Positions 1-64,000 of a stretch of DNA of 64,000 nucleotides are shown piece after piece. Source of the stretch: Puniceicoccus vermicola. Lineage in GTDB: Bacteria > Verrucomicrobiota > Verrucomicrobiia > Opitutales > Puniceicoccaceae. Below the pieces are notes generated by a model. It worked only from the letters and a program-made list of their open reading frames with translations. It made no database searches and was not told the DNA's origin. Position 1 is the stretch's first letter. Every line of letters starts with the position of its first letter. The position numbers and the translations under genes were made by a program. The stretch is from NCBI RefSeq assembly GCF_014230055.1, contig NZ_JACHVA010000126.1, positions 153,310 to 217,309 on the forward strand. The letters are read 5' to 3'.

Positions 1-507
1 TTCGTCACCGGTAACGTACTCCAATTGGTATGGACTCCCCTCTCGGCCGTAGAGCACCGTTGGTTTCCCGCTCTCCAGAATGCTGTTTAGCCATCTGGGC
101 GTCGATGCGACTAGGCTCGAAAGGACAACGTGAGCATGGGCCTCTTTGTTTGGAGTGATGTCCAAGCTGCTGTTTCCGCTATGATAGTTTTGGACGATAG
201 TGCTCCATCCAGCTTTTCCTAATGCTTTGGCCAGAGAAGCTTCTTTGGTGTCAATTGAGACCTTCGGGTAGAGATCTCGGTGAAATTCTATATATCGAGT
301 GCCTTTCTGCGAGTTGACGAAGACTCCGCTGCCGTGACGTATGGTGACCAGCCCTTCTGATTCCAGTTCGCGCAGGGCTATGTTTAGCGAATGCAAGCTT
401 GTTTGAAACTGCCGGATTAGGGTTCGGATCGAAGGAAGTTTTTGGCCTGGCGGGAGAGTTTCGATCTTTGAGCGTAGGCCCTGAATGAGAAATTCTGACT
501 TTTTCAT
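1..507 (-). CDS. GntR-family transcriptional regulator, C-terminus beyond window
   Basis: The reading frame is open from ATG at 507 to the window edge, giving 169 residues without a stop. Residues 1-65 form a GntR-type winged helix: the segment LPPGQKLPSIRTLIRQF is the usual start of the DNA-binding domain and LESEGLVTIRHGSGVFV is the wing. The following part (residues 75-169) resembles the start of a LacI/periplasmic-binding-type sensor domain (alternating beta and alpha, with VLYGRE near the end), as in GntR/LacI hybrid regulators; this part is inferred. It is divergent from the PEP-CTERM gene at 583 with 75 bases between, so it probably regulates module A and itself. Ligand unknown. Confidence 0.8.
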   Translation of the reverse strand, partial: MKKSEFLIQGLRSKIETLPPGQKLPSIRTLIRQFQTSLHSLNIALRELESEGLVTIRHGSGVFVNSQKGTRYIEFHRDLYPKVSIDTKEASLAKALGKAGWSTIVQNYHSGNSSLDITPNKEAHAHVVLSSLVASTPRWLNSILESGKPTVLYGREGSPYQLEYVTGDE

Positions 508-582
508 AACTGTTCGATACACTTTGTATGGAAATCTGTAAAATATATTTGACTGTTTCTTTTGTATTTTTTCTTCTGAGGC

Positions 583-1449
583 ATGAAAAATATCCCAGCC
601 TCCTCTCGTTCTATACTCTCAACCATCTGTGTGATTCTGACTTTAGCTTTAGTTTCCTCAGCATCAGTTTGTGCGCAAACTCCTCTGGCATGGTGGGGGT
701 TTGAAGGTAACACCACAGGCACCAATGGTTACGATTTGACCCCGGTCGGCACTTCAGCCAGCGCGTTCGATCCTCCTGCCTCCATGAGCTATGAGACTGC
801 CTCGGGGATTAATGCGGAGAATTCAGGTAGTCAGACCATCGGCTTTGACGGTTCCAGTGTTTTAAAAACCAATGACCCGGCTCTCCGTCTTGGGGGATCT
901 CAAACATTCTGGCTTCGTGTAAATCTCGAGACCATGCCCGCCAACATAGCCTTGATGACTCGCTCGCGTGCTCTAAACGGGAGCCGGGGCATCTCCTTGC
1001 AGTTAGTGAATGGAAAGGCTGCCGCCTATGTTTCCTCCGATGGTGATAGTTACGAAGTGGCACTGACCGATAATAGCTACACCTTGCAAACCGGTACATG
1101 GTATGACATTTCGCTAGTCTATGATGCGTCGAATAGTGTGGCGCTGTCGATCTATAGCCCCGAGACGGGGAATCTGATCAGCGCAGCTGAGACGACTTCC
1201 GATGTGCCCGCATCTATCTCGACGACGAACAATATCGGTAGCGGATATTTTCAAGTCGGAGCCATCAATAATGGTAGTGCCGGAAGCACATGGGCTGTTC
1301 CGGACGGAACACAGATTGAATCAGCGGGTGTGTGGGATTCTGCTTTGAGTGGGACGGATATCGCCCGGCTTTCTTCCATTCCTGAACCTGCCAGTTTTGG
1401 TCTGCTGATAGGAGTGTTGGGGGCCGCATGGTGTGTTCGCAGACGCTAG
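583..1449 (+). CDS. PEP-CTERM LamG-like (concanavalin-like) surface protein
   Basis: A 288-residue secreted protein. Residues 1-32 are a signal peptide ending SVCAQ. The middle, starting at LAWWGFEGNTTG, is a LamG/concanavalin-like beta sandwich typical of sugar-binding or cell-surface proteins. The C-terminus has the full PEP-CTERM sorting signal: IPEPASFG, a short hydrophobic helix and the basic end CVRRR. In known systems this tail is recognised by an exosortase and the protein ends up on the surface or in the exopolysaccharide. It is the first gene of module A, 42 bases ahead of the beta-helix gene. It has no visible catalytic motif, so a binding or structural role is most likely. Confidence 0.85.
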   Translation: MKNIPASSRSILSTICVILTLALVSSASVCAQTPLAWWGFEGNTTGTNGYDLTPVGTSASAFDPPASMSYETASGINAENSGSQTIGFDGSSVLKTNDPALRLGGSQTFWLRVNLETMPANIALMTRSRALNGSRGISLQLVNGKAAAYVSSDGDSYEVALTDNSYTLQTGTWYDISLVYDASNSVALSIYSPETGNLISAAETTSDVPASISTTNNIGSGYFQVGAINNGSAGSTWAVPDGTQIESAGVWDSALSGTDIARLSSIPEPASFGLLIGVLGAAWCVRRR

Positions 1450-1490
1450 CTTGCTCACGTTAGCTCAACCGGACCCCACCTCATCCCTCC

Positions 1491-3371
1491 ATGAAATATT
1501 TCCTTCTAGGATTCGTCCGGCTGGCTGCGATATTTTCAATAAGCCCTCTCTGCGCTACGACTTATTATGTAGATGGAGTAGTAGGCGACGACAGCCTCGA
1601 CGGTCTTGATCGCCGTCAAAGTCTTCGATCCATTCAGGAGGCCGCAAGTCGGGCTGTGCCAGGTGACGAGATATTGGTTGCAAAAGGGGTATATTATGGC
1701 CCTATCGAACTCGGAATTAAGGGCACAGTCGATCAGCCGATCAAACTGACTGCGGAGAGTCGGGAAGAGGGGGCTGTTGTCATTACCAGTGCGGATTATG
1801 ACCTCCGAGAGGGCCTAGAGCGATGGAACCTGGTCGACGAGAAACTGGGGCTTTATCAAGCGGGGTTAAACCGGCCAACTTGCCGGGTTCTGTATTCGGG
1901 TGTAGATTTGCAGCCCTATCATTCGTTGGATGGCTTGGAATCCTTTGTCACGAAAGAAGGAGATCCGGGGCCGAGGCACGGATATTTCTACGACGAAGCC
2001 TCTGAGAAAATCTATGTTCGGCTCCATGCTTCCGGGGAATATGGTTCGACTGACCCGAATGAGCATACCATGGCAGTGGGACCAAGGACGGGTGGGGGAT
2101 TTGCAGGGAATGCCTACAATGGGCCACTGTTCTACAATCTGGGACTTTTGGAGCGAGGAGAGAATCACGTTATTATCGATGGATTCACCTTCGAGACGCC
2201 GGGTTTTACCGGAGTCTACTGTAATGGTAGTCACGTGACGGTAAGGCATAGCTGGTTTTTGGGTTGTCGCAGTGGTGTCTCCGGGAGGAAAGAGTCTTCG
2301 GACGCTACTACCACCTCTAACTACATTACGATTGAGTATTGCGATTACTCGCAATACCCGGCCTTTGAAGATGCCTTGGAGCTGATGCGCTCGGCGAAAA
2401 AAGGTAGCTCAAAGTCGCTTCCGATCTATTGGTGGTCTCGCAAGGGGAATGGTGCCGGGAGTAATATGACTTACGAAACAGGCATGACGAATCTCACTGG
2501 AAAGGGCTGGGTTCTGCGCAATAACTACATCCATGATGCTTTTGAGGGATTGTCCACCTGGGCCGTTCGTTGGAGCATGGATCTGGAGATTTACGAGAAC
2601 GTATTCGAAAGGTTGGTAGACAATGCCATTGAGAGTGAGGATCACGCCTCGGGTATGGTTGTTCGAGACAACTTAATTGTGAACGTAATTGAGCCGCTTT
2701 CCTGGCAGCCTCTGGGTGGTAAGCCGTGGCCAGGACCTGTCTTCATTTTTCGTAATGTCATTCGTTCCGATGCATGGTTGAATGAATTGGTTGTGAACTC
2801 TTCGGGCTGGACCCCTGGTTGGTTTAAGGCTGGAGCCCCTTCCGGTAATTGGGAGGCTCCATGGAATGATCATATGAAAGGGCTCTCACGCGATTCGGTT
2901 CGTGCCGCTGGAGAAGGGGTAGTGGTTTTTAACAACAATGTTTTCTTTCCTCTGGGCTATTTCCTGACTCGGGTTCAGCCATCAAGTAGACAGTTCGAGA
3001 ACTTCTTCTTTTATAACAATCTTGTTCTGGCTAGTGCTTTTGGCAAAGCGCCTGATGAGACGATGCCCGTTGCGGAGTTCATGCACAATGTTTGGATTGA
3101 GTATATACCTAGTGATGAGGCAGGGGAGAGCTCAGTGCAGGGCAGTGTATTCTCGGGCGAGGGAGGGATCGCCTTGAGTTGCGTTGGGAAGAGTTGTCGG
3201 GAGTCTTACGAGCAAAAGTATTTTCTCAACGGTTCCTGTTGGGTGGGGCTGAGCGGGTCTCCGGTGCCTCAGGCCGCATTGGTCTATCCAGGTGCCGATT
3301 CGATTCACGAGATTGGCGCATCATTTGATGGCAAATCTTGGGAGTCACCTGTCGTTGGACCTCAGTGGTAG
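1491..3371 (+). CDS. Secreted right-handed parallel beta-helix protein, possible polysaccharide lyase or hydrolase
   Basis: A 626-residue protein with a signal peptide (residues 1-23, ending LCATT). The mature protein starts with YYVDGVVGDDSLDG followed by LRSIQEAASRAVPGDEILV, the classic opening of DUF1565/PL-type right-handed beta-helix enzymes. Residues about 220-480 carry repeated short strands with Asn/Gly turns such as VLRNNYIHDAFEG and VVRDNLIVN, consistent with stacked helix coils. This fold is found in pectate, alginate and chondroitin lyases and several glycosidases; no family-specific catalytic set is recognised here. It lies between a PEP-CTERM gene and a pseudopilin, with the pseudopilin start only a few bases after its stop, so the two are probably co-translated. 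Confidence 0.8.
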   Translation: MKYFLLGFVRLAAIFSISPLCATTYYVDGVVGDDSLDGLDRRQSLRSIQEAASRAVPGDEILVAKGVYYGPIELGIKGTVDQPIKLTAESREEGAVVITSADYDLREGLERWNLVDEKLGLYQAGLNRPTCRVLYSGVDLQPYHSLDGLESFVTKEGDPGPRHGYFYDEASEKIYVRLHASGEYGSTDPNEHTMAVGPRTGGGFAGNAYNGPLFYNLGLLERGENHVIIDGFTFETPGFTGVYCNGSHVTVRHSWFLGCRSGVSGRKESSDATTTSNYITIEYCDYSQYPAFEDALELMRSAKKGSSKSLPIYWWSRKGNGAGSNMTYETGMTNLTGKGWVLRNNYIHDAFEGLSTWAVRWSMDLEIYENVFERLVDNAIESEDHASGMVVRDNLIVNVIEPLSWQPLGGKPWPGPVFIFRNVIRSDAWLNELVVNSSGWTPGWFKAGAPSGNWEAPWNDHMKGLSRDSVRAAGEGVVVFNNNVFFPLGYFLTRVQPSSRQFENFFFYNNLVLASAFGKAPDETMPVAEFMHNVWIEYIPSDEAGESSVQGSVFSGEGGIALSCVGKSCRESYEQKYFLNGSCWVGLSGSPVPQAALVYPGADSIHEIGASFDGKSWESPVVGPQW

Positions 3372-3377
3372 ATCGTG

Positions 3378-4130
3378 ATGGACTATTTTGCATCTTCCAA
3401 TCAGATCCACCGAACCAGCGGGAAAATGAGGCGGAAAAACGGCTTCTCGTTAGTTGAATTGCTTGTCGTGATGGCGGTTGTCGGGCTGTTGGTGGCTATC
3501 ACTGTCCCTGTTATTCATTCCATGCGTAAACGCTCAGAAAATACGGAGTGTGCTTCGAAGCTTCGTACTCTCGGTCTCGCTGGTTTGAGTTGGATTAACG
3601 AGAACAACGGGAACATGCTTGATTCCATGTTTTGGCGTGCTCCCGTAGAGACGAATTCTGGAACGCTGTTGCCCTATCTCGGTTTTACCAATGACCAACT
3701 GGGAACGGAACAACCCACTCCGCTTTCATGCCCTGCCTCTTTCGCAGAGGTTGGTCCGAATCCTGATTGGAATCGGAGTTATTCGATCAATATTTACGCT
3801 TGCGCATCGGAAAATAATAAGCGCAAGGAAGATGGGCTCTACAGCCGTAATGTGACTAACATTTTTCAGATTGAGCAGCCCTCTAGAATGGCATTCTTTA
3901 TGGATGGAAACTTTCTTGCCTCGGGAGCCGCCGAACGTAAGGCCGGAGTTCAGAGCGTGTCCATCCCTTGGAACGAAAACACTAAGACGGGGTTCTACAA
4001 CCAGCACCCAGGGAATACATTCAATGTTGTTTTCATGGACGGGCACGTGGATTCTCTGACTTTAGAAGATTTGCCTACGGGCTCCGACGTTGAGAAACGC
4101 ACAAGTCCTTTCTTTGGGAGTCTGAGGTAG
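3378..4130 (+). CDS. Pseudopilin-like protein (prepilin-type cleavage/methylation N-terminus) with C-terminal F-x-D-G-H motif
   Basis: About 250 residues. The prepilin processing site is NGFSLVELLVV followed by a hydrophobic helix (residues about 21-48), as in type II secretion pseudopilins. The C-terminal part contains HPGNTFNVVFMDGHV, the H-x9-DG signature common in Verrucomicrobia, Planctomycetes and Lentisphaerae pseudopilin-like proteins. A GTG at 3375, the ATG at 3378, or the ATG at 3426 (MRRKNG) could be the start; 3426 would give the short leader usual for prepilins. It begins 6 bases after the beta-helix stop and ends module A. No secretion or pilus machinery is near, so it must rely on genes elsewhere. 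Its specific role is inferred, not known. Confidence 0.85.
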   Translation: MDYFASSNQIHRTSGKMRRKNGFSLVELLVVMAVVGLLVAITVPVIHSMRKRSENTECASKLRTLGLAGLSWINENNGNMLDSMFWRAPVETNSGTLLPYLGFTNDQLGTEQPTPLSCPASFAEVGPNPDWNRSYSINIYACASENNKRKEDGLYSRNVTNIFQIEQPSRMAFFMDGNFLASGAAERKAGVQSVSIPWNENTKTGFYNQHPGNTFNVVFMDGHVDSLTLEDLPTGSDVEKRTSPFFGSLR

Positions 4131-4174
4131 GTGGGGTTACTGCCACTCCTCTACACTTACCGGCGGTGGCGATC

Positions 4175-4786
4175 CTACCGCTCGAGTTGTGGGACGATAT
4201 TGGGGAGAAAACGGTCGCGATCGTAGGGTAGGTCTTCTTTGGGAGGGATGTCCTCGATCCATTCGCTTCGGAACTCCTCATCGGCGTAGTAGCGTAGGTA
4301 GCACTCGGGCAGATCCGTGTCCTCGTCGCTGAATTCGCAGATCGAGAAACGGCAGTTCCATCCGGCACTGACGGGTAAATCGACCGTATTCGAGCGAAGC
4401 ACCTTTTCGACGAGAGTTCGGTAAAGCTCCTCGTCCGAAAGGTGGTCGGTGTCGTAGATAAAGACCCGCATTGAGGCCAAGGTGAAAAGAAGGAGCCATA
4501 GATTCTCGGAGAGATCGATGGGGTTCGACAGGCGGCTCAGAGGAGCCGGGGTAAAATTGCGGTGTTCTTTCAGCAGATCGGCCAGGGGAAACTGGGGGCC
4601 GGATTCGATATTCTCAAGATGCTGGAGATGGGCGTCCGGCGAATCGTCGGGTAGATCCTCCGCCGTGTGCTCGGCAATGGGCTTCCCGGTCAGCTCCGCC
4701 AGCTCCATCTGCAGCTGAACAATACGAAGAGCTTTTACGATTCCCGATGCGAGTTCGGGGGAGTCGGGTTCCGATTCTTCGCTCAT
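4175..4786 (-). CDS. Conserved-looking hypothetical acidic cytoplasmic protein
   Basis: I do not recognise a family. The frame is open from 4825, but the ATG at 4786 (MSEESEP) is preferred because the 13 residues before it look non-coding; that gives 203 residues. The protein is acidic, has no signal peptide and no membrane segment. It has an N-terminal helical part (KALRIVQLQMELAELTGKP), a charged linker, and a C-terminal half with the segments SENLWLLLFTLASMRVFIYD, GWNCRFSICEF and CYLRYYADEEF, which looks like a small alpha/beta domain. It is convergent with the module A pseudopilin and unrelated in appearance to the polysaccharide genes. It may be a lineage-specific housekeeping protein. 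Confidence 0.6.
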   Translation of the reverse strand: MSEESEPDSPELASGIVKALRIVQLQMELAELTGKPIAEHTAEDLPDDSPDAHLQHLENIESGPQFPLADLLKEHRNFTPAPLSRLSNPIDLSENLWLLLFTLASMRVFIYDTDHLSDEELYRTLVEKVLRSNTVDLPVSAGWNCRFSICEFSDEDTDLPECYLRYYADEEFRSEWIEDIPPKEDLPYDRDRFLPNIVPQLER

Positions 4787-4971
4787 GGGTTTGGAAAGAC
4801 TGGGAGAATGGGAGTAAGCATCCAATGAAAATGCATGATCCGTCTCTATAGTCCGAAGGAAGCTCTGACAATGTTAAATCGCTCTGATAATGGATCGGTC
4901 GGAGTCGGGCTTGCTGGGTGGGAGGGGCACTTGATTCGGCGACCCTCAAGACCATGGGTTCGGGAAATGCC

Positions 4972-5529
4972 TTATTTCATGCGGCGGCGGTGAGCGAGTG
5001 TGAGAACGAGAGCGGCCAAGCCAGCGATCGCCCCGAAGGTCGAAGGTTCGGGGACGGCTCCGACTTCGAGGATAAAGCTGTCAGTGGAGTACCCCGGGTT
5101 GCCCGTAAAGGTGCCGTCGCCCGAACTCCAGAGTCCAGCGCTGACAAAGCCTGAGGTGGAGTTCAGCACCAGAGAGCCGGTCTCCTCGGGCGTCGTATAA
5201 CTAAACCCCACAAAATAGGCCTCGGAGGAATCGTAGTAGGCACTGTCGGCCACAAACGAAGTTCCGCCAACTGTTCCCGAAATCCCTTCATCCCCGACCA
5301 CGGCAATAAAGATGGCGTGCACCTCATTCGCGAAGCTTAAATCATATCCCCAATCCCAGTCGAAGGCGATCAGCGAACCTCGGTTGCTTCCCGGCCCCGC
5401 GGCGGTGCCGGAAATCGCGTAAGCCCCGGTGCTATTGTTGTATTCCAACGTAATGGCTGCCCCAGCGCTGGAACAGAAGAGACCTAAAGATGCGAGTCTG
5501 AAGGCAACGGACGTTTTCATTGCGATCAT
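4972..5529 (-). CDS. PEP-CTERM secreted protein
   Basis: A 185-residue protein with an N-terminal signal peptide (start at 5529 or at the ATG at 5520, MKTSVAFRLASLG) ending near AGAAITLEY. The body is a small beta-rich domain of unknown family. The C-terminus is a PEP-CTERM sorting signal: VPEPSTFGAIAG, a hydrophobic helix and HRRRMK. It is downstream of the esterase at 5589 on the same strand with 59 bases between, so it may be the last gene of the module B run, or be separately expressed. No catalytic motif is visible. Confidence 0.82.
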   Translation of the reverse strand: MIAMKTSVAFRLASLGLFCSSAGAAITLEYNNSTGAYAISGTAAGPGSNRGSLIAFDWDWGYDLSFANEVHAIFIAVVGDEGISGTVGGTSFVADSAYYDSSEAYFVGFSYTTPEETGSLVLNSTSGFVSAGLWSSGDGTFTGNPGYSTDSFILEVGAVPEPSTFGAIAGLAALVLTLAHRRRMK

Positions 5530-5588
5530 TTTGTCTAAGCCTCGATATTTGCCAAGCTAATATACGATTTTTAGAGGCCTAATCAGGT

Positions 5589-6335
5589 CTATTCGGTGAA
5601 CGGCTCTACGGATGGCTCAAGCATCAGCATCTTCTCGGCGTAGCGCTGTCCGAGGAGGATCATGCTGTCGTGGTCGAAGTGCCATCGGTCCATGGCGGTC
5701 AGGCCTTGATTGGAGACGACGGCGGTGTGCTCCACTACACTGGGTAGCTGGAGGATCAGCTGATTGAAGAGGTAGTCGCCGGAGGTGTTGATCTGTCCGG
5801 CAATGAAGGGAATCTCGGGGGCATCCAGGTCTTCACGGAAATTGCGGATGAGCTGGCTGATTTTGTCGAGATAGGCGGGGTCGTTGGCGTTGGCCTCGCC
5901 TTGATGCCAGAGGATTCCTCGAAGCGTGCCATCTTTCAGTGCGATCTTGGTCCGGCGAAGGGCTTCCTGGTAGTATTCACTGTCGCGGGACCATTCTTCT
6001 ATTTTACTCCCTCCGCGAGCATTCACGACCAGCCCCAGTTCTCGTTCAGGTTGGGCCTCCCTCATTGCCAGAGAGAAGCTGTATCCGGGGTTCATTTTTT
6101 GCATGCTTAGATCCTTGCGGATCGTTGAGTAGCGGTTCAGGGGGTTGCTGGCTGGTTCCCATAGGTCTTCGCTATCCAAGAGAAAGACACCGGGGATTTC
6201 ATGTGCATCAACTGGCGTATACGGTGCACGTCCAGCCATGTTCGATTGACCGATCAGCAAATAGAGATCGAGTTCCTTGGCGGTAACACTCGCGAGCGGG
6301 AGGAGGGCGATGAGGAGGATTTTGAATGATTTCAC
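5589..6335 (-). CDS. SGNH-type carbohydrate acetylesterase (SASA/CE6-like)
   Basis: A 248-residue secreted enzyme. Residues 1-19 are a signal peptide ending SVTAK. LYLLIGQSNMAG (residues 25-35) supplies the nucleophile Ser31 of the SGNH fold; GGSKIEEW and WHQGEANAND provide the other conserved blocks, the latter carrying the His/Glu region typical of SASA (sialate O-acetylesterase-like, CE6) proteins. Such enzymes remove acetyl groups from plant or microbial polysaccharides. It follows an alpha/beta-hydrolase and a GH1 enzyme on the same strand, so it probably helps de-acetylate the oligosaccharides handled by module B. The length is typical of short CE6-type proteins. Confidence 0.85.
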   Translation of the reverse strand: MKSFKILLIALLPLASVTAKELDLYLLIGQSNMAGRAPYTPVDAHEIPGVFLLDSEDLWEPASNPLNRYSTIRKDLSMQKMNPGYSFSLAMREAQPERELGLVVNARGGSKIEEWSRDSEYYQEALRRTKIALKDGTLRGILWHQGEANANDPAYLDKISQLIRNFREDLDAPEIPFIAGQINTSGDYLFNQLILQLPSVVEHTAVVSNQGLTAMDRWHFDHDSMILLGQRYAEKMLMLEPSVEPFTE

Positions 6336-6365
6336 AGCGATTTTGATTCGGTGGGGTTTTCCGGG

Positions 6366-7184
6366 TCAGAATCCGATTTCGCGCAACCAGCGTTCTGCCA
6401 GTGCCCTCCATTGTTCGACGGCGCCTTGCCGCCGAAAGTCGAGGGAGCAAATGCCCAGACCGTGAGAACCTTTGGGAAATACGTGAGCTTCGTGGGGGAT
6501 TCCTTTCTCCTGGAGTCTTAGGGCCATGCGATAAGCGTTCTCGACAGGCACTGTGGCGTCTTCTTGCGTGTGCCAGATGAATGTGTCCGGGGCTTTCGAG
6601 TGGATCCTTTCGGGCCAATTGAGCTCCTCGGAGATAGAGGAGTTGGCGAACCCATTCCCGAGCAGGTTGTGCATGCTTCCCCGGTGGGCAAAGGGGCCCT
6701 GGGTATTTAGGACGGCATAGGCCAGGATGCAGGCGTCCGGTCGGGCCGGTATGGTTTGCAACGTCTGATCAGGATCGAGGAGCCAATCTTCTCGATCGAA
6801 GCCATTCGCGGTGCAGGCCGCGAGGTGCCCACCCGCGGAGAACCCAATGACTCCGATTTTCGATTCGTCGAGATTCAGATTCTCCGCTTGCTGGCGAAGC
6901 CACCGAAGCGTGTAGAGAGCCTGTTGTTGGGGGGCGGGATAGATCGTTTGATTCCGGTTCCCGCGGCTGACCGTGTAATCCAAAACAACGGCGGAGATCC
7001 CGATCGAGTTCAGCCAGGCGGCGACCGGAGGTCCTTCCGAGTGAACGACATCCTCATATCCTCCGCCGGGTAAAACGAGAAAGCAGGGAAAGCGCTCCCC
7101 ATCCTCGAGGAGATGAAGGCCCAGGCGTGCCTGCGAGAGCACGAGATCGTCGGGGTGGAGTTTGTGAGAAGACTCGTTAGACAC
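6366..7184 (-). CDS. Alpha/beta-hydrolase, probable acetyl-xylan or carbohydrate esterase (BD-FAE-like)
   Basis: About 272 residues using a GTG at 7184 that overlaps the GH1 stop codon by a few bases, which suggests translational coupling; the longer frame from 7265 would overlap GH1 by 89 bases and adds unconvincing sequence. The fold markers are FLVLPGGGYE (oxyanion region), GVIGFSAGGHLAA (nucleophile elbow, Ser), HTQEDATVPVENA (acid Asp) and PKGSHGLGIC (catalytic His). There is no signal peptide, so it acts in the cytoplasm, probably on imported acetylated or feruloylated sugars. It resembles the esterase/lipase group (Aes, BD-FAE) often found in xylan utilisation loci. Confidence 0.85.
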   Translation of the reverse strand: MSNESSHKLHPDDLVLSQARLGLHLLEDGERFPCFLVLPGGGYEDVVHSEGPPVAAWLNSIGISAVVLDYTVSRGNRNQTIYPAPQQQALYTLRWLRQQAENLNLDESKIGVIGFSAGGHLAACTANGFDREDWLLDPDQTLQTIPARPDACILAYAVLNTQGPFAHRGSMHNLLGNGFANSSISEELNWPERIHSKAPDTFIWHTQEDATVPVENAYRMALRLQEKGIPHEAHVFPKGSHGLGICSLDFRRQGAVEQWRALAERWLREIGF

Positions 7185-8592
7185 TGGTGGCAAGCTCGGG
7201 GAAGTTTGTGGAGAGAGGGGGATAGAGTGTATTATTCCGGATGACTTCGGAATACCAAATCGCACTCAGCTTGGGAGTCCGTTTGAGCGTTTCGTAGTCC
7301 ATGTGGATGATGCCGAAGCGGATGCCGTAGCCCTCACCCCATTCAAAGTTGTCCATGAAGGACCAAAGGAAGTAGCCTCGCACGTCGATGCCGTCTTGGA
7401 TGGCGCGGTGAAGTTCCTTCAAGTAGCTGCGGACCAAGTCGCGACGCTGTAGATCGAGGCACTCGCCGTTCTCGTTGAGGGGTTCGTCGTGGTAGCCGCA
7501 TCCGCTTTCGGCGATGTAGATCTTTTGGTCCCCGTAGACGTCGCGGATGTGTCGCGGCCCCCAGTAGAGGGACTCGGGCGTGATCTTGAGCCAGTCGACG
7601 GAAGCGGTGGGATAGTCCGGAGGGAACGGAACTCGTTCCCGCTGGCCATCCGCGCCGGCTCGAACGTAGTAGCCCCAGTAGATATTCAGGCCGATGAAAT
7701 CACACTCCGCGGTAATGAGCTCGAAGTCGCGTTCTTGCACGGTGGGGACGTTCTCCTCCCCAAATTTTTCGATGTACTCGGTCGAATATTCGCCCCGGTA
7801 AATTGGATTGAGAACGCGCATGCTATCTTCAATGAAGCAGGCCTGGGCGGCGTCGATGTCCCCTTGCGATTCGCTGAGGGGAATCGGGACGAGTGGGTTG
7901 TCCACCAAACCGACAATACTGCCTTCCTGGCCGTATTCGCGAACGGACCGCACCGCGTGGCCGTGGCAGAGAAGGGCATGGTGGAAGGTCTGATTGACGG
8001 TCTTAAGATCACAAACGATTCCGGGGGCGTTGCGTTCCATCCCGTAAGCGCGCTGCGTGAAGGCCACGATTTCGTTTAAGGTGAACCAGTGCTTTACGCG
8101 ACTGCTGAAGGCCTTCACCACCGTTTCGGCGTAGCGGGCGAAGGCGTTGACGGTTTCGCGGGACCGCCAGCCTCCGAATCGTGCTTCCAGCGACTGGGGA
8201 AGGTCCCAGTGAAACAGGGTAACCCAAGGGGTGATGCCATTGGCCTCCATTGAGTCAAAGAGGCGGTGATAGTAATCGAGCCCGGCCTGGTTGACGTCGC
8301 CATCTCCCTCGGGGTAGATGCGGGGCCAGGAAATGGAGAGACGATAGTGCTCAATCCCAAGCTGGCGCATCAACGCGAAGTCCTCCGGGAAGCGATGATA
8401 GTGATCGCAGGCAACGTCCAGATTGTCTCCATTCTTAATCTTTCCCGGCACTTTCGCATAAGAGTCCCATACGGATTCGCCCTTACCGTCCGCATAGGCG
8501 CCTCCTTCGATCTGGGCGGCGGCGGCGGCGACTCCCCATTGAAAGGTTTCGGGAAAAGCGTATCGTGTAGCGTGGTGGGTGTTTGCGGTCAT
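7177..8592 (-). CDS. GH1 beta-glucosidase-type glycoside hydrolase
   Basis: A 471-residue glycoside hydrolase family 1 enzyme of full length. The N-terminal FQWGVAAAAAQIEGGAYADG is the GH1 signature, FTLNEIVAF carries the acid/base Glu174, and the nucleophile is Glu362 in IYIAESGCGYHDE. The C-terminal WSFMDNFEWGEGY binds the aglycone. The nucleophile motif reads AESG rather than the usual TENG; Ser for Asn next to the nucleophile is uncommon but the Glu is present. There is no signal peptide, so it hydrolyses oligosaccharides in the cytoplasm after uptake, probably by the symporter at 11514. It overlaps the next gene and is 17 bases after the gene at 8610. Confidence 0.95.
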   Translation of the reverse strand: MTANTHHATRYAFPETFQWGVAAAAAQIEGGAYADGKGESVWDSYAKVPGKIKNGDNLDVACDHYHRFPEDFALMRQLGIEHYRLSISWPRIYPEGDGDVNQAGLDYYHRLFDSMEANGITPWVTLFHWDLPQSLEARFGGWRSRETVNAFARYAETVVKAFSSRVKHWFTLNEIVAFTQRAYGMERNAPGIVCDLKTVNQTFHHALLCHGHAVRSVREYGQEGSIVGLVDNPLVPIPLSESQGDIDAAQACFIEDSMRVLNPIYRGEYSTEYIEKFGEENVPTVQERDFELITAECDFIGLNIYWGYYVRAGADGQRERVPFPPDYPTASVDWLKITPESLYWGPRHIRDVYGDQKIYIAESGCGYHDEPLNENGECLDLQRRDLVRSYLKELHRAIQDGIDVRGYFLWSFMDNFEWGEGYGIRFGIIHMDYETLKRTPKLSAIWYSEVIRNNTLYPPLSTNFPELATSV

Positions 8593-8609
8593 ATCGATGA
8601 GGGGATGGG

Positions 8610-10088
8610 TTATTGGTCGTTGGATGCGACTTTGGGCTCGGGAGCGGGAAGGGTGGCGGCATGCGGCAGCACACTTCCGTCCCAGGTGGTGATGTGATAG
8701 TTTGGGAGGCCGATGTACGCAGAGGCTTCCTGATCCGCTGACCGGGAGTTCAACTCCAAACGGACGCGATAGGAGGCTTGGGAGGGTTGGAAGATGGTCT
8801 TTGCCTCTTGAATCGGTCGATGTACGGCTGGTACGAATTCGCTTTCTGTGGGACAGTCCAGAATCAATTGCTCATCGAGATAGAATCGGCAGCCCTCGCG
8901 GGCGAGGGCGACGAATCGGCAGCCGTTTCGCGATTCCGGTCCGACGGTCCAAGTCCATTCGGCACCACCGGCTTCCAGGACTTCCCGCGGTAATTCTCCG
9001 TTGGCCCAGGGGACCGGTGACGTCTCTCCGCGGGGGAGGATCCCAATGGTTCCGGGGAGGTCGTTCAAATTCACCACCGGAATTGCCGGTAATGCTGGGA
9101 GCGGTGTCAGTGACTGTTTGGCAAACTTTTTCTGAAGCTTCAGGGTGCGGTCGGTGAGGTCTGCGAGAGTCTCCGCTGCCTGGATGCCGATGATCCCGGG
9201 GCCGATGAAGACTCCATCACCAATCGGTGTTTTCCATCGCTCGTCGATTCCTTCCGGGCCGATCATCATGCCCAGTGTGGCGCCGACGGTAGCAGCGGTG
9301 CAGTCGGTGTCGTAGCCGCAGTTTGTTCCGAGAAGGAGCGACTTGTCGAAATCACCATCCCCGTAAAGCAGTGCCCACCCGATGAGCGCGAGATTCAAAG
9401 GAGCGTGGGTGAAGTTCTCCTGCCCATGCGTAGCCACGATCTCATGGTAGGCGTTCCATTCGCGGTGCCCGTGTGCATGGAGGTCGAAAGCGAGTTGGAG
9501 GGCTTTTGCGGTTTCGGATTGGGGGTCAATGGCTTCGAGAGCTCTTCGAAGAGCGTTCCGGAGTTCGACGTTGTCGAGGATCAGTGATTGAAGCACGGCG
9601 AGAAAAACCTCGCCGGCAATCCCCTCCCGGCCGTGATCGAGGGAGGCGTCGAGCCTCGCGTAGGCAGCGGCGTGTTCAGGTTTTCCGGCGCAAAGGATTG
9701 CCCAGATCTCGGAACGGATCGGAGAGCCCATGCTGGAGCCAAACCAGTTCTCGAAGGTGCCGACGGCTGCGGTTGGGACGCCGCGGCGTAGATTCCAACG
9801 GCAGCGGCCGTATTCATCCCACATGTAGTGAATGTGGTCGATCCATGCTTGCCGGAAATCCTCCTGAGTGAGTTCGAAGCCCTTCTGTTCGAGTAGGTGT
9901 AGCCACACGAGTTGAAGTTCGAGATCATCATTGGGCGGAGCGATTGTCGGAACCGGATCGTAGTAGGTGAAATTGAGTGGGCCGATGTCGCCTTCTGCGG
10001 AAAGGCCGATCGTGCCTCCAATGGACTTGCCGAGCCAGCAGCCTGCGACACTTTCTTGCAGTGAGAGAGTTGTTTGCTTTTGTGTCAT
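8610..10088 (-). CDS. ADP-ribosylglycohydrolase-fold protein with C-terminal beta domain
   Basis: A 492-residue cytoplasmic protein. Residues 10-330 match the ADP-ribosylglycohydrolase (DraG/ARH) fold: GCWLGKSIGGTIG at the start, PPNDDLELQLVWL with the metal-binding Asp pair, and NCGYDTDCTAATVGATLG near residues 240-260 with the second metal site. Residues about 350-485 form an additional beta-rich domain reminiscent of PA14-like or carbohydrate-binding modules, not usual for DraG proteins. It sits between an FAD oxidoreductase and a GH1 glucosidase in a sugar utilisation run, so cleavage of an N- or O-glycosidic bond in a sugar derivative is more likely than protein ADP-ribose removal; that is inference. 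Confidence 0.85.
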   Translation of the reverse strand: MTQKQTTLSLQESVAGCWLGKSIGGTIGLSAEGDIGPLNFTYYDPVPTIAPPNDDLELQLVWLHLLEQKGFELTQEDFRQAWIDHIHYMWDEYGRCRWNLRRGVPTAAVGTFENWFGSSMGSPIRSEIWAILCAGKPEHAAAYARLDASLDHGREGIAGEVFLAVLQSLILDNVELRNALRRALEAIDPQSETAKALQLAFDLHAHGHREWNAYHEIVATHGQENFTHAPLNLALIGWALLYGDGDFDKSLLLGTNCGYDTDCTAATVGATLGMMIGPEGIDERWKTPIGDGVFIGPGIIGIQAAETLADLTDRTLKLQKKFAKQSLTPLPALPAIPVVNLNDLPGTIGILPRGETSPVPWANGELPREVLEAGGAEWTWTVGPESRNGCRFVALAREGCRFYLDEQLILDCPTESEFVPAVHRPIQEAKTIFQPSQASYRVRLELNSRSADQEASAYIGLPNYHITTWDGSVLPHAATLPAPEPKVASNDQ

Positions 10089-10098
10089 GAAGCGATGC

Positions 10099-11511
10099 TT
10101 AGTGTGATGCGAGCGCGCTCGTCGTTGCCGGCAGTTTGGCTTTGCCTGCGATTAAGTGGGAACGCACGGATTCGTAGTCGATTTGGTTGGCTGGAAGCTT
10201 ATTCTCGACCGCGACTGCGGCCATCGTTCCGGCGGCCTGACCGATGGCCATAGCGATTGGGCTGACGCGAAAGGCGGCCATGGCTTCGTGGGTGGCACTG
10301 ATACAGCGTCCGGCGACGATCAAATTATTGGGCTGTTTCGGCAGGAGGCAGCGCATCGGAATTTGGTACTTTGTGTTGTCGGCTAGATGATTGGAATTGG
10401 TTTCGACTTTATCGGGCGAGTGAATGTCGATGGGATAGCCACCCAGTGCGATGGGGTCCGGGAATGAGGTCTCGTTGAGCACATCCTCTGCGGTCATCGT
10501 ATAGAGTCCTTCAATACGTCGTGTTTCCCGGATGCCTATCTGAGCCGCGCCGTCCATCTGGATCGCATTCTCAAAGCCTTTACAGTGTGTCTTGAGGAAA
10601 TGGAATATCTGCAGATTTTGTTTGCGGCCAATGACTTCCGCTTTGCTCAAGTCATATGGATTGGTTCCGTCGAGTCCTTGGATACGTGAAGTATTCACAA
10701 TGACGACCCCAGGTGTGGCCGTCTCGAAAAACAGAACAAACTCACGGGGCACATCCACTTCACCGCGTGCTTTGGCTGCTTTCCAAGTCTTGGTATAAGC
10801 TTTGAGACTGACGCGTGGCGTTTCTTTGAGTCGGCGGAGACCTTCTTCGGCTCCCAGATCGAATTCAAAATCGTCCGGATCATCGAAAACGCTTTGGCGA
10901 ACGGCGGCCATGTCAACATTGCCGATTTTTAAATTCATGGTCATCGGCTGCGTGGCGTTGTCACCCGGTCGTCCCAAGGCAAATTTAGCGCCGAGAGCAG
11001 CCGATAAGTCACCGTCACCTGTGGCATCGATGAAGACCTTCGCCTCGTAGCGTTGTAGGCCAGCTTTATTGCAGAGTGTGATGGTGCTGACTTGACCCGA
11101 ATCGTCCTTTTCGGCGCAGGCAAAGTGTGTGTGGTAGAGTAGGTCGGCACCTGCTTCCAGTAGCATACTTTCCAGCTCGATCTTGAGTGCCTCGCTGTCG
11201 AAGGGAGTGACGGTGCTGCAGTAAGTGACGCTATCCGGGATGTGGCCAGGGCTGGCGTTTTTCTGCATCAGGCGTTGAATGAGTTCTTCCGCCTGTCCCA
11301 TGACGACTTGCTCTCCAGCTGGGTTGTGAAAGCTCATCATGGGACCCACGCCCATGGCCGTGAGAGAGCCGCCAAGGAAGCCGTGTTTCTCAACGACAAG
11401 CACTTTCTTACCCTCACGAGCCGCTGCGATTCCGGCGTGCGCGCCCGATGGGCCGCCGCCCATCACGATGACGTCGTAATGATACTTTGGTAAATTTGTG
11501 GAATCAGACAT
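10099..11511 (-). CDS. FAD-dependent oxidoreductase (FAD_oxidored family)
   Basis: About 470 residues from the ATG at 11511 (MSDSTNLP); a TTG at 11517 is an alternative that would overlap the symporter stop by 4 bases. The dinucleotide fold is obvious in YDVIVMGGGPSGAHAGIAAA, followed by KVLVVEKHGFLGG. VFIDATGDGDLSAALGAKF is the second FAD motif, and the C-terminal region NLIVAGRCISATHEAMAAFR completes the FAD site. Proteins of this group are common in PVC and Bacteroidota polysaccharide loci, where substrates are mostly unknown. No signal peptide is seen. It lies between the symporter gene and the ADP-ribosylglycohydrolase-like gene, so it may oxidise an imported sugar. Confidence 0.88.
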   Translation of the reverse strand: MSDSTNLPKYHYDVIVMGGGPSGAHAGIAAAREGKKVLVVEKHGFLGGSLTAMGVGPMMSFHNPAGEQVVMGQAEELIQRLMQKNASPGHIPDSVTYCSTVTPFDSEALKIELESMLLEAGADLLYHTHFACAEKDDSGQVSTITLCNKAGLQRYEAKVFIDATGDGDLSAALGAKFALGRPGDNATQPMTMNLKIGNVDMAAVRQSVFDDPDDFEFDLGAEEGLRRLKETPRVSLKAYTKTWKAAKARGEVDVPREFVLFFETATPGVVIVNTSRIQGLDGTNPYDLSKAEVIGRKQNLQIFHFLKTHCKGFENAIQMDGAAQIGIRETRRIEGLYTMTAEDVLNETSFPDPIALGGYPIDIHSPDKVETNSNHLADNTKYQIPMRCLLPKQPNNLIVAGRCISATHEAMAAFRVSPIAMAIGQAAGTMAAVAVENKLPANQIDYESVRSHLIAGKAKLPATTSALASH

Positions 11512-11513
11512 AT

Positions 11514-13271
11514 TCAATGATTAATGGAAGCGGCGAGCGATTTCGCCTTCATGCGCTTCCCTCCAATGCGAAGGAGGGCTCCGATGGTCAGGACAAAGCC
11601 CGCAACGAAGAGAATGCAGAGACGATTGAAGAGGTCGTTGGGGGCCAGGAGAATGAGGAGGATGAGGGCACCGACCGTGCAGACGGCTTTGGAGATGACA
11701 AAGTATTGCTCATAGTCGACCTCTGCCTCTCCCACCTCGTTCTGATAGTCGATTGGAGTGTGCATGTTTATGAAGAAGGCCCGGACATCGGCTTGGGACT
11801 TTTCGCTGGAGCGTTTCGACAGGATCAGGCAGACGATGGCTGCGACGGTGCCGAAGAGCATGATCCAGATCGCGCGTTCCTGAACGGTCCAGGCGTTCTC
11901 GAACATTTTTTCGTCGATGAAGGACCAGATTGACGGGGCGAGGCAGGCGAAGAAAATGGGGAAGTACGACCACTTCGGCAGCCTCTTTAGCCAGAGTCCC
12001 AGAAACATCGGAAACGACATCGGAACGCCGATGACCGAAGCCACGGTCAGGCTCGCGTCGAAAAGGGTGATCTGGCTGTAGAAGACGAAGAGTAATGCGT
12101 AGCAAACGATAAGAGTGCCGAGAAAGATGGTTGCGATGTGGCAGATCCGCATTTCGACCTTTTGCGAAAGGGGTTCGGTGCGGCCCAGGGCTCCCCGCAA
12201 ACGGGGAATGATGTTGCGGACGATCGCCCCCACTTGGCTGTTGAGTCCGGTATCCATGCTGCTCATCGTAGCGGCGAACATGGCGGCGATCAGCATGCCC
12301 AGCAGCCCATTGGGCAGGAGCTTCATGGCGATGAAGGCGTAGGCGCTTTCTGCAGGCTTATCGAGTCCGGAGTTGAGAATGTCGGCCTCAAAGAGAAAGC
12401 GGGCGATCATCGGCGGGATAAACCAAACGGCACTTCCCAGAGCCATGAGGACGAAAGCCAGCCAGGAGGCGCGTGAGGCTTCCTTGCCATCGCGGGCGGA
12501 GATGAAGCGACCCGCAGCAGAGAGGCTGAGTTGGGAGTTTACCTGCATCAGGAAGATCGCGACGGCCCAAAGCCAGGTGTATCGGTTCCCGGGAAAGGCA
12601 CCGCTTTCCTTGATGAATTGGAAGTCTTCTGCGAAGCGGGGGTCCTTGAAGAAAGAGAGAAACTCGGGGATGCCGCCAATGGCCCGCAATGACAGAAAGC
12701 ATACCAAAAGGGTAATGGAGAGCATGACCATGGCCTGCACGAAATCGGTCGCCATGACCGCCCACTTTCCGCCCGAGGTCGAGTAGAAGGTGACGATGAC
12801 CGCAATCGAGATCATGACGGGAATGAGGGGCAGCCCCATCACCGTGCTGGCAAAGAGGGAAAGGGCGTAGAGTTGGATCGCTGCGGTTATGGGACCGATC
12901 AAGACTCCGAAGCAGGCGCCGAACTGCTCGACGGGCACTCCAAATCGCGTCCGGATGACATCCGCGGTTGTGTAGGCGCGGGTCTGGCGCATCCACGGCC
13001 CGATGAAGAGACCACCACAGGCGAAGCCGGCACAGTTGGCGGCGTAAATGACGAGCAAGGAAGGGCCTCCCTCGAAAGCGGCGGAAGCATTTCCGGTGAA
13101 GGTGAAGGCACTGATCGCTGACATGAGAATACTCGTTCCGATCAGCCACCAGCTTCCTTGGCCACCTCCGCGGACAAAGTCACTTAAATTCGTGGTGAAC
13201 TTCTTGAAGTAGGCCCCAAGAGCCAGAAGAACCCCGAGGTATACGGAGAGGGTAAGATATTCGATGATCAT
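11514..13271 (-). CDS. Sodium:solute symporter (SSS/SLC5 family)
   Basis: A 585-residue inner-membrane transporter with about 13-14 hydrophobic segments. Characteristic segments include LSVYLGVLLALGAYFKK at the N-terminus, GTSILMSAISAFTFTGNAS in the first sodium-binding helices, and AAMFAATMSSMDTGLNSQ, the conserved SSS motif with the Ser/Thr sodium site. It is expected to import a sugar or sugar acid with sodium. Its gene lies 15 bases after the 1015-aa lyase gene and just ahead of the FAD oxidoreductase, which points to uptake of the mono- or disaccharides released by that lyase. It fits a marine habitat. Confidence 0.93.
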   Translation of the reverse strand: MIIEYLTLSVYLGVLLALGAYFKKFTTNLSDFVRGGGQGSWWLIGTSILMSAISAFTFTGNASAAFEGGPSLLVIYAANCAGFACGGLFIGPWMRQTRAYTTADVIRTRFGVPVEQFGACFGVLIGPITAAIQLYALSLFASTVMGLPLIPVMISIAVIVTFYSTSGGKWAVMATDFVQAMVMLSITLLVCFLSLRAIGGIPEFLSFFKDPRFAEDFQFIKESGAFPGNRYTWLWAVAIFLMQVNSQLSLSAAGRFISARDGKEASRASWLAFVLMALGSAVWFIPPMIARFLFEADILNSGLDKPAESAYAFIAMKLLPNGLLGMLIAAMFAATMSSMDTGLNSQVGAIVRNIIPRLRGALGRTEPLSQKVEMRICHIATIFLGTLIVCYALLFVFYSQITLFDASLTVASVIGVPMSFPMFLGLWLKRLPKWSYFPIFFACLAPSIWSFIDEKMFENAWTVQERAIWIMLFGTVAAIVCLILSKRSSEKSQADVRAFFINMHTPIDYQNEVGEAEVDYEQYFVISKAVCTVGALILLILLAPNDLFNRLCILFVAGFVLTIGALLRIGGKRMKAKSLAASINH

Positions 13272-13286
13272 TGGCGGACGCTCGGT

Positions 13287-16200
13287 TTAGAACCAATCGA
13301 AGAGTCTTTCGAAGAACTCTTTCTGCTCCTCTGCCTCTCCTTTGGGTTTGTCGTGAGCGGTGGGTTCGATTGCTTTGGGGCTGAGGCGGGTGATGAATTC
13401 GGCTTGGCGGGTGGGGGCGGTTTCGATGTAGAAAACGGTGTGTGTGGCGGGAGGCTGTCCGGGGGCCTTTGCGATGAAAAGAGTGAAGGGGCCTTCATAT
13501 TGAAAGGTGAGGTTCAAGATCAGTCCGCCCTTAAAGGTGACCGGGAGGGTGATGGAGTCTGTTACTGGTGAGGAAAACAGTTCGGACCAGTATTGATATT
13601 GTGGGGGCCGTCCAGCGGTGAAGGTGTCGGGATCGACTGGTGCGAATGAATCGCCGGGATCGACGCTGCCCTCAAGGTGTAGAGTCATGCCAAGCACCTC
13701 CGGTTCGGCGGAGTTTTCGCTTATTTCGACGATTGTGGTATCGATTAAGGTGTCGCCGTGGATGCTTAGTGTGCGTTGGGCGGAAGCGTTTTCACGGTAC
13801 TCCGGTTGCGCCGCGGTGACCGATGCATCCGCTTCATCGAAGTGCAGTAGCGTTCCGCGTTTCCAAGGGATTTGTCCCAGCCCGTTAATGAGGGGAACAT
13901 TTTGCGCAAGTCCCAGACGGTAGTATCCCGTATACATGGGGGAGCTGTAGCCGACGGTGCCCGCATCCTGAGAGATCATGGTGTTTCCATAGGAGGCGGA
14001 CCAATTCAGTGCTTCCGCCTGAGCATGAGAGCGATTGAGTTGTCCGTAGTGAAAAAAGATTTGCCAGAGGCCTTCCTTGATGAGGGCGAATCGGGAGGAC
14101 TCCAAGTTCCGGGTTACAACTTCGGGGAGTTCCGGTAGGGTGGGCGCGTCCGAGGGAAGAATGGCGGCGGGTGGATCGATCAAGGTCTCCCAGCTTTTCT
14201 GTTCAAGAGCATTGTTCAGCCCAAGGTAGGTCGGCAAAATTCGGTAGGTGCGGGTGAGCCATCCCGTGGATGCGCCCGGGATGTTGGTGTTGTCCGCAGG
14301 GTTGGGGAGTTTATTGTTGGGGAAGCGGAGAGCCAAGGGGGCAAGCATCATGTTTTGCGAGATCTCCGCTTCTTCCTGGAGCAATTCTCCTTGTCCGAGA
14401 AGCCCTGTGAAGGTGAAGAGGGAGTTGGAGGCCATCATGATGAAAGAGTTGTATCCCATTGATTGCTCATACCAGAGGTAGTCAGAGGTGACGCCTCGTG
14501 AAAACTGGGCTCTCAGACCATATTTCGAATCGACAGCCTGCTTCCAAAGATCCTCGTCATCGTAGAGGAGGGCTATTTTGGCTTCGGTAGCGCGCTGCCA
14601 AGTCGCGATGTTGTGAATGGTTTGGTAGCTTTTGCTGAGGAGTTTAGCCTCAGGTTTGAAGAGGTTCTCGAACCAGTTCTGGCGGCGTTCGGGACCGGCA
14701 TAGTCAAAGACGAGGCGGGCGGCGTCGATTTGCCGGGATATGATGACCGCATCGTCGAGGCTCTGATAGCCGAGATGGGAGTGTTTTTTCTGGTCGACCC
14801 CGTTTCCCCACGAGTCGTAGTGATCGGCATAAAAATCGAGTTGGGAGGCGACCCATTCGGCGTATTCCGGGTCCTCGGTGATATGATACACGTAAGCCGC
14901 CTCAATCAGCATTGAGGCGTGATTTTTTCGGAAGGCGCCCACCCAGGCGCGAAACAGGGTCGGGGTGATCTCGACGCGGTCTCCGGTCTTGCTCACGAAG
15001 AAGTCGATGTCTTCCCCCGGGACATCCTTGGTCCAAACGAGGAAGGAGTTGTCCTGGGGGCTGATGAAAGCGTGGTTCCAGCCAGCCTCCCATCCTGCGC
15101 GGTCTTCATTGTTGGCGATCCAATCGTCGACTTCCGCTTTCTTCTCCTCAAACCACTGACCCCATTCGGGGTCTTCCTGGATGAGATAGCGAGCCTGTTC
15201 CCAATTCTCTTCAGGCTGACGGAAGGCAGAACCATCTGGTTGCAGCACTTTGAGTTCTGAGAAATCAGCACTCGGCTTTTTTTTTTCAAATGCGATTAAC
15301 GTATTCGCATCACCAGTCCAAGCCGGCGCTTTCGTCGAGGCCTGGGTACTGGGGTTTGCCTCCACTTCATCTCTTGAAGCTGGTTTCAGGACAAAATTAT
15401 CAAAGGCCGCCTTAACTAGGTTGCCATTGAAAGAGTGAATCCAAATGTCCACTGAATTCGCGTTGTCCGGAGCGGTGGCCGCGAGTGAATGGGATTCCCA
15501 ATCTTTTGCGGTGATGGTTCGCAGGATTTCGATATTGTCCTTCGCTTGAATCCTTCGGCCGATAGCATCGTAGAACTGTAGATAGACTGCGATGCCCGCA
15601 CCATCGATAAGCTTGGCATCGAAATCCAGTTGGTAGGAATGGCCTGATTGGATGCTGATTTTCTCGGATCGAACGTCGCTGCCGCGCTGATTGTCTTGAT
15701 CGTCCACGAGTAAGCCGAGCGTGCCGCTTTTTGCTGCTGACGGATCAACTTGGCTCATTTTGTCACGAATGATCCATCCTTCGCTGTTGTTTTCGAAGTC
15801 GGGGTTTTTGAGTGGAAGGGGTGCTTCCTGGGTCAACTCGAAGTGGTCGAAGTAAGCTTTGACTCGATTTCCATTGAACGAGTGAATCCATATTGCGAGT
15901 TTGGCAGTGCCTTCGGGGGCGGTTGCGCTGAGCGAATAGCGATCCCAGCCCTCTGCTCTTTGGGGAACCACTAGCAAATTCTCGTTTTTGAGTTTTGAGT
16001 TTGTGAGTAGTGTCCCGCTTTCGTCGAAATATTGGATATATACGGCGATTCCCCCTCCGTTGACTATTTTCGCATCAAAAGAGATGCGGTAGAGCTCGCC
16101 CGCATGTGCTGGAATGCAGGCAGAGCGCACGTTGCTCCCGTTTGAGCTGTCCTGGTCATCGACGACGAGGCCACGGTGTCCCTGATGAGCGGCTTCTGTC

Positions 16201-16334
16201 TGGACCGAGCTCATGCTGTCCAGGATGGACCATCCCGAGCTGCCTTCTTCGAAGCTCGGGTTTGTTAGACTTAGGCTGCTCGCGACTGCTGTGGATGCGA
16301 ATCCTAGGAGCGCATAGAATGGGCTGTATTTCAT
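13287..16334 (-). CDS. Secreted heparinase II/III-like polysaccharide lyase with tandem N-terminal carbohydrate-binding domains
   Basis: A 1015-residue secreted enzyme with an 18-residue signal peptide. Residues about 20-170 and 172-325 are two homologous CBM_4_9-like jelly rolls: both have the N-P-[SD]-F-E start, a GLxVDDQD block, GIAVY[IL]Q and WIHSFNGN. Residues about 345-750 form an alpha/alpha toroid of the alginate/heparin lyase type (RATEAKIALLYDDEDLW, YEQSMGYNSF), and residues about 760-960 a beta-sandwich with NRSHAQAEALNWS, the His block of heparinase II/III-like lyases. It would cleave a uronic-acid polysaccharide outside the inner membrane. It sits between a PEP-CTERM gene and the symporter gene, so its products are probably that transporter's cargo. 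The exact PL family cannot be assigned. Confidence 0.82.
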   Translation of the reverse strand: MKYSPFYALLGFASTAVASSLSLTNPSFEEGSSGWSILDSMSSVQTEAAHQGHRGLVVDDQDSSNGSNVRSACIPAHAGELYRISFDAKIVNGGGIAVYIQYFDESGTLLTNSKLKNENLLVVPQRAEGWDRYSLSATAPEGTAKLAIWIHSFNGNRVKAYFDHFELTQEAPLPLKNPDFENNSEGWIIRDKMSQVDPSAAKSGTLGLLVDDQDNQRGSDVRSEKISIQSGHSYQLDFDAKLIDGAGIAVYLQFYDAIGRRIQAKDNIEILRTITAKDWESHSLAATAPDNANSVDIWIHSFNGNLVKAAFDNFVLKPASRDEVEANPSTQASTKAPAWTGDANTLIAFEKKKPSADFSELKVLQPDGSAFRQPEENWEQARYLIQEDPEWGQWFEEKKAEVDDWIANNEDRAGWEAGWNHAFISPQDNSFLVWTKDVPGEDIDFFVSKTGDRVEITPTLFRAWVGAFRKNHASMLIEAAYVYHITEDPEYAEWVASQLDFYADHYDSWGNGVDQKKHSHLGYQSLDDAVIISRQIDAARLVFDYAGPERRQNWFENLFKPEAKLLSKSYQTIHNIATWQRATEAKIALLYDDEDLWKQAVDSKYGLRAQFSRGVTSDYLWYEQSMGYNSFIMMASNSLFTFTGLLGQGELLQEEAEISQNMMLAPLALRFPNNKLPNPADNTNIPGASTGWLTRTYRILPTYLGLNNALEQKSWETLIDPPAAILPSDAPTLPELPEVVTRNLESSRFALIKEGLWQIFFHYGQLNRSHAQAEALNWSASYGNTMISQDAGTVGYSSPMYTGYYRLGLAQNVPLINGLGQIPWKRGTLLHFDEADASVTAAQPEYRENASAQRTLSIHGDTLIDTTIVEISENSAEPEVLGMTLHLEGSVDPGDSFAPVDPDTFTAGRPPQYQYWSELFSSPVTDSITLPVTFKGGLILNLTFQYEGPFTLFIAKAPGQPPATHTVFYIETAPTRQAEFITRLSPKAIEPTAHDKPKGEAEEQKEFFERLFDWF

Positions 16335-16462
16335 AGGAGGATATCTGCCAATTGCACGATGGGTTAGTGCATCGCCCTTTGTGGTGATGCTTTATTGCTA
16401 TCATGGCTTTCGAGCTCGGTATTTCGAAAGTTCGACGAACTCTGCCGGTGATGTCAGTGCAG

Positions 16463-17209
16463 TTAGCTTTTTCTGCGGCGACGAACTGACGCAATTGCTG
16501 CGAGGCTAACGATTCCGAAGGCGATCGCTGCCTGGCTCGGTTCTGGGATGGCATTCACCGTGATGTTGTCAAGCCGGATGACGTGATTGGAATTGAGGCT
16601 GCCATCGCTGGTGACGTAAGTGTATAGGCGAAAGGTGATCGTGGAGTCGATGTCTTGGAAGCTGCTGATGTCGGCGGAGAATTCACCCGTTCGGTTCGAT
16701 CCTGAATTCGCATCAGTAGAAGGTGTTGAAATGCTGCCTGTGCCGATGTTGGAAACGAATCCATCTTGGCTGGAGCGGAGGAGGTAATGAGCTTCGAATG
16801 AATTTCCTGGATCCGAGCTACTAATGACTTGAGCAGTGATATCAGCAGTAAGGGTTCCAAAGTCAGTAGCTGAGCTCGGAGTCAGCGTGAATTCAAAGTA
16901 AGTCTGTCTCGTGTCGACGGCAATGCTTTCACTGGTGCCGAGGATGCGATCGCTTCCACCCGGTGCTTGAAATACCCGAGCAAAGAGGTCTTGTCCGCCT
17001 GAGGAACGAGTATAAGTGTTGCCGCTGGGTGAAAAACCACTGAAAGATCCGTATGAAACAGCAGATGCTGTGATGCCGGGTGCCTCTTCAGTGGCTTCGA
17101 GATTCGAGCTGAAGTCCCATTGGGCCAAAATTTGGGCATGAGCAATGGGCGCTGAAAGAGCCAGCGTGGCGATCAAGGCTGAGGTGTAGATGCAGGATGT
17201 CGTTTTCAT
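16463..17209 (-). CDS. PEP-CTERM secreted protein
   Basis: A 248-residue protein with a signal peptide ending APIAHAQ. The mature part begins ILAQWDFSSNLEATEEAPG, a start shared by many PEP-CTERM proteins with a beta-sandwich similar to LamG or to the exoenzyme-linked SdrD-like folds. The C-terminus has the sorting signal IPEPSQAAIAFG, a hydrophobic helix and VRRRRKS. It is the second gene of the module B run, between the pseudopilin (38 bases upstream) and the lyase (128 bases downstream). No active-site motif is visible; a surface binding or scaffold role is inferred. Confidence 0.85.
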   Translation of the reverse strand: MKTTSCIYTSALIATLALSAPIAHAQILAQWDFSSNLEATEEAPGITASAVSYGSFSGFSPSGNTYTRSSGGQDLFARVFQAPGGSDRILGTSESIAVDTRQTYFEFTLTPSSATDFGTLTADITAQVISSSDPGNSFEAHYLLRSSQDGFVSNIGTGSISTPSTDANSGSNRTGEFSADISSFQDIDSTITFRLYTYVTSDGSLNSNHVIRLDNITVNAIPEPSQAAIAFGIVSLAAIASVRRRRKS

Positions 17210-17247
17210 TCTATCTTATTCTCTTGGTTTGGGTTGTGGTGGATAAC

Positions 17248-17982
17248 TTAATTGGTGATTGGTTTGGGCCAGTAGTAGGCTCCGTCGTTGGTGTAGGGTT
17301 CGAGCTGGTCGAAGGGTACCCATCGGACAGAGCCGTCGACGAAGGCTGCATTCATGCCTTCGATCGTTCCAGAGGTTGAGCGACCTTCCATATGGCCAAA
17401 GGTTCGGCTTCCGGTCGTGTAGGTCAGGCACCCCCACATGGCGCAATGACCGGGGGCATCCAGAATGTTACTGAACAGGTCGCTGTATTCCTCTTTCACA
17501 TTGCCGGAGGGAGCCCCTGAGCTGGAGCCCTGGAAGTATTGATAGCTGACAAAATCGTTGGGTTCTGCGGAGGCTCGTTGTGCTTCGGGGTCGTAGGTGC
17601 CTTGAGGATCATCGCTGAGAGCGCCCGGACAGTACATGGAGTCAAAGCGATTCCCGAGGTAGGGGGCTAGAGTCTCATTATACGCGGCGACCTGGTAATA
17701 ATGGGGGGCGTGCGCATAGCTGGGGCTCCCGTCGTTTAGAACTCTCGGGTAAGGGGCTTTCCCTTTGTGATCATTCGCGTAAGTCTGGGTGGCAAATGCG
17801 AGCTGCCGGAGATTGCTGGCGCATTTGCTTTTCGTGGCAGACACCCGGTAGGAATGAATCGCTGGAATTGTGATGGCGATGAGAATGGAGATGATTGCCA
17901 GGACCGAAAGAAGTTCGATCAGGGTGAAGGCGTGCTGGGGGGATAAACGCTTGGTGGGATCTGGTGCGAGGTGCGGGCGCAT
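17248..17982 (-). CDS. Pseudopilin-like protein heading module B
   Basis: A 244-residue protein. The leader MRPHLAPDPTKRLSPQHA is followed by the prepilin site AFTLIELLSVLAIISILIA with the Glu at +5 and a long hydrophobic helix. SKCASNLRQLAFATQTYAND is the alpha-helix typical of this group, and the C-terminus has MNAAFVDGSVRWVPFDQL, a variant of the F-x-D-G-H signature in which His is Ser. It is the first gene of the minus-strand run, 171 bases from the divergent LacI start at 18154 or 159 from 18142. Two TTTAGTAAA-like palindromes sit just upstream of its start. Role as for the other module pseudopilins: export or surface assembly, inferred. Confidence 0.87.
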   Translation of the reverse strand: MRPHLAPDPTKRLSPQHAFTLIELLSVLAIISILIAITIPAIHSYRVSATKSKCASNLRQLAFATQTYANDHKGKAPYPRVLNDGSPSYAHAPHYYQVAAYNETLAPYLGNRFDSMYCPGALSDDPQGTYDPEAQRASAEPNDFVSYQYFQGSSSGAPSGNVKEEYSDLFSNILDAPGHCAMWGCLTYTTGSRTFGHMEGRSTSGTIEGMNAAFVDGSVRWVPFDQLEPYTNDGAYYWPKPITN

Positions 17983-18009
17983 AAAAGAGGGGGCTGGGGG
18001 ATTTATTGA

Positions 18010-18132
18010 TTTAGTAAAAAGTTAATAAGGTTAGTAAACTAAGGGTCAAGCTTTAAGAAGCCATCGGTGATGATAATTATGCAAGTCAAAGGTTCTGAAA
18101 AGGGAGTAGATTCCTCTTGAAGTTTACTAAAC
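18010..18132. promoter_or_regulatory. Candidate LacI operators in the module B divergent intergenic region
   Basis: Three related sites are visible: TTTAGTAAA at 18010-18018, TTAGTAAACTAA at 18031-18042 and GTTTACTAAAC at 18122-18132. The last is a perfect inverted repeat around a single base. The first two lie upstream of the pseudopilin gene and the third just ahead of the LacI start, as expected for an autoregulating repressor that also controls the divergent operon. Binding is inferred from symmetry and position only. Confidence 0.45.
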
Positions 18133-18141
18133 AAATTGGGT

Positions 18142-19272
18142 ATGCTCGTTTTTATGCCACAATCCTTGGAAAAGAAAAGCACCCGAGTGACGATGAGTCA
18201 GATCGCCGACCTCGCGGGGGTGTCGAAGACGTCGGTGTCCTTTGTCTTGAATCGAAAGGGTGCTGTGGGGGAGGAGGCTACGGCTCGGATACTGGCCGCT
18301 GCAAAAGAATTGGGATACGCCAAGCCAACGCGAGCGAGTTCTGATCTAGTGAAGCCGGATCCCGGCGGCTCATCGGCGAAGCCTCATTGGAACCAAACCA
18401 TTGCCTTGATCTGGGTGAATACGACGGAAGCTTGGCGTCATTCTCATCTGTCGCATCTGCTAATCCATTCGATTGGTCGGCGCTTCGAGGAGTTTGAGAG
18501 TCGTCTCAAAACGATTTTCTACAACGAGAGCGAGGGAGATGCCTTTCCCGATCTCTCGGAGGTTGGAGCTTTGTTCGTGGCGGGGTCTCCGAATGCAGGA
18601 TTTTGGGAGAAGTTACCTGCGGACCTTCCCCGATTGAACCTCCTCTGCAAACCTTTTTCGACCAATTGTAGTTTTCTGGACATCGATTCTTTGCATACCG
18701 GATACGAATTGACCCAGCACCTCTTGGACAAGGGGCACCGGCGAATTGGATTCGTCAGCAATAGTCGAAGTCACCGGATTTTCAATCTGCGGTACTTGGG
18801 GTATTATCGCGCGTTGGATGAATTGGAGATCGCTCCCCTTCCGGATTGGGTCGTGCGCCTCTCGCAGCCATCGGGGCCTGTCCAGGAGACGACCCGTCCT
18901 GCGCGCGACATTGAGCCTGGCGTGGAAAGGATGTTGGCGTTGCCGCCGGAAGATAGGCCCACCGCCATTGTCGCGGCCAATGATTGGAACGCCGCGGCGG
19001 TCTATCAATTTGCGAATCGGATTGGTTTACGCATTCCCGAGGATCTCAGTGTGGTGGGGTGCGACAATGATCCGGGTATCTGCGACTTCCTTATTCCTCC
19101 GTTGACCACTTTCGCGATTCCTTACACGGAAATGGCTCACGATGCTGTCGATTGGATGTGCTCTCTCATGAAGGGGCAGCCCCTTCATTCGCAGCCGGGG
19201 CTGATGCAATTCCGCGGCAAGCTCATTGAAAGATCGTCCGTCCGGAGGATGGATGGGGAGGATAAGGATTGA
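18142..19272 (+). CDS. LacI-family transcriptional regulator (module B)
   Basis: About 376 residues. The LacI helix-turn-helix is VTMSQIADLAGVSKTSVSFVLNRKG with the hinge ATARILAAAKELGYAKP. The effector domain follows (SFLDIDSLHTGYELTQHLLDKGHRRIGFVSN is the usual mid-block; here split by its order in the fold) and ends with DLSVVGCDNDPGICDFLIPPLTT. The ATGs at 18142 and 18154 are both possible starts; a TTG at 18136 is less likely. It is divergent from the long minus-strand run and is the obvious local regulator. The effector is probably a sugar from the polysaccharide degraded by module B. Confidence 0.9.
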   Translation: MLVFMPQSLEKKSTRVTMSQIADLAGVSKTSVSFVLNRKGAVGEEATARILAAAKELGYAKPTRASSDLVKPDPGGSSAKPHWNQTIALIWVNTTEAWRHSHLSHLLIHSIGRRFEEFESRLKTIFYNESEGDAFPDLSEVGALFVAGSPNAGFWEKLPADLPRLNLLCKPFSTNCSFLDIDSLHTGYELTQHLLDKGHRRIGFVSNSRSHRIFNLRYLGYYRALDELEIAPLPDWVVRLSQPSGPVQETTRPARDIEPGVERMLALPPEDRPTAIVAANDWNAAAVYQFANRIGLRIPEDLSVVGCDNDPGICDFLIPPLTTFAIPYTEMAHDAVDWMCSLMKGQPLHSQPGLMQFRGKLIERSSVRRMDGEDKD

Positions 19273-19341
19273 AGTGGGGGGCGGCAATTCGCTTGGCCTC
19301 AATGGCTGAGCGGGAGGTTTTCTCCTCAGGCGTGAGCGCAA

Positions 19342-20286
19342 TCAGTTTTCTACGTAAATGGTAATTTCCTCTGTGCCCGAAGGGAGTATCATCTCTTCGA
19401 AGCCTTTCTCGGGTTTTCGGGCGATGGCGGAGGCCGAAAAGGCCTTGAGGTATACCGAGTAGCGGATCGATTGATCCTCGGTTTTCGGGTGAGGATAACG
19501 GAAATAGAGTTTGTTGTCTCGCTTTCGGTTGAAAATGAAGAGGCGGGCGTCGGGATAGGTTTCTTGGTGGTAAAGATAGATTCCTACCGAATGGGTCGGA
19601 TCGAACGCGAGGAGTCCGGTAACGTTTTTCTTCAGTGTCATGGATTTGTCCTCTACGAAACCGCCCGACTCTACGAAGGAATCCTCGTAGAATGCATAAT
19701 ACAAATCGGTGGATTTCGGGAGCATGTGCATGAAGGGATAAACGAATACGATCTTTGCCAAGTCTCCGCTTCCACCGACTTCGGTGACTCGTTGTTCAAT
19801 TCCCCCGGCGGAAATGATTGTGGTGGAGTCTATCGAAAGGAGGTGGCCGCTGTATTCCGACACGAAGTTGCTTTTCTTGTTCACGAGCACGCGATTCCCT
19901 TCCTCGAGGGAAAGCCCCGGCTCGAGGGGCGGCTCTTCGAGGAGTTGATCGTCTTGGAACACGCGAACGGTAAACTCCTGAATTTCCTCGGGCCTGTGTC
20001 CGGAACCGAGGAACGGATCTCCTTCCTTCCCGTGTCTTTCCTTCAACACGGTTCCGAGATAATAACCGCCGGAGCTATCGTTGATGCATCGGTCTTGATA
20101 GTAGACCGACCTCATCGTCCAGGATGCGGTTCGGTCAAATGAGGTCCGATAGTCGCCGACGCTGATTGTCAGCGTCTCTCCATCCTTACTCGAGACTCGT
20201 GCCAAGGCGTTCTCACTGGCGCTCAATGATAGGGTTGGAACGACTAAGGCAGCAAAGGGAATCCAGAGAGTTTTCAGGAAAGACAT
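19342..20286 (-). CDS. Secreted protein of unknown family
   Basis: I do not recognise this 314-residue protein. It has a signal peptide (residues 1-23, ending SLSAS) and a mature part that is almost entirely predicted beta strand: GETLTISVGDYRTSFDR, SMTLKKNVTGLLAFDP, GIYLYHQETYPDARLFIFN and KLYFRYPHPKTEDQSIRYSV. No catalytic motif is evident. The overall pattern looks like a beta-sandwich of the kind attached to polysaccharide lyases or galactose mutarotase-like enzymes, but that is speculation. It is 5 bases downstream of the beta-helix gene on the same strand, so it is probably part of the same transcript and acts on the same substrate. Confidence 0.65.
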   Translation of the reverse strand: MSFLKTLWIPFAALVVPTLSLSASENALARVSSKDGETLTISVGDYRTSFDRTASWTMRSVYYQDRCINDSSGGYYLGTVLKERHGKEGDPFLGSGHRPEEIQEFTVRVFQDDQLLEEPPLEPGLSLEEGNRVLVNKKSNFVSEYSGHLLSIDSTTIISAGGIEQRVTEVGGSGDLAKIVFVYPFMHMLPKSTDLYYAFYEDSFVESGGFVEDKSMTLKKNVTGLLAFDPTHSVGIYLYHQETYPDARLFIFNRKRDNKLYFRYPHPKTEDQSIRYSVYLKAFSASAIARKPEKGFEEMILPSGTEEITIYVEN

Positions 20287-20291
20287 GGAGG

Positions 20292-22583
20292 TCAGTTGTC
20301 GGAGGTTTTCGATTCTGCGGCTTCCGAGGAAGAAATGATCTTGGATTTGAGATTTTTCGCGCAGAAGGGACCGGGATCTTTGAATTCGTTCCGGGACAAT
20401 TGGGCATTTGGGCAGTTCAGCAAAACGATCGAAGCATCCATATATAGGTCGTCGGAATGGGTATTTTGTCTGTCTTGTCGAACTTGGTTGCTGCCCACGA
20501 TCGTGTTGTTTCGGATGACGAGATCGGTGACGTTGGTGAGAAGCATTGCGGCCAACGGAGGGTATTCGATGAGATTGTCTTCGATCAGAATCTCTTGGTG
20601 GATCGACCGAGGCATTTCACTGAAAGGTTCTGCGGTGACTTTAATGGGAGCCTTGGCACCGCGCCCTTTCTGCCCTCCGAGGAAATGGTTCCCGGCGATG
20701 CGAAGGTTTTGAATCGGCACCCCGAGAGTCCAGTCGGATTCAATCGAAAGTTCCAGCCCTCCCGTGTAGTCGAAGGTTTTGTCAAGGATGAGCCCGTCTT
20801 GGCCGGAGGCTCGCATTGCGTGCGCCCAGCCGTTCCGGAAGTAGCATCCTTGGATGCGGTATCCCTTGCCCCCGTAGCGGTCCGAAAACACGTTTGATCC
20901 TGCCTTTACCGGTCCCAGGTCCTCGTCGAGAAGAATTCGCCATGGAGTGATTCCTTTCTTCTTGCCCATCCAGCTGACGGGATGAAACTCGGGAATCGCA
21001 TATCCGTTTGGATTTTGAACCGGGGTCACTTCGAGAACTCGGGAGGATCCTAGAAACGCAAAGTCGTCGAGACCATAGACGGAGACGGTCGCTCCCGGTT
21101 CGATGCTGAGAGGGATCGTCGCGTTTCTTGTCGTGACGATCAGTTCGTTTCCTCGAGGTTGCTCGAGGGCGATGGCGTTGAAAGCCGTGATCGCGACCGA
21201 GTCATCCATTGCCGCTTCGATCTCGCAATCGATCAGCTCCGGACCCACGCGGCAATACCGAAGCATCATCCCATCCATGTTGCTCGAAATCAGTCGCCGA
21301 GTGTTCGGACGTCGCATCAATCGGTAGCGGAGGAGAGTCACTTTTTCCGACACTCTGCGGATGTAGAATCCCTGTTTTCCGCTCGCGTATACGGTGACAT
21401 CTTCGATTCGGGTTCTCCCAGTGTCTCTCAACTCAAGGGGGGCGAGCCCTCCGTAGCGAGGAGTTACGACGATTAAGTCTCCGACCCTGATTCCGTATCC
21501 GGGCAGGTGGCGCGCATTCGTCGGTACGATCAGGTTGACGGTGGCGACGCGGCTGGCCGGATCGAATTTCCGAACCTGATTTGCTTTTTTCGGATGGCTC
21601 CTGCCATCGTCGGCACCCGCAATCCACAGCGGACTCAAGGGAAGCCCTTTGGAGTCGTCGTTGTTGAAAACATGTATCCGTCCCAGACCCTCGATCGGAT
21701 TCGAAGAATACCTCTCCCAAGCCTCGTCAAATCCGGGGGAGAGTTCGAAGCTGACCGATGCATTCGAGCCGGTTTGAACTTCGGTCACTTTTCCCTGAAC
21801 ATAGGGAAGAGGATCGTAGTCGACCGTGAAGTTTTTGAGGGTAAGGTCACGGCAATCGGAAACCCGAAAAAGAACGATTTCCGGATCGGTGATCCAAAAG
21901 GTGGATCCGTTCCCGTTTATTTCGATTCCTTCCAAGTCGTCGAGCAGGAAAAGAGCGTTCTCATCGGGGGTAGAAGACACCATCGCGGAATCGACTCGAT
22001 AGTCGCCGTAGGGAATGTGGATTTCAGTCTTCCCGGCCTCCAAGTCCCGCCGAAGCGTCTGAATCAGATCCCAGGTGTTCTGCTTTTGCGCCGCCTTATC
22101 CTCTTCGCTCTAAGAGGCTATCTCAGGGGGATAGGCGTGATTGGAATCCTCTGGAGAAATGAACTGAATGGAACGTCCTTTATGCCGCCAGTGAATCGTT
22201 CCCAGATCTTTTCGTGCCCGCCCGTCGGAAACGGCTAAGCGGTAGAAACCATAGGAGGTCTCGTGATTTCCGCGCAGATGAAACTGGAGTCCCCCGGGGC
22301 GGGGCGGCTCCTCGGGATCGCGGATCACCGAGATGGTTTCGTCGCTGCCGATCTTTCGCGCGGAGACGACGAGGGCGTCGTTTTGTGAGGCTGGTTCGAT
22401 CTCCCCTTGCAGCCGAAAGGATGCAGTGCCAATTCCTTCCTGCTGGTATTCGCTGACGGTAAGTTCGGAAAGGCGGTCTGGAAGAGCAGGGGGAGATGCC
22501 TCTTCTCTTGCCTGGATCACCGATCCGGTCGGCGAGAATGTGAGAAGAACGGCGGCGATGAAAAGAGGTGTCCTCGGGATCAT
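20292..22583 (-). pseudogene. Secreted right-handed beta-helix protein gene split by an in-frame amber codon
   Basis: Two reading frames lie in the same frame, separated only by TAG at 22110-22112. The upstream part (22583-22110) encodes a signal peptide MIPRTPLFIAAVLLTFSP and a beta-rich domain to residue 157. The downstream part (22109-20292) begins SEEDKAAQKQNTWDLIQTL and runs into IHIPYGDYRVDS and EINGNGSTFWI, the normal N-terminal coil of a beta-helix enzyme. There is no ATG before the fold starts; only a TTG inside the first helix (22043). Read through, the protein would be 763 residues. Later repeats such as IEDNLIEYPPLAAMLLTN and VIRNNTIVGSN confirm the beta-helix; AMDDSVAITAFN could hold acidic catalytic residues as in GH110- or GH28-like folds. 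A nonsense mutation, sequencing error or suppression are all possible. Confidence 0.75.
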
Positions 22584-22692
22584 TGAATCAATTCTCCTGG
22601 TTTTAGCGAGTTTCGCTGTGCAGACGACACAGTCGGATTGAGGCACCGCAGTTGACCTGCGAGGTTCCTTCTTTGGGGATGGTGCGGTTTTG

Positions 22693-23445
22693 CTATCGGC
22701 GACGACGTAGTACGGAAGAGGCAACGATCACAATCCCCATCAGAAGCCCGGAGGTAGAGGGTTCGGGGATCGGGTTCACGTCGTAGCTGATTCGAGGATA
22801 CTGAGTGTCCAGTTCTGTGTCGTCGGAGCGCCAGAAACGGATGCCGGGATCTCCGGTTGATCCGTTCGAAGTGATGATCAGCGTTACGATTCCATCCGTG
22901 TCATTGGCGTATGAGTCATTGAGGAATGTATCCAAAACTTCGCCGCTGATCGAGAATGGTTGATCGCCAGTGACCGTGCTCGAATCGATCGTGAAGCTGC
23001 CCAGGTCAACCGTTCCGGAAGAAATCACGCCAGTGCGGCTGCCGGTGTCGTTTTTTGGGGCGTTGTTCCAAGTGACCGTGCTCTCAGACCAATCATCATC
23101 GTTGTCTGTAATTCCGTAAACACTGAAGTCGATGTTCCCCGTTGCACCTCCCAGGAGGACGTCAGAGTTGTTTCCTGCGATTGTCGTGAGTCCGAAGCTC
23201 GTATTGGCAAACTCCTCACCGCTTCCCAGGAGTCCGTTGAGGTTGAATTTTAAATAGATTTTTCGGTCGTTATTGGCTCCTCTTGCGGCGATTTGCAACT
23301 GGTTGATGGAATCGTAGTTTATATCAGCATTGTCGCCACTTTTGACGAAGCTCCCCTGCGAGCTGGAAATCGTATCGGCGTAAGTCGGAGAGAGGAGTAA
23401 GGAGAGACCGAGACAGAAATAGGAGGGGGCAGTGATGTGTTTCAT
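22693..23445 (-). CDS. PEP-CTERM protein with DNRLRE/CBM96-like domain
   Basis: About 250 residues from the ATG at 23445 (MKHITAPSYFCLGL), chosen because it starts a clean signal peptide ending SPTYA; the frame stays open to 23877 but that stretch reads as non-coding and overlaps the LacI gene. The body (QGSFVKSGDNADINYDS, ARGANNDRKIYLKFNL, WNNAPKNDTGSRTG, GIRFWRSDDTELDTQYPR) is the DNRLRE/CBM96-like beta-sandwich seen with alginate and other marine lyases. The C-terminus has IPEPSTSGLLMG, a hydrophobic helix and RRRR. A 13-base motif shared with the module C pseudopilin promoter lies about 100 bases upstream. Confidence 0.88.
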   Translation of the reverse strand: MKHITAPSYFCLGLSLLLSPTYADTISSSQGSFVKSGDNADINYDSINQLQIAARGANNDRKIYLKFNLNGLLGSGEEFANTSFGLTTIAGNNSDVLLGGATGNIDFSVYGITDNDDDWSESTVTWNNAPKNDTGSRTGVISSGTVDLGSFTIDSSTVTGDQPFSISGEVLDTFLNDSYANDTDGIVTLIITSNGSTGDPGIRFWRSDDTELDTQYPRISYDVNPIPEPSTSGLLMGIVIVASSVLRRRR

Positions 23446-23783
23446 AGACAAGCTTTTGGAGGGTTCTCTTGAGGTTGATGGAAGGAGGGTTCCTTTCATC
23501 GATAAACCTATCGGAGATCCGGGATGCTTCAATGAGGCGTCTGTCTTACACGTAAAAAAATGGACGAACCGGACCGGGTCGAGGAGGGGGCGGATCGTCG
23601 GATCTCGCAGATCGTTTGGTCGGGAAGGGGAGCCGTTTGCTCGAATGGCTCGTTTGTGGAATCCTCCACCACTTCTCTCCCACAACGTGGGGTTCACTTC
23701 GGGGACCCCCGCCTTCGTAGAAGCATCGAGCGCTGCGCCGATGACCTGCGTATCGGTGGGATGGCGAAACGTAGAGGGCCGGA
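23446..23783. other. 338-base intergenic region with a candidate operator
   Basis: The stretch between the LacI stop and the PEP-CTERM start has no convincing gene. It is open in one minus-strand frame but has no coding character. The only clear signal is the inverted repeat TTAC-AC-GTAA at 23546-23555. Confidence 0.5.
23546..23558. promoter_or_regulatory. Candidate module C operator, copy 1
   Basis: TTACACGTAAAAA, containing the inverted repeat TTAC-AC-GTAA. The same 13 bases occur at 27937-27949 ahead of the module C pseudopilin. Both copies lie about 100-112 bases upstream of a minus-strand start, consistent with one regulator (probably the LacI protein at 23784) controlling both units. 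Inference from repetition and symmetry. Confidence 0.45.
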
Positions 23784-24812
23784 TCAGCCGGGACTTTGGA
23801 TCGTTTGCCCGTCCACCCATTTCCCTTTGGTATGGAGTGCATAGGGCAAGCGTGGCAGTCCGTATTCGTTTAAGCACAACTTATCGAGGAGCAATTGGAC
23901 TGCGGTTTCGGAACGGGATTCGAAGTCTTGGTCGATGCCGCTGTAGTTCTCTTCGAGAAAGCCGCAATCCAAGTGAATGATGGAGAGATCGCGAGGCACC
24001 GAGTAACCCAGCTCGGACAGCAGGGATATCGTCTCTTTGTGGCAGGTGATGAGGCAGTCAAATTCGTTCTTTCGTAGCCACTTCTCGAGTGCCGTTTTCT
24101 CGAGATAGGGGTGGTCGAAGATTCGCCGTTTTACGAAGGTGAGATTCTTGCGAAAGCTGTTCCCGAGAAAACTGTCGAGCCAGCGATTTCTCGTGTTGAT
24201 ATGGCCTTTTTGGGAAACGAGCAGGCCCGGCGATCGAAAGCCGTGTTCCCACAGTTTGCTGAAGGCGAGCTCCATTCCGGAGAAATTGTCGTGGACAACC
24301 TTCGATACGGGGATCGATGAGAAGGACTCGGAGAGGGAGACCGGAACGAATTTCTCCCAGGACAGATCTAAATGCCCGAAGCGAAAAGGGCCGAGAATGA
24401 GGCCACAGACCCCTCGATTCCAGAGTACTTTCGAGATGAACGGCCCTTGATCCGGTTCGATTTCATGCAACTCGACATTGCAACCGACCCGATGGCAATG
24501 GTCGGAGATGACTGAGAGCATTTGATCTTTCAACTGCTTCGAGCGCGGTCCGAGAACCTGGTCTTTGCGGGCAATGAAGGCAAAGGTCGGATTATCTTTG
24601 ATCGTTTTCCGGCTCCGGACGCTTTTCATGAGCGTCGAAACGTAGGGATTGACGCGGTATCCAAGCTCTTCGGCCGCCGCGAAAACCTTCTTTTTGCTCT
24701 TTTCCGAAACTCTCTTGTCGTTTCGCAGGGCGAGGGAAACGGTCATGGCTGAGACCCCTGCTTTGGCGGCTACATCACGGGTCGTGATTCCGACTATTTT
24801 CCCCATAGCCAT
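23784..24812 (-). CDS. LacI-family transcriptional regulator (module C)
   Basis: About 342 residues from the ATG at 24812 (MAMGKIVG); ATGs at 24842 and 24806 are alternatives. The DNA-binding domain is ITTRDVAAKAGVSAMTVSLA with LRNDKRVSEKSKKKV and the hinge LGYRVNPYVSTLM. The sensor part is the divergent type with IDHPYLEKTALEKWL-like segments; the C-terminus has LSIIHLDCGF, SGIDQDFESRSETAVQLLLD and a short tail without the canonical partner motif. This is the subgroup seen with family-specific loci in Verrucomicrobia. It lies between the GH16 enzyme and the PEP-CTERM gene on the same strand, so it is inside the unit it probably regulates. Confidence 0.88.
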   Translation of the reverse strand: MAMGKIVGITTRDVAAKAGVSAMTVSLALRNDKRVSEKSKKKVFAAAEELGYRVNPYVSTLMKSVRSRKTIKDNPTFAFIARKDQVLGPRSKQLKDQMLSVISDHCHRVGCNVELHEIEPDQGPFISKVLWNRGVCGLILGPFRFGHLDLSWEKFVPVSLSESFSSIPVSKVVHDNFSGMELAFSKLWEHGFRSPGLLVSQKGHINTRNRWLDSFLGNSFRKNLTFVKRRIFDHPYLEKTALEKWLRKNEFDCLITCHKETISLLSELGYSVPRDLSIIHLDCGFLEENYSGIDQDFESRSETAVQLLLDKLCLNEYGLPRLPYALHTKGKWVDGQTIQSPG

Positions 24813-24911
24813 TAGATTTGACGCCTTTTCAGGGAGACGCAACCGCTATTGGTAGCTCTGCGGAATCGATTCATTTGAGCCGGTGGGGAGCGCGACAGTC
24901 TGGCCTGCGGT

Positions 24912-27062
24912 TCAATTTTTCGGGAAAAGCTGGTTCGCTTGGTTCAGAAGATGTCTCTCCAGCGGGACGTTGGTGCGGTTCTCGTCTCTCAAGATGAGGA
25001 TGATGCCGGTTTTCCGGTCGTCGATTACGGAGATTCCGAAAATCCTCCCGGCTTCCGAGGCGGCGAGATAACGGATGTCCTCGATTTGATGAGTGGGAAA
25101 GGTGGCGTCGGGCGTGGGGGCTTTGACACCCGAAGAATGATCAGGTGCAAGCGTGCCGTTTGCGAAGTCGGGAAGGGTCCTCAGAGCCCATTCGGCGGGG
25201 AGATAGATCTCCCCATCTTCATTGCGTACGGGGGTAATCGCAGGGTCGGACGGATCCATTCGCTGTCCATCCAGGTTGTCGAAAACGAAGTTGTGACCGA
25301 CCTTGAGAATGAGTCCTTCGTCAAAGGGAGAGGGCGTTGCAGGAATAAAGCGAACGACATCGGCCCGAATGAATCCCTCGTGCGAATATTCGGCCGGGTA
25401 GCTCAACTCTACGGAATTCGCGTCTCCCTTCTTCAAAGAATGGATGCCGAGGTCTATCCATTCCGGTTCGTTTCCTTTGTGCCCGATAGACTTCTCGGTT
25501 AGGCCGTCGGCACTGAATATCCGCAACGTCGCTTCGGGCACATTGTTGTCGTAACGAACGTTGTAGAATTCGATGCGGTATTGGCCGCTTTGAGGAATTT
25601 CCGGTGTCCACCGAACCCAGCTTTCCGGTTCTTTGGAATAACGGTGGGCCCCGACTTTTCCTCGGATGGTGCTCTTTCTCCAGTTGTCCGAGTTGTCGAA
25701 GGACGCCTGTTGGTCATCCAGGAGGATTTCTCCGAGAAACTTGGGGGAGGAGGGTGCGACATGTTCGACTTCGGCCTTCTCCCCCTTCCTCGCGAAGACG
25801 ATGTCGTCCACTTCGAGCCAGTGCGCGGGTTCCGAGGAAGTGGAGATCGTGATCGAGCATTTGTTTTCCGTAACTTCGATGGGGGCGAGCGTGACCTTCT
25901 TCCATTGTCGCCCCTGTGTCTTGGGGATGGTTTCCCGTTTCGGTTCTCCGCCAAACCCTTCGGCTCGTATCTCGGCAAGTTCCTGACCGCCGGAGCTTCG
26001 TACTCGCGCAGTGAGCTCGTAGGTGCCGTTCGGGATGTGGGTGAGGTCTTGTCGAATTGCGCCGCGATAGGTTTTCTCGTATGCGAAACGCAGGTACGTC
26101 ATCCCTTCGAACGATTCTCGACTTTCGACCAACGTGCCCGCCCCAATGTCGCCTTCTTGGATCCAGGCGACGGGATGGTGAAGATCGCGAGGGTTCTTGG
26201 AGGCAGCGTTGTTTCGATTGTCGTATTCGAAGCTGCCATTTCCGAGTAAATTGACGCCGGGAAGCGGTTTGGCGTAGAAGCGAAAGTAGTCCCAAGAGCT
26301 TTCGCCGGGGAGCGTCTCATCCTCGACGGGACTTCCGTCTCCAAAGCCGTTCGGCGTTCCCAACGCTGTCACCCAGACGTTTTGAGGTCCGTAGAACGAA
26401 GGGTGCTTCAAGGTCCGGATGAGGGTCCCGTTTAGATACCAGTTGATTCGGTCTGGAAGCCACTCGTATCCGAAAATAAAATCTTCTTCGGAGGTATTGA
26501 CCGTAGCATCGTCTACGAGTCCTTCGAGCCGACCCGTGGCGACGTGTTCACCGATATAGTAGTGGATATTCGTGTGAATCTCGGCGGGGAATTCCGAATC
26601 GACCTCGTAGCCGTCGATTTCGATAATACGGTTGTATCTCGGGAGACTAGGCTGATTCTTCTGGTTCATTCCCAAGCTCCAGAAAGACGAGTGGAGACCG
26701 GGGCCGCCTCCCCAGAGCTTGGCCTTGGCTTCGTAGTATCCGTATCCGAAAAGAGCTTTGGAGATAATGCCCCCCGACGTGTAGCGTTGTTCGCCGTCGA
26801 CCATGTCTTTGGTGAACTCGATGACCAAGCGGCCATCCGAGAGTGAGACGTTGTCCGCCAGATTCACGCTATCGATTTTTTGTCGGGACCCGGTGCGGTA
26901 GTTCCAGTTTTCCCGGTTGAGGGTAGGCTCCTCGAAGTCCTCCTCGAATAACAGTTGGTAGGATTTGTCGAGACGGCTCAGGTCCGTATCTCCAGTGGCG
27001 AAATTCATGAGTCCAAGCAAAGATAGGAAGAGGAGACCGGTGGTTCGTGGAAAATGGATCAT
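24912..27062 (-). CDS. Secreted multidomain GH16 glycoside hydrolase
   Basis: A 716-residue secreted enzyme with signal peptide (residues 1-24). Residues about 35-275 are GH16: LLFEEDFEEPTLNRENWNY at the start and RIIEIDGYEVD, giving the E-x-D-x-x-E triad Glu148, Asp150 and Glu153. Residues about 280-435 form a CBM_4_9-like jelly roll (NLLGNGSFEYDN), about 450-590 a golvesin/CBM6-like beta domain (PESWVRWTPEIPQSGQYRI), and about 600-716 a region resembling copper amine oxidase N-terminal domains (YLPAEWALRTLPDFANG, YLAASEAGRIFGISV). GH16 members degrade laminarin, agar, carrageenan and other beta-glucans or galactans; the specificity is not clear. It is 94 bases downstream of the pseudopilin. 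Confidence 0.9.
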   Translation of the reverse strand: MIHFPRTTGLLFLSLLGLMNFATGDTDLSRLDKSYQLLFEEDFEEPTLNRENWNYRTGSRQKIDSVNLADNVSLSDGRLVIEFTKDMVDGEQRYTSGGIISKALFGYGYYEAKAKLWGGGPGLHSSFWSLGMNQKNQPSLPRYNRIIEIDGYEVDSEFPAEIHTNIHYYIGEHVATGRLEGLVDDATVNTSEEDFIFGYEWLPDRINWYLNGTLIRTLKHPSFYGPQNVWVTALGTPNGFGDGSPVEDETLPGESSWDYFRFYAKPLPGVNLLGNGSFEYDNRNNAASKNPRDLHHPVAWIQEGDIGAGTLVESRESFEGMTYLRFAYEKTYRGAIRQDLTHIPNGTYELTARVRSSGGQELAEIRAEGFGGEPKRETIPKTQGRQWKKVTLAPIEVTENKCSITISTSSEPAHWLEVDDIVFARKGEKAEVEHVAPSSPKFLGEILLDDQQASFDNSDNWRKSTIRGKVGAHRYSKEPESWVRWTPEIPQSGQYRIEFYNVRYDNNVPEATLRIFSADGLTEKSIGHKGNEPEWIDLGIHSLKKGDANSVELSYPAEYSHEGFIRADVVRFIPATPSPFDEGLILKVGHNFVFDNLDGQRMDPSDPAITPVRNEDGEIYLPAEWALRTLPDFANGTLAPDHSSGVKAPTPDATFPTHQIEDIRYLAASEAGRIFGISVIDDRKTGIILILRDENRTNVPLERHLLNQANQLFPKN

Positions 27063-27156
27063 TTCTCAGAGAATGGTTCTTGTGCCAGATGGCCCCATCG
27101 TCCCGTTGAGGGTTTGGAAGAAGCGGGAGGGAATCTTTGCGAAAGAACCGGAGTCC

Positions 27157-27825
27157 TCATTTCGATTGTTCCGATCCGCTCCAGAAAACATCTTCTTCTT
27201 CGGTGGCGATTTCGTCCTTGGCCAGTAGGTCGGTGTGTCCATCCAGAAAAACAACGGCCAGCTTTCCATCGTTTCGAAAATTGATCGTACTGAGCTTGGC
27301 GGCACTCGTTTCCTTTGTATCCATGATCAGCGCCGTCTTGGGAGTCGGGCAATTGAGAAGATAGCGGCGGTTTGGTTGCTGTTCCTGAAGGAGGCGGTTC
27401 ATCCCATACGAGCGTGCCAGGGGCGTGTCCTCGATGAGAGGAGATTCGAAGACGGTTCCTTCCTGAACATGACCGTATCCGGGGAATTTCTGCTCAGGAT
27501 AGATGTAGGGCCAGATCTTTTCGGACCAACCGATGCGGTCTTCGTAGTCCCAGTATTCTGGGAAAAAGCCATCCGAGTCTTGCACGTAGAGTGACATCCC
27601 CTGATGGAGTTGGCGGAGGTTGGCGATGGATTTGGAGATCCGGCTTCGCTCGAGAGAGTTGCTGACAATGGGAGTCACGATTGCGATCAGAATCCCGAGG
27701 ATGGCGATCACGGTGAGGATCTCGATGAGGGTGAAGCCGCTCCGTGAATCCCGCTTGATTGAACCGGGCAAAGAAAATCGCGGGGTGAGGTCGGTCGGCG
27801 GAGCCGAGGAGCTGGAGGGTTTCAT
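27157..27825 (-). CDS. Pseudopilin-like protein (module C)
   Basis: A 222-residue protein with a 29-residue leader and the prepilin site SGFTLIEILTVIAILGILIA. The helix SISKSIANLRQLHQGMSLYVQ and the C-terminal FRNDGKLAVVFLDGHTDLLA, with the F-x-D-G-H signature, place it in the same group as the other module pseudopilins. It is the first gene of the minus-strand unit pseudopilin, GH16, LacI, PEP-CTERM, beta-helix. Its upstream region carries the TTACACGTAAAAA element at 27937. The divergent neighbour is the LacI gene at 28144. Confidence 0.88.
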   Translation of the reverse strand: MKPSSSSAPPTDLTPRFSLPGSIKRDSRSGFTLIEILTVIAILGILIAIVTPIVSNSLERSRISKSIANLRQLHQGMSLYVQDSDGFFPEYWDYEDRIGWSEKIWPYIYPEQKFPGYGHVQEGTVFESPLIEDTPLARSYGMNRLLQEQQPNRRYLLNCPTPKTALIMDTKETSAAKLSTINFRNDGKLAVVFLDGHTDLLAKDEIATEEEDVFWSGSEQSK

Positions 27826-28143
27826 GTGGGGGAAGGAGGGGGGATCTTAAAGGAACGAAAATTTAACTAAAATTTGTATTTTTAGCATGGGTCCAAAGTG
27901 AAATTCCGCGAGGAGTGCCGCGAGACCTTTTATTCTTTACACGTAAAAATTGAATGGATTGGGCTTGGCTCTAGGCGTTTGCGGTCGGTATTCCTCGTTC
28001 ATTGTTTCTCTACTTGTAGGCTCTCATTCCCCTGGGATCAGGTTCTCTTTTTCTGGTCTTCCTGGTGGTGGATGAGCCCGCGGGTGATGACAGCATGATG
28101 ACAATAGAATCTGATTTTCTTAGTAAAATTTATTAGAGAAGTG
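27826..28143. other. 318-base divergent intergenic region
   Basis: Between the module C pseudopilin and the LacI gene at 28144. It contains the candidate operator TTACACGTAAAAA at 27937-27949 and, just ahead of the LacI start, the A/T-rich TTAGTAAAATTTATTAG at 28120-28136, an imperfect palindrome. No RNA gene or small gene is convincing. Confidence 0.4.
27937..27949. promoter_or_regulatory. Candidate module C operator, copy 2
   Basis: TTACACGTAAAAA, identical to the copy at 23546-23558, 112 bases ahead of the pseudopilin start on the minus strand. See copy 1. Confidence 0.45.
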
Positions 28144-29154
28144 ATGTCCGCAGTTCGTCTTAAAGATGTATCCGAGGAGACGGGATTTTCTCTCTCGACG
28201 GTGTCCTTGGTGCTCAACAATCGTTCGGAAGCCTCGATCCCGGAAGATACGCGGAAGAAAGTGAAGGATGCCGCCACGAAGCTGGGTTATGTTCGCCGAT
28301 CCCGATCGAGTTCGAGTCGGACCCTGGTCATTGCGATTTTCGAGGATTTGCGGGATTGTTTCGAGAATCCGTACTTCGGAGAGATTTATCGAGGAGTTCA
28401 GGAGGCTTTGAAGGAGAATGGATATCACTCTATTATCCAGCATCTCGGAAGGGGATCTGCCCTCCGCGAGGTTGAGATTGCGAAAAGCATAAAAGCCGAG
28501 GGGATCTTGGTTTTGGGAGCCCCGCCTGCTTCCTTTCGCGATTCGCTCCGGAAATTTCAGGTGCCGGTGGTTTTTGTCAATGCGACCGTGGATCATGCTT
28601 GGGATTCGGTGATTCCTGATTTCGAGCACGGGTTCCGCATTGCGCTCCAGATCTTGAAGGATCACGGGCACCGCCGGATTCTCTGCGTGAAGTCGGCTTA
28701 TACCGACGAAAAATTGCCCTATCTGTCCGATCATCTGATCCGGGCGATCCGCACGTCCGGAGTCTCGGAGGGGGACATCATCTATGTCAGAAGCAAGGGA
28801 AACTCGTCCGAAGACGGTTATTCCGCGTTGCTCGCTTTTCTCAAGGCAAACCCGTCCGTTGAATTCACCGCAGCGTTTTCCGGATTCTCGAAACCTTTTG
28901 GAATGATCCGTGCCTTGGAGGAGCAAAAGAGAGAGGTCCCGGGCGATGTCAGTGTGATTGCCATCGGCGGAGATCCCCATGTGTCGGAATCGCGCTTACC
29001 GATTTCAACGGTCTTGTACCCCCTGCGCCAGGTGGGGAAGGAGGGAGTGCATCGTTTGATCGCCCGTGCGCGCGGGACTCTTGATTCTCCCGCCACCGTG
29101 GTGCTTCCGGTTCGCTATGAAGATCGGGGGACGGTGGGTAAGGCTCGAATGTGA
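28144..29154 (+). CDS. LacI-family transcriptional regulator
   Basis: About 336 residues from the ATG at 28144, preceded by AGAGAAG as a plausible ribosome site; a GTG at 28141 is next to it. The DNA-binding domain is VRLKDVSEETGFSLSTVSLV with LNNRSEASIPEDTRKKV and the hinge KLGYVRRSRSSS. The effector domain begins LVIAIFEDLRDCFENPYFG and ends SVIAIGGDPHVSESRLPIST. It overlaps the frame of, or is followed within 35 bases by, the GH43/GH117-like gene, with which it forms a small regulator and enzyme unit. Confidence 0.9.
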   Translation: MSAVRLKDVSEETGFSLSTVSLVLNNRSEASIPEDTRKKVKDAATKLGYVRRSRSSSSRTLVIAIFEDLRDCFENPYFGEIYRGVQEALKENGYHSIIQHLGRGSALREVEIAKSIKAEGILVLGAPPASFRDSLRKFQVPVVFVNATVDHAWDSVIPDFEHGFRIALQILKDHGHRRILCVKSAYTDEKLPYLSDHLIRAIRTSGVSEGDIIYVRSKGNSSEDGYSALLAFLKANPSVEFTAAFSGFSKPFGMIRALEEQKREVPGDVSVIAIGGDPHVSESRLPISTVLYPLRQVGKEGVHRLIARARGTLDSPATVVLPVRYEDRGTVGKARM

Positions 29155-29189
29155 CGGGTTTTAGCGGACCCACCCGATTGATTTGTATC

Positions 29190-30212
29190 ATGAATTCCTC
29201 CAATTTGAATGCTTCCCCAAAACCTTCCCAATTTGCGACGCTTTTCAAACGTGGACCCGAAGCGTATGGGGAGGACCAGTGCTTCCGAGAAGAAGGATGG
29301 CATGTTTGGTGTGGTTCGATTCTGGAAGACCCGAAGGATGGGAAGTTTCACCTATACTACAGCCGGTGGCCAGTTTCCGAGGGGTATGATGCTTGGGGGA
29401 CCCATTCGGAGATCGCGCACGCCGTCGGAGACTCCCTTGTCGGGCCATTCACCTACGTCGAGACAATCTTTCAGCGCGAAAAAAATTCCTCCCGGTGGGA
29501 TGCTCACTGTTTTCACAATGTGACCGTCAAAGCTTTTGGAGGGCGATACTTCCTCTACTACATGGGCAACCGGGGGGATGGAGACTGGTGGAATCATCGC
29601 AATAATCAGCGAATCGGCGTCGCCGTAGCCGATTCTCCGAGCGGTCCGTGGCATCGGCAGTCGCAGCCAGTCATCGACGTGTCCCCGGGGGCCTGGGATG
29701 GCTTGATGGTCTCCAATCCGACGGTTGCGGATGCCGGAGACGGGCGTTTTCTAATGATCTATAAGGGAGTGGCCGAAGGCACTATGCCGTTCGGGGGAAG
29801 GGTGCTCCACGGTCTGGCCTGGAGCGATCGCCCCGATGGTCCTTTTGTCAAAGAACCGTATCCTATTTTCGATTACAAGAATGCGGATTTCGGCTTCGAA
29901 GACCCTTTCTTGTGGCGCGAGGGAAGGAGCTTTTACTGCTTGGTGAAGGATATGGGGGGAACTCTCTCTCCGAGTGGCGAAACGGAACTTTTGCTTTTGC
30001 AGTCGGAGGATGGAATCCATTGGAGCCCGAGCAAACCGTTGCAGGTGCTGGGACGGAGACTGGAAAATCGAAACGGGAAGACGATCGCATTCGAAAGGGT
30101 AGAGCGGCCTCATTTCTTCCAGGATAGCAGGGGAACGTTAACACTTTTGGTTGCCGTAAAGCCCGAAGATCCCGAAGAGCCCTCGTGCAACATTCGATTG
30201 GTCTATCGGTAG
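29190..30212 (+). CDS. Five-bladed beta-propeller glycoside hydrolase (GH43/GH117-like)
   Basis: About 340 residues; the ATG at 29190 (MNSSNLNASPK) is preferred over the frame start at 29151, which would overlap the LacI stop. No signal peptide, so probably cytoplasmic. The blocks WCGSILEDPKDGKFHLYYSR, WGTHSEIAHAV, WDAHCFHNVTV, NNQRIGVAVADSPSGPW and MVSNPTVADAGDGRFLMIYK are those of the GH43/GH117-type propeller group that frequently accompanies sulfatases and anhydrogalactosidases. FGFEDPFLW holds a likely catalytic or structural acidic pair. A paralogue with the same blocks is at 57114. The substrate could be an anhydro-galactose or arabinose-type sugar; this is not determined here. Confidence 0.85.
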   Translation: MNSSNLNASPKPSQFATLFKRGPEAYGEDQCFREEGWHVWCGSILEDPKDGKFHLYYSRWPVSEGYDAWGTHSEIAHAVGDSLVGPFTYVETIFQREKNSSRWDAHCFHNVTVKAFGGRYFLYYMGNRGDGDWWNHRNNQRIGVAVADSPSGPWHRQSQPVIDVSPGAWDGLMVSNPTVADAGDGRFLMIYKGVAEGTMPFGGRVLHGLAWSDRPDGPFVKEPYPIFDYKNADFGFEDPFLWREGRSFYCLVKDMGGTLSPSGETELLLLQSEDGIHWSPSKPLQVLGRRLENRNGKTIAFERVERPHFFQDSRGTLTLLVAVKPEDPEEPSCNIRLVYR

Positions 30213-30251
30213 GGGCTATTCGGCGGGCTCGTCTTCAGGGAGTGACGTCAT

Positions 30252-31769
30252 TTATCGAGCCGGCTGAGAGTCGGTTCGAAAGGGTGTCACGGGAAGGCCG
30301 ATGCGGTCATAGAGGTTGCAGTCCGGGTTGGCCGCCCAAGCGTAGCGTACGGCAACGGGTTCCGGAACTTCCGAACTCCAGATTTTGACCGTATCTTTTG
30401 AGATGATTTCAGCCTCGGCGTTGACGAATTTCATATCGGCACCCGCAATGGTAAACCCATTCACCTCACTCGTATCGAAGGCGTACAATCCCTTGCTGAT
30501 AAAGTCAAAGCGGACCTCGGCATACCCGTCCTTAAAAACAGCTTCGCTGTAGCGTGGGCTCTGGCTAGCCATTGCAAAACCATAATCATTTGCAAGAGCC
30601 AAGCGGGCGAGCCGATTGGCCACCACTTGCTTGTTACGCGGATGGATATCACGCCCCTCTCCCACATCAATCGCCACTGCCTGTCCAACATGGTCCAGAT
30701 TGTCCAGGGTCCTTGTCTGCGCCTCTCGTAGATACGACCATTCATGGTCCTCCGGAGCGGTCGCCTCTTCTTTGAAATCGGCAAGCTGAACCCAGTAAAA
30801 AGGGAATTCTCCCTGTCCCCATGCGAGGCGCCAATTGTGAATGAGCTTTGTCATCAGATCGGTATAGCTCTCGGGACGTGTCGCATTTGTTTCTCCCTGA
30901 TACCAAATGACTCCGCGGATACCATACCCTAGGGTTGGGTAGAGCATGCCATAGTAGATATTCCCCGGACGATGCTGTGTGTGCCGCTGGTCGCGAGGCG
31001 CCGTCTGCTTCGGTTCAGGTTTTCCGGAGTCCACCCAAGCCTGGTAGGCGGCCTTTTTTTCTGCATGGATTTCGTCCGTGTAGCCATGGATGCGTTCGTC
31101 CCACTCCGCGAGGTATTCCGAATATTCAGGGTCCTCTTGCAGGACATCTCGGGGGATCCATGCCTCGGCGGCGGAGCCTCCCCAGGAATTGTCGATGAGG
31201 CCCACGGGCACCTCGAGTGCGTTATGCAACCGGCGACCGAAGAAGTAACCGACTGCGGAAAACCACTTAACGCTTTCAGGAGAACAGACCTTCCATTCGC
31301 CCTCGAAATTCTCCTGAGGCTCTTGTCTTCCCACCATCGGGATCGTAAGCAATCGTATCTCCGGGTAGTTCGCAGTGGCAACCTCCACATCGGCATCGTT
31401 GCTGTTTCCCACTGCCCATTGCATGTTGGATTGTCCGGAGCAAAACCAGACTTCTCCCACGAGGACATCGGAAAAGGTCAGTTCATTCTCTTCTCCGGAA
31501 ACGGTGAGTTGGTAGGGTCCCCCAGCTTCCATGGGATTGAGAAAGATTCGCCATTTGCCATCCTCGCCAGCCACCGTTTCGTGGATCTGCTCTTGGATAC
31601 GAACTGTTACCGATTCACCAATCCTCGCCTTTCCCCATACCGGGTTTTCCTGCGAACGTTGCAGGACCATATGATCACTGAAAATGTTCGGGAGACTCAC
31701 CTCCGCCATGGCGGCGGAAAACCAAGTCGATAGAGCACTGGTTATCACTATGACTTTCTTTATATTCAT
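30252..31769 (-). CDS. Sialate O-acetylesterase-type carbohydrate esterase (SASA family)
   Basis: A 505-residue secreted protein; the N-terminus MNIKKVIVITSALSTWFSAA is a signal peptide. LPNIFSDHMVLQRSQENPVW is the typical start of this family, followed by a small beta domain (SVTVRIQEQIHETVA). VWFCSGQSNMQW provides the nucleophile Ser114, DNSWGGSAAEAW the second SGNH block, and GVIWYQGETNA the oxyanion/His region. Members de-acetylate sialic acids, xylan or other sugars. It is next to the heparinase-like lyase on the same strand (63 bases) and in the same region as a GH10 xylanase and a CE4-like deacetylase, so acetylated xylan or glucuronoxylan is a reasonable guess for the substrate. Confidence 0.9.
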   Translation of the reverse strand: MNIKKVIVITSALSTWFSAAMAEVSLPNIFSDHMVLQRSQENPVWGKARIGESVTVRIQEQIHETVAGEDGKWRIFLNPMEAGGPYQLTVSGEENELTFSDVLVGEVWFCSGQSNMQWAVGNSNDADVEVATANYPEIRLLTIPMVGRQEPQENFEGEWKVCSPESVKWFSAVGYFFGRRLHNALEVPVGLIDNSWGGSAAEAWIPRDVLQEDPEYSEYLAEWDERIHGYTDEIHAEKKAAYQAWVDSGKPEPKQTAPRDQRHTQHRPGNIYYGMLYPTLGYGIRGVIWYQGETNATRPESYTDLMTKLIHNWRLAWGQGEFPFYWVQLADFKEEATAPEDHEWSYLREAQTRTLDNLDHVGQAVAIDVGEGRDIHPRNKQVVANRLARLALANDYGFAMASQSPRYSEAVFKDGYAEVRFDFISKGLYAFDTSEVNGFTIAGADMKFVNAEAEIISKDTVKIWSSEVPEPVAVRYAWAANPDCNLYDRIGLPVTPFRTDSQPAR

Positions 31770-31832
31770 GAGTATATGCTTTTTCTTTGAGAATGGTTCG
31801 TGCTCTAGCTCTTATGCCTCTCGTTCGTTTCT

Positions 31833-33728
31833 TCACCCGACTCGTGCAGAGGCGGTTGGGATGACGCGATAGGCAATCCTGCTGGAGGTATCCAAGCTCA
31901 CGGGAGAAAATCGGATTCGATGAACATGTGCTTCCGCGCCATGATGATCGGTGAAGGACAGATGCTCGAAGTCTTGGATGCGAGTGCCCTCCAAAGGAAC
32001 GAGAGCCACCGAGGTGTCCTGATGGGAAAGGACTGCCCGGTCGCTCAAAACCTGGACCGAACAATTCGTGATCACGGCGCTTTCGAGCGAATCCACGGAC
32101 TCAAGGTCAAATTCATCGGTAACTTCAAGAAAAGGCGCCCCTTGATGAAAACGAAAAGTCCGTCGATATCGACGGCAACGCGCTGCAACCGGATAAGCCT
32201 GAGTCAGATCCATCGTCACCTGCAATTCGTCCTCAGCTGCCAGGTGACCGAGAATTTCAGAATGGAACGCTGCGCCAGCGGCTTGTTCCTGGCCGTTAAT
32301 TACCGCCAGTGAATGGCCCTTGGTCCGCGCGGCGAGATATTCATGGCGCCGTTTAGGATCGAAGTAGTCCTTGTTATATTCGGGGGTGCCGATTTCCTGA
32401 ATCATGGGAATCTCCCCGATGTTCAAAATGTAGCTGCCACAATCGTTGTGATTGTGCGATTCGTCATTGTGACCACCTTTGGCGGCGAAGTGCCATTGCG
32501 GGGCATCGCTATTGTGGCTGTGTGCGATTGTGACGTTTAGGTCTTTTAGGAAAATGTCCTCAGAACGACCAGCCTCTTGACCGGAGTCGATCGCTCCCGG
32601 ATCGCGCAGTAACAAATCGGAAAACAGGAAGAAATCCGACCTTTCCTTATTCAGCTCGATCTGACGCTCCAGAAGCTTCCGGTAGTTTCGTCTGCCGTGG
32701 TCCAGGCATAGAGGATCCTGCAATCGCTCACCGAGGTAAGTCAGCACGCTTGGACGCAAAAGGGCCTTCGAAGGACAGTCTGCAAAATTGACGAGGCAAT
32801 CCCCGGGCAGGGTCATTAGAGAGCCGAAGCGGGCAATTTTCTGAATTTTGTCACTCCCCTCAAAGAGCGAAAGACGGCCATCGCTCCGCGCTTCCAGTTG
32901 AGCATTCAATTTCGAAAACCAACCGAAGCCATAGCTCCAATAAATCGGGCCTTCAGAGCATCCGCCATCATCTGCGAAGCCACCAATGAAGGTGTTAAGA
33001 TAGTGGCAGGACAGATTCAGAATTTCAGCTAGTTTGGCAGTGTCTTTCAGCAACAGTAGTGCTGCTCCAACCACACCTTGATGGCAGACAGCATTCCAGT
33101 TGTTTGAGGTTTTTGTCCACCAAAATTCCTCATGCCGTTCGAGGTAGTTGTCAAAGAATTGAGTCTCGATCCGCTGTCTAAGTTTCTCAGTCAACGAACG
33201 GGGTATCAAGGAGTTGAAAAGGACGAGAAGCTCGGCAACCAAACTCGCTGTTTCTCCACCGAACAGGTCAATCTGAAACGGATCCTTTCCACTGGTCGAC
33301 TCTACATGCGCCGGCACCGCCCATGATTCATCTTCTCCGAGTGCCTCCAGCTTCTCGATTAATGAACGGCCCATGCGCTCGCGAGCCGCGGTATCATGGT
33401 CAAGTCGAAGGTAGGCGATGGCGGCCCGGGCGATTCGCCGCCTTCTTTCGAAATACACGGTCTCAAAACGCGAACGATTCCCGGACCGATGAAACTCGGC
33501 ATACAGGTCATTCGTCAATTCAGGGAGCGCCTGCTCGGCCTCCTGCTCCGCTAAAGCGATTAGCGGCTTGAAATAAGTATCATACCTGGCGTTCCGCCAG
33601 ATAGCATGATCTGCTGGCGGTAGAAGAGCCTTCCCTTGGGAGTTTTCCAAAATCCGCAGCAACTTCTCTTTGGAGTAGCTGGCTTCCAGGAGATTGATGC
33701 AACCTTCTTTGGATTCGGGTTGAGGCAT
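31833..33728 (-). CDS. Heparinase II/III-like lyase, cytoplasmic
   Basis: A 631-residue protein without a signal peptide. Residues about 20-370 are an alpha/alpha toroid (NNWNAVCHQGVVGAALLLL is a central helix) and residues about 375-630 a beta-sandwich. GGHNDESHNHNDCGSYIL is the hallmark of heparinase II/III-like proteins, with the His residues that bind metal and substrate. Related cytoplasmic enzymes act on unsaturated or uronic-acid oligosaccharides. It lies between the SASA esterase and a CE4-like deacetylase on the same strand. Its N-terminus MPQPESKEG is unusually polar and could be trimmed in the annotation. Confidence 0.88.
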   Translation of the reverse strand: MPQPESKEGCINLLEASYSKEKLLRILENSQGKALLPPADHAIWRNARYDTYFKPLIALAEQEAEQALPELTNDLYAEFHRSGNRSRFETVYFERRRRIARAAIAYLRLDHDTAARERMGRSLIEKLEALGEDESWAVPAHVESTSGKDPFQIDLFGGETASLVAELLVLFNSLIPRSLTEKLRQRIETQFFDNYLERHEEFWWTKTSNNWNAVCHQGVVGAALLLLKDTAKLAEILNLSCHYLNTFIGGFADDGGCSEGPIYWSYGFGWFSKLNAQLEARSDGRLSLFEGSDKIQKIARFGSLMTLPGDCLVNFADCPSKALLRPSVLTYLGERLQDPLCLDHGRRNYRKLLERQIELNKERSDFFLFSDLLLRDPGAIDSGQEAGRSEDIFLKDLNVTIAHSHNSDAPQWHFAAKGGHNDESHNHNDCGSYILNIGEIPMIQEIGTPEYNKDYFDPKRRHEYLAARTKGHSLAVINGQEQAAGAAFHSEILGHLAAEDELQVTMDLTQAYPVAARCRRYRRTFRFHQGAPFLEVTDEFDLESVDSLESAVITNCSVQVLSDRAVLSHQDTSVALVPLEGTRIQDFEHLSFTDHHGAEAHVHRIRFSPVSLDTSSRIAYRVIPTASARVG

Positions 33729-33761
33729 TCGATGGAGTGGACGGAGGGAAGAGAGTAGGGG

Positions 33762-34583
33762 TTATGGATTACTCGTAGCCTGCGACTCGGTCCAGTCGAT
33801 ATATTCTCTCGGAAGCATAAAAGTCCATCCTTCTTCTTTCAGGAACTCGACGATCTTCTCAAACTCGGCAAATCCCTCTTCGGAAAAGTAGGGAGGATGG
33901 AATTGGAGGGCGGTAAAAGTTAATTCTTTCTCGCGGCTGGCATACTTCGCCTTGAACTTTTCAAAATTCGGCTTTCCCGTGCCGTCGTTTTCTCCGGGCA
34001 GATACATGTAAAGCATGCATTTATCCAGCGAAGAGGATTTCAGGGGTTCCTTCAGGTGGTAGTAAAAAACCCCACGGAACTCAGGCATCTCCTCGAGCAC
34101 GGTCAGGGTGTCCTGGTCCATCGCGTTAAAGGGGGAACCAAAAACCTCTGCGGGATGGCCCAGTATGCTCACTAACTTCTTCTGCGATTTCTCCAAGTTT
34201 TCTTTCTGGTGCTCATAACCGGATCTGAAAAATTCGGAGACCCTACGTCCATCGGGATCCTTCCAATGGTTATGGTCCCAGCCATGATTCCAGAACTCCA
34301 CTCGACCACTCTCTTCCAGTCCTCGGGTCCATTCCACCGCTGTTGAATCGTAAAGAGGAAACCCGTAGGCAATGATTCCTATGGATACTTTGATGTCCTG
34401 CTCTTCGGCGATCTGGACGAAGCGCTTCCACTTCGCATTGGGCTCCCGCAGGTCATCTGCCTTGACCACGACGATCCGGCCCAAGGGCTCACTGCCCGCT
34501 TCCGTTTCAGCAGAAGCGACTGAGCCCCAGATGCCGACCATCGAAGACAGCAAACAGCAGGAGTACTTCATCAGGCTCATCAT
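33762..34583 (-). CDS. Secreted polysaccharide deacetylase-like protein (CE4/NodB-like)
   Basis: A 273-residue protein with a signal peptide ending SVASAE. IVVVKADDLREPN carries the Asp43-Asp44 pair and EFWNHGWDHN the His100/His104 metal ligands, the first two motifs of NodB-type deacetylases. The fold is a (beta/alpha) barrel. It would remove acetyl groups from a polysaccharide. It overlaps the stop codon of the GH39-like gene by 4 bases (ATGA), which indicates translational coupling, and is the last gene of the pseudopilin-led unit at 37671-33762. Confidence 0.82.
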   Translation of the reverse strand: MMSLMKYSCCLLSSMVGIWGSVASAETEAGSEPLGRIVVVKADDLREPNAKWKRFVQIAEEQDIKVSIGIIAYGFPLYDSTAVEWTRGLEESGRVEFWNHGWDHNHWKDPDGRRVSEFFRSGYEHQKENLEKSQKKLVSILGHPAEVFGSPFNAMDQDTLTVLEEMPEFRGVFYYHLKEPLKSSSLDKCMLYMYLPGENDGTGKPNFEKFKAKYASREKELTFTALQFHPPYFSEEGFAEFEKIVEFLKEEGWTFMLPREYIDWTESQATSNP

Positions 34584-36472
34584 TGTGCCTCAGTATTTGA
34601 ATCGTCCGGCAGGAAGAAGAATGCGACTGAGTCCGGAGGAAGATCAATGCCGCGAGCGAGTTCGGAAAGGGAATGAGTCATCTCCTTCAGTCCTGTTTCC
34701 GAGAGACAAAAGATGCGCACATTTTGATCGTCGAATTCGCGGCCCTTGAGTTCAATACGGGCGTTATTTGCGTAGGAAGACCGATTGATCAAAACCCAAT
34801 GGTTTCCGTCCTCGTGTAGCACGGCAAATGGAACAATCACATCGGGATGATCACTGGTGGACTTGACCGCAGGTCCCGTCATTCCGGTGTTGAAAAAGTG
34901 GAACACGTGCGCCGGTGGACGAAGGGTGTAGTCCCGTCCCATTTTGCCATAAACGCCATCACATTCGTTCCATGCATTGCCGACGTCTGCCCCGTTCTCG
35001 ACCAGTTCAACGAATACCAAGGCGTCAAAAACGCCACCTTTATGGGTTGCCATGCGTTCGTCCCGAACACGATGCGTATAACAGATATTATATTCGTTGA
35101 GATGAAGTTCGATTCTCCGGTCGGGACTGATGTCATTCAACATTGACCGTATCGTGGACAAATTCTTTCCGAGGCTTCCAGCTCGATTGTAGATATTGAT
35201 ATCCGTTTCGGTTGCATCGCCGGAAGCGTAGGCATGGTAGGAGAGAAAATCCAAATTTTCCATCGTAAGGATGGCGAACTGTTTGAGTGGCTGAACCAAG
35301 TCACCTCGACAAGCAGCCGGTCCACCAATTTTTATACTTGGGTCCACCGCCTTCATCGCTTGAACGCAGAGGTTGTAGATCTCGGCCAGCTCGTCGATTT
35401 GCAGGGGCTGCCCCTTCTTCATCTGGCGCAGCCAATAAACCATGTCACGCTCGTTACTGATCTCGAAATACTGAATTCCGCGCTGCTGCTCGATGTTCAA
35501 AATACGAACCAAATCAGCGCACAATTGAGCGAAGGCCTCATACTGGTCCGCATCGAGCATCCCATCCTTATCGAGGTCCATCCATGAAGGCCATTTTCCG
35601 ATCGTGATGACCCGTTCCTCGGACAATCCTTCGAGCGGATCGAGGGCCGCGGCGATTCTCTCTGCGCTCCATGTCCTGGATGCGGTATCCATCCAGCTGA
35701 AACGATTTTTCGACGGATCCGCGAGCATGCCGCTCATATTATGGTAGCGGAGTACGGGTGCCGCCATGTAGGCGATATTTTCGATATACTGCGGGTTCTG
35801 GGCGACCGACGAATCGTAGCCATTGAAAATATTCAAGGAATACTGACGATCGGCAACCTGTCCGGTTGGCTCAGACCAATCAATCGAGACCTCAACATCA
35901 ATCGAGTCGGATTGCGAGGGTAGGGCTGTTTCGGACTGGAGGACTACATCCGCGTCGGGAACCGTGAGGCTTTCCTTATCTGCTGGCTGAATGGAAGACT
36001 CTAGGGAGGAAAGTTTCGTTCCCACATCGGCCACGACTACAAGATCCAAGCCGGAGGGTTTCTCCGACGCGCCACGGTCGGAAAAAGGGGAGAACACCTC
36101 CAGAAAGTCTTGATTATCGCCAGATTGATACTCGCCCATTGACGCCCACTGCCATTCTCCTGATTCATTGGCCGCGATGCGGGAGAGTTGCATGCCTGCG
36201 CTATCATTTAAAACTAATGGCAATCCCCGGTAGCGGACCCAAACTTCAAACGGCTCGTCGCGGTTGATCGGAATCTGAGTCAGCGTCGTGCCGTCAGCCG
36301 TTGCGGCAATATACTGTCCAGAAGAGGCATCCGTATCCAAAAGAACTCGGGTGAATCCGGTCGGAGTGCCTTCCGGTTCTACGCTCGATAGATCCTGGCC
36401 CGTAGAAGCACAGCAAGCAGAGAAAGTGAAAAGCAAAAGAACGAAATTTCGGCGAATGCTATTTTGCTTCAT
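34580..36472 (-). CDS. Secreted GH39-like (clan A) glycoside hydrolase
   Basis: A 630-residue protein with a signal peptide containing a lipobox-like FSACCAS, so it may be a lipoprotein. Residues about 30-170 form a beta-rich domain also present as a stand-alone protein at 36459. Residues about 210-560 form a (beta/alpha)8 barrel of clan A: FEISNERDMVYW with the acid/base Glu341 and IELHLNEYNICY with the nucleophile Glu460. GH39 (beta-xylosidase, iduronidase) and related families share this layout. Residues 299-310 read DLDKDGMLDADQ, an EF-hand-like loop inside the barrel. It overlaps both neighbours, so it is translated together with the deacetylase and the small binding protein. Confidence 0.82.
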   Translation of the reverse strand: MKQNSIRRNFVLLLFTFSACCASTGQDLSSVEPEGTPTGFTRVLLDTDASSGQYIAATADGTTLTQIPINRDEPFEVWVRYRGLPLVLNDSAGMQLSRIAANESGEWQWASMGEYQSGDNQDFLEVFSPFSDRGASEKPSGLDLVVVADVGTKLSSLESSIQPADKESLTVPDADVVLQSETALPSQSDSIDVEVSIDWSEPTGQVADRQYSLNIFNGYDSSVAQNPQYIENIAYMAAPVLRYHNMSGMLADPSKNRFSWMDTASRTWSAERIAAALDPLEGLSEERVITIGKWPSWMDLDKDGMLDADQYEAFAQLCADLVRILNIEQQRGIQYFEISNERDMVYWLRQMKKGQPLQIDELAEIYNLCVQAMKAVDPSIKIGGPAACRGDLVQPLKQFAILTMENLDFLSYHAYASGDATETDINIYNRAGSLGKNLSTIRSMLNDISPDRRIELHLNEYNICYTHRVRDERMATHKGGVFDALVFVELVENGADVGNAWNECDGVYGKMGRDYTLRPPAHVFHFFNTGMTGPAVKSTSDHPDVIVPFAVLHEDGNHWVLINRSSYANNARIELKGREFDDQNVRIFCLSETGLKEMTHSLSELARGIDLPPDSVAFFFLPDDSNTEAQ

Positions 36473-37007
36473 AGGACTTCAAGTTTTCAGACTCCCGAGG
36501 GTCGATCGTGTTTGTCGTGTCCAGGAAAATGGCATCTACACCACCCGCACCTCCCGGCGCTCGCACGAGGCGTACAGAGCTACCTAATTCGCTCTTTTCG
36601 TAGGTGCCGAAATTTACCCAAGTCCATGTCGATGGATTCCTATGCTTCCATTGGAGGTCAACGGCTTTGCCGTTCACAGTTGTCTTGAGAACCTGGGAAC
36701 CGCCTCGAATCCGGGCCCAGATCGTAATTTTCTCAAAAGACTCCGGCAACGGTACAATGACCAGTGGCATATATTGTTCTTCGCGGACCGCATCGACATA
36801 CATTCTCCCCGAAGCCTCGATGTCCATTTCGACTGTTGTGTATTTCGCTAAAACGGACTCGGCTTCGAAGTAGGTCGGCTGGGTCGTTGTAGTCTCCTCT
36901 TCGGCATTGATTTCCGTTGCAAAGGTTAGGCCTGAGATCGCGAACATACACAAACACAGTGGCCGCAATGAACTGCCATTAATTGTCTTCTTATTTCGTT
37001 CCTTCAT
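36459..37007 (-). CDS. Small secreted carbohydrate-binding-like protein
   Basis: A 182-residue secreted protein; the hydrophobic signal peptide is LRPLCLCMFAISGLTFA. The mature domain (YFEAESVLAKYTTVEMDI, ITIWARIRGGSQVLK, TWTWVNFGTYEKSELG, GGVDAIFLDTT) resembles a CBM6/CBM35-type jelly roll and parallels the N-terminal domain of the GH39-like enzyme downstream (W-x-W, then G-x-Y, then a final I/V-x-L-D-type strand). It overlaps the pseudopilin gene by 17 bases at its start and the GH39-like gene by 14 at its end. It has no catalytic motif, so it is probably a separate binding module for the same polysaccharide. Confidence 0.75.
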   Translation of the reverse strand: MKERNKKTINGSSLRPLCLCMFAISGLTFATEINAEEETTTTQPTYFEAESVLAKYTTVEMDIEASGRMYVDAVREEQYMPLVIVPLPESFEKITIWARIRGGSQVLKTTVNGKAVDLQWKHRNPSTWTWVNFGTYEKSELGSSVRLVRAPGGAGGVDAIFLDTTNTIDPRESENLKSYEAK

Positions 37008-37671
37008 AAATTTTTCTGTCGGTGAATTTTGCGGCGACGTCTCCCGGGGTCATTGCTTCTACGTGCATATCTGCAAAGAGGAACTGTGCCTCGCCATTGT
37101 GACGATAGTCGATGTACTTGTTTCCATCTACGCTGGCGTTCTCGACGTCACTCGAAAATCGTGACCAATTGGTTCCATCGCGGCACAGGCCGTGCCAGGT
37201 GACTCTTGCATCAAACAGTAGAACCGCATCATTCAGGTTCTCAATGGTTAGGACTGACCTTGGGATGGAAGTGTTCACGGCCTCATTCCACTTTGTCAGC
37301 CCAAACATCCCGCCCCCCGCAGAATAGGCGCGGCGCACTTTCCAGTCGTCAGTGGACTCTGCATTTCCTCCGCCATCCAGGGCTGGTATCGTGTTAGATC
37401 CGTAGACGCCTAAATATGCCTGCAAGGCTTGGCGGTCCCATGGAACACTGTCGACCGCGACCGGCGGATAGGTTTGCTTGTTCTCTTGGGAGTAGCACTG
37501 CAATGCGACTCCCAGTTGCCGTAATTGGTTGGCGCCCTTCGCTTGTCGTGCATTTACCAGTATGGTGTGTGTGGTCGGGATCAAGATGGCAGCCAGAGCC
37601 ACGATCACAGCGACTGCGACCAGCATCTCTATCAGAGAGAACCCCGTACGACGATTTTGTGCTTTCATCAT
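36991..37671 (-). CDS. Pseudopilin-like protein (module D), variant C-terminal motif
   Basis: About 226 residues from the first of two adjacent ATGs at 37671 (MMKAQNRRTG). The prepilin site is TGFSLIEMLVAVAVIVALAA, followed by HTILVNARQAKGANQLRQLG. The C-terminal motif is RHNGEAQFLFADMHVEAM, where the usual Gly of F-x-D-G-H is Met. It starts a unit of four overlapping genes: pseudopilin, binding protein, GH39-like enzyme, deacetylase. Overlap with the next gene is 17 bases. This is the clearest case in the window of a pseudopilin translated together with extracellular enzymes. Confidence 0.87.
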   Translation of the reverse strand: MMKAQNRRTGFSLIEMLVAVAVIVALAAILIPTTHTILVNARQAKGANQLRQLGVALQCYSQENKQTYPPVAVDSVPWDRQALQAYLGVYGSNTIPALDGGGNAESTDDWKVRRAYSAGGGMFGLTKWNEAVNTSIPRSVLTIENLNDAVLLFDARVTWHGLCRDGTNWSRFSSDVENASVDGNKYIDYRHNGEAQFLFADMHVEAMTPGDVAAKFTDRKIYEGTK

Positions 37672-37696
37672 AGCCACAGTCGTTAACGGATTGCCT

Positions 37697-38623
37697 TTAT
37701 GAGTATCGAATGTTTCGGCGGGCAATGATCGAGAGAAGCATGCAGGCTCCTCCAAATAGAAGGGCACCCGTCGACGGCTCAGGTACCACAGTCAACGATC
37801 CGGCTCCGGAGAACGACGAAGTGGAAAGCAGTGTATTCAGATCTGAACTCGAATAGGTTCCCGAACTTACGGAGGAAGCACCAAATTCAAAGGATGCAAC
37901 GGTTAAGTCGTTATCCAGGATCATGGTGCTGTCGGAGCTGGCCATCGAAAATGCTGAACTGGTGATCGTCAAATTGGCCGCCAGAGTCAGGTTGCCTTTA
38001 TTTAGATTGAGGCTGCCAGAAAAGCCCGAGGCATCCGTAACGCTCAAACCGTAGTTAATCGAAGAGGGTCCGTCGTATCCGATGGAAAGATGACCGCTGC
38101 CCAGTAGATTGGAAATGTTTGTGGTCAAATGATTGCCGGTATACGCTCCCTTGAGGTAGGCGAAATCTCCTGGCGATGACGTGGACTCGGAGAGAACTGT
38201 GAAATTTGTTATATTCCAAGTGGACTGAACATTCGAACCATTGTTCGCGTTGGCAGCAGCGACGCCACCGAGGCCCATGAAAATATTCTCCGTCACAAGA
38301 GTGCCCGACTTGATCAGCAATGCACCGCCGGTGCGTCCGCCGGCGTCACGAATGGTGAGCGAATCCCCGGGGAAGGTTGAGTTCCACGTCGGCGTATTAG
38401 GCGATCTCAATAGATAGCCGTTCGTGTCGTAGTCTTTGCCGGCGGATGCGGGTTGGCCGTCCGACCAGTCTGCGCCCGTATTCCAGCTCTCACTGGTGGT
38501 ATTGCTGTCGATGAGGTCGACGGCATTGAGGGAATAGGAGCTAAACGCTGCGAGGAGGCAGACAGTGGATGAGAGTAGAGGGGATCTTGGGAGACGGGTG
38601 TGGTTAGTTTTTTTGGGGGTCAT
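37697..38623 (-). CDS. PEP-CTERM autotransporter-like beta-repeat protein
   Basis: About 308 residues from the ATG at 38623 (MTPKKTNHTRLP). The signal peptide is SSTVCLLAAFSSYSLNA. The mature part is Ser/Thr/Asn-rich with short beta strands (LTIRDAGGRTGGALLIK, LVTENIFMGLGG, LAANLTITSSAFSMASSD) like the passenger repeats of autotransporter-type adhesins, which form a beta helix. The C-terminus has the sorting signal VPEPSTGALLFGG, a hydrophobic helix and ARRNIRYS. It lies between the module D pseudopilin (26 bases) and the divergent LacI gene, so it is the first gene of the module D run. Confidence 0.85.
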   Translation of the reverse strand: MTPKKTNHTRLPRSPLLSSTVCLLAAFSSYSLNAVDLIDSNTTSESWNTGADWSDGQPASAGKDYDTNGYLLRSPNTPTWNSTFPGDSLTIRDAGGRTGGALLIKSGTLVTENIFMGLGGVAAANANNGSNVQSTWNITNFTVLSESTSSPGDFAYLKGAYTGNHLTTNISNLLGSGHLSIGYDGPSSINYGLSVTDASGFSGSLNLNKGNLTLAANLTITSSAFSMASSDSTMILDNDLTVASFEFGASSVSSGTYSSSDLNTLLSTSSFSGAGSLTVVPEPSTGALLFGGACMLLSIIARRNIRYS

Positions 38624-38673
38624 GCGAAAAAGATGGGTAGTAAATTGGCGGAGGTCAAATAAAAATAAAAAAT

Positions 38674-38775
38674 TTATCACTTGATAATGTGTGATAGATG
38701 CCTGAATAATAAGAAATAGAGAATGAATTATACTGAAATTTTGAGAAAATTTGATTTTTGATAATATGTTTATCG
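38674..38775. promoter_or_regulatory. Candidate LacI operators of module D
   Basis: TTATCACTTGATAA at 38674-38687 is a perfect inverted repeat (TTATCA, 2-base centre, TGATAA). TGATAATATGTTTATCG at 38759-38775 repeats the half sites and ends 4 bases before the LacI ATG at 38780. The region is very A/T-rich. Placement next to a LacI gene and ahead of the divergent PEP-CTERM gene supports an operator pair; binding is inferred. Confidence 0.5.
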
Positions 38776-38779
38776 TTGA

Positions 38780-39880
38780 ATGAAGACATCGCCAAGAAAA
38801 CCCAGGGCCATCACGATTTCCCAGATTTCAAAGGCGGCTGACGTCTCCCCGAGTGCGGTATCGGCCCTTTTGAATGATCGTGACTACGGCATTCGCATTA
38901 GTGAAAAGACACGCGCACGCATCATGAAAGCCTGCCGCGAGCTGAACTATCGACCGAAGAATCCGGCTGCCCTCGCCCGCATCTATCCCTCGATGGGAGA
39001 CATTTGCTTTCTGATCAATTCCGGGGTTCCGGGCGGCGTTCATCACCATTATTTCGGACAGATGTTATCTGGTGCCGTCGCCTCTCTCGAGGACCCTACT
39101 TCGCATATCGCCTATTCGCTGTTCGATCCCGAGATCGATTACGTGAATCATCCGGAATCTCTTCCGCAGTCACTCCGATCCGGAAGTGCCACACAAATCA
39201 TCGCCGCGAGTACGCCAAACACTTCGTTCGTTCAGGCAATTCTTAAACGCAACATTCCTTTCGTCTATTTAGGCCATCACATGGACGAAGTAGGCCTTTG
39301 TAGCATCGTCCCCGATTACGCGGAAGCGACTCGTCAATCGGTGAGATATTTGGCTCAATTGGGACACCGACGGATCGCCTATCTGACCGGCCCCTTCGGT
39401 GACAGTACCTACAACTTGCTCGAGCTGCAGCGTGGTTACGTTGAAGGTTTGAGGGATTGTGGCTTTCCAATCAGTCCACAGTATATCTACCATTGCGACT
39501 TCGATCAGGGCAATTTTGGGCAGGATCAGTTGATTGAAGCGACCAAGCACTTGATTTCCCTAAAGGAAAGGCCCTCTGCAATCATGTGTTTCCATGATAC
39601 TGCTGCAACTGTCGTCGCTTCCTATCTTCAGAGCGTAGGACTTAGAATCCCCGAAGACATCAGTATCATGGGGTGTAACGATGAACCTTCGGCTTCCACC
39701 TATCACCCGCCTCTTAGCACGGTGCACTTTCCGCTTTCAGAGATGGGTGCGCGGGCAGTCAAGGAGCTCGAAAATCAAATTCTTTTCGGTCGCCTGGATA
39801 AACCCGTTAACATCAGTTTGCCGGTCAGCATCGTAGAACGGCAATCATGTGGTCCTTGCCCGAGTCCGTCTGGGGTGTAA
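38780..39880 (+). CDS. LacI-family transcriptional regulator (module D)
   Basis: A 366-residue LacI-type repressor. The DNA-binding domain is ITISQISKAADVSPSAVSAL with LNDRDYGIRISEKTRARI and the hinge LNYRPKNPAALARIYPSMG. The sensor domain includes QSVRYLAQLGHRRIAYLTGP and EDISIMGCNDEPSASTYHPP, both canonical. It is divergent from the module D unit with an A/T-rich gap carrying palindromes and is followed 148 bases later by the GH10 gene on the same strand, which it may also control. Confidence 0.92.
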   Translation: MKTSPRKPRAITISQISKAADVSPSAVSALLNDRDYGIRISEKTRARIMKACRELNYRPKNPAALARIYPSMGDICFLINSGVPGGVHHHYFGQMLSGAVASLEDPTSHIAYSLFDPEIDYVNHPESLPQSLRSGSATQIIAASTPNTSFVQAILKRNIPFVYLGHHMDEVGLCSIVPDYAEATRQSVRYLAQLGHRRIAYLTGPFGDSTYNLLELQRGYVEGLRDCGFPISPQYIYHCDFDQGNFGQDQLIEATKHLISLKERPSAIMCFHDTAATVVASYLQSVGLRIPEDISIMGCNDEPSASTYHPPLSTVHFPLSEMGARAVKELENQILFGRLDKPVNISLPVSIVERQSCGPCPSPSGV

Positions 39881-40028
39881 TGGGACGCTCGATTCGCCTA
39901 GGGGATGAATGAGCCTGAATCGGACATCACCGCCACAGATAGGTTGTGGGAAAACGCTCTTATCCGCCTGAGCCCAGTCAAACTCTCGCAGGTCCTGACA
40001 CTCGAAGACAAACAATCCCAACATACAC

Positions 40029-41354
40029 ATGCACAATAAAGCTTTTACTGAAGAAGCGCAGTCAATGCTCGCGCACCTGATGACCGATGATCCTCAAATG
40101 GATCATCGCATCGCAGCTGGAATTGAGGAAAATCGCAAAGGCTGGGGAAGGCTCCAGCTCGTCTCGAGGGACGGGTCGCCCATTGGGCGCGCTGACGTGA
40201 AGTTGCGTCAACTCAAGCATGAATTCCACTTTGGTTGTAACGCATTCTTGCTCGATCAGCTCCCGGAAAGTGAAAAAAACGAGCGTTACCGTGAGCTCTT
40301 TAGCAAACTGTTCAATCTGGCAGTTGTGCCCTTTTACTGGTCTGACTTGGAACCGGAGGAAGGTAAGCTTCGGTTTGAGAAGGAAAGCCCTTTCATTTAC
40401 CGCCGCCCTCCTGCTGACTTGGTTCTCGAGTTCTGCAATGAGCAGGGGATTACTCCCAAGGGTCACCCGCTTCTCTGGCATAACTTCCGTCCAAGTTGGC
40501 TATCCTGTGATGAGACGGAAATGAGGGAGAAAATCCACCGTCGCTTCCAGCAAATTAGCGATCGCTATGCGGATAAGATTAAGATTTGGGATGTCTGCAA
40601 CGAGGCGCAGACACTCACGGTTGACGAGCGCATTACGCATGTGCCCGAAAATCATGTGGAGTATGCATTCGAGTTGGCCGAACGCTATTTCCCAACCTGC
40701 ACGAAGACCTACAACGATGATCGCATTTGGTATCGCTACAGCCGGACCTACTCGCCGGTCTACCTTCTGCTCAAGTCGCTCATGCAGCAGGGGCATAAAG
40801 TCGACGCTCTCGGCCTGCAGCTCCACATGTTTCCGAGCACATTTTACAATGCATTCCGCTACTTGAATCCGCGCAATCTCTTCAACTGCTTCGATCTTTA
40901 CGGAAGCCTGAATATTCCCCTCAACATGTCCGAGATCAGCATTACCAGTCGTCGGGATTTTGGGGACGGAGATGCCTTCCAAGAAATTGTCGCGGAAAAA
41001 CTTTATCGCATCTGGTTCAGCCATGCCGCCATGAACGGAATTGTCTGGTGGAACATGGTCGATAATACGGCAGCCTATGCCCCGCTCGGTGATGAAACGG
41101 CGGGTGAGAATCAGCTACGCGCCGGACTGGTCAACTACGACATGACAACCAAGCCGGCCTATAAAGCACTGCACCGACTGATCCATGAAGAATGGCAAAC
41201 GCATCCAGAATTCGAATATAATGAAGGGGCGAAGAACCAATTCCGGGCGTTTTATGGCGACTACGAACTGACGGTTACGACCGACCAAGGCACGAGCAAA
41301 CACACCATCAAGCTCTCTCGGAGCGATCTGAATACGTTCAGGATTGAAGTTTGA
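40029..41354 (+). CDS. GH10 endo-beta-1,4-xylanase, cytoplasmic type
   Basis: A 441-residue GH10 enzyme without signal peptide. HEFHFGCNAF is the N-terminal family block, GHPLLWHNFRPSW the substrate-binding block, WDVCNEAQ carries the acid/base Glu192 and LNMSEISI the nucleophile Glu302. The nucleophile block reads SEISI instead of the more common TELDI, and the enzyme belongs to the shorter non-secreted group, so it probably acts on xylo-oligosaccharides in the cytoplasm. It follows the module D LacI gene. With the esterases and deacetylase upstream it supports acetylated xylan as a substrate of this locus. Confidence 0.93.
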   Translation: MHNKAFTEEAQSMLAHLMTDDPQMDHRIAAGIEENRKGWGRLQLVSRDGSPIGRADVKLRQLKHEFHFGCNAFLLDQLPESEKNERYRELFSKLFNLAVVPFYWSDLEPEEGKLRFEKESPFIYRRPPADLVLEFCNEQGITPKGHPLLWHNFRPSWLSCDETEMREKIHRRFQQISDRYADKIKIWDVCNEAQTLTVDERITHVPENHVEYAFELAERYFPTCTKTYNDDRIWYRYSRTYSPVYLLLKSLMQQGHKVDALGLQLHMFPSTFYNAFRYLNPRNLFNCFDLYGSLNIPLNMSEISITSRRDFGDGDAFQEIVAEKLYRIWFSHAAMNGIVWWNMVDNTAAYAPLGDETAGENQLRAGLVNYDMTTKPAYKALHRLIHEEWQTHPEFEYNEGAKNQFRAFYGDYELTVTTDQGTSKHTIKLSRSDLNTFRIEV

Positions 41355-41628
41355 TCCGGATCAAGGCGCTGGTTTGTGGGCGCAACCTATTTCGCTTTCA
41401 CAGAGCAGCAAGGGAGGGGGCAATTAGAAATGGCCCGAGCTTCCAACGTCCAGGGGCGGCTACTTCTCGGAAGCAGGGAAGAGTCGCTTTCGTGCGAATG
41501 CTTTGCCGGATCCGGTTTTCAGATAACTTTCGAAGCTTCGGGCCGTGGAGGCTTTTTCGAAGGCGGCGTAGAATATGAGGTCGAAGGGGGCGTGGGCTGC
41601 GGAGTGCTGAATTCACAGGTAGGCCAAA

Positions 41629-41883
41629 TCAAAAGTGTTTTTTTGCGAAAGCCCTCCCTGATCCAGATTTGAGGTATTTCTCGAACGCGCGGGCTTTGGC
41701 CGGATCCCGGAAACGAATGGCAGTTTCGACGATCCACGGACGATATTTAGCGGTGTGGGGAACGCCGCCCTCGTTGTGTTTTTGCAAGCGTGCGTCGAGG
41801 TCGTTTGTGCATCCTGTGTAGTGTGCGTCTTTGGCGGACGTACTGCGCAGGATGTAGACGTATGTAAAATCGGATGCTGGCAT
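41629..41883 (-). CDS. GIY-YIG nuclease superfamily protein
   Basis: A short 84-residue GIY-YIG domain. The two defining blocks are YVYILRS and HYTGCTNDLDARLQKHN; the conserved Arg and the Glu of AFEKYLKS are present. Stand-alone proteins of this type (YhbQ/UPF0213-like) are widespread and of uncertain function, possibly DNA repair. It is upstream of the tmRNA 3' end with 108 bases between and is read in the same direction. There is no sign that it belongs to the polysaccharide modules. Confidence 0.88.
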   Translation of the reverse strand: MPASDFTYVYILRSTSAKDAHYTGCTNDLDARLQKHNEGGVPHTAKYRPWIVETAIRFRDPAKARAFEKYLKSGSGRAFAKKHF

Positions 41884-41958
41884 GCCAAGCCGTAGCTGAA
41901 GCGATTGGGGAAAGAAAGTATCGAATGCCCGCCGCCGTCCTTCGGACTATGGCGTGGC

Positions 41959-42372
<414 letters not shown>

Positions 42373-42486
42373 CGATCCAAGCTGTGGGTTGAGGAGCTGC
42401 TGGTGTAGCAGAACCTTTCACAGAACAGAATTGATGAATGTAGAAGGCGGAATGGCGAATGGCGAATGAAAAATGGAGGAGTTGTT

Positions 42487-42549
42487 GGGGCGAGGGGCGA
42501 GGGGCGAGGGGCAAAGGACGTGGGGCTAGGGACGAGGGGCGAGGGGCGA
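42487..42549. repeat. Degenerate GGGGCGA heptamer tandem array
   Basis: Nine 7-base units: three exact GGGGCGA, then GGGGCAA, AGGACGT, GGGGCTA, GGGACGA, and two more exact GGGGCGA. It follows GGCGAAT-type heptamers around 42448-42470. A similar GCGAATGG text is at 47583-47609. Confidence 0.75.
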
Positions 42550-42647
42550 GAATGGGAGAGGCGAGAGTGGGAGAACGGGTTGGTTTGCACTTGGGTAGGA
42601 CATTGGGCGTGTCTGAAAGGACCTCCCCACCAGCTGGCGCTGGTTCC

Positions 42648-42676
42648 CCCCTCCTACTCGTAGGAGGGGAGTTTTT
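42648..42676 (+). terminator. Rho-independent terminator hairpin
   Basis: CCCCTCCTA (42648-42656) pairs perfectly with TAGGAGGGG (42661-42669) across a CTCG loop, followed by AG and TTTTT. The T run is on the plus strand, but no plus-strand gene ends upstream, so it may end a small RNA. Confidence 0.7.
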
Positions 42677-42729
42677 ATCGGGGTTGTCCGAGAGTTTATC
42701 GGTGAGTGTACCGATGCTGCAGATGGAAC

Positions 42730-42858
42730 CAACCAACCTCTGAACGTCAGAAGGTCCGAACCCGCGGGAACGCCTTAACCTCCGAACCCCCTAACCTCTC
42801 AACATCAAAACCTCCGAACCTCTAAACTTCCCAACTCCCCCTCCCCAACTTCCCCCTC
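42730..42858. repeat. Degenerate AACCTCYN octamer tandem array
   Basis: About fourteen loosely repeated 8-base units such as AACCTCTG, AACGTCAG, AACCTCCG, AACCTCTC, AACCTCTA and AACTTCCC. The same unit occurs in the opposite orientation at 58618-58697, so this is a family of short repeats in this genome. Confidence 0.7.
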
Positions 42859-42993
42859 CCATTTAGATTGACCCGGTCCGGGCTGAGGGCAGGATAATGG
42901 GTTCATGCATTTCTTGGCTCACTCCAAAATCCCGGTTTTTCTCTCGGTAGAGAGAGGCGGTTGAGGGTGCTTTGATTGCAGCAAGTTTCCTGA

Positions 42994-43019
42994 CCCGCCT
43001 TTAATCCGGCGGGTTTTTT
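42994..43019 (+). terminator. Terminator-like hairpin in the MATE gene leader
   Basis: CCCGCC (42994-42999) pairs with GGCGGG (43008-43013), followed by six T. It is 41 bases before the MATE start, with another hairpin (TCTCTC-GGTA-GAGAGA, 42940-42955) upstream. As no plus-strand gene ends here, it may be an attenuator rather than an ordinary terminator. Confidence 0.6.
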
Positions 43020-43059
43020 CGTTTCTGGGAAAGAACGCCGGTTGGTTTTCTTTTTTTTG

Positions 43060-44433
43060 ATGAATATTCGTTCCCAGTTTTTCCGTGAAATACGAGCTAC
43101 CTTGGTATTGGCCTTTCCTTTGATCATCGGGGAGTTGAGCCAGATGGCCTTGGGGGTGGCGGATACCATCATGATCGGACAGGTCGGGGTGGTGGAGTTG
43201 GCGGCCTCGGCGTTTGTCAATTCGGTGCTGCACCTGCCGTTGATGCTGGGGTTCGGTCTGCTGATCGGTGTCTCGGTCAGGGTCTCTCAGGCTCGTGGAG
43301 AAGGGAATCCGGTGGCGGCGCGCAGTGCTCTGCGGAACGGGCTTTACTTGGGCTTGGGAATTGGGCTGCTGACGATTCTGGGGGCGTTTGTCGTGGTCCC
43401 TCGCCTCCATTGGTTTGGGCAGGATCCAGAAGTCGTCGCCGCCTCTCCGCGGTATTTTTACCTGGTCGCGGTTTCGCTGCTTCCCGCGTTGATGGCGATT
43501 GCGATTAAGGCGCACGCCGATGCGATGAATCGGCCTTGGATGCCGTTCTGGATCATCGGGGCAGGGGTGGTGCTGAACATATTTCTCAACTGGCTTCTGA
43601 TTTACGGTTCTTGGGGATTTCCTGAATGGGGTCTGGAAGGGGCGGGGATCGCAACCGCGTTGTCCCGTTTTGCGACGTTGGTGGTCATTTTTCTCTGGTG
43701 CTTGCGAGCCGCTCCGGATTACCGGGAATGGTTGCCCGTGCGATGGTTTCGGGGGCCGGAGTGGGGGACCATGCGTTCGCTTTTGCAGATCGGGATTCCA
43801 TCCAGCATCCATCTTCTGGCCGAGGTCGGGGCCTTCGTCATGGCGGCGTTGTTGGTCGGTCGGCTGGGGGCTACGGCTTTGGCGTCCCACCAGATTGCCC
43901 TCACTTGTGCGGCGACCACGTTCATGGTGCCTCTGGGCATTGGGATGGCTCAAACGGTGCGAGTCGGGGAGGCCTATGGAGCGAAACAGCCCGAGCGACT
44001 ACGCTTGATTGCTTTGGGGGGGACTTTGTTGGTGGTGCTTTTTGCTCTCACTAGTGCGAGTAGTTTCGTCGCTTTCCGGTGGGAGCTGGCAGGCCTCTTC
44101 AGCGATGATGCCGGAGTTATCGCTCTGTGTGCGCACTTGCTGGTGATTACGGCCGTCTTCCAGCTTTTCGATGGCCTGCAGATCAGCGCCTCGACTTCTT
44201 TGCGGGGGATGAATGACGTACGGTTCCCCGCCGCTCTGGCGTTTGGGGTCTATTGGATGATCGCCCTGCCTCTCGGTGCGGTGCTCGCGTTCTGGCTGCA
44301 TTGGGGTGCCGCTGGTATCTGGTGGGGGATCACCCTGGGTATGATGATTTCAGCGGTGGTCTTGTCGCGGCGGCTGGTGCAGAAGATGCGCGGGGTGAGT
44401 CGCGAATTGCTGACTTCGCATGGCGAAGGGTGA
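43060..44433 (+). CDS. MATE-family multidrug efflux transporter
   Basis: About 457 residues with 12 hydrophobic segments. The N-terminal LVLAFPLIIGELSQMALGVA and DTIMIGQVGVVELAASAF are the MATE signatures, repeated in the second half (GIPSSIHLLAEVGAFVMAAL, LVGRLGATALASHQIALT). It would export cationic drugs or metabolites using sodium or protons. The start is the ATG at 43060; a TTG at 43042 reads into a T-rich leader and is rejected. Its leader has two hairpins, the second with a T run, so expression may be controlled by attenuation. Confidence 0.93.
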   Translation: MNIRSQFFREIRATLVLAFPLIIGELSQMALGVADTIMIGQVGVVELAASAFVNSVLHLPLMLGFGLLIGVSVRVSQARGEGNPVAARSALRNGLYLGLGIGLLTILGAFVVVPRLHWFGQDPEVVAASPRYFYLVAVSLLPALMAIAIKAHADAMNRPWMPFWIIGAGVVLNIFLNWLLIYGSWGFPEWGLEGAGIATALSRFATLVVIFLWCLRAAPDYREWLPVRWFRGPEWGTMRSLLQIGIPSSIHLLAEVGAFVMAALLVGRLGATALASHQIALTCAATTFMVPLGIGMAQTVRVGEAYGAKQPERLRLIALGGTLLVVLFALTSASSFVAFRWELAGLFSDDAGVIALCAHLLVITAVFQLFDGLQISASTSLRGMNDVRFPAALAFGVYWMIALPLGAVLAFWLHWGAAGIWWGITLGMMISAVVLSRRLVQKMRGVSRELLTSHGEG

Positions 44434-44598
44434 GCTGCGGATAGCGGAATGTGTTAACCATGTCCTGAACCTTTTTGGTTCCCTGGGTCTTGAACCTACA
44501 CCGGATCACGGCTCGTTTTGAGTTAACCCTTCATTTTTCGAACAGAATCAGGCAGGTTCTCTGCTCGGGAGACGAAGCATCGAAGACAGAATCCTAGT

Positions 44599-47505
44599 AT
44601 GAGAACCAAAAAATATCTAAAAATAGCGACGATTTTGCTGCTTCTTTACGCAGTCATTGGTTTTTGGGTCTTCCCGATGGCTTTACGGTATTTTGGCGAG
44701 AAAGCGTTAAAGGAGCATGTGTCGCCGGATGCGGTCATCACGAAGGTCAAAGCGAATCCGTTTACCTGGCAATTGCAGGTGGAGGGCTTGAGTTTGAGCG
44801 ATCCAGGGGGGCACTGGTCATTCGGGGCGGAAAGGGCAACGGTCAACTTGAGCGCGAAAACCCTATATAAATTCTATCCCGTTCTGGATTTGGTCAGCCT
44901 TGAAGCTCCCCGGATCCGTTATCTGCGGAGCCCGCAGGAGGAGAGTGAGAGTGAAGAGGTGATCGCTGAGCCAACCGAAGAGGGGCCAGAGAGTTTGGAA
45001 GACGTGGCCGATTTGTTGAATGCCTATGAAATTCCGGAAGTGTCGGTGGCTCTCCTTGAAATCAAGGACGGGGCGATGAACTTCAGTGACGTTACCAATG
45101 AAAGCGGTTTCGAGAAGAGTATCGAACCGATCAATTTCCGATTGGAGAATTTCACCACGGAGGTGGGCGCAGGAGAGGGCAATGCCATGCGTTTTCTGGC
45201 AAAAACGGATAAGGGTGCGGAGTTGGAGTGGACTGGGGAGCTCACCAGCCAGCCTTTTGCGAGTCGCGGAACGATTCGGGTGTCTGGGGTCGAGATTGAT
45301 CCTTTCTCCCCGTATTTCGAAAAATTTATCCGTTTCGATCTGGAGCGTGCGACCTACTCCATGCAATTGAGCTATGCGATTAACTTTGGGGATCTGGAGA
45401 ACGTTTTCACGATCAGTGAGGGCTCGGTTGAATTGGCCAATGTGCATTGTGTCGGCAGGGAAGATGCCGGTGAATTTTTTGTTCTCGATTCTGCCGGAGT
45501 GAGCGGGGTCAGCTTTGATTATAACTCAATGCAAGTCGATCTGGAGCAGGTCTATATTCGCAGTGGTTTGCTCGGCATCCGCAGGAATGATGCGGGTGCG
45601 ATTAATTTGCTCAATCTGCTCGTTTTACCTGAAGTCGAAGCTTTGCCCGAAGTCGAAGCCGCGGACCCGCCCGAGAGTGTCGCAAAAGGTGACGACTCCT
45701 TTGAGCTGCCAGAATTGCCAGTCGGATTTTTCCTGAAGGAATACTTGATCCAGGACTTTCACATTCAATGGGTGGATTCGATGATTCCTGGGGGCGCGGA
45801 TTTGGAAATGGTGATTTCCGAATATTCCCTCAAGGGTCTGTCCTCCGAATTTTCCGAGCCAGTGGGGCTTGATTTACTGGTGCTGATTGGGGAAAGCGGT
45901 CGCTTCAAAGCGAGCGGAGAATTAACCCCTGCGGTTGCCGGGGTTGATCTCGTGCTGGGAGTGGAGGCGCTGGACCTCTCCCTGGCCAATGCTTATGGAC
46001 TTTCCATGGCTGAGACCCAAGTCGGGTCGGGCACATTCGAGTACTCCGGTGGGCTCAGTGGAGACTTTGAGTCTGGATATCGCTTGAGCGGGGATGGTTC
46101 TGTGCAGGACTTTTCCGTGGCGCTGGCGGGCGATAATGCGGTCGATCTGGAGTGGAAGTCTTTCAGCTTTGCCGACCTGTCGGCAGAGACGAAGCCGTTG
46201 TCCGTGAGTCTGGGGAATCTGGTTCTGACTGAACCGAATGCGGTGTTGACCCGATCCGCTCCGGAGGAAACGGCCGAAGCGGTTGAGGTAGAGGTCGCGG
46301 CTGATGCGAACGAGGCGGGCGCCGGCGAAGTTGCTGCCGAGGCCGAGGCCGAGGCCGGGGCCGAGCCGAGCGAGTCTACAGAAACACCCTTGGATCTCGA
46401 GATCGCTTCATTTGTCGTTGAAGGGGGCTCTATTCTTCTGATTGATCAATCGATTCAGCCGACCTTTCGTCTCGAGGTTGCAGACGCTGAGGTGGATGTC
46501 GAAAACATCACCTTGGGGGAGGAGAAGAGTACGGAGTTTTCGATCAGCGCCTTGGTGAATCGCAGCCAGTTTACGATGGCAGGGTCTGCTTATCCAATTG
46601 ATCCACGTCGTGAAACGAGAATGACGATGTCGCTGAATGAGCTTTCGCTCCCAGTGTTTTCTCCCTATTCGGGAAAAGCCGTTGGACGCAAAGTCGGGAG
46701 TGGCTGGTTTAGCCTCGATACGGAGTTACAAGTGGATTCCGGGAATTTGCAGGCGAGCAACGATATCAAAATCGACCAGTTGGAACTCGGTGATTCGGTC
46801 GATAGTCCGGATGCGGTGAAATTGCCATTGTCTTTGGCGATATCGCTTTTGAAAGGGTCCGATGGGGTGATGAACTTGGAGTTGCCGCTTTCGGGGGATC
46901 TCTATCAGCCGAATGTGGGATTAGGACAGATTATCCGGACGGCAGTATTTGGTTTGATTCGAAGTGTTGCCCTCTCGCCGTTTTCGATGCTTTCCAGTTT
47001 GGTGGGATCGGAAGAGGATCTTTCCCAAGTCGAGTTTGCGCCTGGTGATTCTCAGCTTTCTCCAAAGATGAGGGGTCAACTGGAAGCACTGGGAACCGCA
47101 CTTCAGGAGCGACCCCAGCTGATTCTCAGTATGACGCCGAGCCTATCCCAGAGCGATCTCACCACGTTGGCTCGCGACTTAATTCAGCCAGATTCTGAAA
47201 TGGAAAAGGTAAGTGTCGGGAGTGTTGGAGAAGACAATTCGAAGAACAGTCATCAATTTTCGGTCGGGAGAAAAGCAAGGTACAAACCGCCGACAACAGA
47301 GAGCGAAGAGGTCAATGTGGATGAGACCAGTCAATTGCCTGAAGTGGATCCCACGGATCCAGTGGCTACGGATCTGATGGCGGCGAGGGTGCAAGTCGTC
47401 CGGGAGATGTTGCTCGGGATCGACGGTATTTCGGAGGAAAGACTTTTTGTGCGCGATCCGGATCTCACGGTGGACCGCTCAATTGTCGGTTTCAGTTTAG
47501 AATAA
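44599..47505 (+). CDS. DUF748/AsmA-like envelope protein
   Basis: A 968-residue protein with an N-terminal transmembrane anchor (YLKIATILLLLYAVIGFWVF) and a long repetitive beta-rich periplasmic part. Typical DUF748 segments are PDAVITKVKANPFTWQLQVE, ISSLELEAPRIRYL-like blocks near residue 95, and a C-terminal OmpA-like stretch QVEFAPGDSQLSPKMRGQLE. Members resemble AsmA/TamB proteins that bridge the envelope and may transport lipids. Residues about 555-600 are an Ala/Glu-rich low-complexity linker (EVAADANEAGAGEVAAEAE). It is separate from the polysaccharide modules. Confidence 0.8.
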   Translation: MRTKKYLKIATILLLLYAVIGFWVFPMALRYFGEKALKEHVSPDAVITKVKANPFTWQLQVEGLSLSDPGGHWSFGAERATVNLSAKTLYKFYPVLDLVSLEAPRIRYLRSPQEESESEEVIAEPTEEGPESLEDVADLLNAYEIPEVSVALLEIKDGAMNFSDVTNESGFEKSIEPINFRLENFTTEVGAGEGNAMRFLAKTDKGAELEWTGELTSQPFASRGTIRVSGVEIDPFSPYFEKFIRFDLERATYSMQLSYAINFGDLENVFTISEGSVELANVHCVGREDAGEFFVLDSAGVSGVSFDYNSMQVDLEQVYIRSGLLGIRRNDAGAINLLNLLVLPEVEALPEVEAADPPESVAKGDDSFELPELPVGFFLKEYLIQDFHIQWVDSMIPGGADLEMVISEYSLKGLSSEFSEPVGLDLLVLIGESGRFKASGELTPAVAGVDLVLGVEALDLSLANAYGLSMAETQVGSGTFEYSGGLSGDFESGYRLSGDGSVQDFSVALAGDNAVDLEWKSFSFADLSAETKPLSVSLGNLVLTEPNAVLTRSAPEETAEAVEVEVAADANEAGAGEVAAEAEAEAGAEPSESTETPLDLEIASFVVEGGSILLIDQSIQPTFRLEVADAEVDVENITLGEEKSTEFSISALVNRSQFTMAGSAYPIDPRRETRMTMSLNELSLPVFSPYSGKAVGRKVGSGWFSLDTELQVDSGNLQASNDIKIDQLELGDSVDSPDAVKLPLSLAISLLKGSDGVMNLELPLSGDLYQPNVGLGQIIRTAVFGLIRSVALSPFSMLSSLVGSEEDLSQVEFAPGDSQLSPKMRGQLEALGTALQERPQLILSMTPSLSQSDLTTLARDLIQPDSEMEKVSVGSVGEDNSKNSHQFSVGRKARYKPPTTESEEVNVDETSQLPEVDPTDPVATDLMAARVQVVREMLLGIDGISEERLFVRDPDLTVDRSIVGFSLE

Positions 47506-47766
47506 GGGTGCAGCGACGGCAGTTGATAGGTTCCGGAGGGCCGTATCGATCCCCTCGACCCTGGGCTTGAGTGGGGCGGATAGCGAATGGCCGAGGACGA
47601 ATGGCGAATTTTGTGGATGGTCAATCTTGAATCGCGAATCGCTTCGATTCTGCGCTGCACCATAACGGTCAAACCTTACTAAAATCGGTATTATAACTCT
47701 TATCTTCTAGGATTCGGCGATGCTATTCAGGAGCCAAAAGTTGACTGACGGCAAAGGGCTATCGAT

Positions 47767-48807
47767 CTAGGCCGTCTTGCGCAAAGTCCGGCCTTCATAC
47801 CAAATTCCGTCAGCATGAGTCCCCAAAGCAACTTTGTCGGCACCTCGATGATCCCTGTGCAACAGAGTGTTTAAAATGTCTACAGCCGCCGCGCCCATTG
47901 CATCTCTGGGTTGAAGGATGCCACTTGCTTCATCGTAGTCATCCAAAACATTGAAACTCGCATATCCAACATCATCCGGAACACGGATACCAACTGACTT
48001 CAGTGAGCGCATTACCAGATTGTCATTGCTTCTTCCAACTATGACGTCCGGCTGGTATTTTCGAAACCATTCTAAGAATTCGACTTCGAGAGGCTTTGAC
48101 TCGAGCTTCAGGGTCGGAATGATGTCCCTCTGGTTGCGACTCTGCCCAAATATATGGGCAGCTTCCCATTGATTTTCGACTCTCTCGGACAACTTTTTAT
48201 CCAAGACCAGCCCCGGATTTTGGTAACCCCTTTCTCGCAAGATTCTGTGAAGCAAAAGGCTATCCGCATAATAGTTCGGAACGACATGGTGAAAATGACT
48301 GTACCTCAAAGGTCTCTCTATGGTTACAATCGAAAAGCGGTTCCAGTCGAATTCGAATACAGCTGAGGGATCAGCAAACGGTGTAACGATTATACCGCGA
48401 ATACCCCGTGAGTAGAGAATGTTGCTCAATCGAACCGGAGTCATTCCGCCTTCGTATGCATTGAAAAACTGGAGAGAATACCCAAGCATCCGAGCTCTTT
48501 CTTTGGCTCCGTTAAATAGTTTTTGCGCACTCAGGTTTTTTTGAAGCCACCGAGTCGAAGACGACCAATTTGAAACCATTGCGATGACATTGAACTCACG
48601 TTGTACGCGCAATCGGCTTCTGTATGCCGCCAAAGCACTCATCGCTGGGTCGGGTTCATAGCCCAACCTTTCTGCCGTCGCTTTTACCCGAGCAATCGTT
48701 CCAGCTGGAATCGTGGGATTGTCGCGTAATGCCATCGAAACAGCTGCGATACTTAAATTTGCCTCTGCAGCAATGTCTTTTAATCGAACTCTAGGGCCTT
48801 TGCTCAA
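47767..48807 (-). CDS. LacI-family transcriptional regulator (module E)
   Basis: A 346-residue LacI-type regulator. Its start is a TTG at 48807 (MSKGPRVRL) because there is no in-frame ATG before the helix-turn-helix RLKDIAAEANLSIAAVSMAL, RDNPTIPAGTIARV. A stop codon lies 24 bases upstream in frame. The sensor domain is of the short divergent type (GIRGIIVTPFADPSAVFEFD, VPDDVGYASFNVLDDYDEAS). It is divergent from the sulfatase gene at 48872 with only 64 bases between, which contain two AAGTACTT palindromes, one overlapping this start codon. Confidence 0.9.
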   Translation of the reverse strand: MSKGPRVRLKDIAAEANLSIAAVSMALRDNPTIPAGTIARVKATAERLGYEPDPAMSALAAYRSRLRVQREFNVIAMVSNWSSSTRWLQKNLSAQKLFNGAKERARMLGYSLQFFNAYEGGMTPVRLSNILYSRGIRGIIVTPFADPSAVFEFDWNRFSIVTIERPLRYSHFHHVVPNYYADSLLLHRILRERGYQNPGLVLDKKLSERVENQWEAAHIFGQSRNQRDIIPTLKLESKPLEVEFLEWFRKYQPDVIVGRSNDNLVMRSLKSVGIRVPDDVGYASFNVLDDYDEASGILQPRDAMGAAAVDILNTLLHRDHRGADKVALGTHADGIWYEGRTLRKTA

Positions 48808-48847
48808 AGTACTTAACTGTTTCAGTGATCAAAGATTTGAAGTACTT
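48807..48847. promoter_or_regulatory. Paired AAGTACTT palindromes, candidate module E operators
   Basis: AAGTACTT occurs at 48807-48814 and 48840-48847, 33 bases centre to centre, about three helical turns. The first overlaps the LacI start codon, the second sits 25 bases before the sulfatase ATG. The arrangement fits cooperative binding by a dimer-of-dimers repressor. Confidence 0.5.
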
Positions 48848-48871
48848 TCTCGTCAATGCAATAAGGTTTGT

Positions 48872-50281
48872 ATGCCCCTCGAGAAACGCCCCAACATCCT
48901 GTTGGTTGTCGCCGACGACCATCGCGCTGATGCAATCGGCACTCTAGGCCACCCAGTCGTTCATACGCCAACTTTGGACGGACTGATCGAAAGGGGCACG
49001 ATTTTTACAAATACGCGTATTATGGGTAGTCTGATCCCAGCGGTTTGTGCGCCTTCCCGAGCTTGCCTCCTGACCGGTCGGAATCTCTTTCAGGCAGATG
49101 GATATACTTATTGCGAGCCGCGCCCGAGTAACGACGTACCGATTCACCCAGAATACGTCACCTTGCCTCAATATTTTCGAGAGCATAACTACGAGACCTT
49201 TATTACAGGCAAGTGGCACAATGATGGACCCAGCGCAGTTCGTTCCTTCGAGTCTGGTCGCAACATTTTTCACGGCGGAATGAGTCCCCATGACGAGGTT
49301 CCCGTCCGGAGCCTGAGTGGTATTAAGGAGGGTCGCCCGGCGAAGGTTGCCGAAGGATTTTCCAGTGAAGTGTTCTGCAATACCGCCATCGATTTCCTCC
49401 AAAACCACGATAAAAGTCGACCCTTTTTCATGTGGCTGGCACTGACCTCTCCTCACGATCCGCGTACACCACCACCTCCTTATGATACGCTCTATGATCA
49501 GGACTCGATTCCACTTCCCTTGAATTTCCTGCCCGAGCATCCGTTCGACAATGGTGAACTCAGTATCCGTGACGAGCTTCTTGCTCCTCATCCACGAACC
49601 GGAAAAACGATACAGAAGGAGCTGGCTGATTACTACGGACTTATCAGTCATCACGACGCTTGCTTGGGACGAGTCTTAGATTGCCTCAGCAGAACCGGCC
49701 TTGAGGAGGGTACGATTGTTGTTTATGTTTCAGACCACGGTCTCGCAATCGGGAGTCACGGACTCTTAGGAAAACAAAATCTCTACGAGCACAGTGTTCG
49801 AGTGCCTTTCATCCTTAGTGGACCAGGGGTGCCAAAGGGGTTACGAAGTTCGCATTGTGCTTATTCCCTCGATCTGTTCTCGACTCTCTGTGAACTTTCA
49901 AAAGTTCCTGTTCTTCCAAATTTGGAAAGCCGTAGCCTAGTCCCTATTCTCGCCGATAAATCAGATAACTTTCGAGACGTCTTTTTCTCCGTTTATTCTG
50001 GGTTTCAGCGTTCCGTGTACGACGGACGTTGGAAACTTATCTGCTACGCGATGGGTGGGGAGGAACGCCTGCAGCTCTTTGACCTGCTGGAGGACCCCCT
50101 TGAGCTGTATGACCGTATTGAAGATGGTTCCTGTTCGGCGATTGTTCAGCGCTTACTCGATAGCCTGCAGGAATGGCAGAATGTCAACGGTGATCCGACG
50201 ATCAATAAGAACGAAAATGTAGCTCCGCACCGACTTGTTCAGTCGGCTTCCCTGTCGCAAACACAACTCTACAACCAATAA
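48872..50281 (+). CDS. Sulfatase, S1 family (formylglycine type)
   Basis: A 469-residue sulfatase. The ATG at 48872 is preceded by an AAGG ribosome site 7-8 bases away; the frame is open upstream but that part lies over the LacI gene. NILLVVADDHRAD has the metal-binding Asp pair (15, 16) and VCAPSRACLLTGR is the maturation signature, in which Cys59 becomes formylglycine. GKWHNDGPS and SDHGLAIGSHGLLGKQNLYE are the other active-site blocks. No signal peptide is visible, so it may be cytoplasmic. It leads module E and would remove sulfate esters from algal-type sugars; an activating enzyme is not in this window. Confidence 0.93.
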   Translation: MPLEKRPNILLVVADDHRADAIGTLGHPVVHTPTLDGLIERGTIFTNTRIMGSLIPAVCAPSRACLLTGRNLFQADGYTYCEPRPSNDVPIHPEYVTLPQYFREHNYETFITGKWHNDGPSAVRSFESGRNIFHGGMSPHDEVPVRSLSGIKEGRPAKVAEGFSSEVFCNTAIDFLQNHDKSRPFFMWLALTSPHDPRTPPPPYDTLYDQDSIPLPLNFLPEHPFDNGELSIRDELLAPHPRTGKTIQKELADYYGLISHHDACLGRVLDCLSRTGLEEGTIVVYVSDHGLAIGSHGLLGKQNLYEHSVRVPFILSGPGVPKGLRSSHCAYSLDLFSTLCELSKVPVLPNLESRSLVPILADKSDNFRDVFFSVYSGFQRSVYDGRWKLICYAMGGEERLQLFDLLEDPLELYDRIEDGSCSAIVQRLLDSLQEWQNVNGDPTINKNENVAPHRLVQSASLSQTQLYNQ

Positions 50282-50301
50282 TGCTAACCCAAAACACTCC
50301 T

Positions 50302-51084
50302 ATGAAAACGAACCTCAATCTCCGACTATTTTCTCCACATCTGCTGTCGATTCTAACCATCTTGACAACCGGACATCTTCTCTCCGGTTCGGTGTTGATC
50401 GACGATGACTTTGAGGAGTATGCAGCAGGAGGTCCCCCGACCTCTCCTTGGACAAGCAGCTCCAATATCACTGTCAGCAGCAACGTAAATGCTCAATCCA
50501 CTTTTGGCCCTTCAGGCGACACCCAAGGCATGCGGAGTCGCAATTTAAATGGGTCTTTTACACCGGAGGCATCCGTTGAAATCGATAGCAGCGGCGAGAG
50601 CTACTCTATATTGAAGATTCAATTCGATTACATGTTTGTCACCCAACAAGGGAATCCCCAGTTCATTCTTGAGGGAGATAATGGAACCAATGGAATCCGA
50701 ATGATGCTCACAACAACAAACGGATATGTTTCAGTTCGTGAAGGTAACAGCTTCAATGAACTCACTGGGGGAATGTCTCTCTCGGCGAATAACTGGTACC
50801 GATTTACTCAATCTATTGATATCGGTTCCTCGACTTTTTCTCTAACTGTGGAGGAATTCGGGGGCACCACTGTAACCACACCCGACTTGTCATTTGAAAA
50901 CAGCATTAGCAATCCAACTGAAGCAGTCTTCAATTACAACGCTCCGATTTCCTCTACTGGAGGTGAGTACTTTATCGACAATGTCTTCATCGAGACGATA
51001 CCGGAACCCGGAAGTGCGTCACTTTATCTTGGGGTAATGTCGGTCATTGTCGTTACCTTCCTTCGGCGACGCAATCATCGCTGA
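50302..51084 (+). CDS. PEP-CTERM secreted protein (module E)
   Basis: About 260 residues from the ATG at 50302 (MKTNLNLRLFSPHLL), 20 bases after the sulfatase stop. The signal peptide ends LLSGSVLI. The body (DDDFEEYAAGGPPTSPW, RNLNGSFTPEASVEIDS, LKIQFDYMFVTQQGNP, ANNWYRFTQSIDIGSSTF) is a concanavalin-like beta-sandwich, also seen as the first domain of the 1201-residue protein downstream. The C-terminus has IPEPGSASLYLG, a hydrophobic helix and RRRNHR. It is 54 bases ahead of the pseudopilin. Confidence 0.88.
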   Translation: MKTNLNLRLFSPHLLSILTILTTGHLLSGSVLIDDDFEEYAAGGPPTSPWTSSSNITVSSNVNAQSTFGPSGDTQGMRSRNLNGSFTPEASVEIDSSGESYSILKIQFDYMFVTQQGNPQFILEGDNGTNGIRMMLTTTNGYVSVREGNSFNELTGGMSLSANNWYRFTQSIDIGSSTFSLTVEEFGGTTVTTPDLSFENSISNPTEAVFNYNAPISSTGGEYFIDNVFIETIPEPGSASLYLGVMSVIVVTFLRRRNHR

Positions 51085-51138
51085 CCGCATAGCGATGAAC
51101 CATTGGCTTTCCGCCGCTTGTCTTTTGATACAGTGGTA

Positions 51139-51867
51139 ATGAGTCGTCTGCGGCTTCAGGTGCATATGAGACCTTCGTTCAGGAAACACGGCTTCACCTT
51201 GATCGAACTATTGGTCGTGATGGCTGTCTTGGGTATTTTGACTGCGATCTTGCTGCCAGTTTACAGCTCGATCCGAAACAAGACCCAATCAACTGTCTGT
51301 ATTAGTAATTTGCGACAGATTGGGGCCGCTTTCTCGACCTACAAAATCGACAACAAGGGAAATCTACCTGCGGTCGGATTCCCGGGTTCATCATCGGTCG
51401 GGGAGTGGTTTAAGTCGGATTTTTTCACCTATCTCAGCGATGGAATTGCTTTTAACGACTATCCTTTCGAAAAGAAGGAAACCTCTAGCGGCGTAGCCCC
51501 GTTCAACAATAGTCCGCTCTTTTGCCCGGCCTGCGATCCCGAGGATTCAATTAAACCCTACGGTGTGAACCTGTGGCTGTGGCAATCTCAACGTTCCTAT
51601 CCTATCAATCCTATGCCACTTCCCGATCCTGCAAAGACTATGCTCGTCGCAGACAAAGAGGGTCATCTCTCGTACATCAACAGTCCCTCTAATATGAGCT
51701 CAAATTCCGAATCGAAACTGTCGGACCGACATAATGGTTTCACCAATGTCCTATTTTGCGACGGTCATGTCTCCTCGATTCCTTATCGTGAGATAATCGA
51801 AAAACACCATGACATTACTGACCCATTCTGGGGCTGGGGAGCTTTAGTCCGACCTTCTGGAGACTGA
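51139..51867 (+). CDS. Pseudopilin-like protein (module E)
   Basis: About 242 residues from the ATG at 51139 (MSRLRLQVHMRPS); the ATG at 51166 would give a shorter leader, and a TTG at 51103 is unlikely. The prepilin site is HGFTLIELLVVMAVLGILTA, followed by STVCISNLRQIGAAFSTY. The C-terminus has LSDRHNGFTNVLFCDGHVSS, the full H-x9-D-G-H signature. It is 4 bases ahead of the 1201-residue secreted protein, so the two are probably co-translated, as with module A. Confidence 0.9.
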   Translation: MSRLRLQVHMRPSFRKHGFTLIELLVVMAVLGILTAILLPVYSSIRNKTQSTVCISNLRQIGAAFSTYKIDNKGNLPAVGFPGSSSVGEWFKSDFFTYLSDGIAFNDYPFEKKETSSGVAPFNNSPLFCPACDPEDSIKPYGVNLWLWQSQRSYPINPMPLPDPAKTMLVADKEGHLSYINSPSNMSSNSESKLSDRHNGFTNVLFCDGHVSSIPYREIIEKHHDITDPFWGWGALVRPSGD

Positions 51868-51871
51868 TTTT

Positions 51872-54800
51872 ATGCGTGCTCCTTTTCAAAATATTTCCCG
51901 CTCTACTCTAGGATGCTTGATCGTAATTATTGGAGTAGTGATCCTTCCTCATCTTTATGCTGAATCTAACTCGATATTGGTTGAAGAGAACTGGGAAGAT
52001 TTCGATTTCGATGCTACCTTGAGCTTTCCATGGTCAACGAAATCCGATGACAAGAGCCGTATTGGTATTGTTCGAGGTCGTAGTTATTTCGGAGATGGGG
52101 AGGCTCTCGTACGAGTCGAAGACAGCTCTTCTGCCATAAATCCCTCTTTGACCGCTTCGATCCATCATAGCAAAAAACAGCCCTTGCTCATTGAATTCGA
52201 CTGGATGGTTCCTGAAATCAACGATTCCAGCCCTTCCGTGCTACTGGAGAGCAACCGCCCGCAGGCTAGAGGAGCGATCAAGGCTCAACTCCTGATCGCT
52301 CGAAACAAAGATGACAATTTTCGTCGTTGGATCACTGTTCATACTGACACTGGATTGCTTCCCTTGGTTCCTTTCACGGAGGGAGATTGGTACCGCATTC
52401 AAATGGAGATTCCAACTGTCGAAGGGAGGGCGATGAATTTAATGATTAAACAGCAGGAGCGGTCTCCGCAAGTGTTTCAGCAAATCCCAATGCGGAATCC
52501 GAATGAACTTATCGATCAGATTCGATTTCTCGATAACACCCCTGCAGATCAAACATGCAGTTTCTACATCGACAACTTTCGAGTTTCTATTCTGGAGACT
52601 GGGCAGTGCGGCCATAGTTTTGATCGATATCGTTTGTATATCCCAAATCAATCTTTCGAAGTCGGACAGGGATCTTGGTATGCAGCAAGCTACTATGGAG
52701 CGGGCCTGGAAATTACCCGTTCGGAAGACGCAGTAGATGGTCAATACAGTCTCCAGATTGCAAGCCGTGAACCCGAATCGACTAGCAATTTCGACTCGCC
52801 AATTTTAGACTGGCCCCACAATCGTCCCGTTCAATTGCGATTTTGGATAAAAGGTTCGTTCGATTTGGATGGGAGTCAGGCTCGCGTGGAATTAACGAGC
52901 AAGAACTGGGGTAGGCCTGAATCGAATTTCTGGGATTTTGAACTGACCCATAATTGGCAACAGCATACGATCAAGATCCCTGCGATTGAGAATAACGACG
53001 AAGACTGGAGAATACGGTTTCGCATCCCGTCGCAGGGCTGGATTCGTCTCGATGGTATCGAGATGATTGAAGAGCCTTTCGCTACAGCGCCTGCACTTAT
53101 TGACCCTGAGATTGAGCTGACTTGGGAGAGTGGGATATCCTTTGTCTATCCAGAAGAAATCGCTCGCCTTCACGTTCGAGTCGGTCCGCTGGAAGACCAA
53201 GAACCTCCCCGCCTTTCCGGATCAATTCTGAATGACAAAGGTCTTATCACGCAATTGCCACCGTCCCGCTGGGTGATGGATGGACGCATCGCGGAAACCA
53301 TTATTGATTTCGGAACTCGGCCAATCGGCCTCTACAATCTCGACATTCGAATCAATGATGCCGACGGAAACCTTCTCGCAGATGCTCAACCATCTTTTGC
53401 TTGTATACATCGACATGGAGAAGGCGAGCCATGGGTTGGTATCTTCGTGTCAAACAGCCGACTGAATTCAGACGTAGGCCCCTCGCTCGCGAAGATAGGA
53501 ATTCCCTTCGTTCGTCGTGGTGCCTCTCTATCCTGGCACATTCGGAAGGGAAAAAGACCTGGCGAATGGAAAAGTTTTGATGTTGTTCGGGAAGAATTAC
53601 GTGAGAATGGGCTGAAGGAGCTAGCAATCCTCGAAGGTGCTCCCCGTTCGATTCGAAAACTCTACGGAAATGCTGCCGGACGCTGGCATCGCATTTTAGG
53701 CCTGCATTGGACTCAGGGTCTTAGAAAAGAGTGGGAAAACTATGTTGAAGCATTGGCGGTCAATGATGCAGATTTCTGCGGGTACGAATCGTGGAACGAA
53801 ACCAATGCAAACTCCTACTTTCTCGGATCCACGAGTACGGTCGCTGACATGCTTGAGGCCAATCGCGAGGCGCTCAATCGGGCGGGCATTTCCCCAGATC
53901 ATCCTGTTTTGGGTCCAACAACTTCCCACATCCCTCAAGTCTATATTCGCAACGTCTTGGGCCAAGTTGCGCCGGGAACCGTTGATGGTGTGAGTATCCA
54001 TCCCTACCGAAACGGTCGAGGGATTCCCGAGAGTACGGGCTATGCGTATGAACTTGATGAGCTTCGTAAAACGATGTTCGAGGTCGGACTTGGGGATGGA
54101 CATATCTGGGCTACGGAACTTGGGATTTCAAGCTCTGATCTCCCACGGCTCGAACAGGCTGGATTAAAGCCATTCACGGGTCTGGGTTCTGCGAGTAGCC
54201 ATCGAGCTTTCCCTCCAGATGATGAAGTCGCAAATTATGTGCTACGTGCTTTTATCATGGGTCTGACCCGGGGTGTTGACCGGCAGTTCTATTTTTTGTG
54301 GGCCGACCTTCCGAGAACTCATCTGAAAATGGGGCTCGTCCGCGGCGACAGACCTTCCAGTCCCAAGATGCAAGCGCTATCCGTCAGCGTTCTACAATAC
54401 CTTTTCAACGGCGCAACTTTTTCACGTACTCTACAAGAAACACCTCCGCTTTACGTCTATACCTTTCTAAAAGGGAAACGCCAAATTGTTGCAGCTTGGT
54501 CCCAAGAAGGGCGTATCAGTGCACAACTGGGTCCTCTCGGGAATGCGCGGTTTATGGATCGATTCGGTCGCCCTTTGACTCACTCTAAGATCGTCACTCT
54601 CAGCGAAGCCCCAATATTCATCGAAACGGATGCCGGTGACCCCGTAGATCTCAAGCCGATAACCGCACCGGTCGACGAACCTTTTATCTTGATTCAGAAC
54701 CAGCCGATTTCGATATCTTTGGATCTGACAGCACAGGATAGCTTATCCCAGTTGGTGGATGTCAGCTGCCCATCCACAGAAGGTGAGAGTTGGGATCCCT

Positions 54801-55477
54801 GGCCGCTGGAAGTTATTGACTGGCGTATTGAAGGCGATCAACTGCTCGTTACTGTAATTCCTTCGAGCAATGAATTCAGTGGATTCGGATTCAGCGAGCT
54901 TTCCCTCCAGACCCCGACCGATGAATTCTTTGTTTCCGTTCCTGTAAAAATCACAACTGGCGGTAGTGCCAGAGCGCCCCTCGATCTATTGCCCAATCCC
55001 GGTTTGTTTTTACAAAGCACCGATCAAGCCGCCACAGTTGAGACCGAGGGGAATAGCTTTGTCATGACTGTCCTGCCAGTTCCTGACTACTGGGGTCCCC
55101 GCTTCGAGGGCGCCTTTTTGTTACCGCCGACTCCCGATATCACGGGCTATGAACAAATTTCATTTGAGGTGATGACTCTGGAACCGACCCTAAATATGCA
55201 AATGCGTATCCTGATGAAATCAATAGACGGGACAGTTTATAAGAGCTGGGTTCAGCCTGATGTCCTTACGTCGAAAGATAAGTGGCAGAAAATCACGATT
55301 CCCCTCAATACGTTTTATTTGACCAAGCTTTCGCGAGAATTCCAAGAGCCGCAACAACCGCGCTTGGAAAGCATTCAATCCATTGCCATTTCCGTGAACG
55401 GCAACGATCCCAAATCGGGAACCAAATTTCGAGTTCGATCCGTTCGGCTTGAGCCCCGCAAATTGAGCAACGAGTAG
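51872..55477 (+). CDS. Large secreted clan A glycoside hydrolase-like protein with beta-sandwich domains
   Basis: A 1201-residue protein with a signal peptide ending HLYAES. Residues about 35-225 form a concanavalin-like sandwich, about 240-405 a CBM_4_9-like jelly roll (SFEVGQGSWYAASYYGAG, VQLRFWIKG), about 410-505 a short beta domain. Residues about 520-880 look like a (beta/alpha)8 barrel: FCGYESWNETNANSY with probable acid/base Glu643, VSIHPYRNG, and HIWATELGISSSD with probable nucleophile Glu749. Residues about 900-1200 are two more beta domains, the last CBM-like. It resembles GH39/GH5-type enzymes but I cannot place it in a family. It lies between a pseudopilin and a sulfatase, so a sulfated polysaccharide is the likely substrate. 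Confidence 0.72.
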   Translation: MRAPFQNISRSTLGCLIVIIGVVILPHLYAESNSILVEENWEDFDFDATLSFPWSTKSDDKSRIGIVRGRSYFGDGEALVRVEDSSSAINPSLTASIHHSKKQPLLIEFDWMVPEINDSSPSVLLESNRPQARGAIKAQLLIARNKDDNFRRWITVHTDTGLLPLVPFTEGDWYRIQMEIPTVEGRAMNLMIKQQERSPQVFQQIPMRNPNELIDQIRFLDNTPADQTCSFYIDNFRVSILETGQCGHSFDRYRLYIPNQSFEVGQGSWYAASYYGAGLEITRSEDAVDGQYSLQIASREPESTSNFDSPILDWPHNRPVQLRFWIKGSFDLDGSQARVELTSKNWGRPESNFWDFELTHNWQQHTIKIPAIENNDEDWRIRFRIPSQGWIRLDGIEMIEEPFATAPALIDPEIELTWESGISFVYPEEIARLHVRVGPLEDQEPPRLSGSILNDKGLITQLPPSRWVMDGRIAETIIDFGTRPIGLYNLDIRINDADGNLLADAQPSFACIHRHGEGEPWVGIFVSNSRLNSDVGPSLAKIGIPFVRRGASLSWHIRKGKRPGEWKSFDVVREELRENGLKELAILEGAPRSIRKLYGNAAGRWHRILGLHWTQGLRKEWENYVEALAVNDADFCGYESWNETNANSYFLGSTSTVADMLEANREALNRAGISPDHPVLGPTTSHIPQVYIRNVLGQVAPGTVDGVSIHPYRNGRGIPESTGYAYELDELRKTMFEVGLGDGHIWATELGISSSDLPRLEQAGLKPFTGLGSASSHRAFPPDDEVANYVLRAFIMGLTRGVDRQFYFLWADLPRTHLKMGLVRGDRPSSPKMQALSVSVLQYLFNGATFSRTLQETPPLYVYTFLKGKRQIVAAWSQEGRISAQLGPLGNARFMDRFGRPLTHSKIVTLSEAPIFIETDAGDPVDLKPITAPVDEPFILIQNQPISISLDLTAQDSLSQLVDVSCPSTEGESWDPWPLEVIDWRIEGDQLLVTVIPSSNEFSGFGFSELSLQTPTDEFFVSVPVKITTGGSARAPLDLLPNPGLFLQSTDQAATVETEGNSFVMTVLPVPDYWGPRFEGAFLLPPTPDITGYEQISFEVMTLEPTLNMQMRILMKSIDGTVYKSWVQPDVLTSKDKWQKITIPLNTFYLTKLSREFQEPQQPRLESIQSIAISVNGNDPKSGTKFRVRSVRLEPRKLSNE

Positions 55478-55558
55478 TGCAATGGTTCCTGTATGGAGGT
55501 ATACTTACAAAGAACGAGCGGAGGATTAGCCTCAGAGCAAGAGTAGACGACTGAATCC

Positions 55559-57109
55559 ATGGATAAAAGAACTCCTTTCAATGTCCTGATGATCTTGGCG
55601 GATCAGATGAATGCCAATTGGCTTGGCTGTGCTGGGCATCCTCAAGCTCAGACTCCAAATTTGGACGCGTTTGCGGCTTCGGGCATTCGATTTACCGAAG
55701 CTCATTGTCAGAACCCAATCTGTACGCCGAGCCGAGTTAGCATCCTTTCGGGACAATACTGTCAAAATCACGGCTACTACGGGCTTTCCGGTCCTGCGCC
55801 GAAGGGCTTAAACAATCTATTTCGGCATTTTGGTCGCCAGGGATATCGGACCGCCGCCTATGGTAAACTACACCTTCCAGAGGCTCCGCGAAACTGGATT
55901 GCTGACGACGTCGATGTCTTTGGGGATTCCTATGAAAATGCGGACGGTGTTTTCGGGGCATCTTCTTTTCTGGAAGATCTAGAACGAAAAGGTCTACGCC
56001 ACTTGGAGGACAGCTGGCATAACTTGCAAAACTACGGGAAGCCGAGCATCCCTATCGACGCGATGCCCTCGGAGTTACCGCTTGAAGAAACTCAGGAAAT
56101 GTGGTGCGCACGCGAAACGATGGATTTTATTCTAGATTACATCGATCACCCTTTTTGTGTCCAAGTTGCCTTTCAGAAGCCGCATCATCCATTGCTCCCA
56201 AATATTCGCTTTTGGAATCAGTATCCGTCCGATCTGGAGCTTCCTGCTGATTGGGATGTATGCCAGTCACATCGTGCTCCCCATTTCCAAAAACGTTGGC
56301 GAGAATGGCGCGATTACCCACCCGAATTTGGGCACAGCGACGATACATTCGAGGACTTCGTGCGTCGATGCTGGAGGGGGACTCTCGCCTGTGTCAGCCA
56401 AATCGATTACGTCTTTGGACAGTTGATGGAGTTTTTACGCGTCAACGACTTAGAGAAAAACACCATCGTCATTTTCGGCAGTGACCATGGAGCGTATCAC
56501 GGCCATATGGGAATATTGGAAAAAGCTCCGGGAATCTGTTCGGACCAAGTTTGCAAAGTTCCCTCGCTCTGGCGTGTGCCTGGATTGACCCGAGGTGGGA
56601 GCTGCTGTAGCCAACTAGTCGAAAATATCGACATGACTTCAACGTTATCCTCCTTGTGTAATCTTCGGGAGTTTGACTCTGGGGATGGCAAAGACCTAAC
56701 GGGGCTGTTGGGCGGTGAAGACTATCCAGTTCGCGATGTATCCGTGACAGAAAATGTTTGGAGTAAAGCTCTGCGCTGGAAGCATTGGCGATTCGTTCAC
56801 TATCAAGAAGAGTGTTTTCCTGGGGAAGACGTCGGAGAGCTCTATAACCTGCTCAACGATCCTCAGGAGACCCGCAATCTCTACAAGGACCCATCCTATC
56901 GCAACGTGGTCGAAGACTGTCGCCGCCAGTTGCTAGAGTGGTTGATACGTACTCGGCGTACCGTCACGACGCAGTGTTCCCTTAGCGATGAAGTCCACCT
57001 TGCAACTCCTGGTCACCGTAGCTGCATCTATCCGCTGGGTGGGGATGGAACCGCTCCTAATGCGGCTCAGGCTTACAATCGATCCGACATTCACGAAATG
57101 TATCGCTAA
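55559..57109 (+). CDS. Sulfatase, S1 family (formylglycine type)
   Basis: A 516-residue sulfatase. FNVLMILADQMNANWLGCAG starts the fold, NPICTPSRVSILSGQ is the maturation signature with Cys55 as the residue converted to formylglycine, and GSDHGAYHGHMGILEKAP carries the downstream metal ligands. It has no evident signal peptide. It differs from the first module E sulfatase in the Asp pair (ADQ instead of ADD), which suggests a different subfamily and substrate position. It follows the 1201-residue protein by 81 bases and precedes the GH43/GH117-like gene by 4. Confidence 0.92.
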   Translation: MDKRTPFNVLMILADQMNANWLGCAGHPQAQTPNLDAFAASGIRFTEAHCQNPICTPSRVSILSGQYCQNHGYYGLSGPAPKGLNNLFRHFGRQGYRTAAYGKLHLPEAPRNWIADDVDVFGDSYENADGVFGASSFLEDLERKGLRHLEDSWHNLQNYGKPSIPIDAMPSELPLEETQEMWCARETMDFILDYIDHPFCVQVAFQKPHHPLLPNIRFWNQYPSDLELPADWDVCQSHRAPHFQKRWREWRDYPPEFGHSDDTFEDFVRRCWRGTLACVSQIDYVFGQLMEFLRVNDLEKNTIVIFGSDHGAYHGHMGILEKAPGICSDQVCKVPSLWRVPGLTRGGSCCSQLVENIDMTSTLSSLCNLREFDSGDGKDLTGLLGGEDYPVRDVSVTENVWSKALRWKHWRFVHYQEECFPGEDVGELYNLLNDPQETRNLYKDPSYRNVVEDCRRQLLEWLIRTRRTVTTQCSLSDEVHLATPGHRSCIYPLGGDGTAPNAAQAYNRSDIHEMYR

Positions 57110-57113
57110 CGGA

Positions 57114-58169
57114 ATGGCCAACAGTTCGATAAATAGGGAGAATGGTTTTCAAGCACGGGACCTTCCGCCCAAGGTTGAATCTGATTTTTGCCGTCGTTTG
57201 AGATACATTGGGAGAATTCTTGAAGATTCGAACTATTTCGTGTGGTGCTGTTCACCGATTTATGGCCCGGGAGGCTCCGTCCATGTCTACTATTCCCGCT
57301 GGCCCCGAGCTACGGGGTTCGGGGGATGGTTAACTCACTCTGAAATTGCACACGCTGTAGCGGAAGACATTGCAGGTCCTTATGTGTTCACCGATATTGC
57401 TCTTGCCGGGCGCGGTCTCGAATTTTGGGATGCCTGTACGGTTCATAATCCGACCATTCATCGTGTTGCCGATCAATATGCCCTTTTCTACATGGCCAAT
57501 AGATTTGAGCCCTGTGCCGACCGCGAGCAAGCAATTCGGTCCAAGCGGATAGGCGTCGCATTGAGCAATTCCTTGTATGGACCGTGGAAGCGTATGGATT
57601 TTCCGTTGATTGATGCTGGCTCGCCTGACTCTTGGGACGAAATTCTCGTTAGTAACCCCTCATTCGTCGAAGACCGAAACGGATCATTCAAACTCTACTA
57701 CAAAGGCGTTGACCGGATTTCATGGGAAAAATCTCACGGCAACCGGAAATATGGCGTAGCCACCGCTGGCAAATTAGAGGGTCCTTACACAAAATACGCA
57801 GCGAATCCGATCATCGACCTATCCGTCTATGGGGAGTCCTACGAATGTGAAGATGCTTTTATTTGGCAAGATGTTGAGGGCTATCATGCCATCATGCGCG
57901 ACATGGGCCTATTTGGTGACCGGTATGGTATTTATATGAGATCCCATGACGGGATAGCTTGGGGGGATCCTCAGGTAGGATACCGTCCTTCCACATCCTA
58001 CACACGAGAACCTCCCAACGGATTGTCGAGAGAAGGACGATTCGAACGTCCTCAGATTCTCTTTAGAGACAGCAAACCAACCCATCTTTTCGTCGCTTTT
58101 CGCGGGGGCGAAAGCCTCGGTTCGACTGCAGCGGTGCTGGAGATTCGAAACTCTGATTCTGACGAATAA
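57114..58169 (+). CDS. Five-bladed beta-propeller glycoside hydrolase (GH43/GH117-like)
   Basis: About 351 residues from the ATG at 57114 (MANSSINRENG), 4 bases after the sulfatase stop; the frame opens at 56988 but that would overlap the sulfatase. It shares the block order of the protein at 29190: FVWCCSPIYGPGGSVHVYYS, WLTHSEIAHAVAEDIAGPYV, FWDACTVHNPTIH, SKRIGVALSNSLYGPW and LVSNPSFVEDRNGSFKLYYK. Here YECEDAFIW replaces the FEDPF block. No signal peptide. In GH117 this group releases 3,6-anhydro-L-galactose; with two sulfatases near, a sulfated galactan is plausible but unproven. Confidence 0.85.
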   Translation: MANSSINRENGFQARDLPPKVESDFCRRLRYIGRILEDSNYFVWCCSPIYGPGGSVHVYYSRWPRATGFGGWLTHSEIAHAVAEDIAGPYVFTDIALAGRGLEFWDACTVHNPTIHRVADQYALFYMANRFEPCADREQAIRSKRIGVALSNSLYGPWKRMDFPLIDAGSPDSWDEILVSNPSFVEDRNGSFKLYYKGVDRISWEKSHGNRKYGVATAGKLEGPYTKYAANPIIDLSVYGESYECEDAFIWQDVEGYHAIMRDMGLFGDRYGIYMRSHDGIAWGDPQVGYRPSTSYTREPPNGLSREGRFERPQILFRDSKPTHLFVAFRGGESLGSTAAVLEIRNSDSDE

Positions 58170-58254
58170 TGTATCTTTATGATATCTCTGAGAAAATTGA
58201 TAAAAAGTGGCAATCTCTTCCTCTATAGCCCCTTTATCGAAAGATCTGGATTTA

Positions 58255-58605
58255 TCAAAGCTTCTCGTCCCACTCGGCTTCTTTGAAGCCGACGAGGGCG
58301 ACGCCGTCGCCGAGGAGGAAGGGGCGTTTGACGAGGTTGCCGTTTTCCTGGAGGAGGGCGAAGGCTTCGTCTTCGCTGAGAGAGGAAAGCTTATCTTTGA
58401 GGCCGGCGTCGCGGTAATCCTGACTCGAAGTGTTGAAAAGACGGGTCATCTTGCCGTCGTAGGCCTTGAGCATGGTCGCCAGTTCCGACGGGCTGGGCGG
58501 GGTTTCGCGGATCGCGAGTTCTTCGAACTCGACTCCCTTGGATTCAAGGAATTTCCGGGCGTTGCGGCAGGTGCTGCAATTTTTGTAGGCGTAGAATTTG
58601 AGCAT
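58255..58605 (-). CDS. ArsC/Spx/MgsR-family protein
   Basis: A 116-residue thioredoxin-fold protein. The N-terminal KFYAYKNCSTCRNARKFLES has the C-x-x-C redox or regulatory motif (Cys10, Cys13), and NGNLVKRPFLLGDGVALVGF is the conserved C-terminal block of the ArsC/Spx family (YffB-like). Arsenate reductases of this family need an Arg triad and glutaredoxin; the family members with CxxC often act in stress control. It is convergent with module E and followed upstream by an octamer repeat. No arsenic genes are near. Confidence 0.9.
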   Translation of the reverse strand: MLKFYAYKNCSTCRNARKFLESKGVEFEELAIRETPPSPSELATMLKAYDGKMTRLFNTSSQDYRDAGLKDKLSSLSEDEAFALLQENGNLVKRPFLLGDGVALVGFKEAEWDEKL

Positions 58606-58617
58606 GGAGGGGGGGGA

Positions 58618-58697
58618 GGTTTGGACGTTGGGAGGTTTAGAGGTTGGGAGGTTGGGAAGAGGTTGGCAGGTTCAGAGGTTTAGAGGTTGGGAAGTTT
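58618..58697. repeat. Degenerate AGGTTNNG octamer tandem array
   Basis: About nine 8-base units such as AGGTTTAG, AGGTTGGG, AGGTTGGC, AGGTTCAG. This is the reverse-complement form of the AACCTCYN array at 42730-42858. Confidence 0.7.
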
Positions 58698-58832
58698 TTT
58701 GTTTGGACACTAGTAGACTGGTAGGTTGCTGTGTTCCTGCAACCCTTTCGTGAGAGTGGGGGATTGGTTTCTTCTGGATCCGGCCGTCATCGGCGAAGCG
58801 CCGATGCTACCGATCTGCCCGTTGATCGAGCC

Positions 58833-59306
58833 TTACTTGGCCGTGAGAACTACGTCGTCGAAGAGGATTGCGCCTTCTCCGTCGTCGTCGTCAATCACGG
58901 TGATGCGGAGTTTCAGGTCGTCGCTGTCTTTCACCGCTTTGTAAGTGATCTTCTCCTTTTTCCAGTCTGCTCCTGCCTTCACGCTGCGGTCGTAGAAGGT
59001 CGAGGAACCGGAATCGCGAACGAACCGAATTTGGTACCCCAGGCCTTGGTAGTCGTCCGTGGCCCTTACTCGGTAGGTGACGGTGAAGACTCGGTAGTCT
59101 TCAGCATCGAACTCTTGCTCGATCTCTTGAGGTTTGTCGTCCACCTCGAAGTAGAGCACCTTGTTGGTTTCTGCGTCGGTTTCGTATTCGATGTCCCGGT
59201 CGCCTTTCCAATCTTTGCGTCCTGATTCGAAGTCCCCATTGTCGATGAGGTTTTCGGCCTGAAGGGCTGAGCTGAAAAGGAAAAGGAATAGGAGGTATCG
59301 AGTCAT
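58833..59306 (-). CDS. Small secreted carbohydrate-binding-like protein
   Basis: About 157 residues from the ATG at 59306 (MTRYLLFLFLFSS); 59315 is an alternative. The signal peptide ends SSALQA. The mature domain begins ENLIDNGDFESGRKDWKGD, the start of a CBM_4_9-like jelly roll, and ends GEGAILFDDVVLTAK, its final strand with the typical Asp pair. It has no catalytic residues and no PEP-CTERM tail. It stands alone between the octamer repeat and the epimerase gene, so its partner is not obvious. Confidence 0.75.
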   Translation of the reverse strand: MTRYLLFLFLFSSALQAENLIDNGDFESGRKDWKGDRDIEYETDAETNKVLYFEVDDKPQEIEQEFDAEDYRVFTVTYRVRATDDYQGLGYQIRFVRDSGSSTFYDRSVKAGADWKKEKITYKAVKDSDDLKLRITVIDDDDGEGAILFDDVVLTAK

Positions 59307-59444
59307 CTTATGCAAATACAGGGAGAGAATTCAGGGCCGCCGAACTCGGTTTCGACGGACATCCCAAGGAGTAATCGCTCGCTCCCGAAGAGGTCAATGC
59401 GAGAGGGGGGAAACGGCTCGGAATCGCCCTTCTAAATCGCGATC

Positions 59445-59461
59445 ATGGGTGGATCACCCAT
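59445..59461. repeat. Short perfect hairpin ATGGGTG-GAT-CACCCAT
   Basis: A 7-8 base stem with a 3-base loop in the 275-base gap between the secreted protein and the epimerase gene. No T run follows on either side. Confidence 0.4.
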
Positions 59462-59536
59462 GGAATTCGTAAGTCGATCCTTATCGCTTCTCACTGAGTT
59501 TCAAATAGTGCTGCGTGTTATGATCCGACTTCTTTG

Positions 59537-59608
59537 CTTCAATTGTCCCTTTTGTGGGAGGAGGCGATGAACCGTTCTAGATTGAGCTCTCTATAGGGAC
59601 AATTGAAG
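59537..59608. repeat. 14-base inverted repeat spanning the end of the epimerase gene
   Basis: CTTCAATTGTCCCT at 59537-59550 and its exact reverse complement at 59595-59608, which includes the last codons of the epimerase gene. The loop is 44 bases. It may form a 3' stem in that transcript or mark a small duplicated segment. Confidence 0.6.
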
Positions 59609-60412
59609 TTCTCTTTCCAATGAGGAGTTGTCGAAGAGGGCTGGATGACTGTTTTCTGAACTTTCCAAGGGCTCAAGGAGAGAGGTTTCTCCCCACCATT
59701 GGCGTAAGAGTTCTAGAGTGGGGCCTTCCGTCCAAGATTGTCGGCTGGTCGTATTGATGATTCTCACGCCCGGACGGTGAGGGGATTCGACTGCTCGGAC
59801 AAAGGCCGAGACGGCTTGTGAGCGACTCATTTGGGTTAGAGTTGCGATCGACCAAGGCGTTGGTTTTGAGGAATTGACTTTCGGTGGCGGTTGCTCGTCG
59901 GGGTAGATGGCCGCCAGACGCAGGTTGATGACGTCGAGAGCGGGAATTTGTCGTGAATAATAGCGGGTCAATTCCTCCATGAGGTATTTGGAGAATCCGT
60001 ACCCGTGCTGATCGAGGCAGGGATGCTCGTCAGGAACGGGAAGGGAAAGGGGACAGAAATCGGGTGATTCGAGACCGACGACGGCGATGGAGCTGGCGTT
60101 CACGAATTTGCGGCAACCTTGATCGATCAAAGAACGCATCAAAATGCGGGTTCCTTCGACATTCACCCTCATCCCGTCGCTTTCGGAACAGCCGCCAGTG
60201 ACGGCTGCGAGGTGGACAACTGCGTCGATGGAATGAGCGTCCAGCTGGGCCAGATCGTCGGGCGAGGAGAACAGGCCTCGGTAGTGTGACCGGTTGGGAC
60301 CTGCAGGCAGTTCCTGTCGACAAAGGGTAACGACGTGGTGGTTTGCGGTCAGGTCCTCAAGGAGGGCTTGTCCGAGGAATCCGTTCGCGCCGGTAAGGAG
60401 AATGGTGGACAT
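59591..60412 (-). CDS. NAD-dependent epimerase/dehydratase (extended SDR)
   Basis: A 273-residue extended short-chain dehydrogenase. ILLTGANGFLGQALL has the G-x-x-G-x-x-G NAD site and GYGFSKYLMEEL the catalytic Tyr-x-x-x-Lys. VVHLAAVTGG and VNASSIAVVG are further family blocks. It acts on a nucleotide sugar or a related carbonyl substrate. It is 21 bases downstream of the MDR dehydrogenase on the same strand, so the two are one operon, opposite to the AraC gene at 61538. No sugar specificity can be read from the sequence. Confidence 0.88.
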   Translation of the reverse strand: MSTILLTGANGFLGQALLEDLTANHHVVTLCRQELPAGPNRSHYRGLFSSPDDLAQLDAHSIDAVVHLAAVTGGCSESDGMRVNVEGTRILMRSLIDQGCRKFVNASSIAVVGLESPDFCPLSLPVPDEHPCLDQHGYGFSKYLMEELTRYYSRQIPALDVINLRLAAIYPDEQPPPKVNSSKPTPWSIATLTQMSRSQAVSAFVRAVESPHRPGVRIINTTSRQSWTEGPTLELLRQWWGETSLLEPLESSENSHPALFDNSSLERELQLSL

Positions 60413-60433
60413 GTTGGGTGGTGCGGTGGAGTT

Positions 60434-61438
60434 TTAGTTCCAGTTTAGAATGGTTCCTTTGTAGCTCGTGTCTCCGTCCAGTATACTTCGGTAGACTTCC
60501 GGAGCTTCCTCGGGGGAGATGCGATGGGTGACCGTATCCTGCCAGGGAAGAATTCCGCTCGCCATGTGCTTCAAGACCGTCAGTCGGCTGGGGAGATAGC
60601 CTTCATCGCAGGGGAAAAACATCTGCAGGCGGCGAGTATGGGCGGGAATGAAGGAAAAGTCGAAAGGGGCATCCCCATAGTTGCCTTGCCAGATGAATTT
60701 ACCGTCTACGCGGCAGAGCTCTATCGCTGGCTGGATCAGAGCGGGGATCCCGGTCGATTCGTAGACGAGATCGGCACCGTCCGGGCAGTAACTCTTGATG
60801 ACCTCCGATATGCTTTGTTGCTTCGAGTCGATAGTGATGTCGGCACCGAAGCGCTTGGCGAGGGAGAGTTGGGCGGGATCAACATCGATCGCGATGACCC
60901 GGCAACCTCGCATGGAGGCCGCAGCAATGACTCCGAGGCCGATCAGTCCGCAGCCGAGGACGGCAACGGTCTCGCCCATTTGCGGGGCGGAGGTGTCGAC
61001 TGACTTGTAGCCGACTGCGGGCATGACGAACATGCTGCTGGTTTCCAGGTCGCAGTTCTCGGGCAGCTTCCAGAGTCCATGGGTGCCCCCGACTTCGCTG
61101 ATGGCGTGTGAGCAGTGGAGACCCGCGACGGGACTGCACTCTGAGCCATCGCTTCGCTTCGCCCGAGCTTTACTCATGCGGAGGAACACCTTGTCGCCCG
61201 GTTTTACCTCGGTTACGGTCGAGCCGACGGATTCCACTTCGCCGGTCGACATGTAGCCGGTGATGAGGGGATAGGGGCCCCAATTGATTTTGTTCCGGAT
61301 GAGGGCGAACTCGGTTCCCACGCTGACTCCGGAATAGGCGGTTTTGACTAAGACTTCATTGTCCTGAGGATCGGGAAGTTCAACGGATTCCAGTGAGAAT
61401 TTTTGATGGGCAGAAGTAATGAGGGCTTTGGCTTTCAT
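60434..61438 (-). CDS. Medium-chain (zinc-type) alcohol dehydrogenase-like protein
   Basis: A 334-residue MDR-family protein. LVKTAYSGVSVGTEFALIRN and TGEVESVGSTVTEVKPGDKV make up the GroES-like domain; ETVAVLGCGLIGLGVIAAAS is the Rossmann G-x-G-x-x-G. The usual structural zinc cysteines are absent and the catalytic Cys-Gly-x-Asp block is altered, so it belongs to the sorbitol/quinone-type or an inactive-zinc subgroup. It probably oxidises or reduces a sugar alcohol or sugar. It is divergent from the AraC regulator with 99 bases between, a typical regulator and operon layout. Confidence 0.85.
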   Translation of the reverse strand: MKAKALITSAHQKFSLESVELPDPQDNEVLVKTAYSGVSVGTEFALIRNKINWGPYPLITGYMSTGEVESVGSTVTEVKPGDKVFLRMSKARAKRSDGSECSPVAGLHCSHAISEVGGTHGLWKLPENCDLETSSMFVMPAVGYKSVDTSAPQMGETVAVLGCGLIGLGVIAAASMRGCRVIAIDVDPAQLSLAKRFGADITIDSKQQSISEVIKSYCPDGADLVYESTGIPALIQPAIELCRVDGKFIWQGNYGDAPFDFSFIPAHTRRLQMFFPCDEGYLPSRLTVLKHMASGILPWQDTVTHRISPEEAPEVYRSILDGDTSYKGTILNWN

Positions 61439-61537
61439 AGATTGATTTGTTTTAAGTAGGTATGATTATGATCGATCCTTGAATGAAAAGGCTTCATAGA
61501 TGGCTCAATATGATGAAAAGTAGGTCAAAAATGATAT

Positions 61538-62452
61538 ATGGATCGAAGCTGGCTGAATAAAATCTGTCCGGTGCCGAGTCCCGCCCCTCCGGATTTCACG
61601 AGGAAGAGTCTTTGTGGATGTGAGGAGCATTCCCGCGGTTGGGTGGAGGCCCGTCGGGTCATTTACGACCATGAGTTGATCCTGATTGAGAGCGGGGAGT
61701 TCGACCTCGAGTGCGAGGATCGACTGGTCAAACTTGAGGCGCTTCAGTTCTTCATCGTCCCGCCGGGCGTATGGCATTCCACCTCCTGTCGCTTGCCGGG
61801 AAGGAGGCATTTTCTCCATTTTGATTGGGAGTGGGTGCGGGTGCGGGAAGGGTCTCCGGTGATGACCTTTTTTCCGGCGCATCCGCAGACGGATTTCTTG
61901 CGGCGGGCTCCGGAGAGGATTCCCTCTGGATGGATCGAGGGAAAGATCGAGGAGCCGGAGAGGGTGTTTGCTTTGTTGGATCGACTGCGAGGGATGCTCG
62001 ATTCGAGGCAATCTCATGAAATGATCGCGGCTCGGGGCGTATTGTTGGAATTGCTCCTACGTTTGCTCGATGAGAATCCGCGGGTTCAGCAGCGGGTCCG
62101 TCACTCCGAGGAGTTGGCATATCGGATGCGAGCGTGTCTCGATAGGATGGTATCCACTCCGTCGGGGGAGCAGGCTGTTTGTGCGGCTCTGGAGGCGCTC
62201 GGGTTTTCCTACGCGCACCTGTCGCGGGTATTTCGCCAGCAGTATGGAGTGACGCCGGTGGGTTATTTGCACAGTATGCGGATTGAGCGGGCCAAACAGT
62301 TGCTGAAGCAAACGGATCTAAAAGTTTTCGCAGTGGCCTCCAGCGTTGGATATGCGGATTCGGTCTACTTTTCGCGATTGTTCAAGCGTCATACCGGGAT
62401 CAGTCCGGCCCGCTTTCGGTCGACCCGGGCCTCCATCCTTCCGGAGGTCTAA
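61538..62452 (+). CDS. AraC-family transcriptional regulator
   Basis: A 304-residue AraC-type activator. The N-terminal half (HELILIESGEFDLECEDR-like strands and FFIVPPGVWHSTSCRLPGR) is a cupin sensor domain. The C-terminal DNA-binding part holds two helix-turn-helices: SYAHLSRVFRQQYGVTPVGY and VFAVASSVGYADSVYFSRL. It is divergent from the MDR dehydrogenase and epimerase operon and probably activates it in response to a sugar. The start ATG at 61538 is the only good one. Confidence 0.9.
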   Translation: MDRSWLNKICPVPSPAPPDFTRKSLCGCEEHSRGWVEARRVIYDHELILIESGEFDLECEDRLVKLEALQFFIVPPGVWHSTSCRLPGRRHFLHFDWEWVRVREGSPVMTFFPAHPQTDFLRRAPERIPSGWIEGKIEEPERVFALLDRLRGMLDSRQSHEMIAARGVLLELLLRLLDENPRVQQRVRHSEELAYRMRACLDRMVSTPSGEQAVCAALEALGFSYAHLSRVFRQQYGVTPVGYLHSMRIERAKQLLKQTDLKVFAVASSVGYADSVYFSRLFKRHTGISPARFRSTRASILPEV

Positions 62453-62498
62453 AAGCGTGACAGAAAAGGAAATCGGCTCTAGTTCGTAGAGGCTGAGC

Positions 62499-63083
62499 AT
62501 GGCGGAAAAACCCCCACAGAAAATTGAATCAACGGCGGATTTGGCCCGCTATCTCAACATGTCCCAATGGTCGGTCTCCCGGGCGATCAACGGACATAAA
62601 GGGGTCAGCGAGGAGACGCGTAAACGGGTGCTGGACGCGATGGTGGAGTGTGACTTCCAGCCCAATATGCATGCCAGGAGTCTACGGGGCCAGACCTCGA
62701 AGCTGATCGGCGTATGCTTCTGGAATTTCAGTATGCCGATTGTGAATGCGAAGTTGACGGAACTGCAACGCGTGCTCAGGGGATATGGTTTCCGCTACCT
62801 CTTCGAAACCACGATGGGCGAAGAGGAGAGGGAGATCAGCGTCATTCGGGATTTTCAACGTTTCGGAGTGGATGGCATCGTGAACATTAATTCGATTCTG
62901 AAAGCCCCGGATTTGGACGAACTCCTTTCGACGGTACCCAGTGTGTTGGTCGAACCCGTGCACCGGGAAACCGGAAAGACTCCCAAAGTCTCGGTCGACC
63001 GGAGTCGGGCGATGAGGGAGATTATTCATCATCTTTACGAACTGCTCTTCCCCCGAAAAAGTGGACAGTTTTCGGCTAGTTAA
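62499..63083 (+). pseudogene. LacI-family regulator interrupted by an IS3-family element
   Basis: The first about 182 residues are a normal LacI protein: TADLARYLNMSQWSVSRAIN with GHKGVSEETRKRV, then SKLIGVCFWNFSMPIVNAKL. The sensor domain breaks off at EIIHHLYEL, where a LacI protein would continue GHRRI. Instead the frame runs into LLFPRKSGQFSAS and stops, because the insertion sequence begins about 63046. The missing half is outside the window, beyond the element. The truncated product keeps the DNA-binding domain but lacks most of the effector domain, so it is probably non-functional. Confidence 0.85.
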
Positions 63084-63951
63084 GTTGTGGTTGTAGATTG
63101 TAATATTGTTCAAGGTATCGTTGAGGCGAGATCATTCCTAAAGAGCTGTGTCTTCGCCGGCGATTGTAGAAGCATTCGATGTAGTCGAAGATGGCGCAGT
63201 GGGCTTGTTTTTTGTTATGGAAGCAACCGGAGTCGGGAAGCATCTCGGTTTTAAAGGAGGCGAAACAGCTCTCGGCGAAGGCGTTGTCGTAGCAGTATCC
63301 CTTGGCGCTCATGCTTTGTTTCCATTTTCCCAGAGCGGTTCGAAGGGGCCCGCTGGTATACTGGCAACCTCTATCGGAGTGGAAGATCGCAGTGGGATGG
63401 ATCGGTAGTCTCAGACGGGCTTGGTCGATTGCCCGGACAGTTTGTTCGGCCGAGAGAGAGCAGGAGAGATTCCATCCAAGGATGAGACGGGAGAACAGGT
63501 CCATGACAACCGACAGATACATCCAACCCTCTTCGGTGGGGATATAGGTAATGTCGGCAACGAGTTGCTCACCGGGCTTGGTGGGCGCAGGCTCCTTTTT
63601 CAAAAGGTTAGGAGAAGGAGAAGCCTTCGAATCGGTTTTCGTTGTCTTTGGTCGCCAAGGCCTACGGAGCTTCCCTCGTAAGCCCTCTTTTCGCATCAGG
63701 CGCGCTACCCGGTTCTCGCCACAGGGCAAGCCGCGCTCGGCAAGTTCCGGGGTGATTCTCGGACTGCCGTAGCAGCGCATGTGACGGTCGGCATGAATCG
63801 TTTTTATTTCGGCGACTATGCGCTGGTTCTCGACAGCCCGAGGCCCAGGAGCAACTTTCCGGGTATCCCAGGCGTAAAATCCGCTCCGGGACAGTCCCAG
63901 AGCCCCACAAAGCTCGCATACTGAGTAGTCTTTCCGCATTGCCTCGATCAT
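63076..63951 (-). CDS. IS3-family transposase OrfB (DDE, rve domain)
   Basis: A 291-residue transposase with a complete rve catalytic core. LVADITYIPTEEGWMYLSVV carries the first Asp, IFHSDRGCQYTSGPLR the second, and AFAESCFASFKTE the Glu of the DDE triad. The N-terminal region with GLSRSGFYAW and RCYGSPRITPELAERG is the HTH_21 domain typical of IS3 OrfB. Normal IS3 OrfB is made as an OrfAB fusion by a -1 frameshift, and a run of seven A at 63993-63999 in front of the ORF fits that. The ATG at 63951 overlaps the orfA stop. Confidence 0.93.
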   Translation of the reverse strand: MIEAMRKDYSVCELCGALGLSRSGFYAWDTRKVAPGPRAVENQRIVAEIKTIHADRHMRCYGSPRITPELAERGLPCGENRVARLMRKEGLRGKLRRPWRPKTTKTDSKASPSPNLLKKEPAPTKPGEQLVADITYIPTEEGWMYLSVVMDLFSRLILGWNLSCSLSAEQTVRAIDQARLRLPIHPTAIFHSDRGCQYTSGPLRTALGKWKQSMSAKGYCYDNAFAESCFASFKTEMLPDSGCFHNKKQAHCAIFDYIECFYNRRRRHSSLGMISPQRYLEQYYNLQPQLN

Positions 63952-64000
63952 CGCATACCCAGATGCGGGTCCTCTGCCAGTATGCTCGCGGCTTTTTTTA
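63948..64000 (-). CDS. IS3-family OrfA, C-terminal end only
   Basis: In the frame -1 relative to OrfB the sequence reads KKAASILAEDPHLGMR and stops at TGA (63950-63948), overlapping the OrfB ATG. The A7 run at 63993-63999 is a plausible slippery site (A AAA AAA). Only the last 16 or so residues are inside the window. Confidence 0.6.
   Translation of the reverse strand, partial: KKAASILAEDPHLGMR

Follow-up and report, generated by a model that had tools for sequence, protein, structure and literature searches.

Why does a gene for a single pilin-like protein recur, each time beside a different set of carbohydrate enzymes, along one stretch of the Puniceicoccus vermicola genome? The window, that is the whole stretch of DNA analyzed here, covers 64,000 nt of contig NZ_JACHVA010000126.1 (positions 153,310–217,309, forward strand). 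The original prediction had placed in it five modules made of one pseudopilin, one PEP-CTERM gene, one regulator and distinct enzymes. All five pilin-like genes are real, with an N_methyl Pfam match in 5/5, and each lies with a PEP-CTERM gene, carbohydrate enzymes and a regulator of the LacI or GntR type. Pfam annotation showed that the enzyme set differs from module to module, and clustered carbohydrate enzymes with a local regulator were present in all five. The pairing with PEP-CTERM genes was recovered as well, whereas their number was not: six were found in the window instead of five.

Module 1 begins with a GntR regulator carrying Peripla_BP_3 on the minus strand (1..507), of which the 5′ part lies in the window and the rest continues to the left (window -563..507; L231:4247-5317). 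On the plus strand follow a PEP-CTERM protein (583..1449), a beta-helix protein that is a putative polysaccharide lyase (1491..3371; Beta_helix E 3.9e-6) and a pseudopilin assigned to the H-X9-DG type by alignment (3375..4130; N_methyl E 6.4e-8). The PEP-CTERM match of 19.0 bits stayed below its cut-off of 20.7 in the window annotation and was over the PF07589 cut-off in the genome scan; the LamG/ConA-like match of the same protein is weak (Laminin_G_3 E 7e-4, below cut-off). Module 2 is read from the minus strand. Its 3′ end is formed by a PEP-CTERM protein (4972..5529; E 7e-4, over cut-off in the genome scan), next to enzymes annotated by Pfam as SASA acetylesterase, alpha/beta hydrolase, GH1, ADP-ribosyl-GH and FAD oxidoreductase (5589..11517). 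These are joined by a sodium:solute symporter (SSF; 11514..13271), conserved in locus L113, and by a CBM4_9 protein with an alginate-lyase/heparinase-like lyase (13287..16334), which has a 56% identical relative in L113. Then come a second PEP-CTERM protein, recognized by eye from its motif without a Pfam match (16463..17209; 37% relative in L113), the H-X9-DG pseudopilin (17248..17982; N_methyl E 1.2e-6; TIGR04294 21.7 bits, cut-off 19) and, on the plus strand, a divergent LacI regulator (18136..19272).

Module 3 holds on the minus strand a hypothetical protein (19342-20286) and a beta-helix protein (20292-22043), a PEP-CTERM protein with CBM96 (22693..23877; CBM96 E 1e-13; PEP-CTERM E 4.8e-4, over cut-off in the genome scan), a LacI regulator (23784..24842), a GH16-like protein with Golvesin_C (24912..27062) and an H-X9-DG type pseudopilin (27157..27825; N_methyl E 8.6e-8). 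Here the PEP-CTERM gene is three genes away from the pilin. A divergent LacI gene (28141..29154) and behind it a GH43 gene (29151..30212) lie on the plus strand. The minus strand of module 4 carries a SASA esterase, a heparinase II/III-like lyase, a polysaccharide deacetylase-like and a GH39-like protein (30252..36472), the H-X9-DG type pseudopilin (36991..37767; N_methyl E 4.3e-6) and, directly upstream of it, a PEP-CTERM protein (37697..38680; TIGR02595 19.3 bits, cut-off 16); the plus strand carries a divergent LacI regulator (38780..39880), with a GH10 protein behind it (40029..41354). In module 5, a divergent LacI gene on the minus strand (47767..48807) faces, on the plus strand, a sulfatase (48713..50281), a PEP-CTERM protein directly upstream of the pilin (50281..51084; motif by eye, tail kept in relative P0122), the H-X9-DG pseudopilin (51103..51867; N_methyl E 5.8e-9) and a block (51872..58169) with a 1201-aa protein matching a glycan-binding domain, a second sulfatase and a weakly GH43-like protein (below cut-off). 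By eye, no signal peptide is visible in the sulfatase at 55559 or in the GH1 protein. A crude count of export signals gave 36/57 for same-strand pilin neighbours of at least 300 aa versus 60/145 for control genes, a comparison too coarse to carry weight.

The identity of the pilins was further evaluated with family profiles. The N-terminal prepilin cleavage/methylation motif PF07963 was over its cut-off in 5/5, and in the alignment all end in a C-terminal D-G/M-H/S motif. The curated cut-off of TIGR04294 (H-X9-DG C-terminal domain) was passed by 2/5 (17248 and 51103), the other three aligning with a related D-G/M-H motif, and that of PF07596 by 1/5. The H-X9-DG/DUF1559 pseudopilins of the PVC group (TIGR04294, PF07596) share with these proteins the N-methyl start, the D-G-H end and large paralogous families; they differ in that so few window pilins pass the two profiles, and in the tie to carbohydrate loci seen here. 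DUF1559 was described as one of the largest Planctomycetes families, with a domain that appears exclusive to PVC (PMC4807772, accessible text). Two other identities were rejected: GspG of the type II secretion system (T2SS) scored 26.5-42.5 bits (cut-off 88.85) and GspH at most 27.1 (cut-off 80), while the pilin-like Verru_Chthon cassette families, named after Verrucomicrobia and weakly similar to the window pilins at the N-terminus, stayed far under their cut-offs at best (TIGR02596 28.1 bits, cut-off 70; TIGR02599 19.8, cut-off 256.5).

Genome-wide, 36/54 N-methyl genes were of the H-X9-DG kind and 18 were not, after exclusion of one T2SS-like minor pilin on contig C139 with the D-G-H pattern by chance (37 to 36, others 17 to 18). 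The Glu of the N-terminal helix was invariant in 36/36, as is expected of assembled pilins, and conservation reached about 2.5 bits/column in the first 40 residues and 1.3-1.8 in the head. The closest sampled relative lay in another genome for 28/36 and in the same genome for 8/36, so a chiefly recent origin of the pilins by copying within this genome was rejected.

All six PEP-CTERM proteins of the window show the PEP motif, a hydrophobic stretch and a basic tail at the C-terminus. Four had a sub-threshold Pfam match in the window annotation, three of these being over cut-off in the genome scan; the two at 16463 and 50281 had none and were assigned by a visible IPEP, hydrophobic stretch and RRR tail. 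TIGR02595 was passed by 2/5 of those scored (50281 was outside this set). Such tails are those of the PEP-CTERM/exosortase (EpsH) sorting system (C-terminal P-E-P, hydrophobic stretch, basic end; PMC1569441), and the genome has three exosortase matches over cut-off and a fourth below. In its accessible text, that paper reports 65 PEP-CTERM proteins in Verrucomicrobium spinosum and describes the system with exopolysaccharide production, whereas here the genes stand beside degradation loci and pilins. Among 28 PEP-CTERM partners Pfam found PEP-CTERM in 11, Laminin_G_3 in two, CBM96 in one and five further families with one member each, which gives no more than a hint of a glycan-binding role. 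Solved structures searched with a profile of the 28 proteins gave no match up to E 5, and with a single protein only rows at E 1.4 or worse. A structure predicted for the module 5 protein from three sequences was unusable (mean pLDDT 44).

Is the pairing of the two genes more than coincidence? A PEP-CTERM-like gene adjoined 18/36 H-X9-DG pilins on the same strand, compared with 3.7 for genes drawn at random from the same loci, and none of 5000 draws reached 18; for the other pilins the count was 0/18. Gene calls outside the window came from a simple custom caller, not a standard one, and some starts are mis-set. The wider C-terminal pattern was drawn after viewing the tails of the neighbours, hence tuned on these loci, and matched 2/312 control genes, one evidently by chance. 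With Pfam matches alone, PEP-CTERM lay within 2 kb of 12/54 pilins versus 4.0 by shifting (0/1000); this signal is modest, in part since several tails escape PF07589. In this genome the pilin is linked to PEP-CTERM gene, regulator and enzyme, beyond chance for the pilin-PEP-CTERM adjacency; pilins scattered independently of the loci, the outcome named beforehand as speaking against the original prediction, are not what this genome contains. The conserved neighbour of one H-X9-DG pilin has no obvious carbohydrate role, and this pilin lacks a PEP-CTERM gene beside it in its own genome.

For the regulators the linkage was weak. The LacI genes start at 18136, 23784, 28141, 38780 and 47767, module 1 having the GntR protein. 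Using Pfam alone on all 54 pilins, LacI lay within 4 kb of 11 versus 7.0 expected (79/1000 shifts reach this), and within 8 kb of 17 versus 11.7 (32/1000). In relatives a LacI-like gene was at most four genes off in 35/91 pilins, counted with a profile from the window genes alone and no control set. Operator-like palindromes or repeats were found in one of five spans examined and in none of the other four, and module 2 and L113 have LacI-type genes whose homology was not detected at the cut-offs used.

We then compared nine genomes. Reciprocal-best pilin pairs of at least 50% identity kept a homologous PEP-CTERM gene in 21/30 cases, and in 9/12 between families; pairs under 35% identity kept it in 2/66, and neighbour retention graded with pilin identity. 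Pilin, PEP-CTERM gene and other neighbours stay together between genomes. Of the close pairs, 14/30 fall within one genus, in which plain synteny could retain neighbours. Linkage might also arise with no joint function, if pilin and PEP-CTERM genes pile up in the same variable regions as carbohydrate loci. The large paralogous families, at least nine pilin matches with in-frame stops among the matches listed for genome G023, and the transfer of pseudopilin genes inferred in PMC13274419 would suit this explanation; the lack of pairing for randomly drawn genes from these loci and for non-H-X9-DG pilins, the graded retention with its 9/12 between families, and a relative's pseudopilin operon that appeared co-induced on alginate (PMC13274419) make it very improbable.

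The pairing is not universal. A PEP-CTERM gene was at most three genes off in 2/10 sampled pilins of G026 and 1/7 of G040 (7 of 45 pilin matches), and directly adjacent in 0/10 and 0/7; adjacency was not above chance in G001 and G002. The idea that the accessory types stay constant is thus upheld for the recurrence of the module, and for PEP-CTERM it has to be reduced to a frequent partner. The module 2 lyase occurs on three Opitutaceae MAG contigs on which neither a pilin nor a PEP-CTERM gene is visible. The pilin sets of G026 and G040 are expanded all the same, and G026 has 12 PEP-CTERM matches versus 40-105 in seven other genomes. These data suit two partnerships, in which pilin, regulator and enzyme form the core and PEP-CTERM is optional; since close relatives of a pilin usually keep the PEP-CTERM gene and the G040 sample is small, we regard this as a real possibility somewhat short of an even one, and one compatible with our main reading below.

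How could such a set work? The original prediction saw neither SusC/SusD nor secretion machinery. This holds for the window and, for SusD, genome-wide: PF07980, the one SusD family searched, had no match, and a Bacteroides control was positive. As a genome-wide statement on secretion machinery it was rejected, since a T2SS operon lies on contig C118 (L038), apart from the window pilins on C126, which are therefore not encoded by it; eight T2SSE-type ATPase matches exceed the cut-off, just one within that operon, and exosortases and two TonB receptors are present. The pilin is then not necessarily a stand-alone device, and of the proposed per-locus surface or export device it is the recurrent linked module that persists, with machinery encoded elsewhere. 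The missing SusD (PF07980) would be consistent with a putative functional replacement of SusCD. SusC/SusD loci of Bacteroidota likewise group a regulator, enzymes and surface proteins by substrate, unlike this genome in possessing SusD.

To explain the observed linkage, we infer, giving it an even chance, that a substrate-specific locus pilin joins a type II secretion or pilus machine common to the loci and exports, or holds at the surface, the enzymes of its own locus. Prepilin peptidase would process the pilin, and the C118 T2SS or a pilus system would build it, as a minor subunit, into the tip of a short fibre, where its variable head may recognize the enzymes or glycan of the locus. Sorting by exosortase would place the PEP-CTERM protein on the surface, in a position to bind glycan, and the neighbouring regulator would turn the set on in response to a sugar of its polymer. 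For each substrate, the set would fill the role of SusCD-centred loci in Bacteroidota, capturing polymer and degrading it at the surface. Points against this reading are the relatives without the pairing, the weak LacI linkage and the undetected LacI homology with L113, the close pairs from a single genus, the lyase contigs and the one conserved H-X9-DG pilin that lack the usual partners, the two enzymes with no visible signal peptide and the scarcity of operator-like repeats. Alternatively, the pilins could build or decorate type IV pilus-like surface fibres that catch glycan and draw polymer to the cell, with no enzyme export. In two Planctomycetes, pili-like fibres were the main place where gold-labelled dextran was seen (PMC5394234), all but one of the T2SSE-type ATPase matches lie outside the T2SS operon, and the type IV pilin PilA4 ranked first for the predicted module 5 pilin; however, a single pilin in each locus points to a minor subunit, the accessible text of that paper leaves the fibre proteins unnamed, and Foldseek gave this model no match at E <0.001, carbohydrate-binding or other, so that such fibres seem rather unlikely. 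The pilin might even work with no fibre being assembled, tethered in the membrane as a helper or sensor of its locus, for example as a periplasmic enzyme scaffold: conservation sits in the N-terminal helix and the window loci lack machine genes, yet an invariant Glu is what assembled pilins would be expected to show, and we consider this improbable.

The nearest known case is the alginate-induced operon pgaptmp_000046-60 of Verruconatronum alginivorum AB-alg1 (PMC13274419, 2026), also of the Opitutales, where a pulG-like pseudopilin lies with polysaccharide lyases and an SSF transporter. It appeared upregulated as one unit on alginate; the genome has 67 homologues, and T2SS was suggested for export. 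Unlike here, the accessible text mentions neither PEP-CTERM nor exosortase, LacI is absent from the main text, and the accessible text does not describe pilins as paired with PEP-CTERM genes or regulators across the genome. To the pseudopilin in an induced operon, known before, our analysis adds the genome-wide pilin-PEP-CTERM pairing and its retention across genomes. A literature search, most subscription papers lying outside it, found no work joining pseudopilin and PEP-CTERM in Verrucomicrobiota, and PulG with PEP-CTERM only in Geobacter work; the accessible parts of PMC5615132 and PMC6388578 contain no pilin, PEP-CTERM or secretion terms.

Verrucomicrobiota without SusCD were already published (PMC8857213, PMC11980603), and their handling of large polysaccharides was named as a topic for further work (PMC8857213). 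A bolder possibility, which we advance tentatively, is combinatorial secretion: one shared T2SS/pilus machine would serve dozens of interchangeable substrate cassettes, each with a sugar-switched pseudopilin adaptor, an exosortase-anchored glycan receptor and its own enzymes, and a SusD-less bacterium would rebuild its surface for each polysaccharide. The linked and co-inherited set of pilin, sorted protein, regulator and enzyme offers concrete candidates for knock-outs, provides a marker for substrate loci where SusCD-based PUL callers fail, and turns the pilin expansions of the Opitutales into a testable cargo-adaptor hypothesis.

The window forms the terminal stretch of a 217-kb contig (G000:C126:153310-217309), which belongs to a 5.2-Mb genome of 143 contigs, 96% complete. 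The original prediction of five pilin-like genes accompanied by PEP-CTERM genes, regulators and carbohydrate enzymes was confirmed here: the window carries five pilin-like genes, six genes for PEP-CTERM proteins (putative exosortase substrates with a C-terminal sorting tail), five full LacI genes and mixed lyases, glycoside hydrolases, esterases and sulfatases. Module 1 comprises a GntR regulator situated mostly beyond the window edge, a PEP-CTERM gene, a beta-helix protein and the pilin. A divergent LacI gene is present in each of the other modules. In module 2 it is associated with the pilin, a PEP-CTERM gene, a CBM4_9 lyase, an SSF symporter, an FAD oxidoreductase, an ADP-ribosyl-GH, a GH1, a hydrolase, an SASA esterase and a second PEP-CTERM gene, all on a single strand from the pilin onward. 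Module 3 contains the pilin, a GH16-like gene, a second LacI, a PEP-CTERM gene with CBM96 and a beta-helix protein; module 4 a PEP-CTERM gene, the pilin, GH39-like and deacetylase-like genes, a heparinase-like lyase and an SASA gene; and module 5 a sulfatase, a PEP-CTERM gene, the pilin, a 1201-aa protein, another sulfatase and a weakly GH43-like gene. Between modules 4 and 5 lie a tmRNA gene (window 41992-42372, minus strand; tag AKDKVISFPGAAPEAMAA) and a gene for a 968-aa DUF748 protein (window 44599-47505, plus strand; E 3e-152). At the contig end (window 62499-63951), a 194-aa LacI-type DNA-binding protein with no match to a sugar-binding domain adjoins an IS3-type transposase (rve, HTH_21) and may be a transposon-truncated regulator.

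The pairing was then evaluated over the whole genome, which gave 54 N-methyl, 64 PEP-CTERM (E up to 1) and 52 LacI matches with Pfam. By the Pfam matches alone, a PEP-CTERM gene lies within 1 kb of 6 of the 54 pilins (mean 2.1 over 1000 shifts of the PEP-CTERM positions along the contigs, 25 shifts reaching the observed count), within 2 kb of 12 (4.0, none), within 4 kb of 14 (7.5, 20 shifts) and within 8 kb of 26 (13.5, none). We fetched the neighbourhoods of the out-of-window pilins together with 18 control stretches. Since Pfam missed tail variants read in the pilin neighbours (IPET, IPES, IPEL, IPEV), a wider PEP-CTERM pattern was used; it was tuned on these same pilin loci and then controlled, matching 2 of 312 control genes. 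The D-G-H type end that defines the H-X9-DG pilins occurs in 36 of the 54. A PEP-CTERM-like gene directly adjoins 18 of these 36 on the same strand (3.7 for random genes of the same loci), lies at most two genes away on the same strand for 25 (6.9 expected) and at most three genes away on either strand for 28 (14.8 expected), counts reached by none of 5000 random draws. The corresponding numbers for the 18 other pilins, 13 of which lie side by side in twos or threes, are 0, 1 and 1. The PEP-CTERM gene lies upstream of the pilin in 12 adjacent pairs and downstream in the other 6; 16 of the 18 gaps measure less than 200 bases.

The linkage to LacI alone is weak over all 54 pilins (Pfam matches only: 11 within 4 kb against 7.0 shifted, reached by 79 of 1000 shifts; 17 within 8 kb against 11.7, reached by 32). 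A LacI or AraC gene was found within 4 kb of 20 of the 36 H-X9-DG pilins; positions drawn at random on those contigs gave 9.2, and none of 2000 draws reached 20. None of the 18 other pilins had such a gene within that distance. Once pilins, PEP-CTERM-like genes and anything shorter than 120 aa are set aside, 105 neighbours lie within two genes, 15 of them window genes annotated separately. The Pfam tally of the remaining 90 yielded, among the top 25 of 104 families, 11 Peripla_BP_3, 10 AraC, 5 LacI, 4 GntR, 4 GH5, 3 CBM4_9, 3 CBM9, 2 sulfatase and 2 GH2 matches; no family exceeded two matches in 90 of the 272 control genes. Of nine neighbours hand-picked mostly for size, seven matched a carbohydrate enzyme or binding module (GH2, two GH5, two GH42, CBM4_9, CBM9; one GH5 and one GH42 below the Pfam cut-off), and two had no such Pfam match.

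A profile built from the 36 pilins, which also picks up other pilins (46 matches in its own genome), matches all 35 genomes searched, own included. Large pilin sets occur in only some of them: 21 and 30 in the two genomes of its own genus, and 41 and 24 in G023 and G026, members of other families; the ten genomes of the G023 family have 27-75 profile matches each. Nine of the listed matches on contig C1 of G023 carry an in-frame stop, which suggests that genes are decaying in a genome otherwise rich in pilins. From the better-scoring matches listed, 100 neighbourhoods of eight genomes were drawn, in which 91 pilins passed the score and motif filter. A PEP-CTERM-like gene is adjacent to 28 of these, within two same-strand genes of 40 and within three of 60. 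Per-genome tests against random genes of the same loci (2000 draws) showed adjacency above random in G023 (7/15) and G039 (8/18), never reached by the draws, and weakly so in G036 (3/9, 57 draws) and G042 (2/4, 68 draws); it was not above random in G002 (6/20, 236 draws) and G001 (2/8, 563 draws), and no adjacent pair was found among the sampled pilins of G026 (0/10) and G040 (0/7). G026 has short contigs and 12 PEP-CTERM matches genome-wide, while G040 has 85, yet no pairing at its seven sampled pilins. At a distance of up to three genes the excess shrinks (60 against random means summing to about 39), the draws reaching the observed count ranging from 4 of 2000 in G023 to 1636 in G040. The module is real, recurrent and statistically strong in its own genome and variable among relatives, and the PEP-CTERM gene is a frequent, not an obligatory, member. 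Exosortase was found in 23 of the 35 genomes.

Neighbours within five genes were compared for reciprocal-best pilin pairs between genomes (136 pilins, nine genomes). Among the 30 pairs of at least 50% pilin identity, 24 have PEP-CTERM genes on both sides, 21 homologous ones, and 26 share another homologous neighbour; the values fall to 49, 33 and 18 for the 67 pairs at 35-50%, and to 29, 2 and 1 for the 66 pairs below 35%. Neighbour keeping being graded in this way, pilin identity tracks module identity. Fourteen of the 30 close pairs link genomes of one genus, and 8 of these retain a homologous PEP-CTERM gene, as do all 4 pairs inside the G023 family and 9 of the 12 that join different families. 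Plain synteny could account for part of this keeping, and the counts take transfer and descent together. For 28 of the 36 own pilins the closest sampled relative is in another genome; the median identity is 41% elsewhere, against 33% to the closest own paralogue. The promoter-side part of module 2 recurs in G023 (locus L113) as symporter, one gene, lyase, PEP-CTERM gene, pilin and divergent LacI-type gene, with identities of 80% for the symporter, 56% for the lyase, 37% for the PEP-CTERM protein and 55% for the pilin; no homology between the LacI-type genes was detected at the cut-off used. The only named relatives found for the module 2 lyase, 47-50% identical, are on three Opitutaceae MAG contigs (3.6-13.7 kb), from which the own genome is taken to be probably that of an Opitutales-type verrucomicrobium. 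Neither a pilin nor a PEP-CTERM gene is visible on these contigs, which counts against a fixed set. Two other pilin neighbours recur. One H-X9-DG pilin is accompanied in five genomes (loci L036, L130, L154, L112, L147) by a protein of 550-581 aa, which starts with MTKPVYIFGHKNPD in L036; in the own genome this pilin lacks a PEP-CTERM partner and is an exception to the pairing rule. A 437-485-aa protein, whose L021 copy has no Pfam match, is directly upstream of the pilin in L017, L021, L129, L132, L114, L156 and L157, preceded in the first six of these loci by a PEP-CTERM gene.

The claimed lack of secretion machinery holds for the window only, for the genome contains a T2SS operon on contig C118 (GspF, GspE and secretin each matching above the cut-off, GspK below it), eight T2SSE-type ATPase matches over cut-off and three exosortase matches. 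SusD, searched as PF07980 alone, had no match in the genome. The genome has only two TonB receptor matches; one lies in locus L009 (G000:C5:3335-4603), roughly 2 kb upstream of a pilin of the H-X9-DG kind. With dozens of locus pilins and a shared machine, the arrangement is many-to-one. Around the observed linkage and joint keeping, we infer the following scheme as the most likely. The local regulator would sense a sugar of one polymer and switch on its locus; the pilin, once processed, would join the shared T2SS (or pilus) fibre as one of its minor subunits, its head selecting or positioning the enzymes of its own locus, and exosortase would sort the PEP-CTERM protein to the surface, where the glycan would be bound.

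Verrucomicrobiota are described as lacking SusCD (PMC8857213, PMC11980603), TonB uptake and vesicles have been proposed for them (PMC11980603), dextran was seen on pili-like fibres of Planctomycetes (PMC5394234), and 65 PEP-CTERM instances were counted in V. spinosum (PMC1569441). In an Opitutales isolate with 67 pseudopilin homologues, for which T2SS export of lyases was suggested, an operon that combines lyases and an SSF transporter with a pulG-like pseudopilin appeared upregulated on alginate, with one replicate per condition (PMC13274419, AEM 2026). That operon is close prior art for operons that hold both pilin and lyase genes, and it supports co-induction independently; the pilin half of the module is partly anticipated in print. 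The terms PEP-CTERM and exosortase were counted zero times for that paper, as was LacI in its main text, and a search of open-licence papers did not turn up the pairing. As far as the literature searched goes, what is new is the genome-wide pairing of pilins with PEP-CTERM genes and sugar-type regulators, the way it sets these pilins apart from those of the machinery, and the fact that neighbours are kept together module by module.
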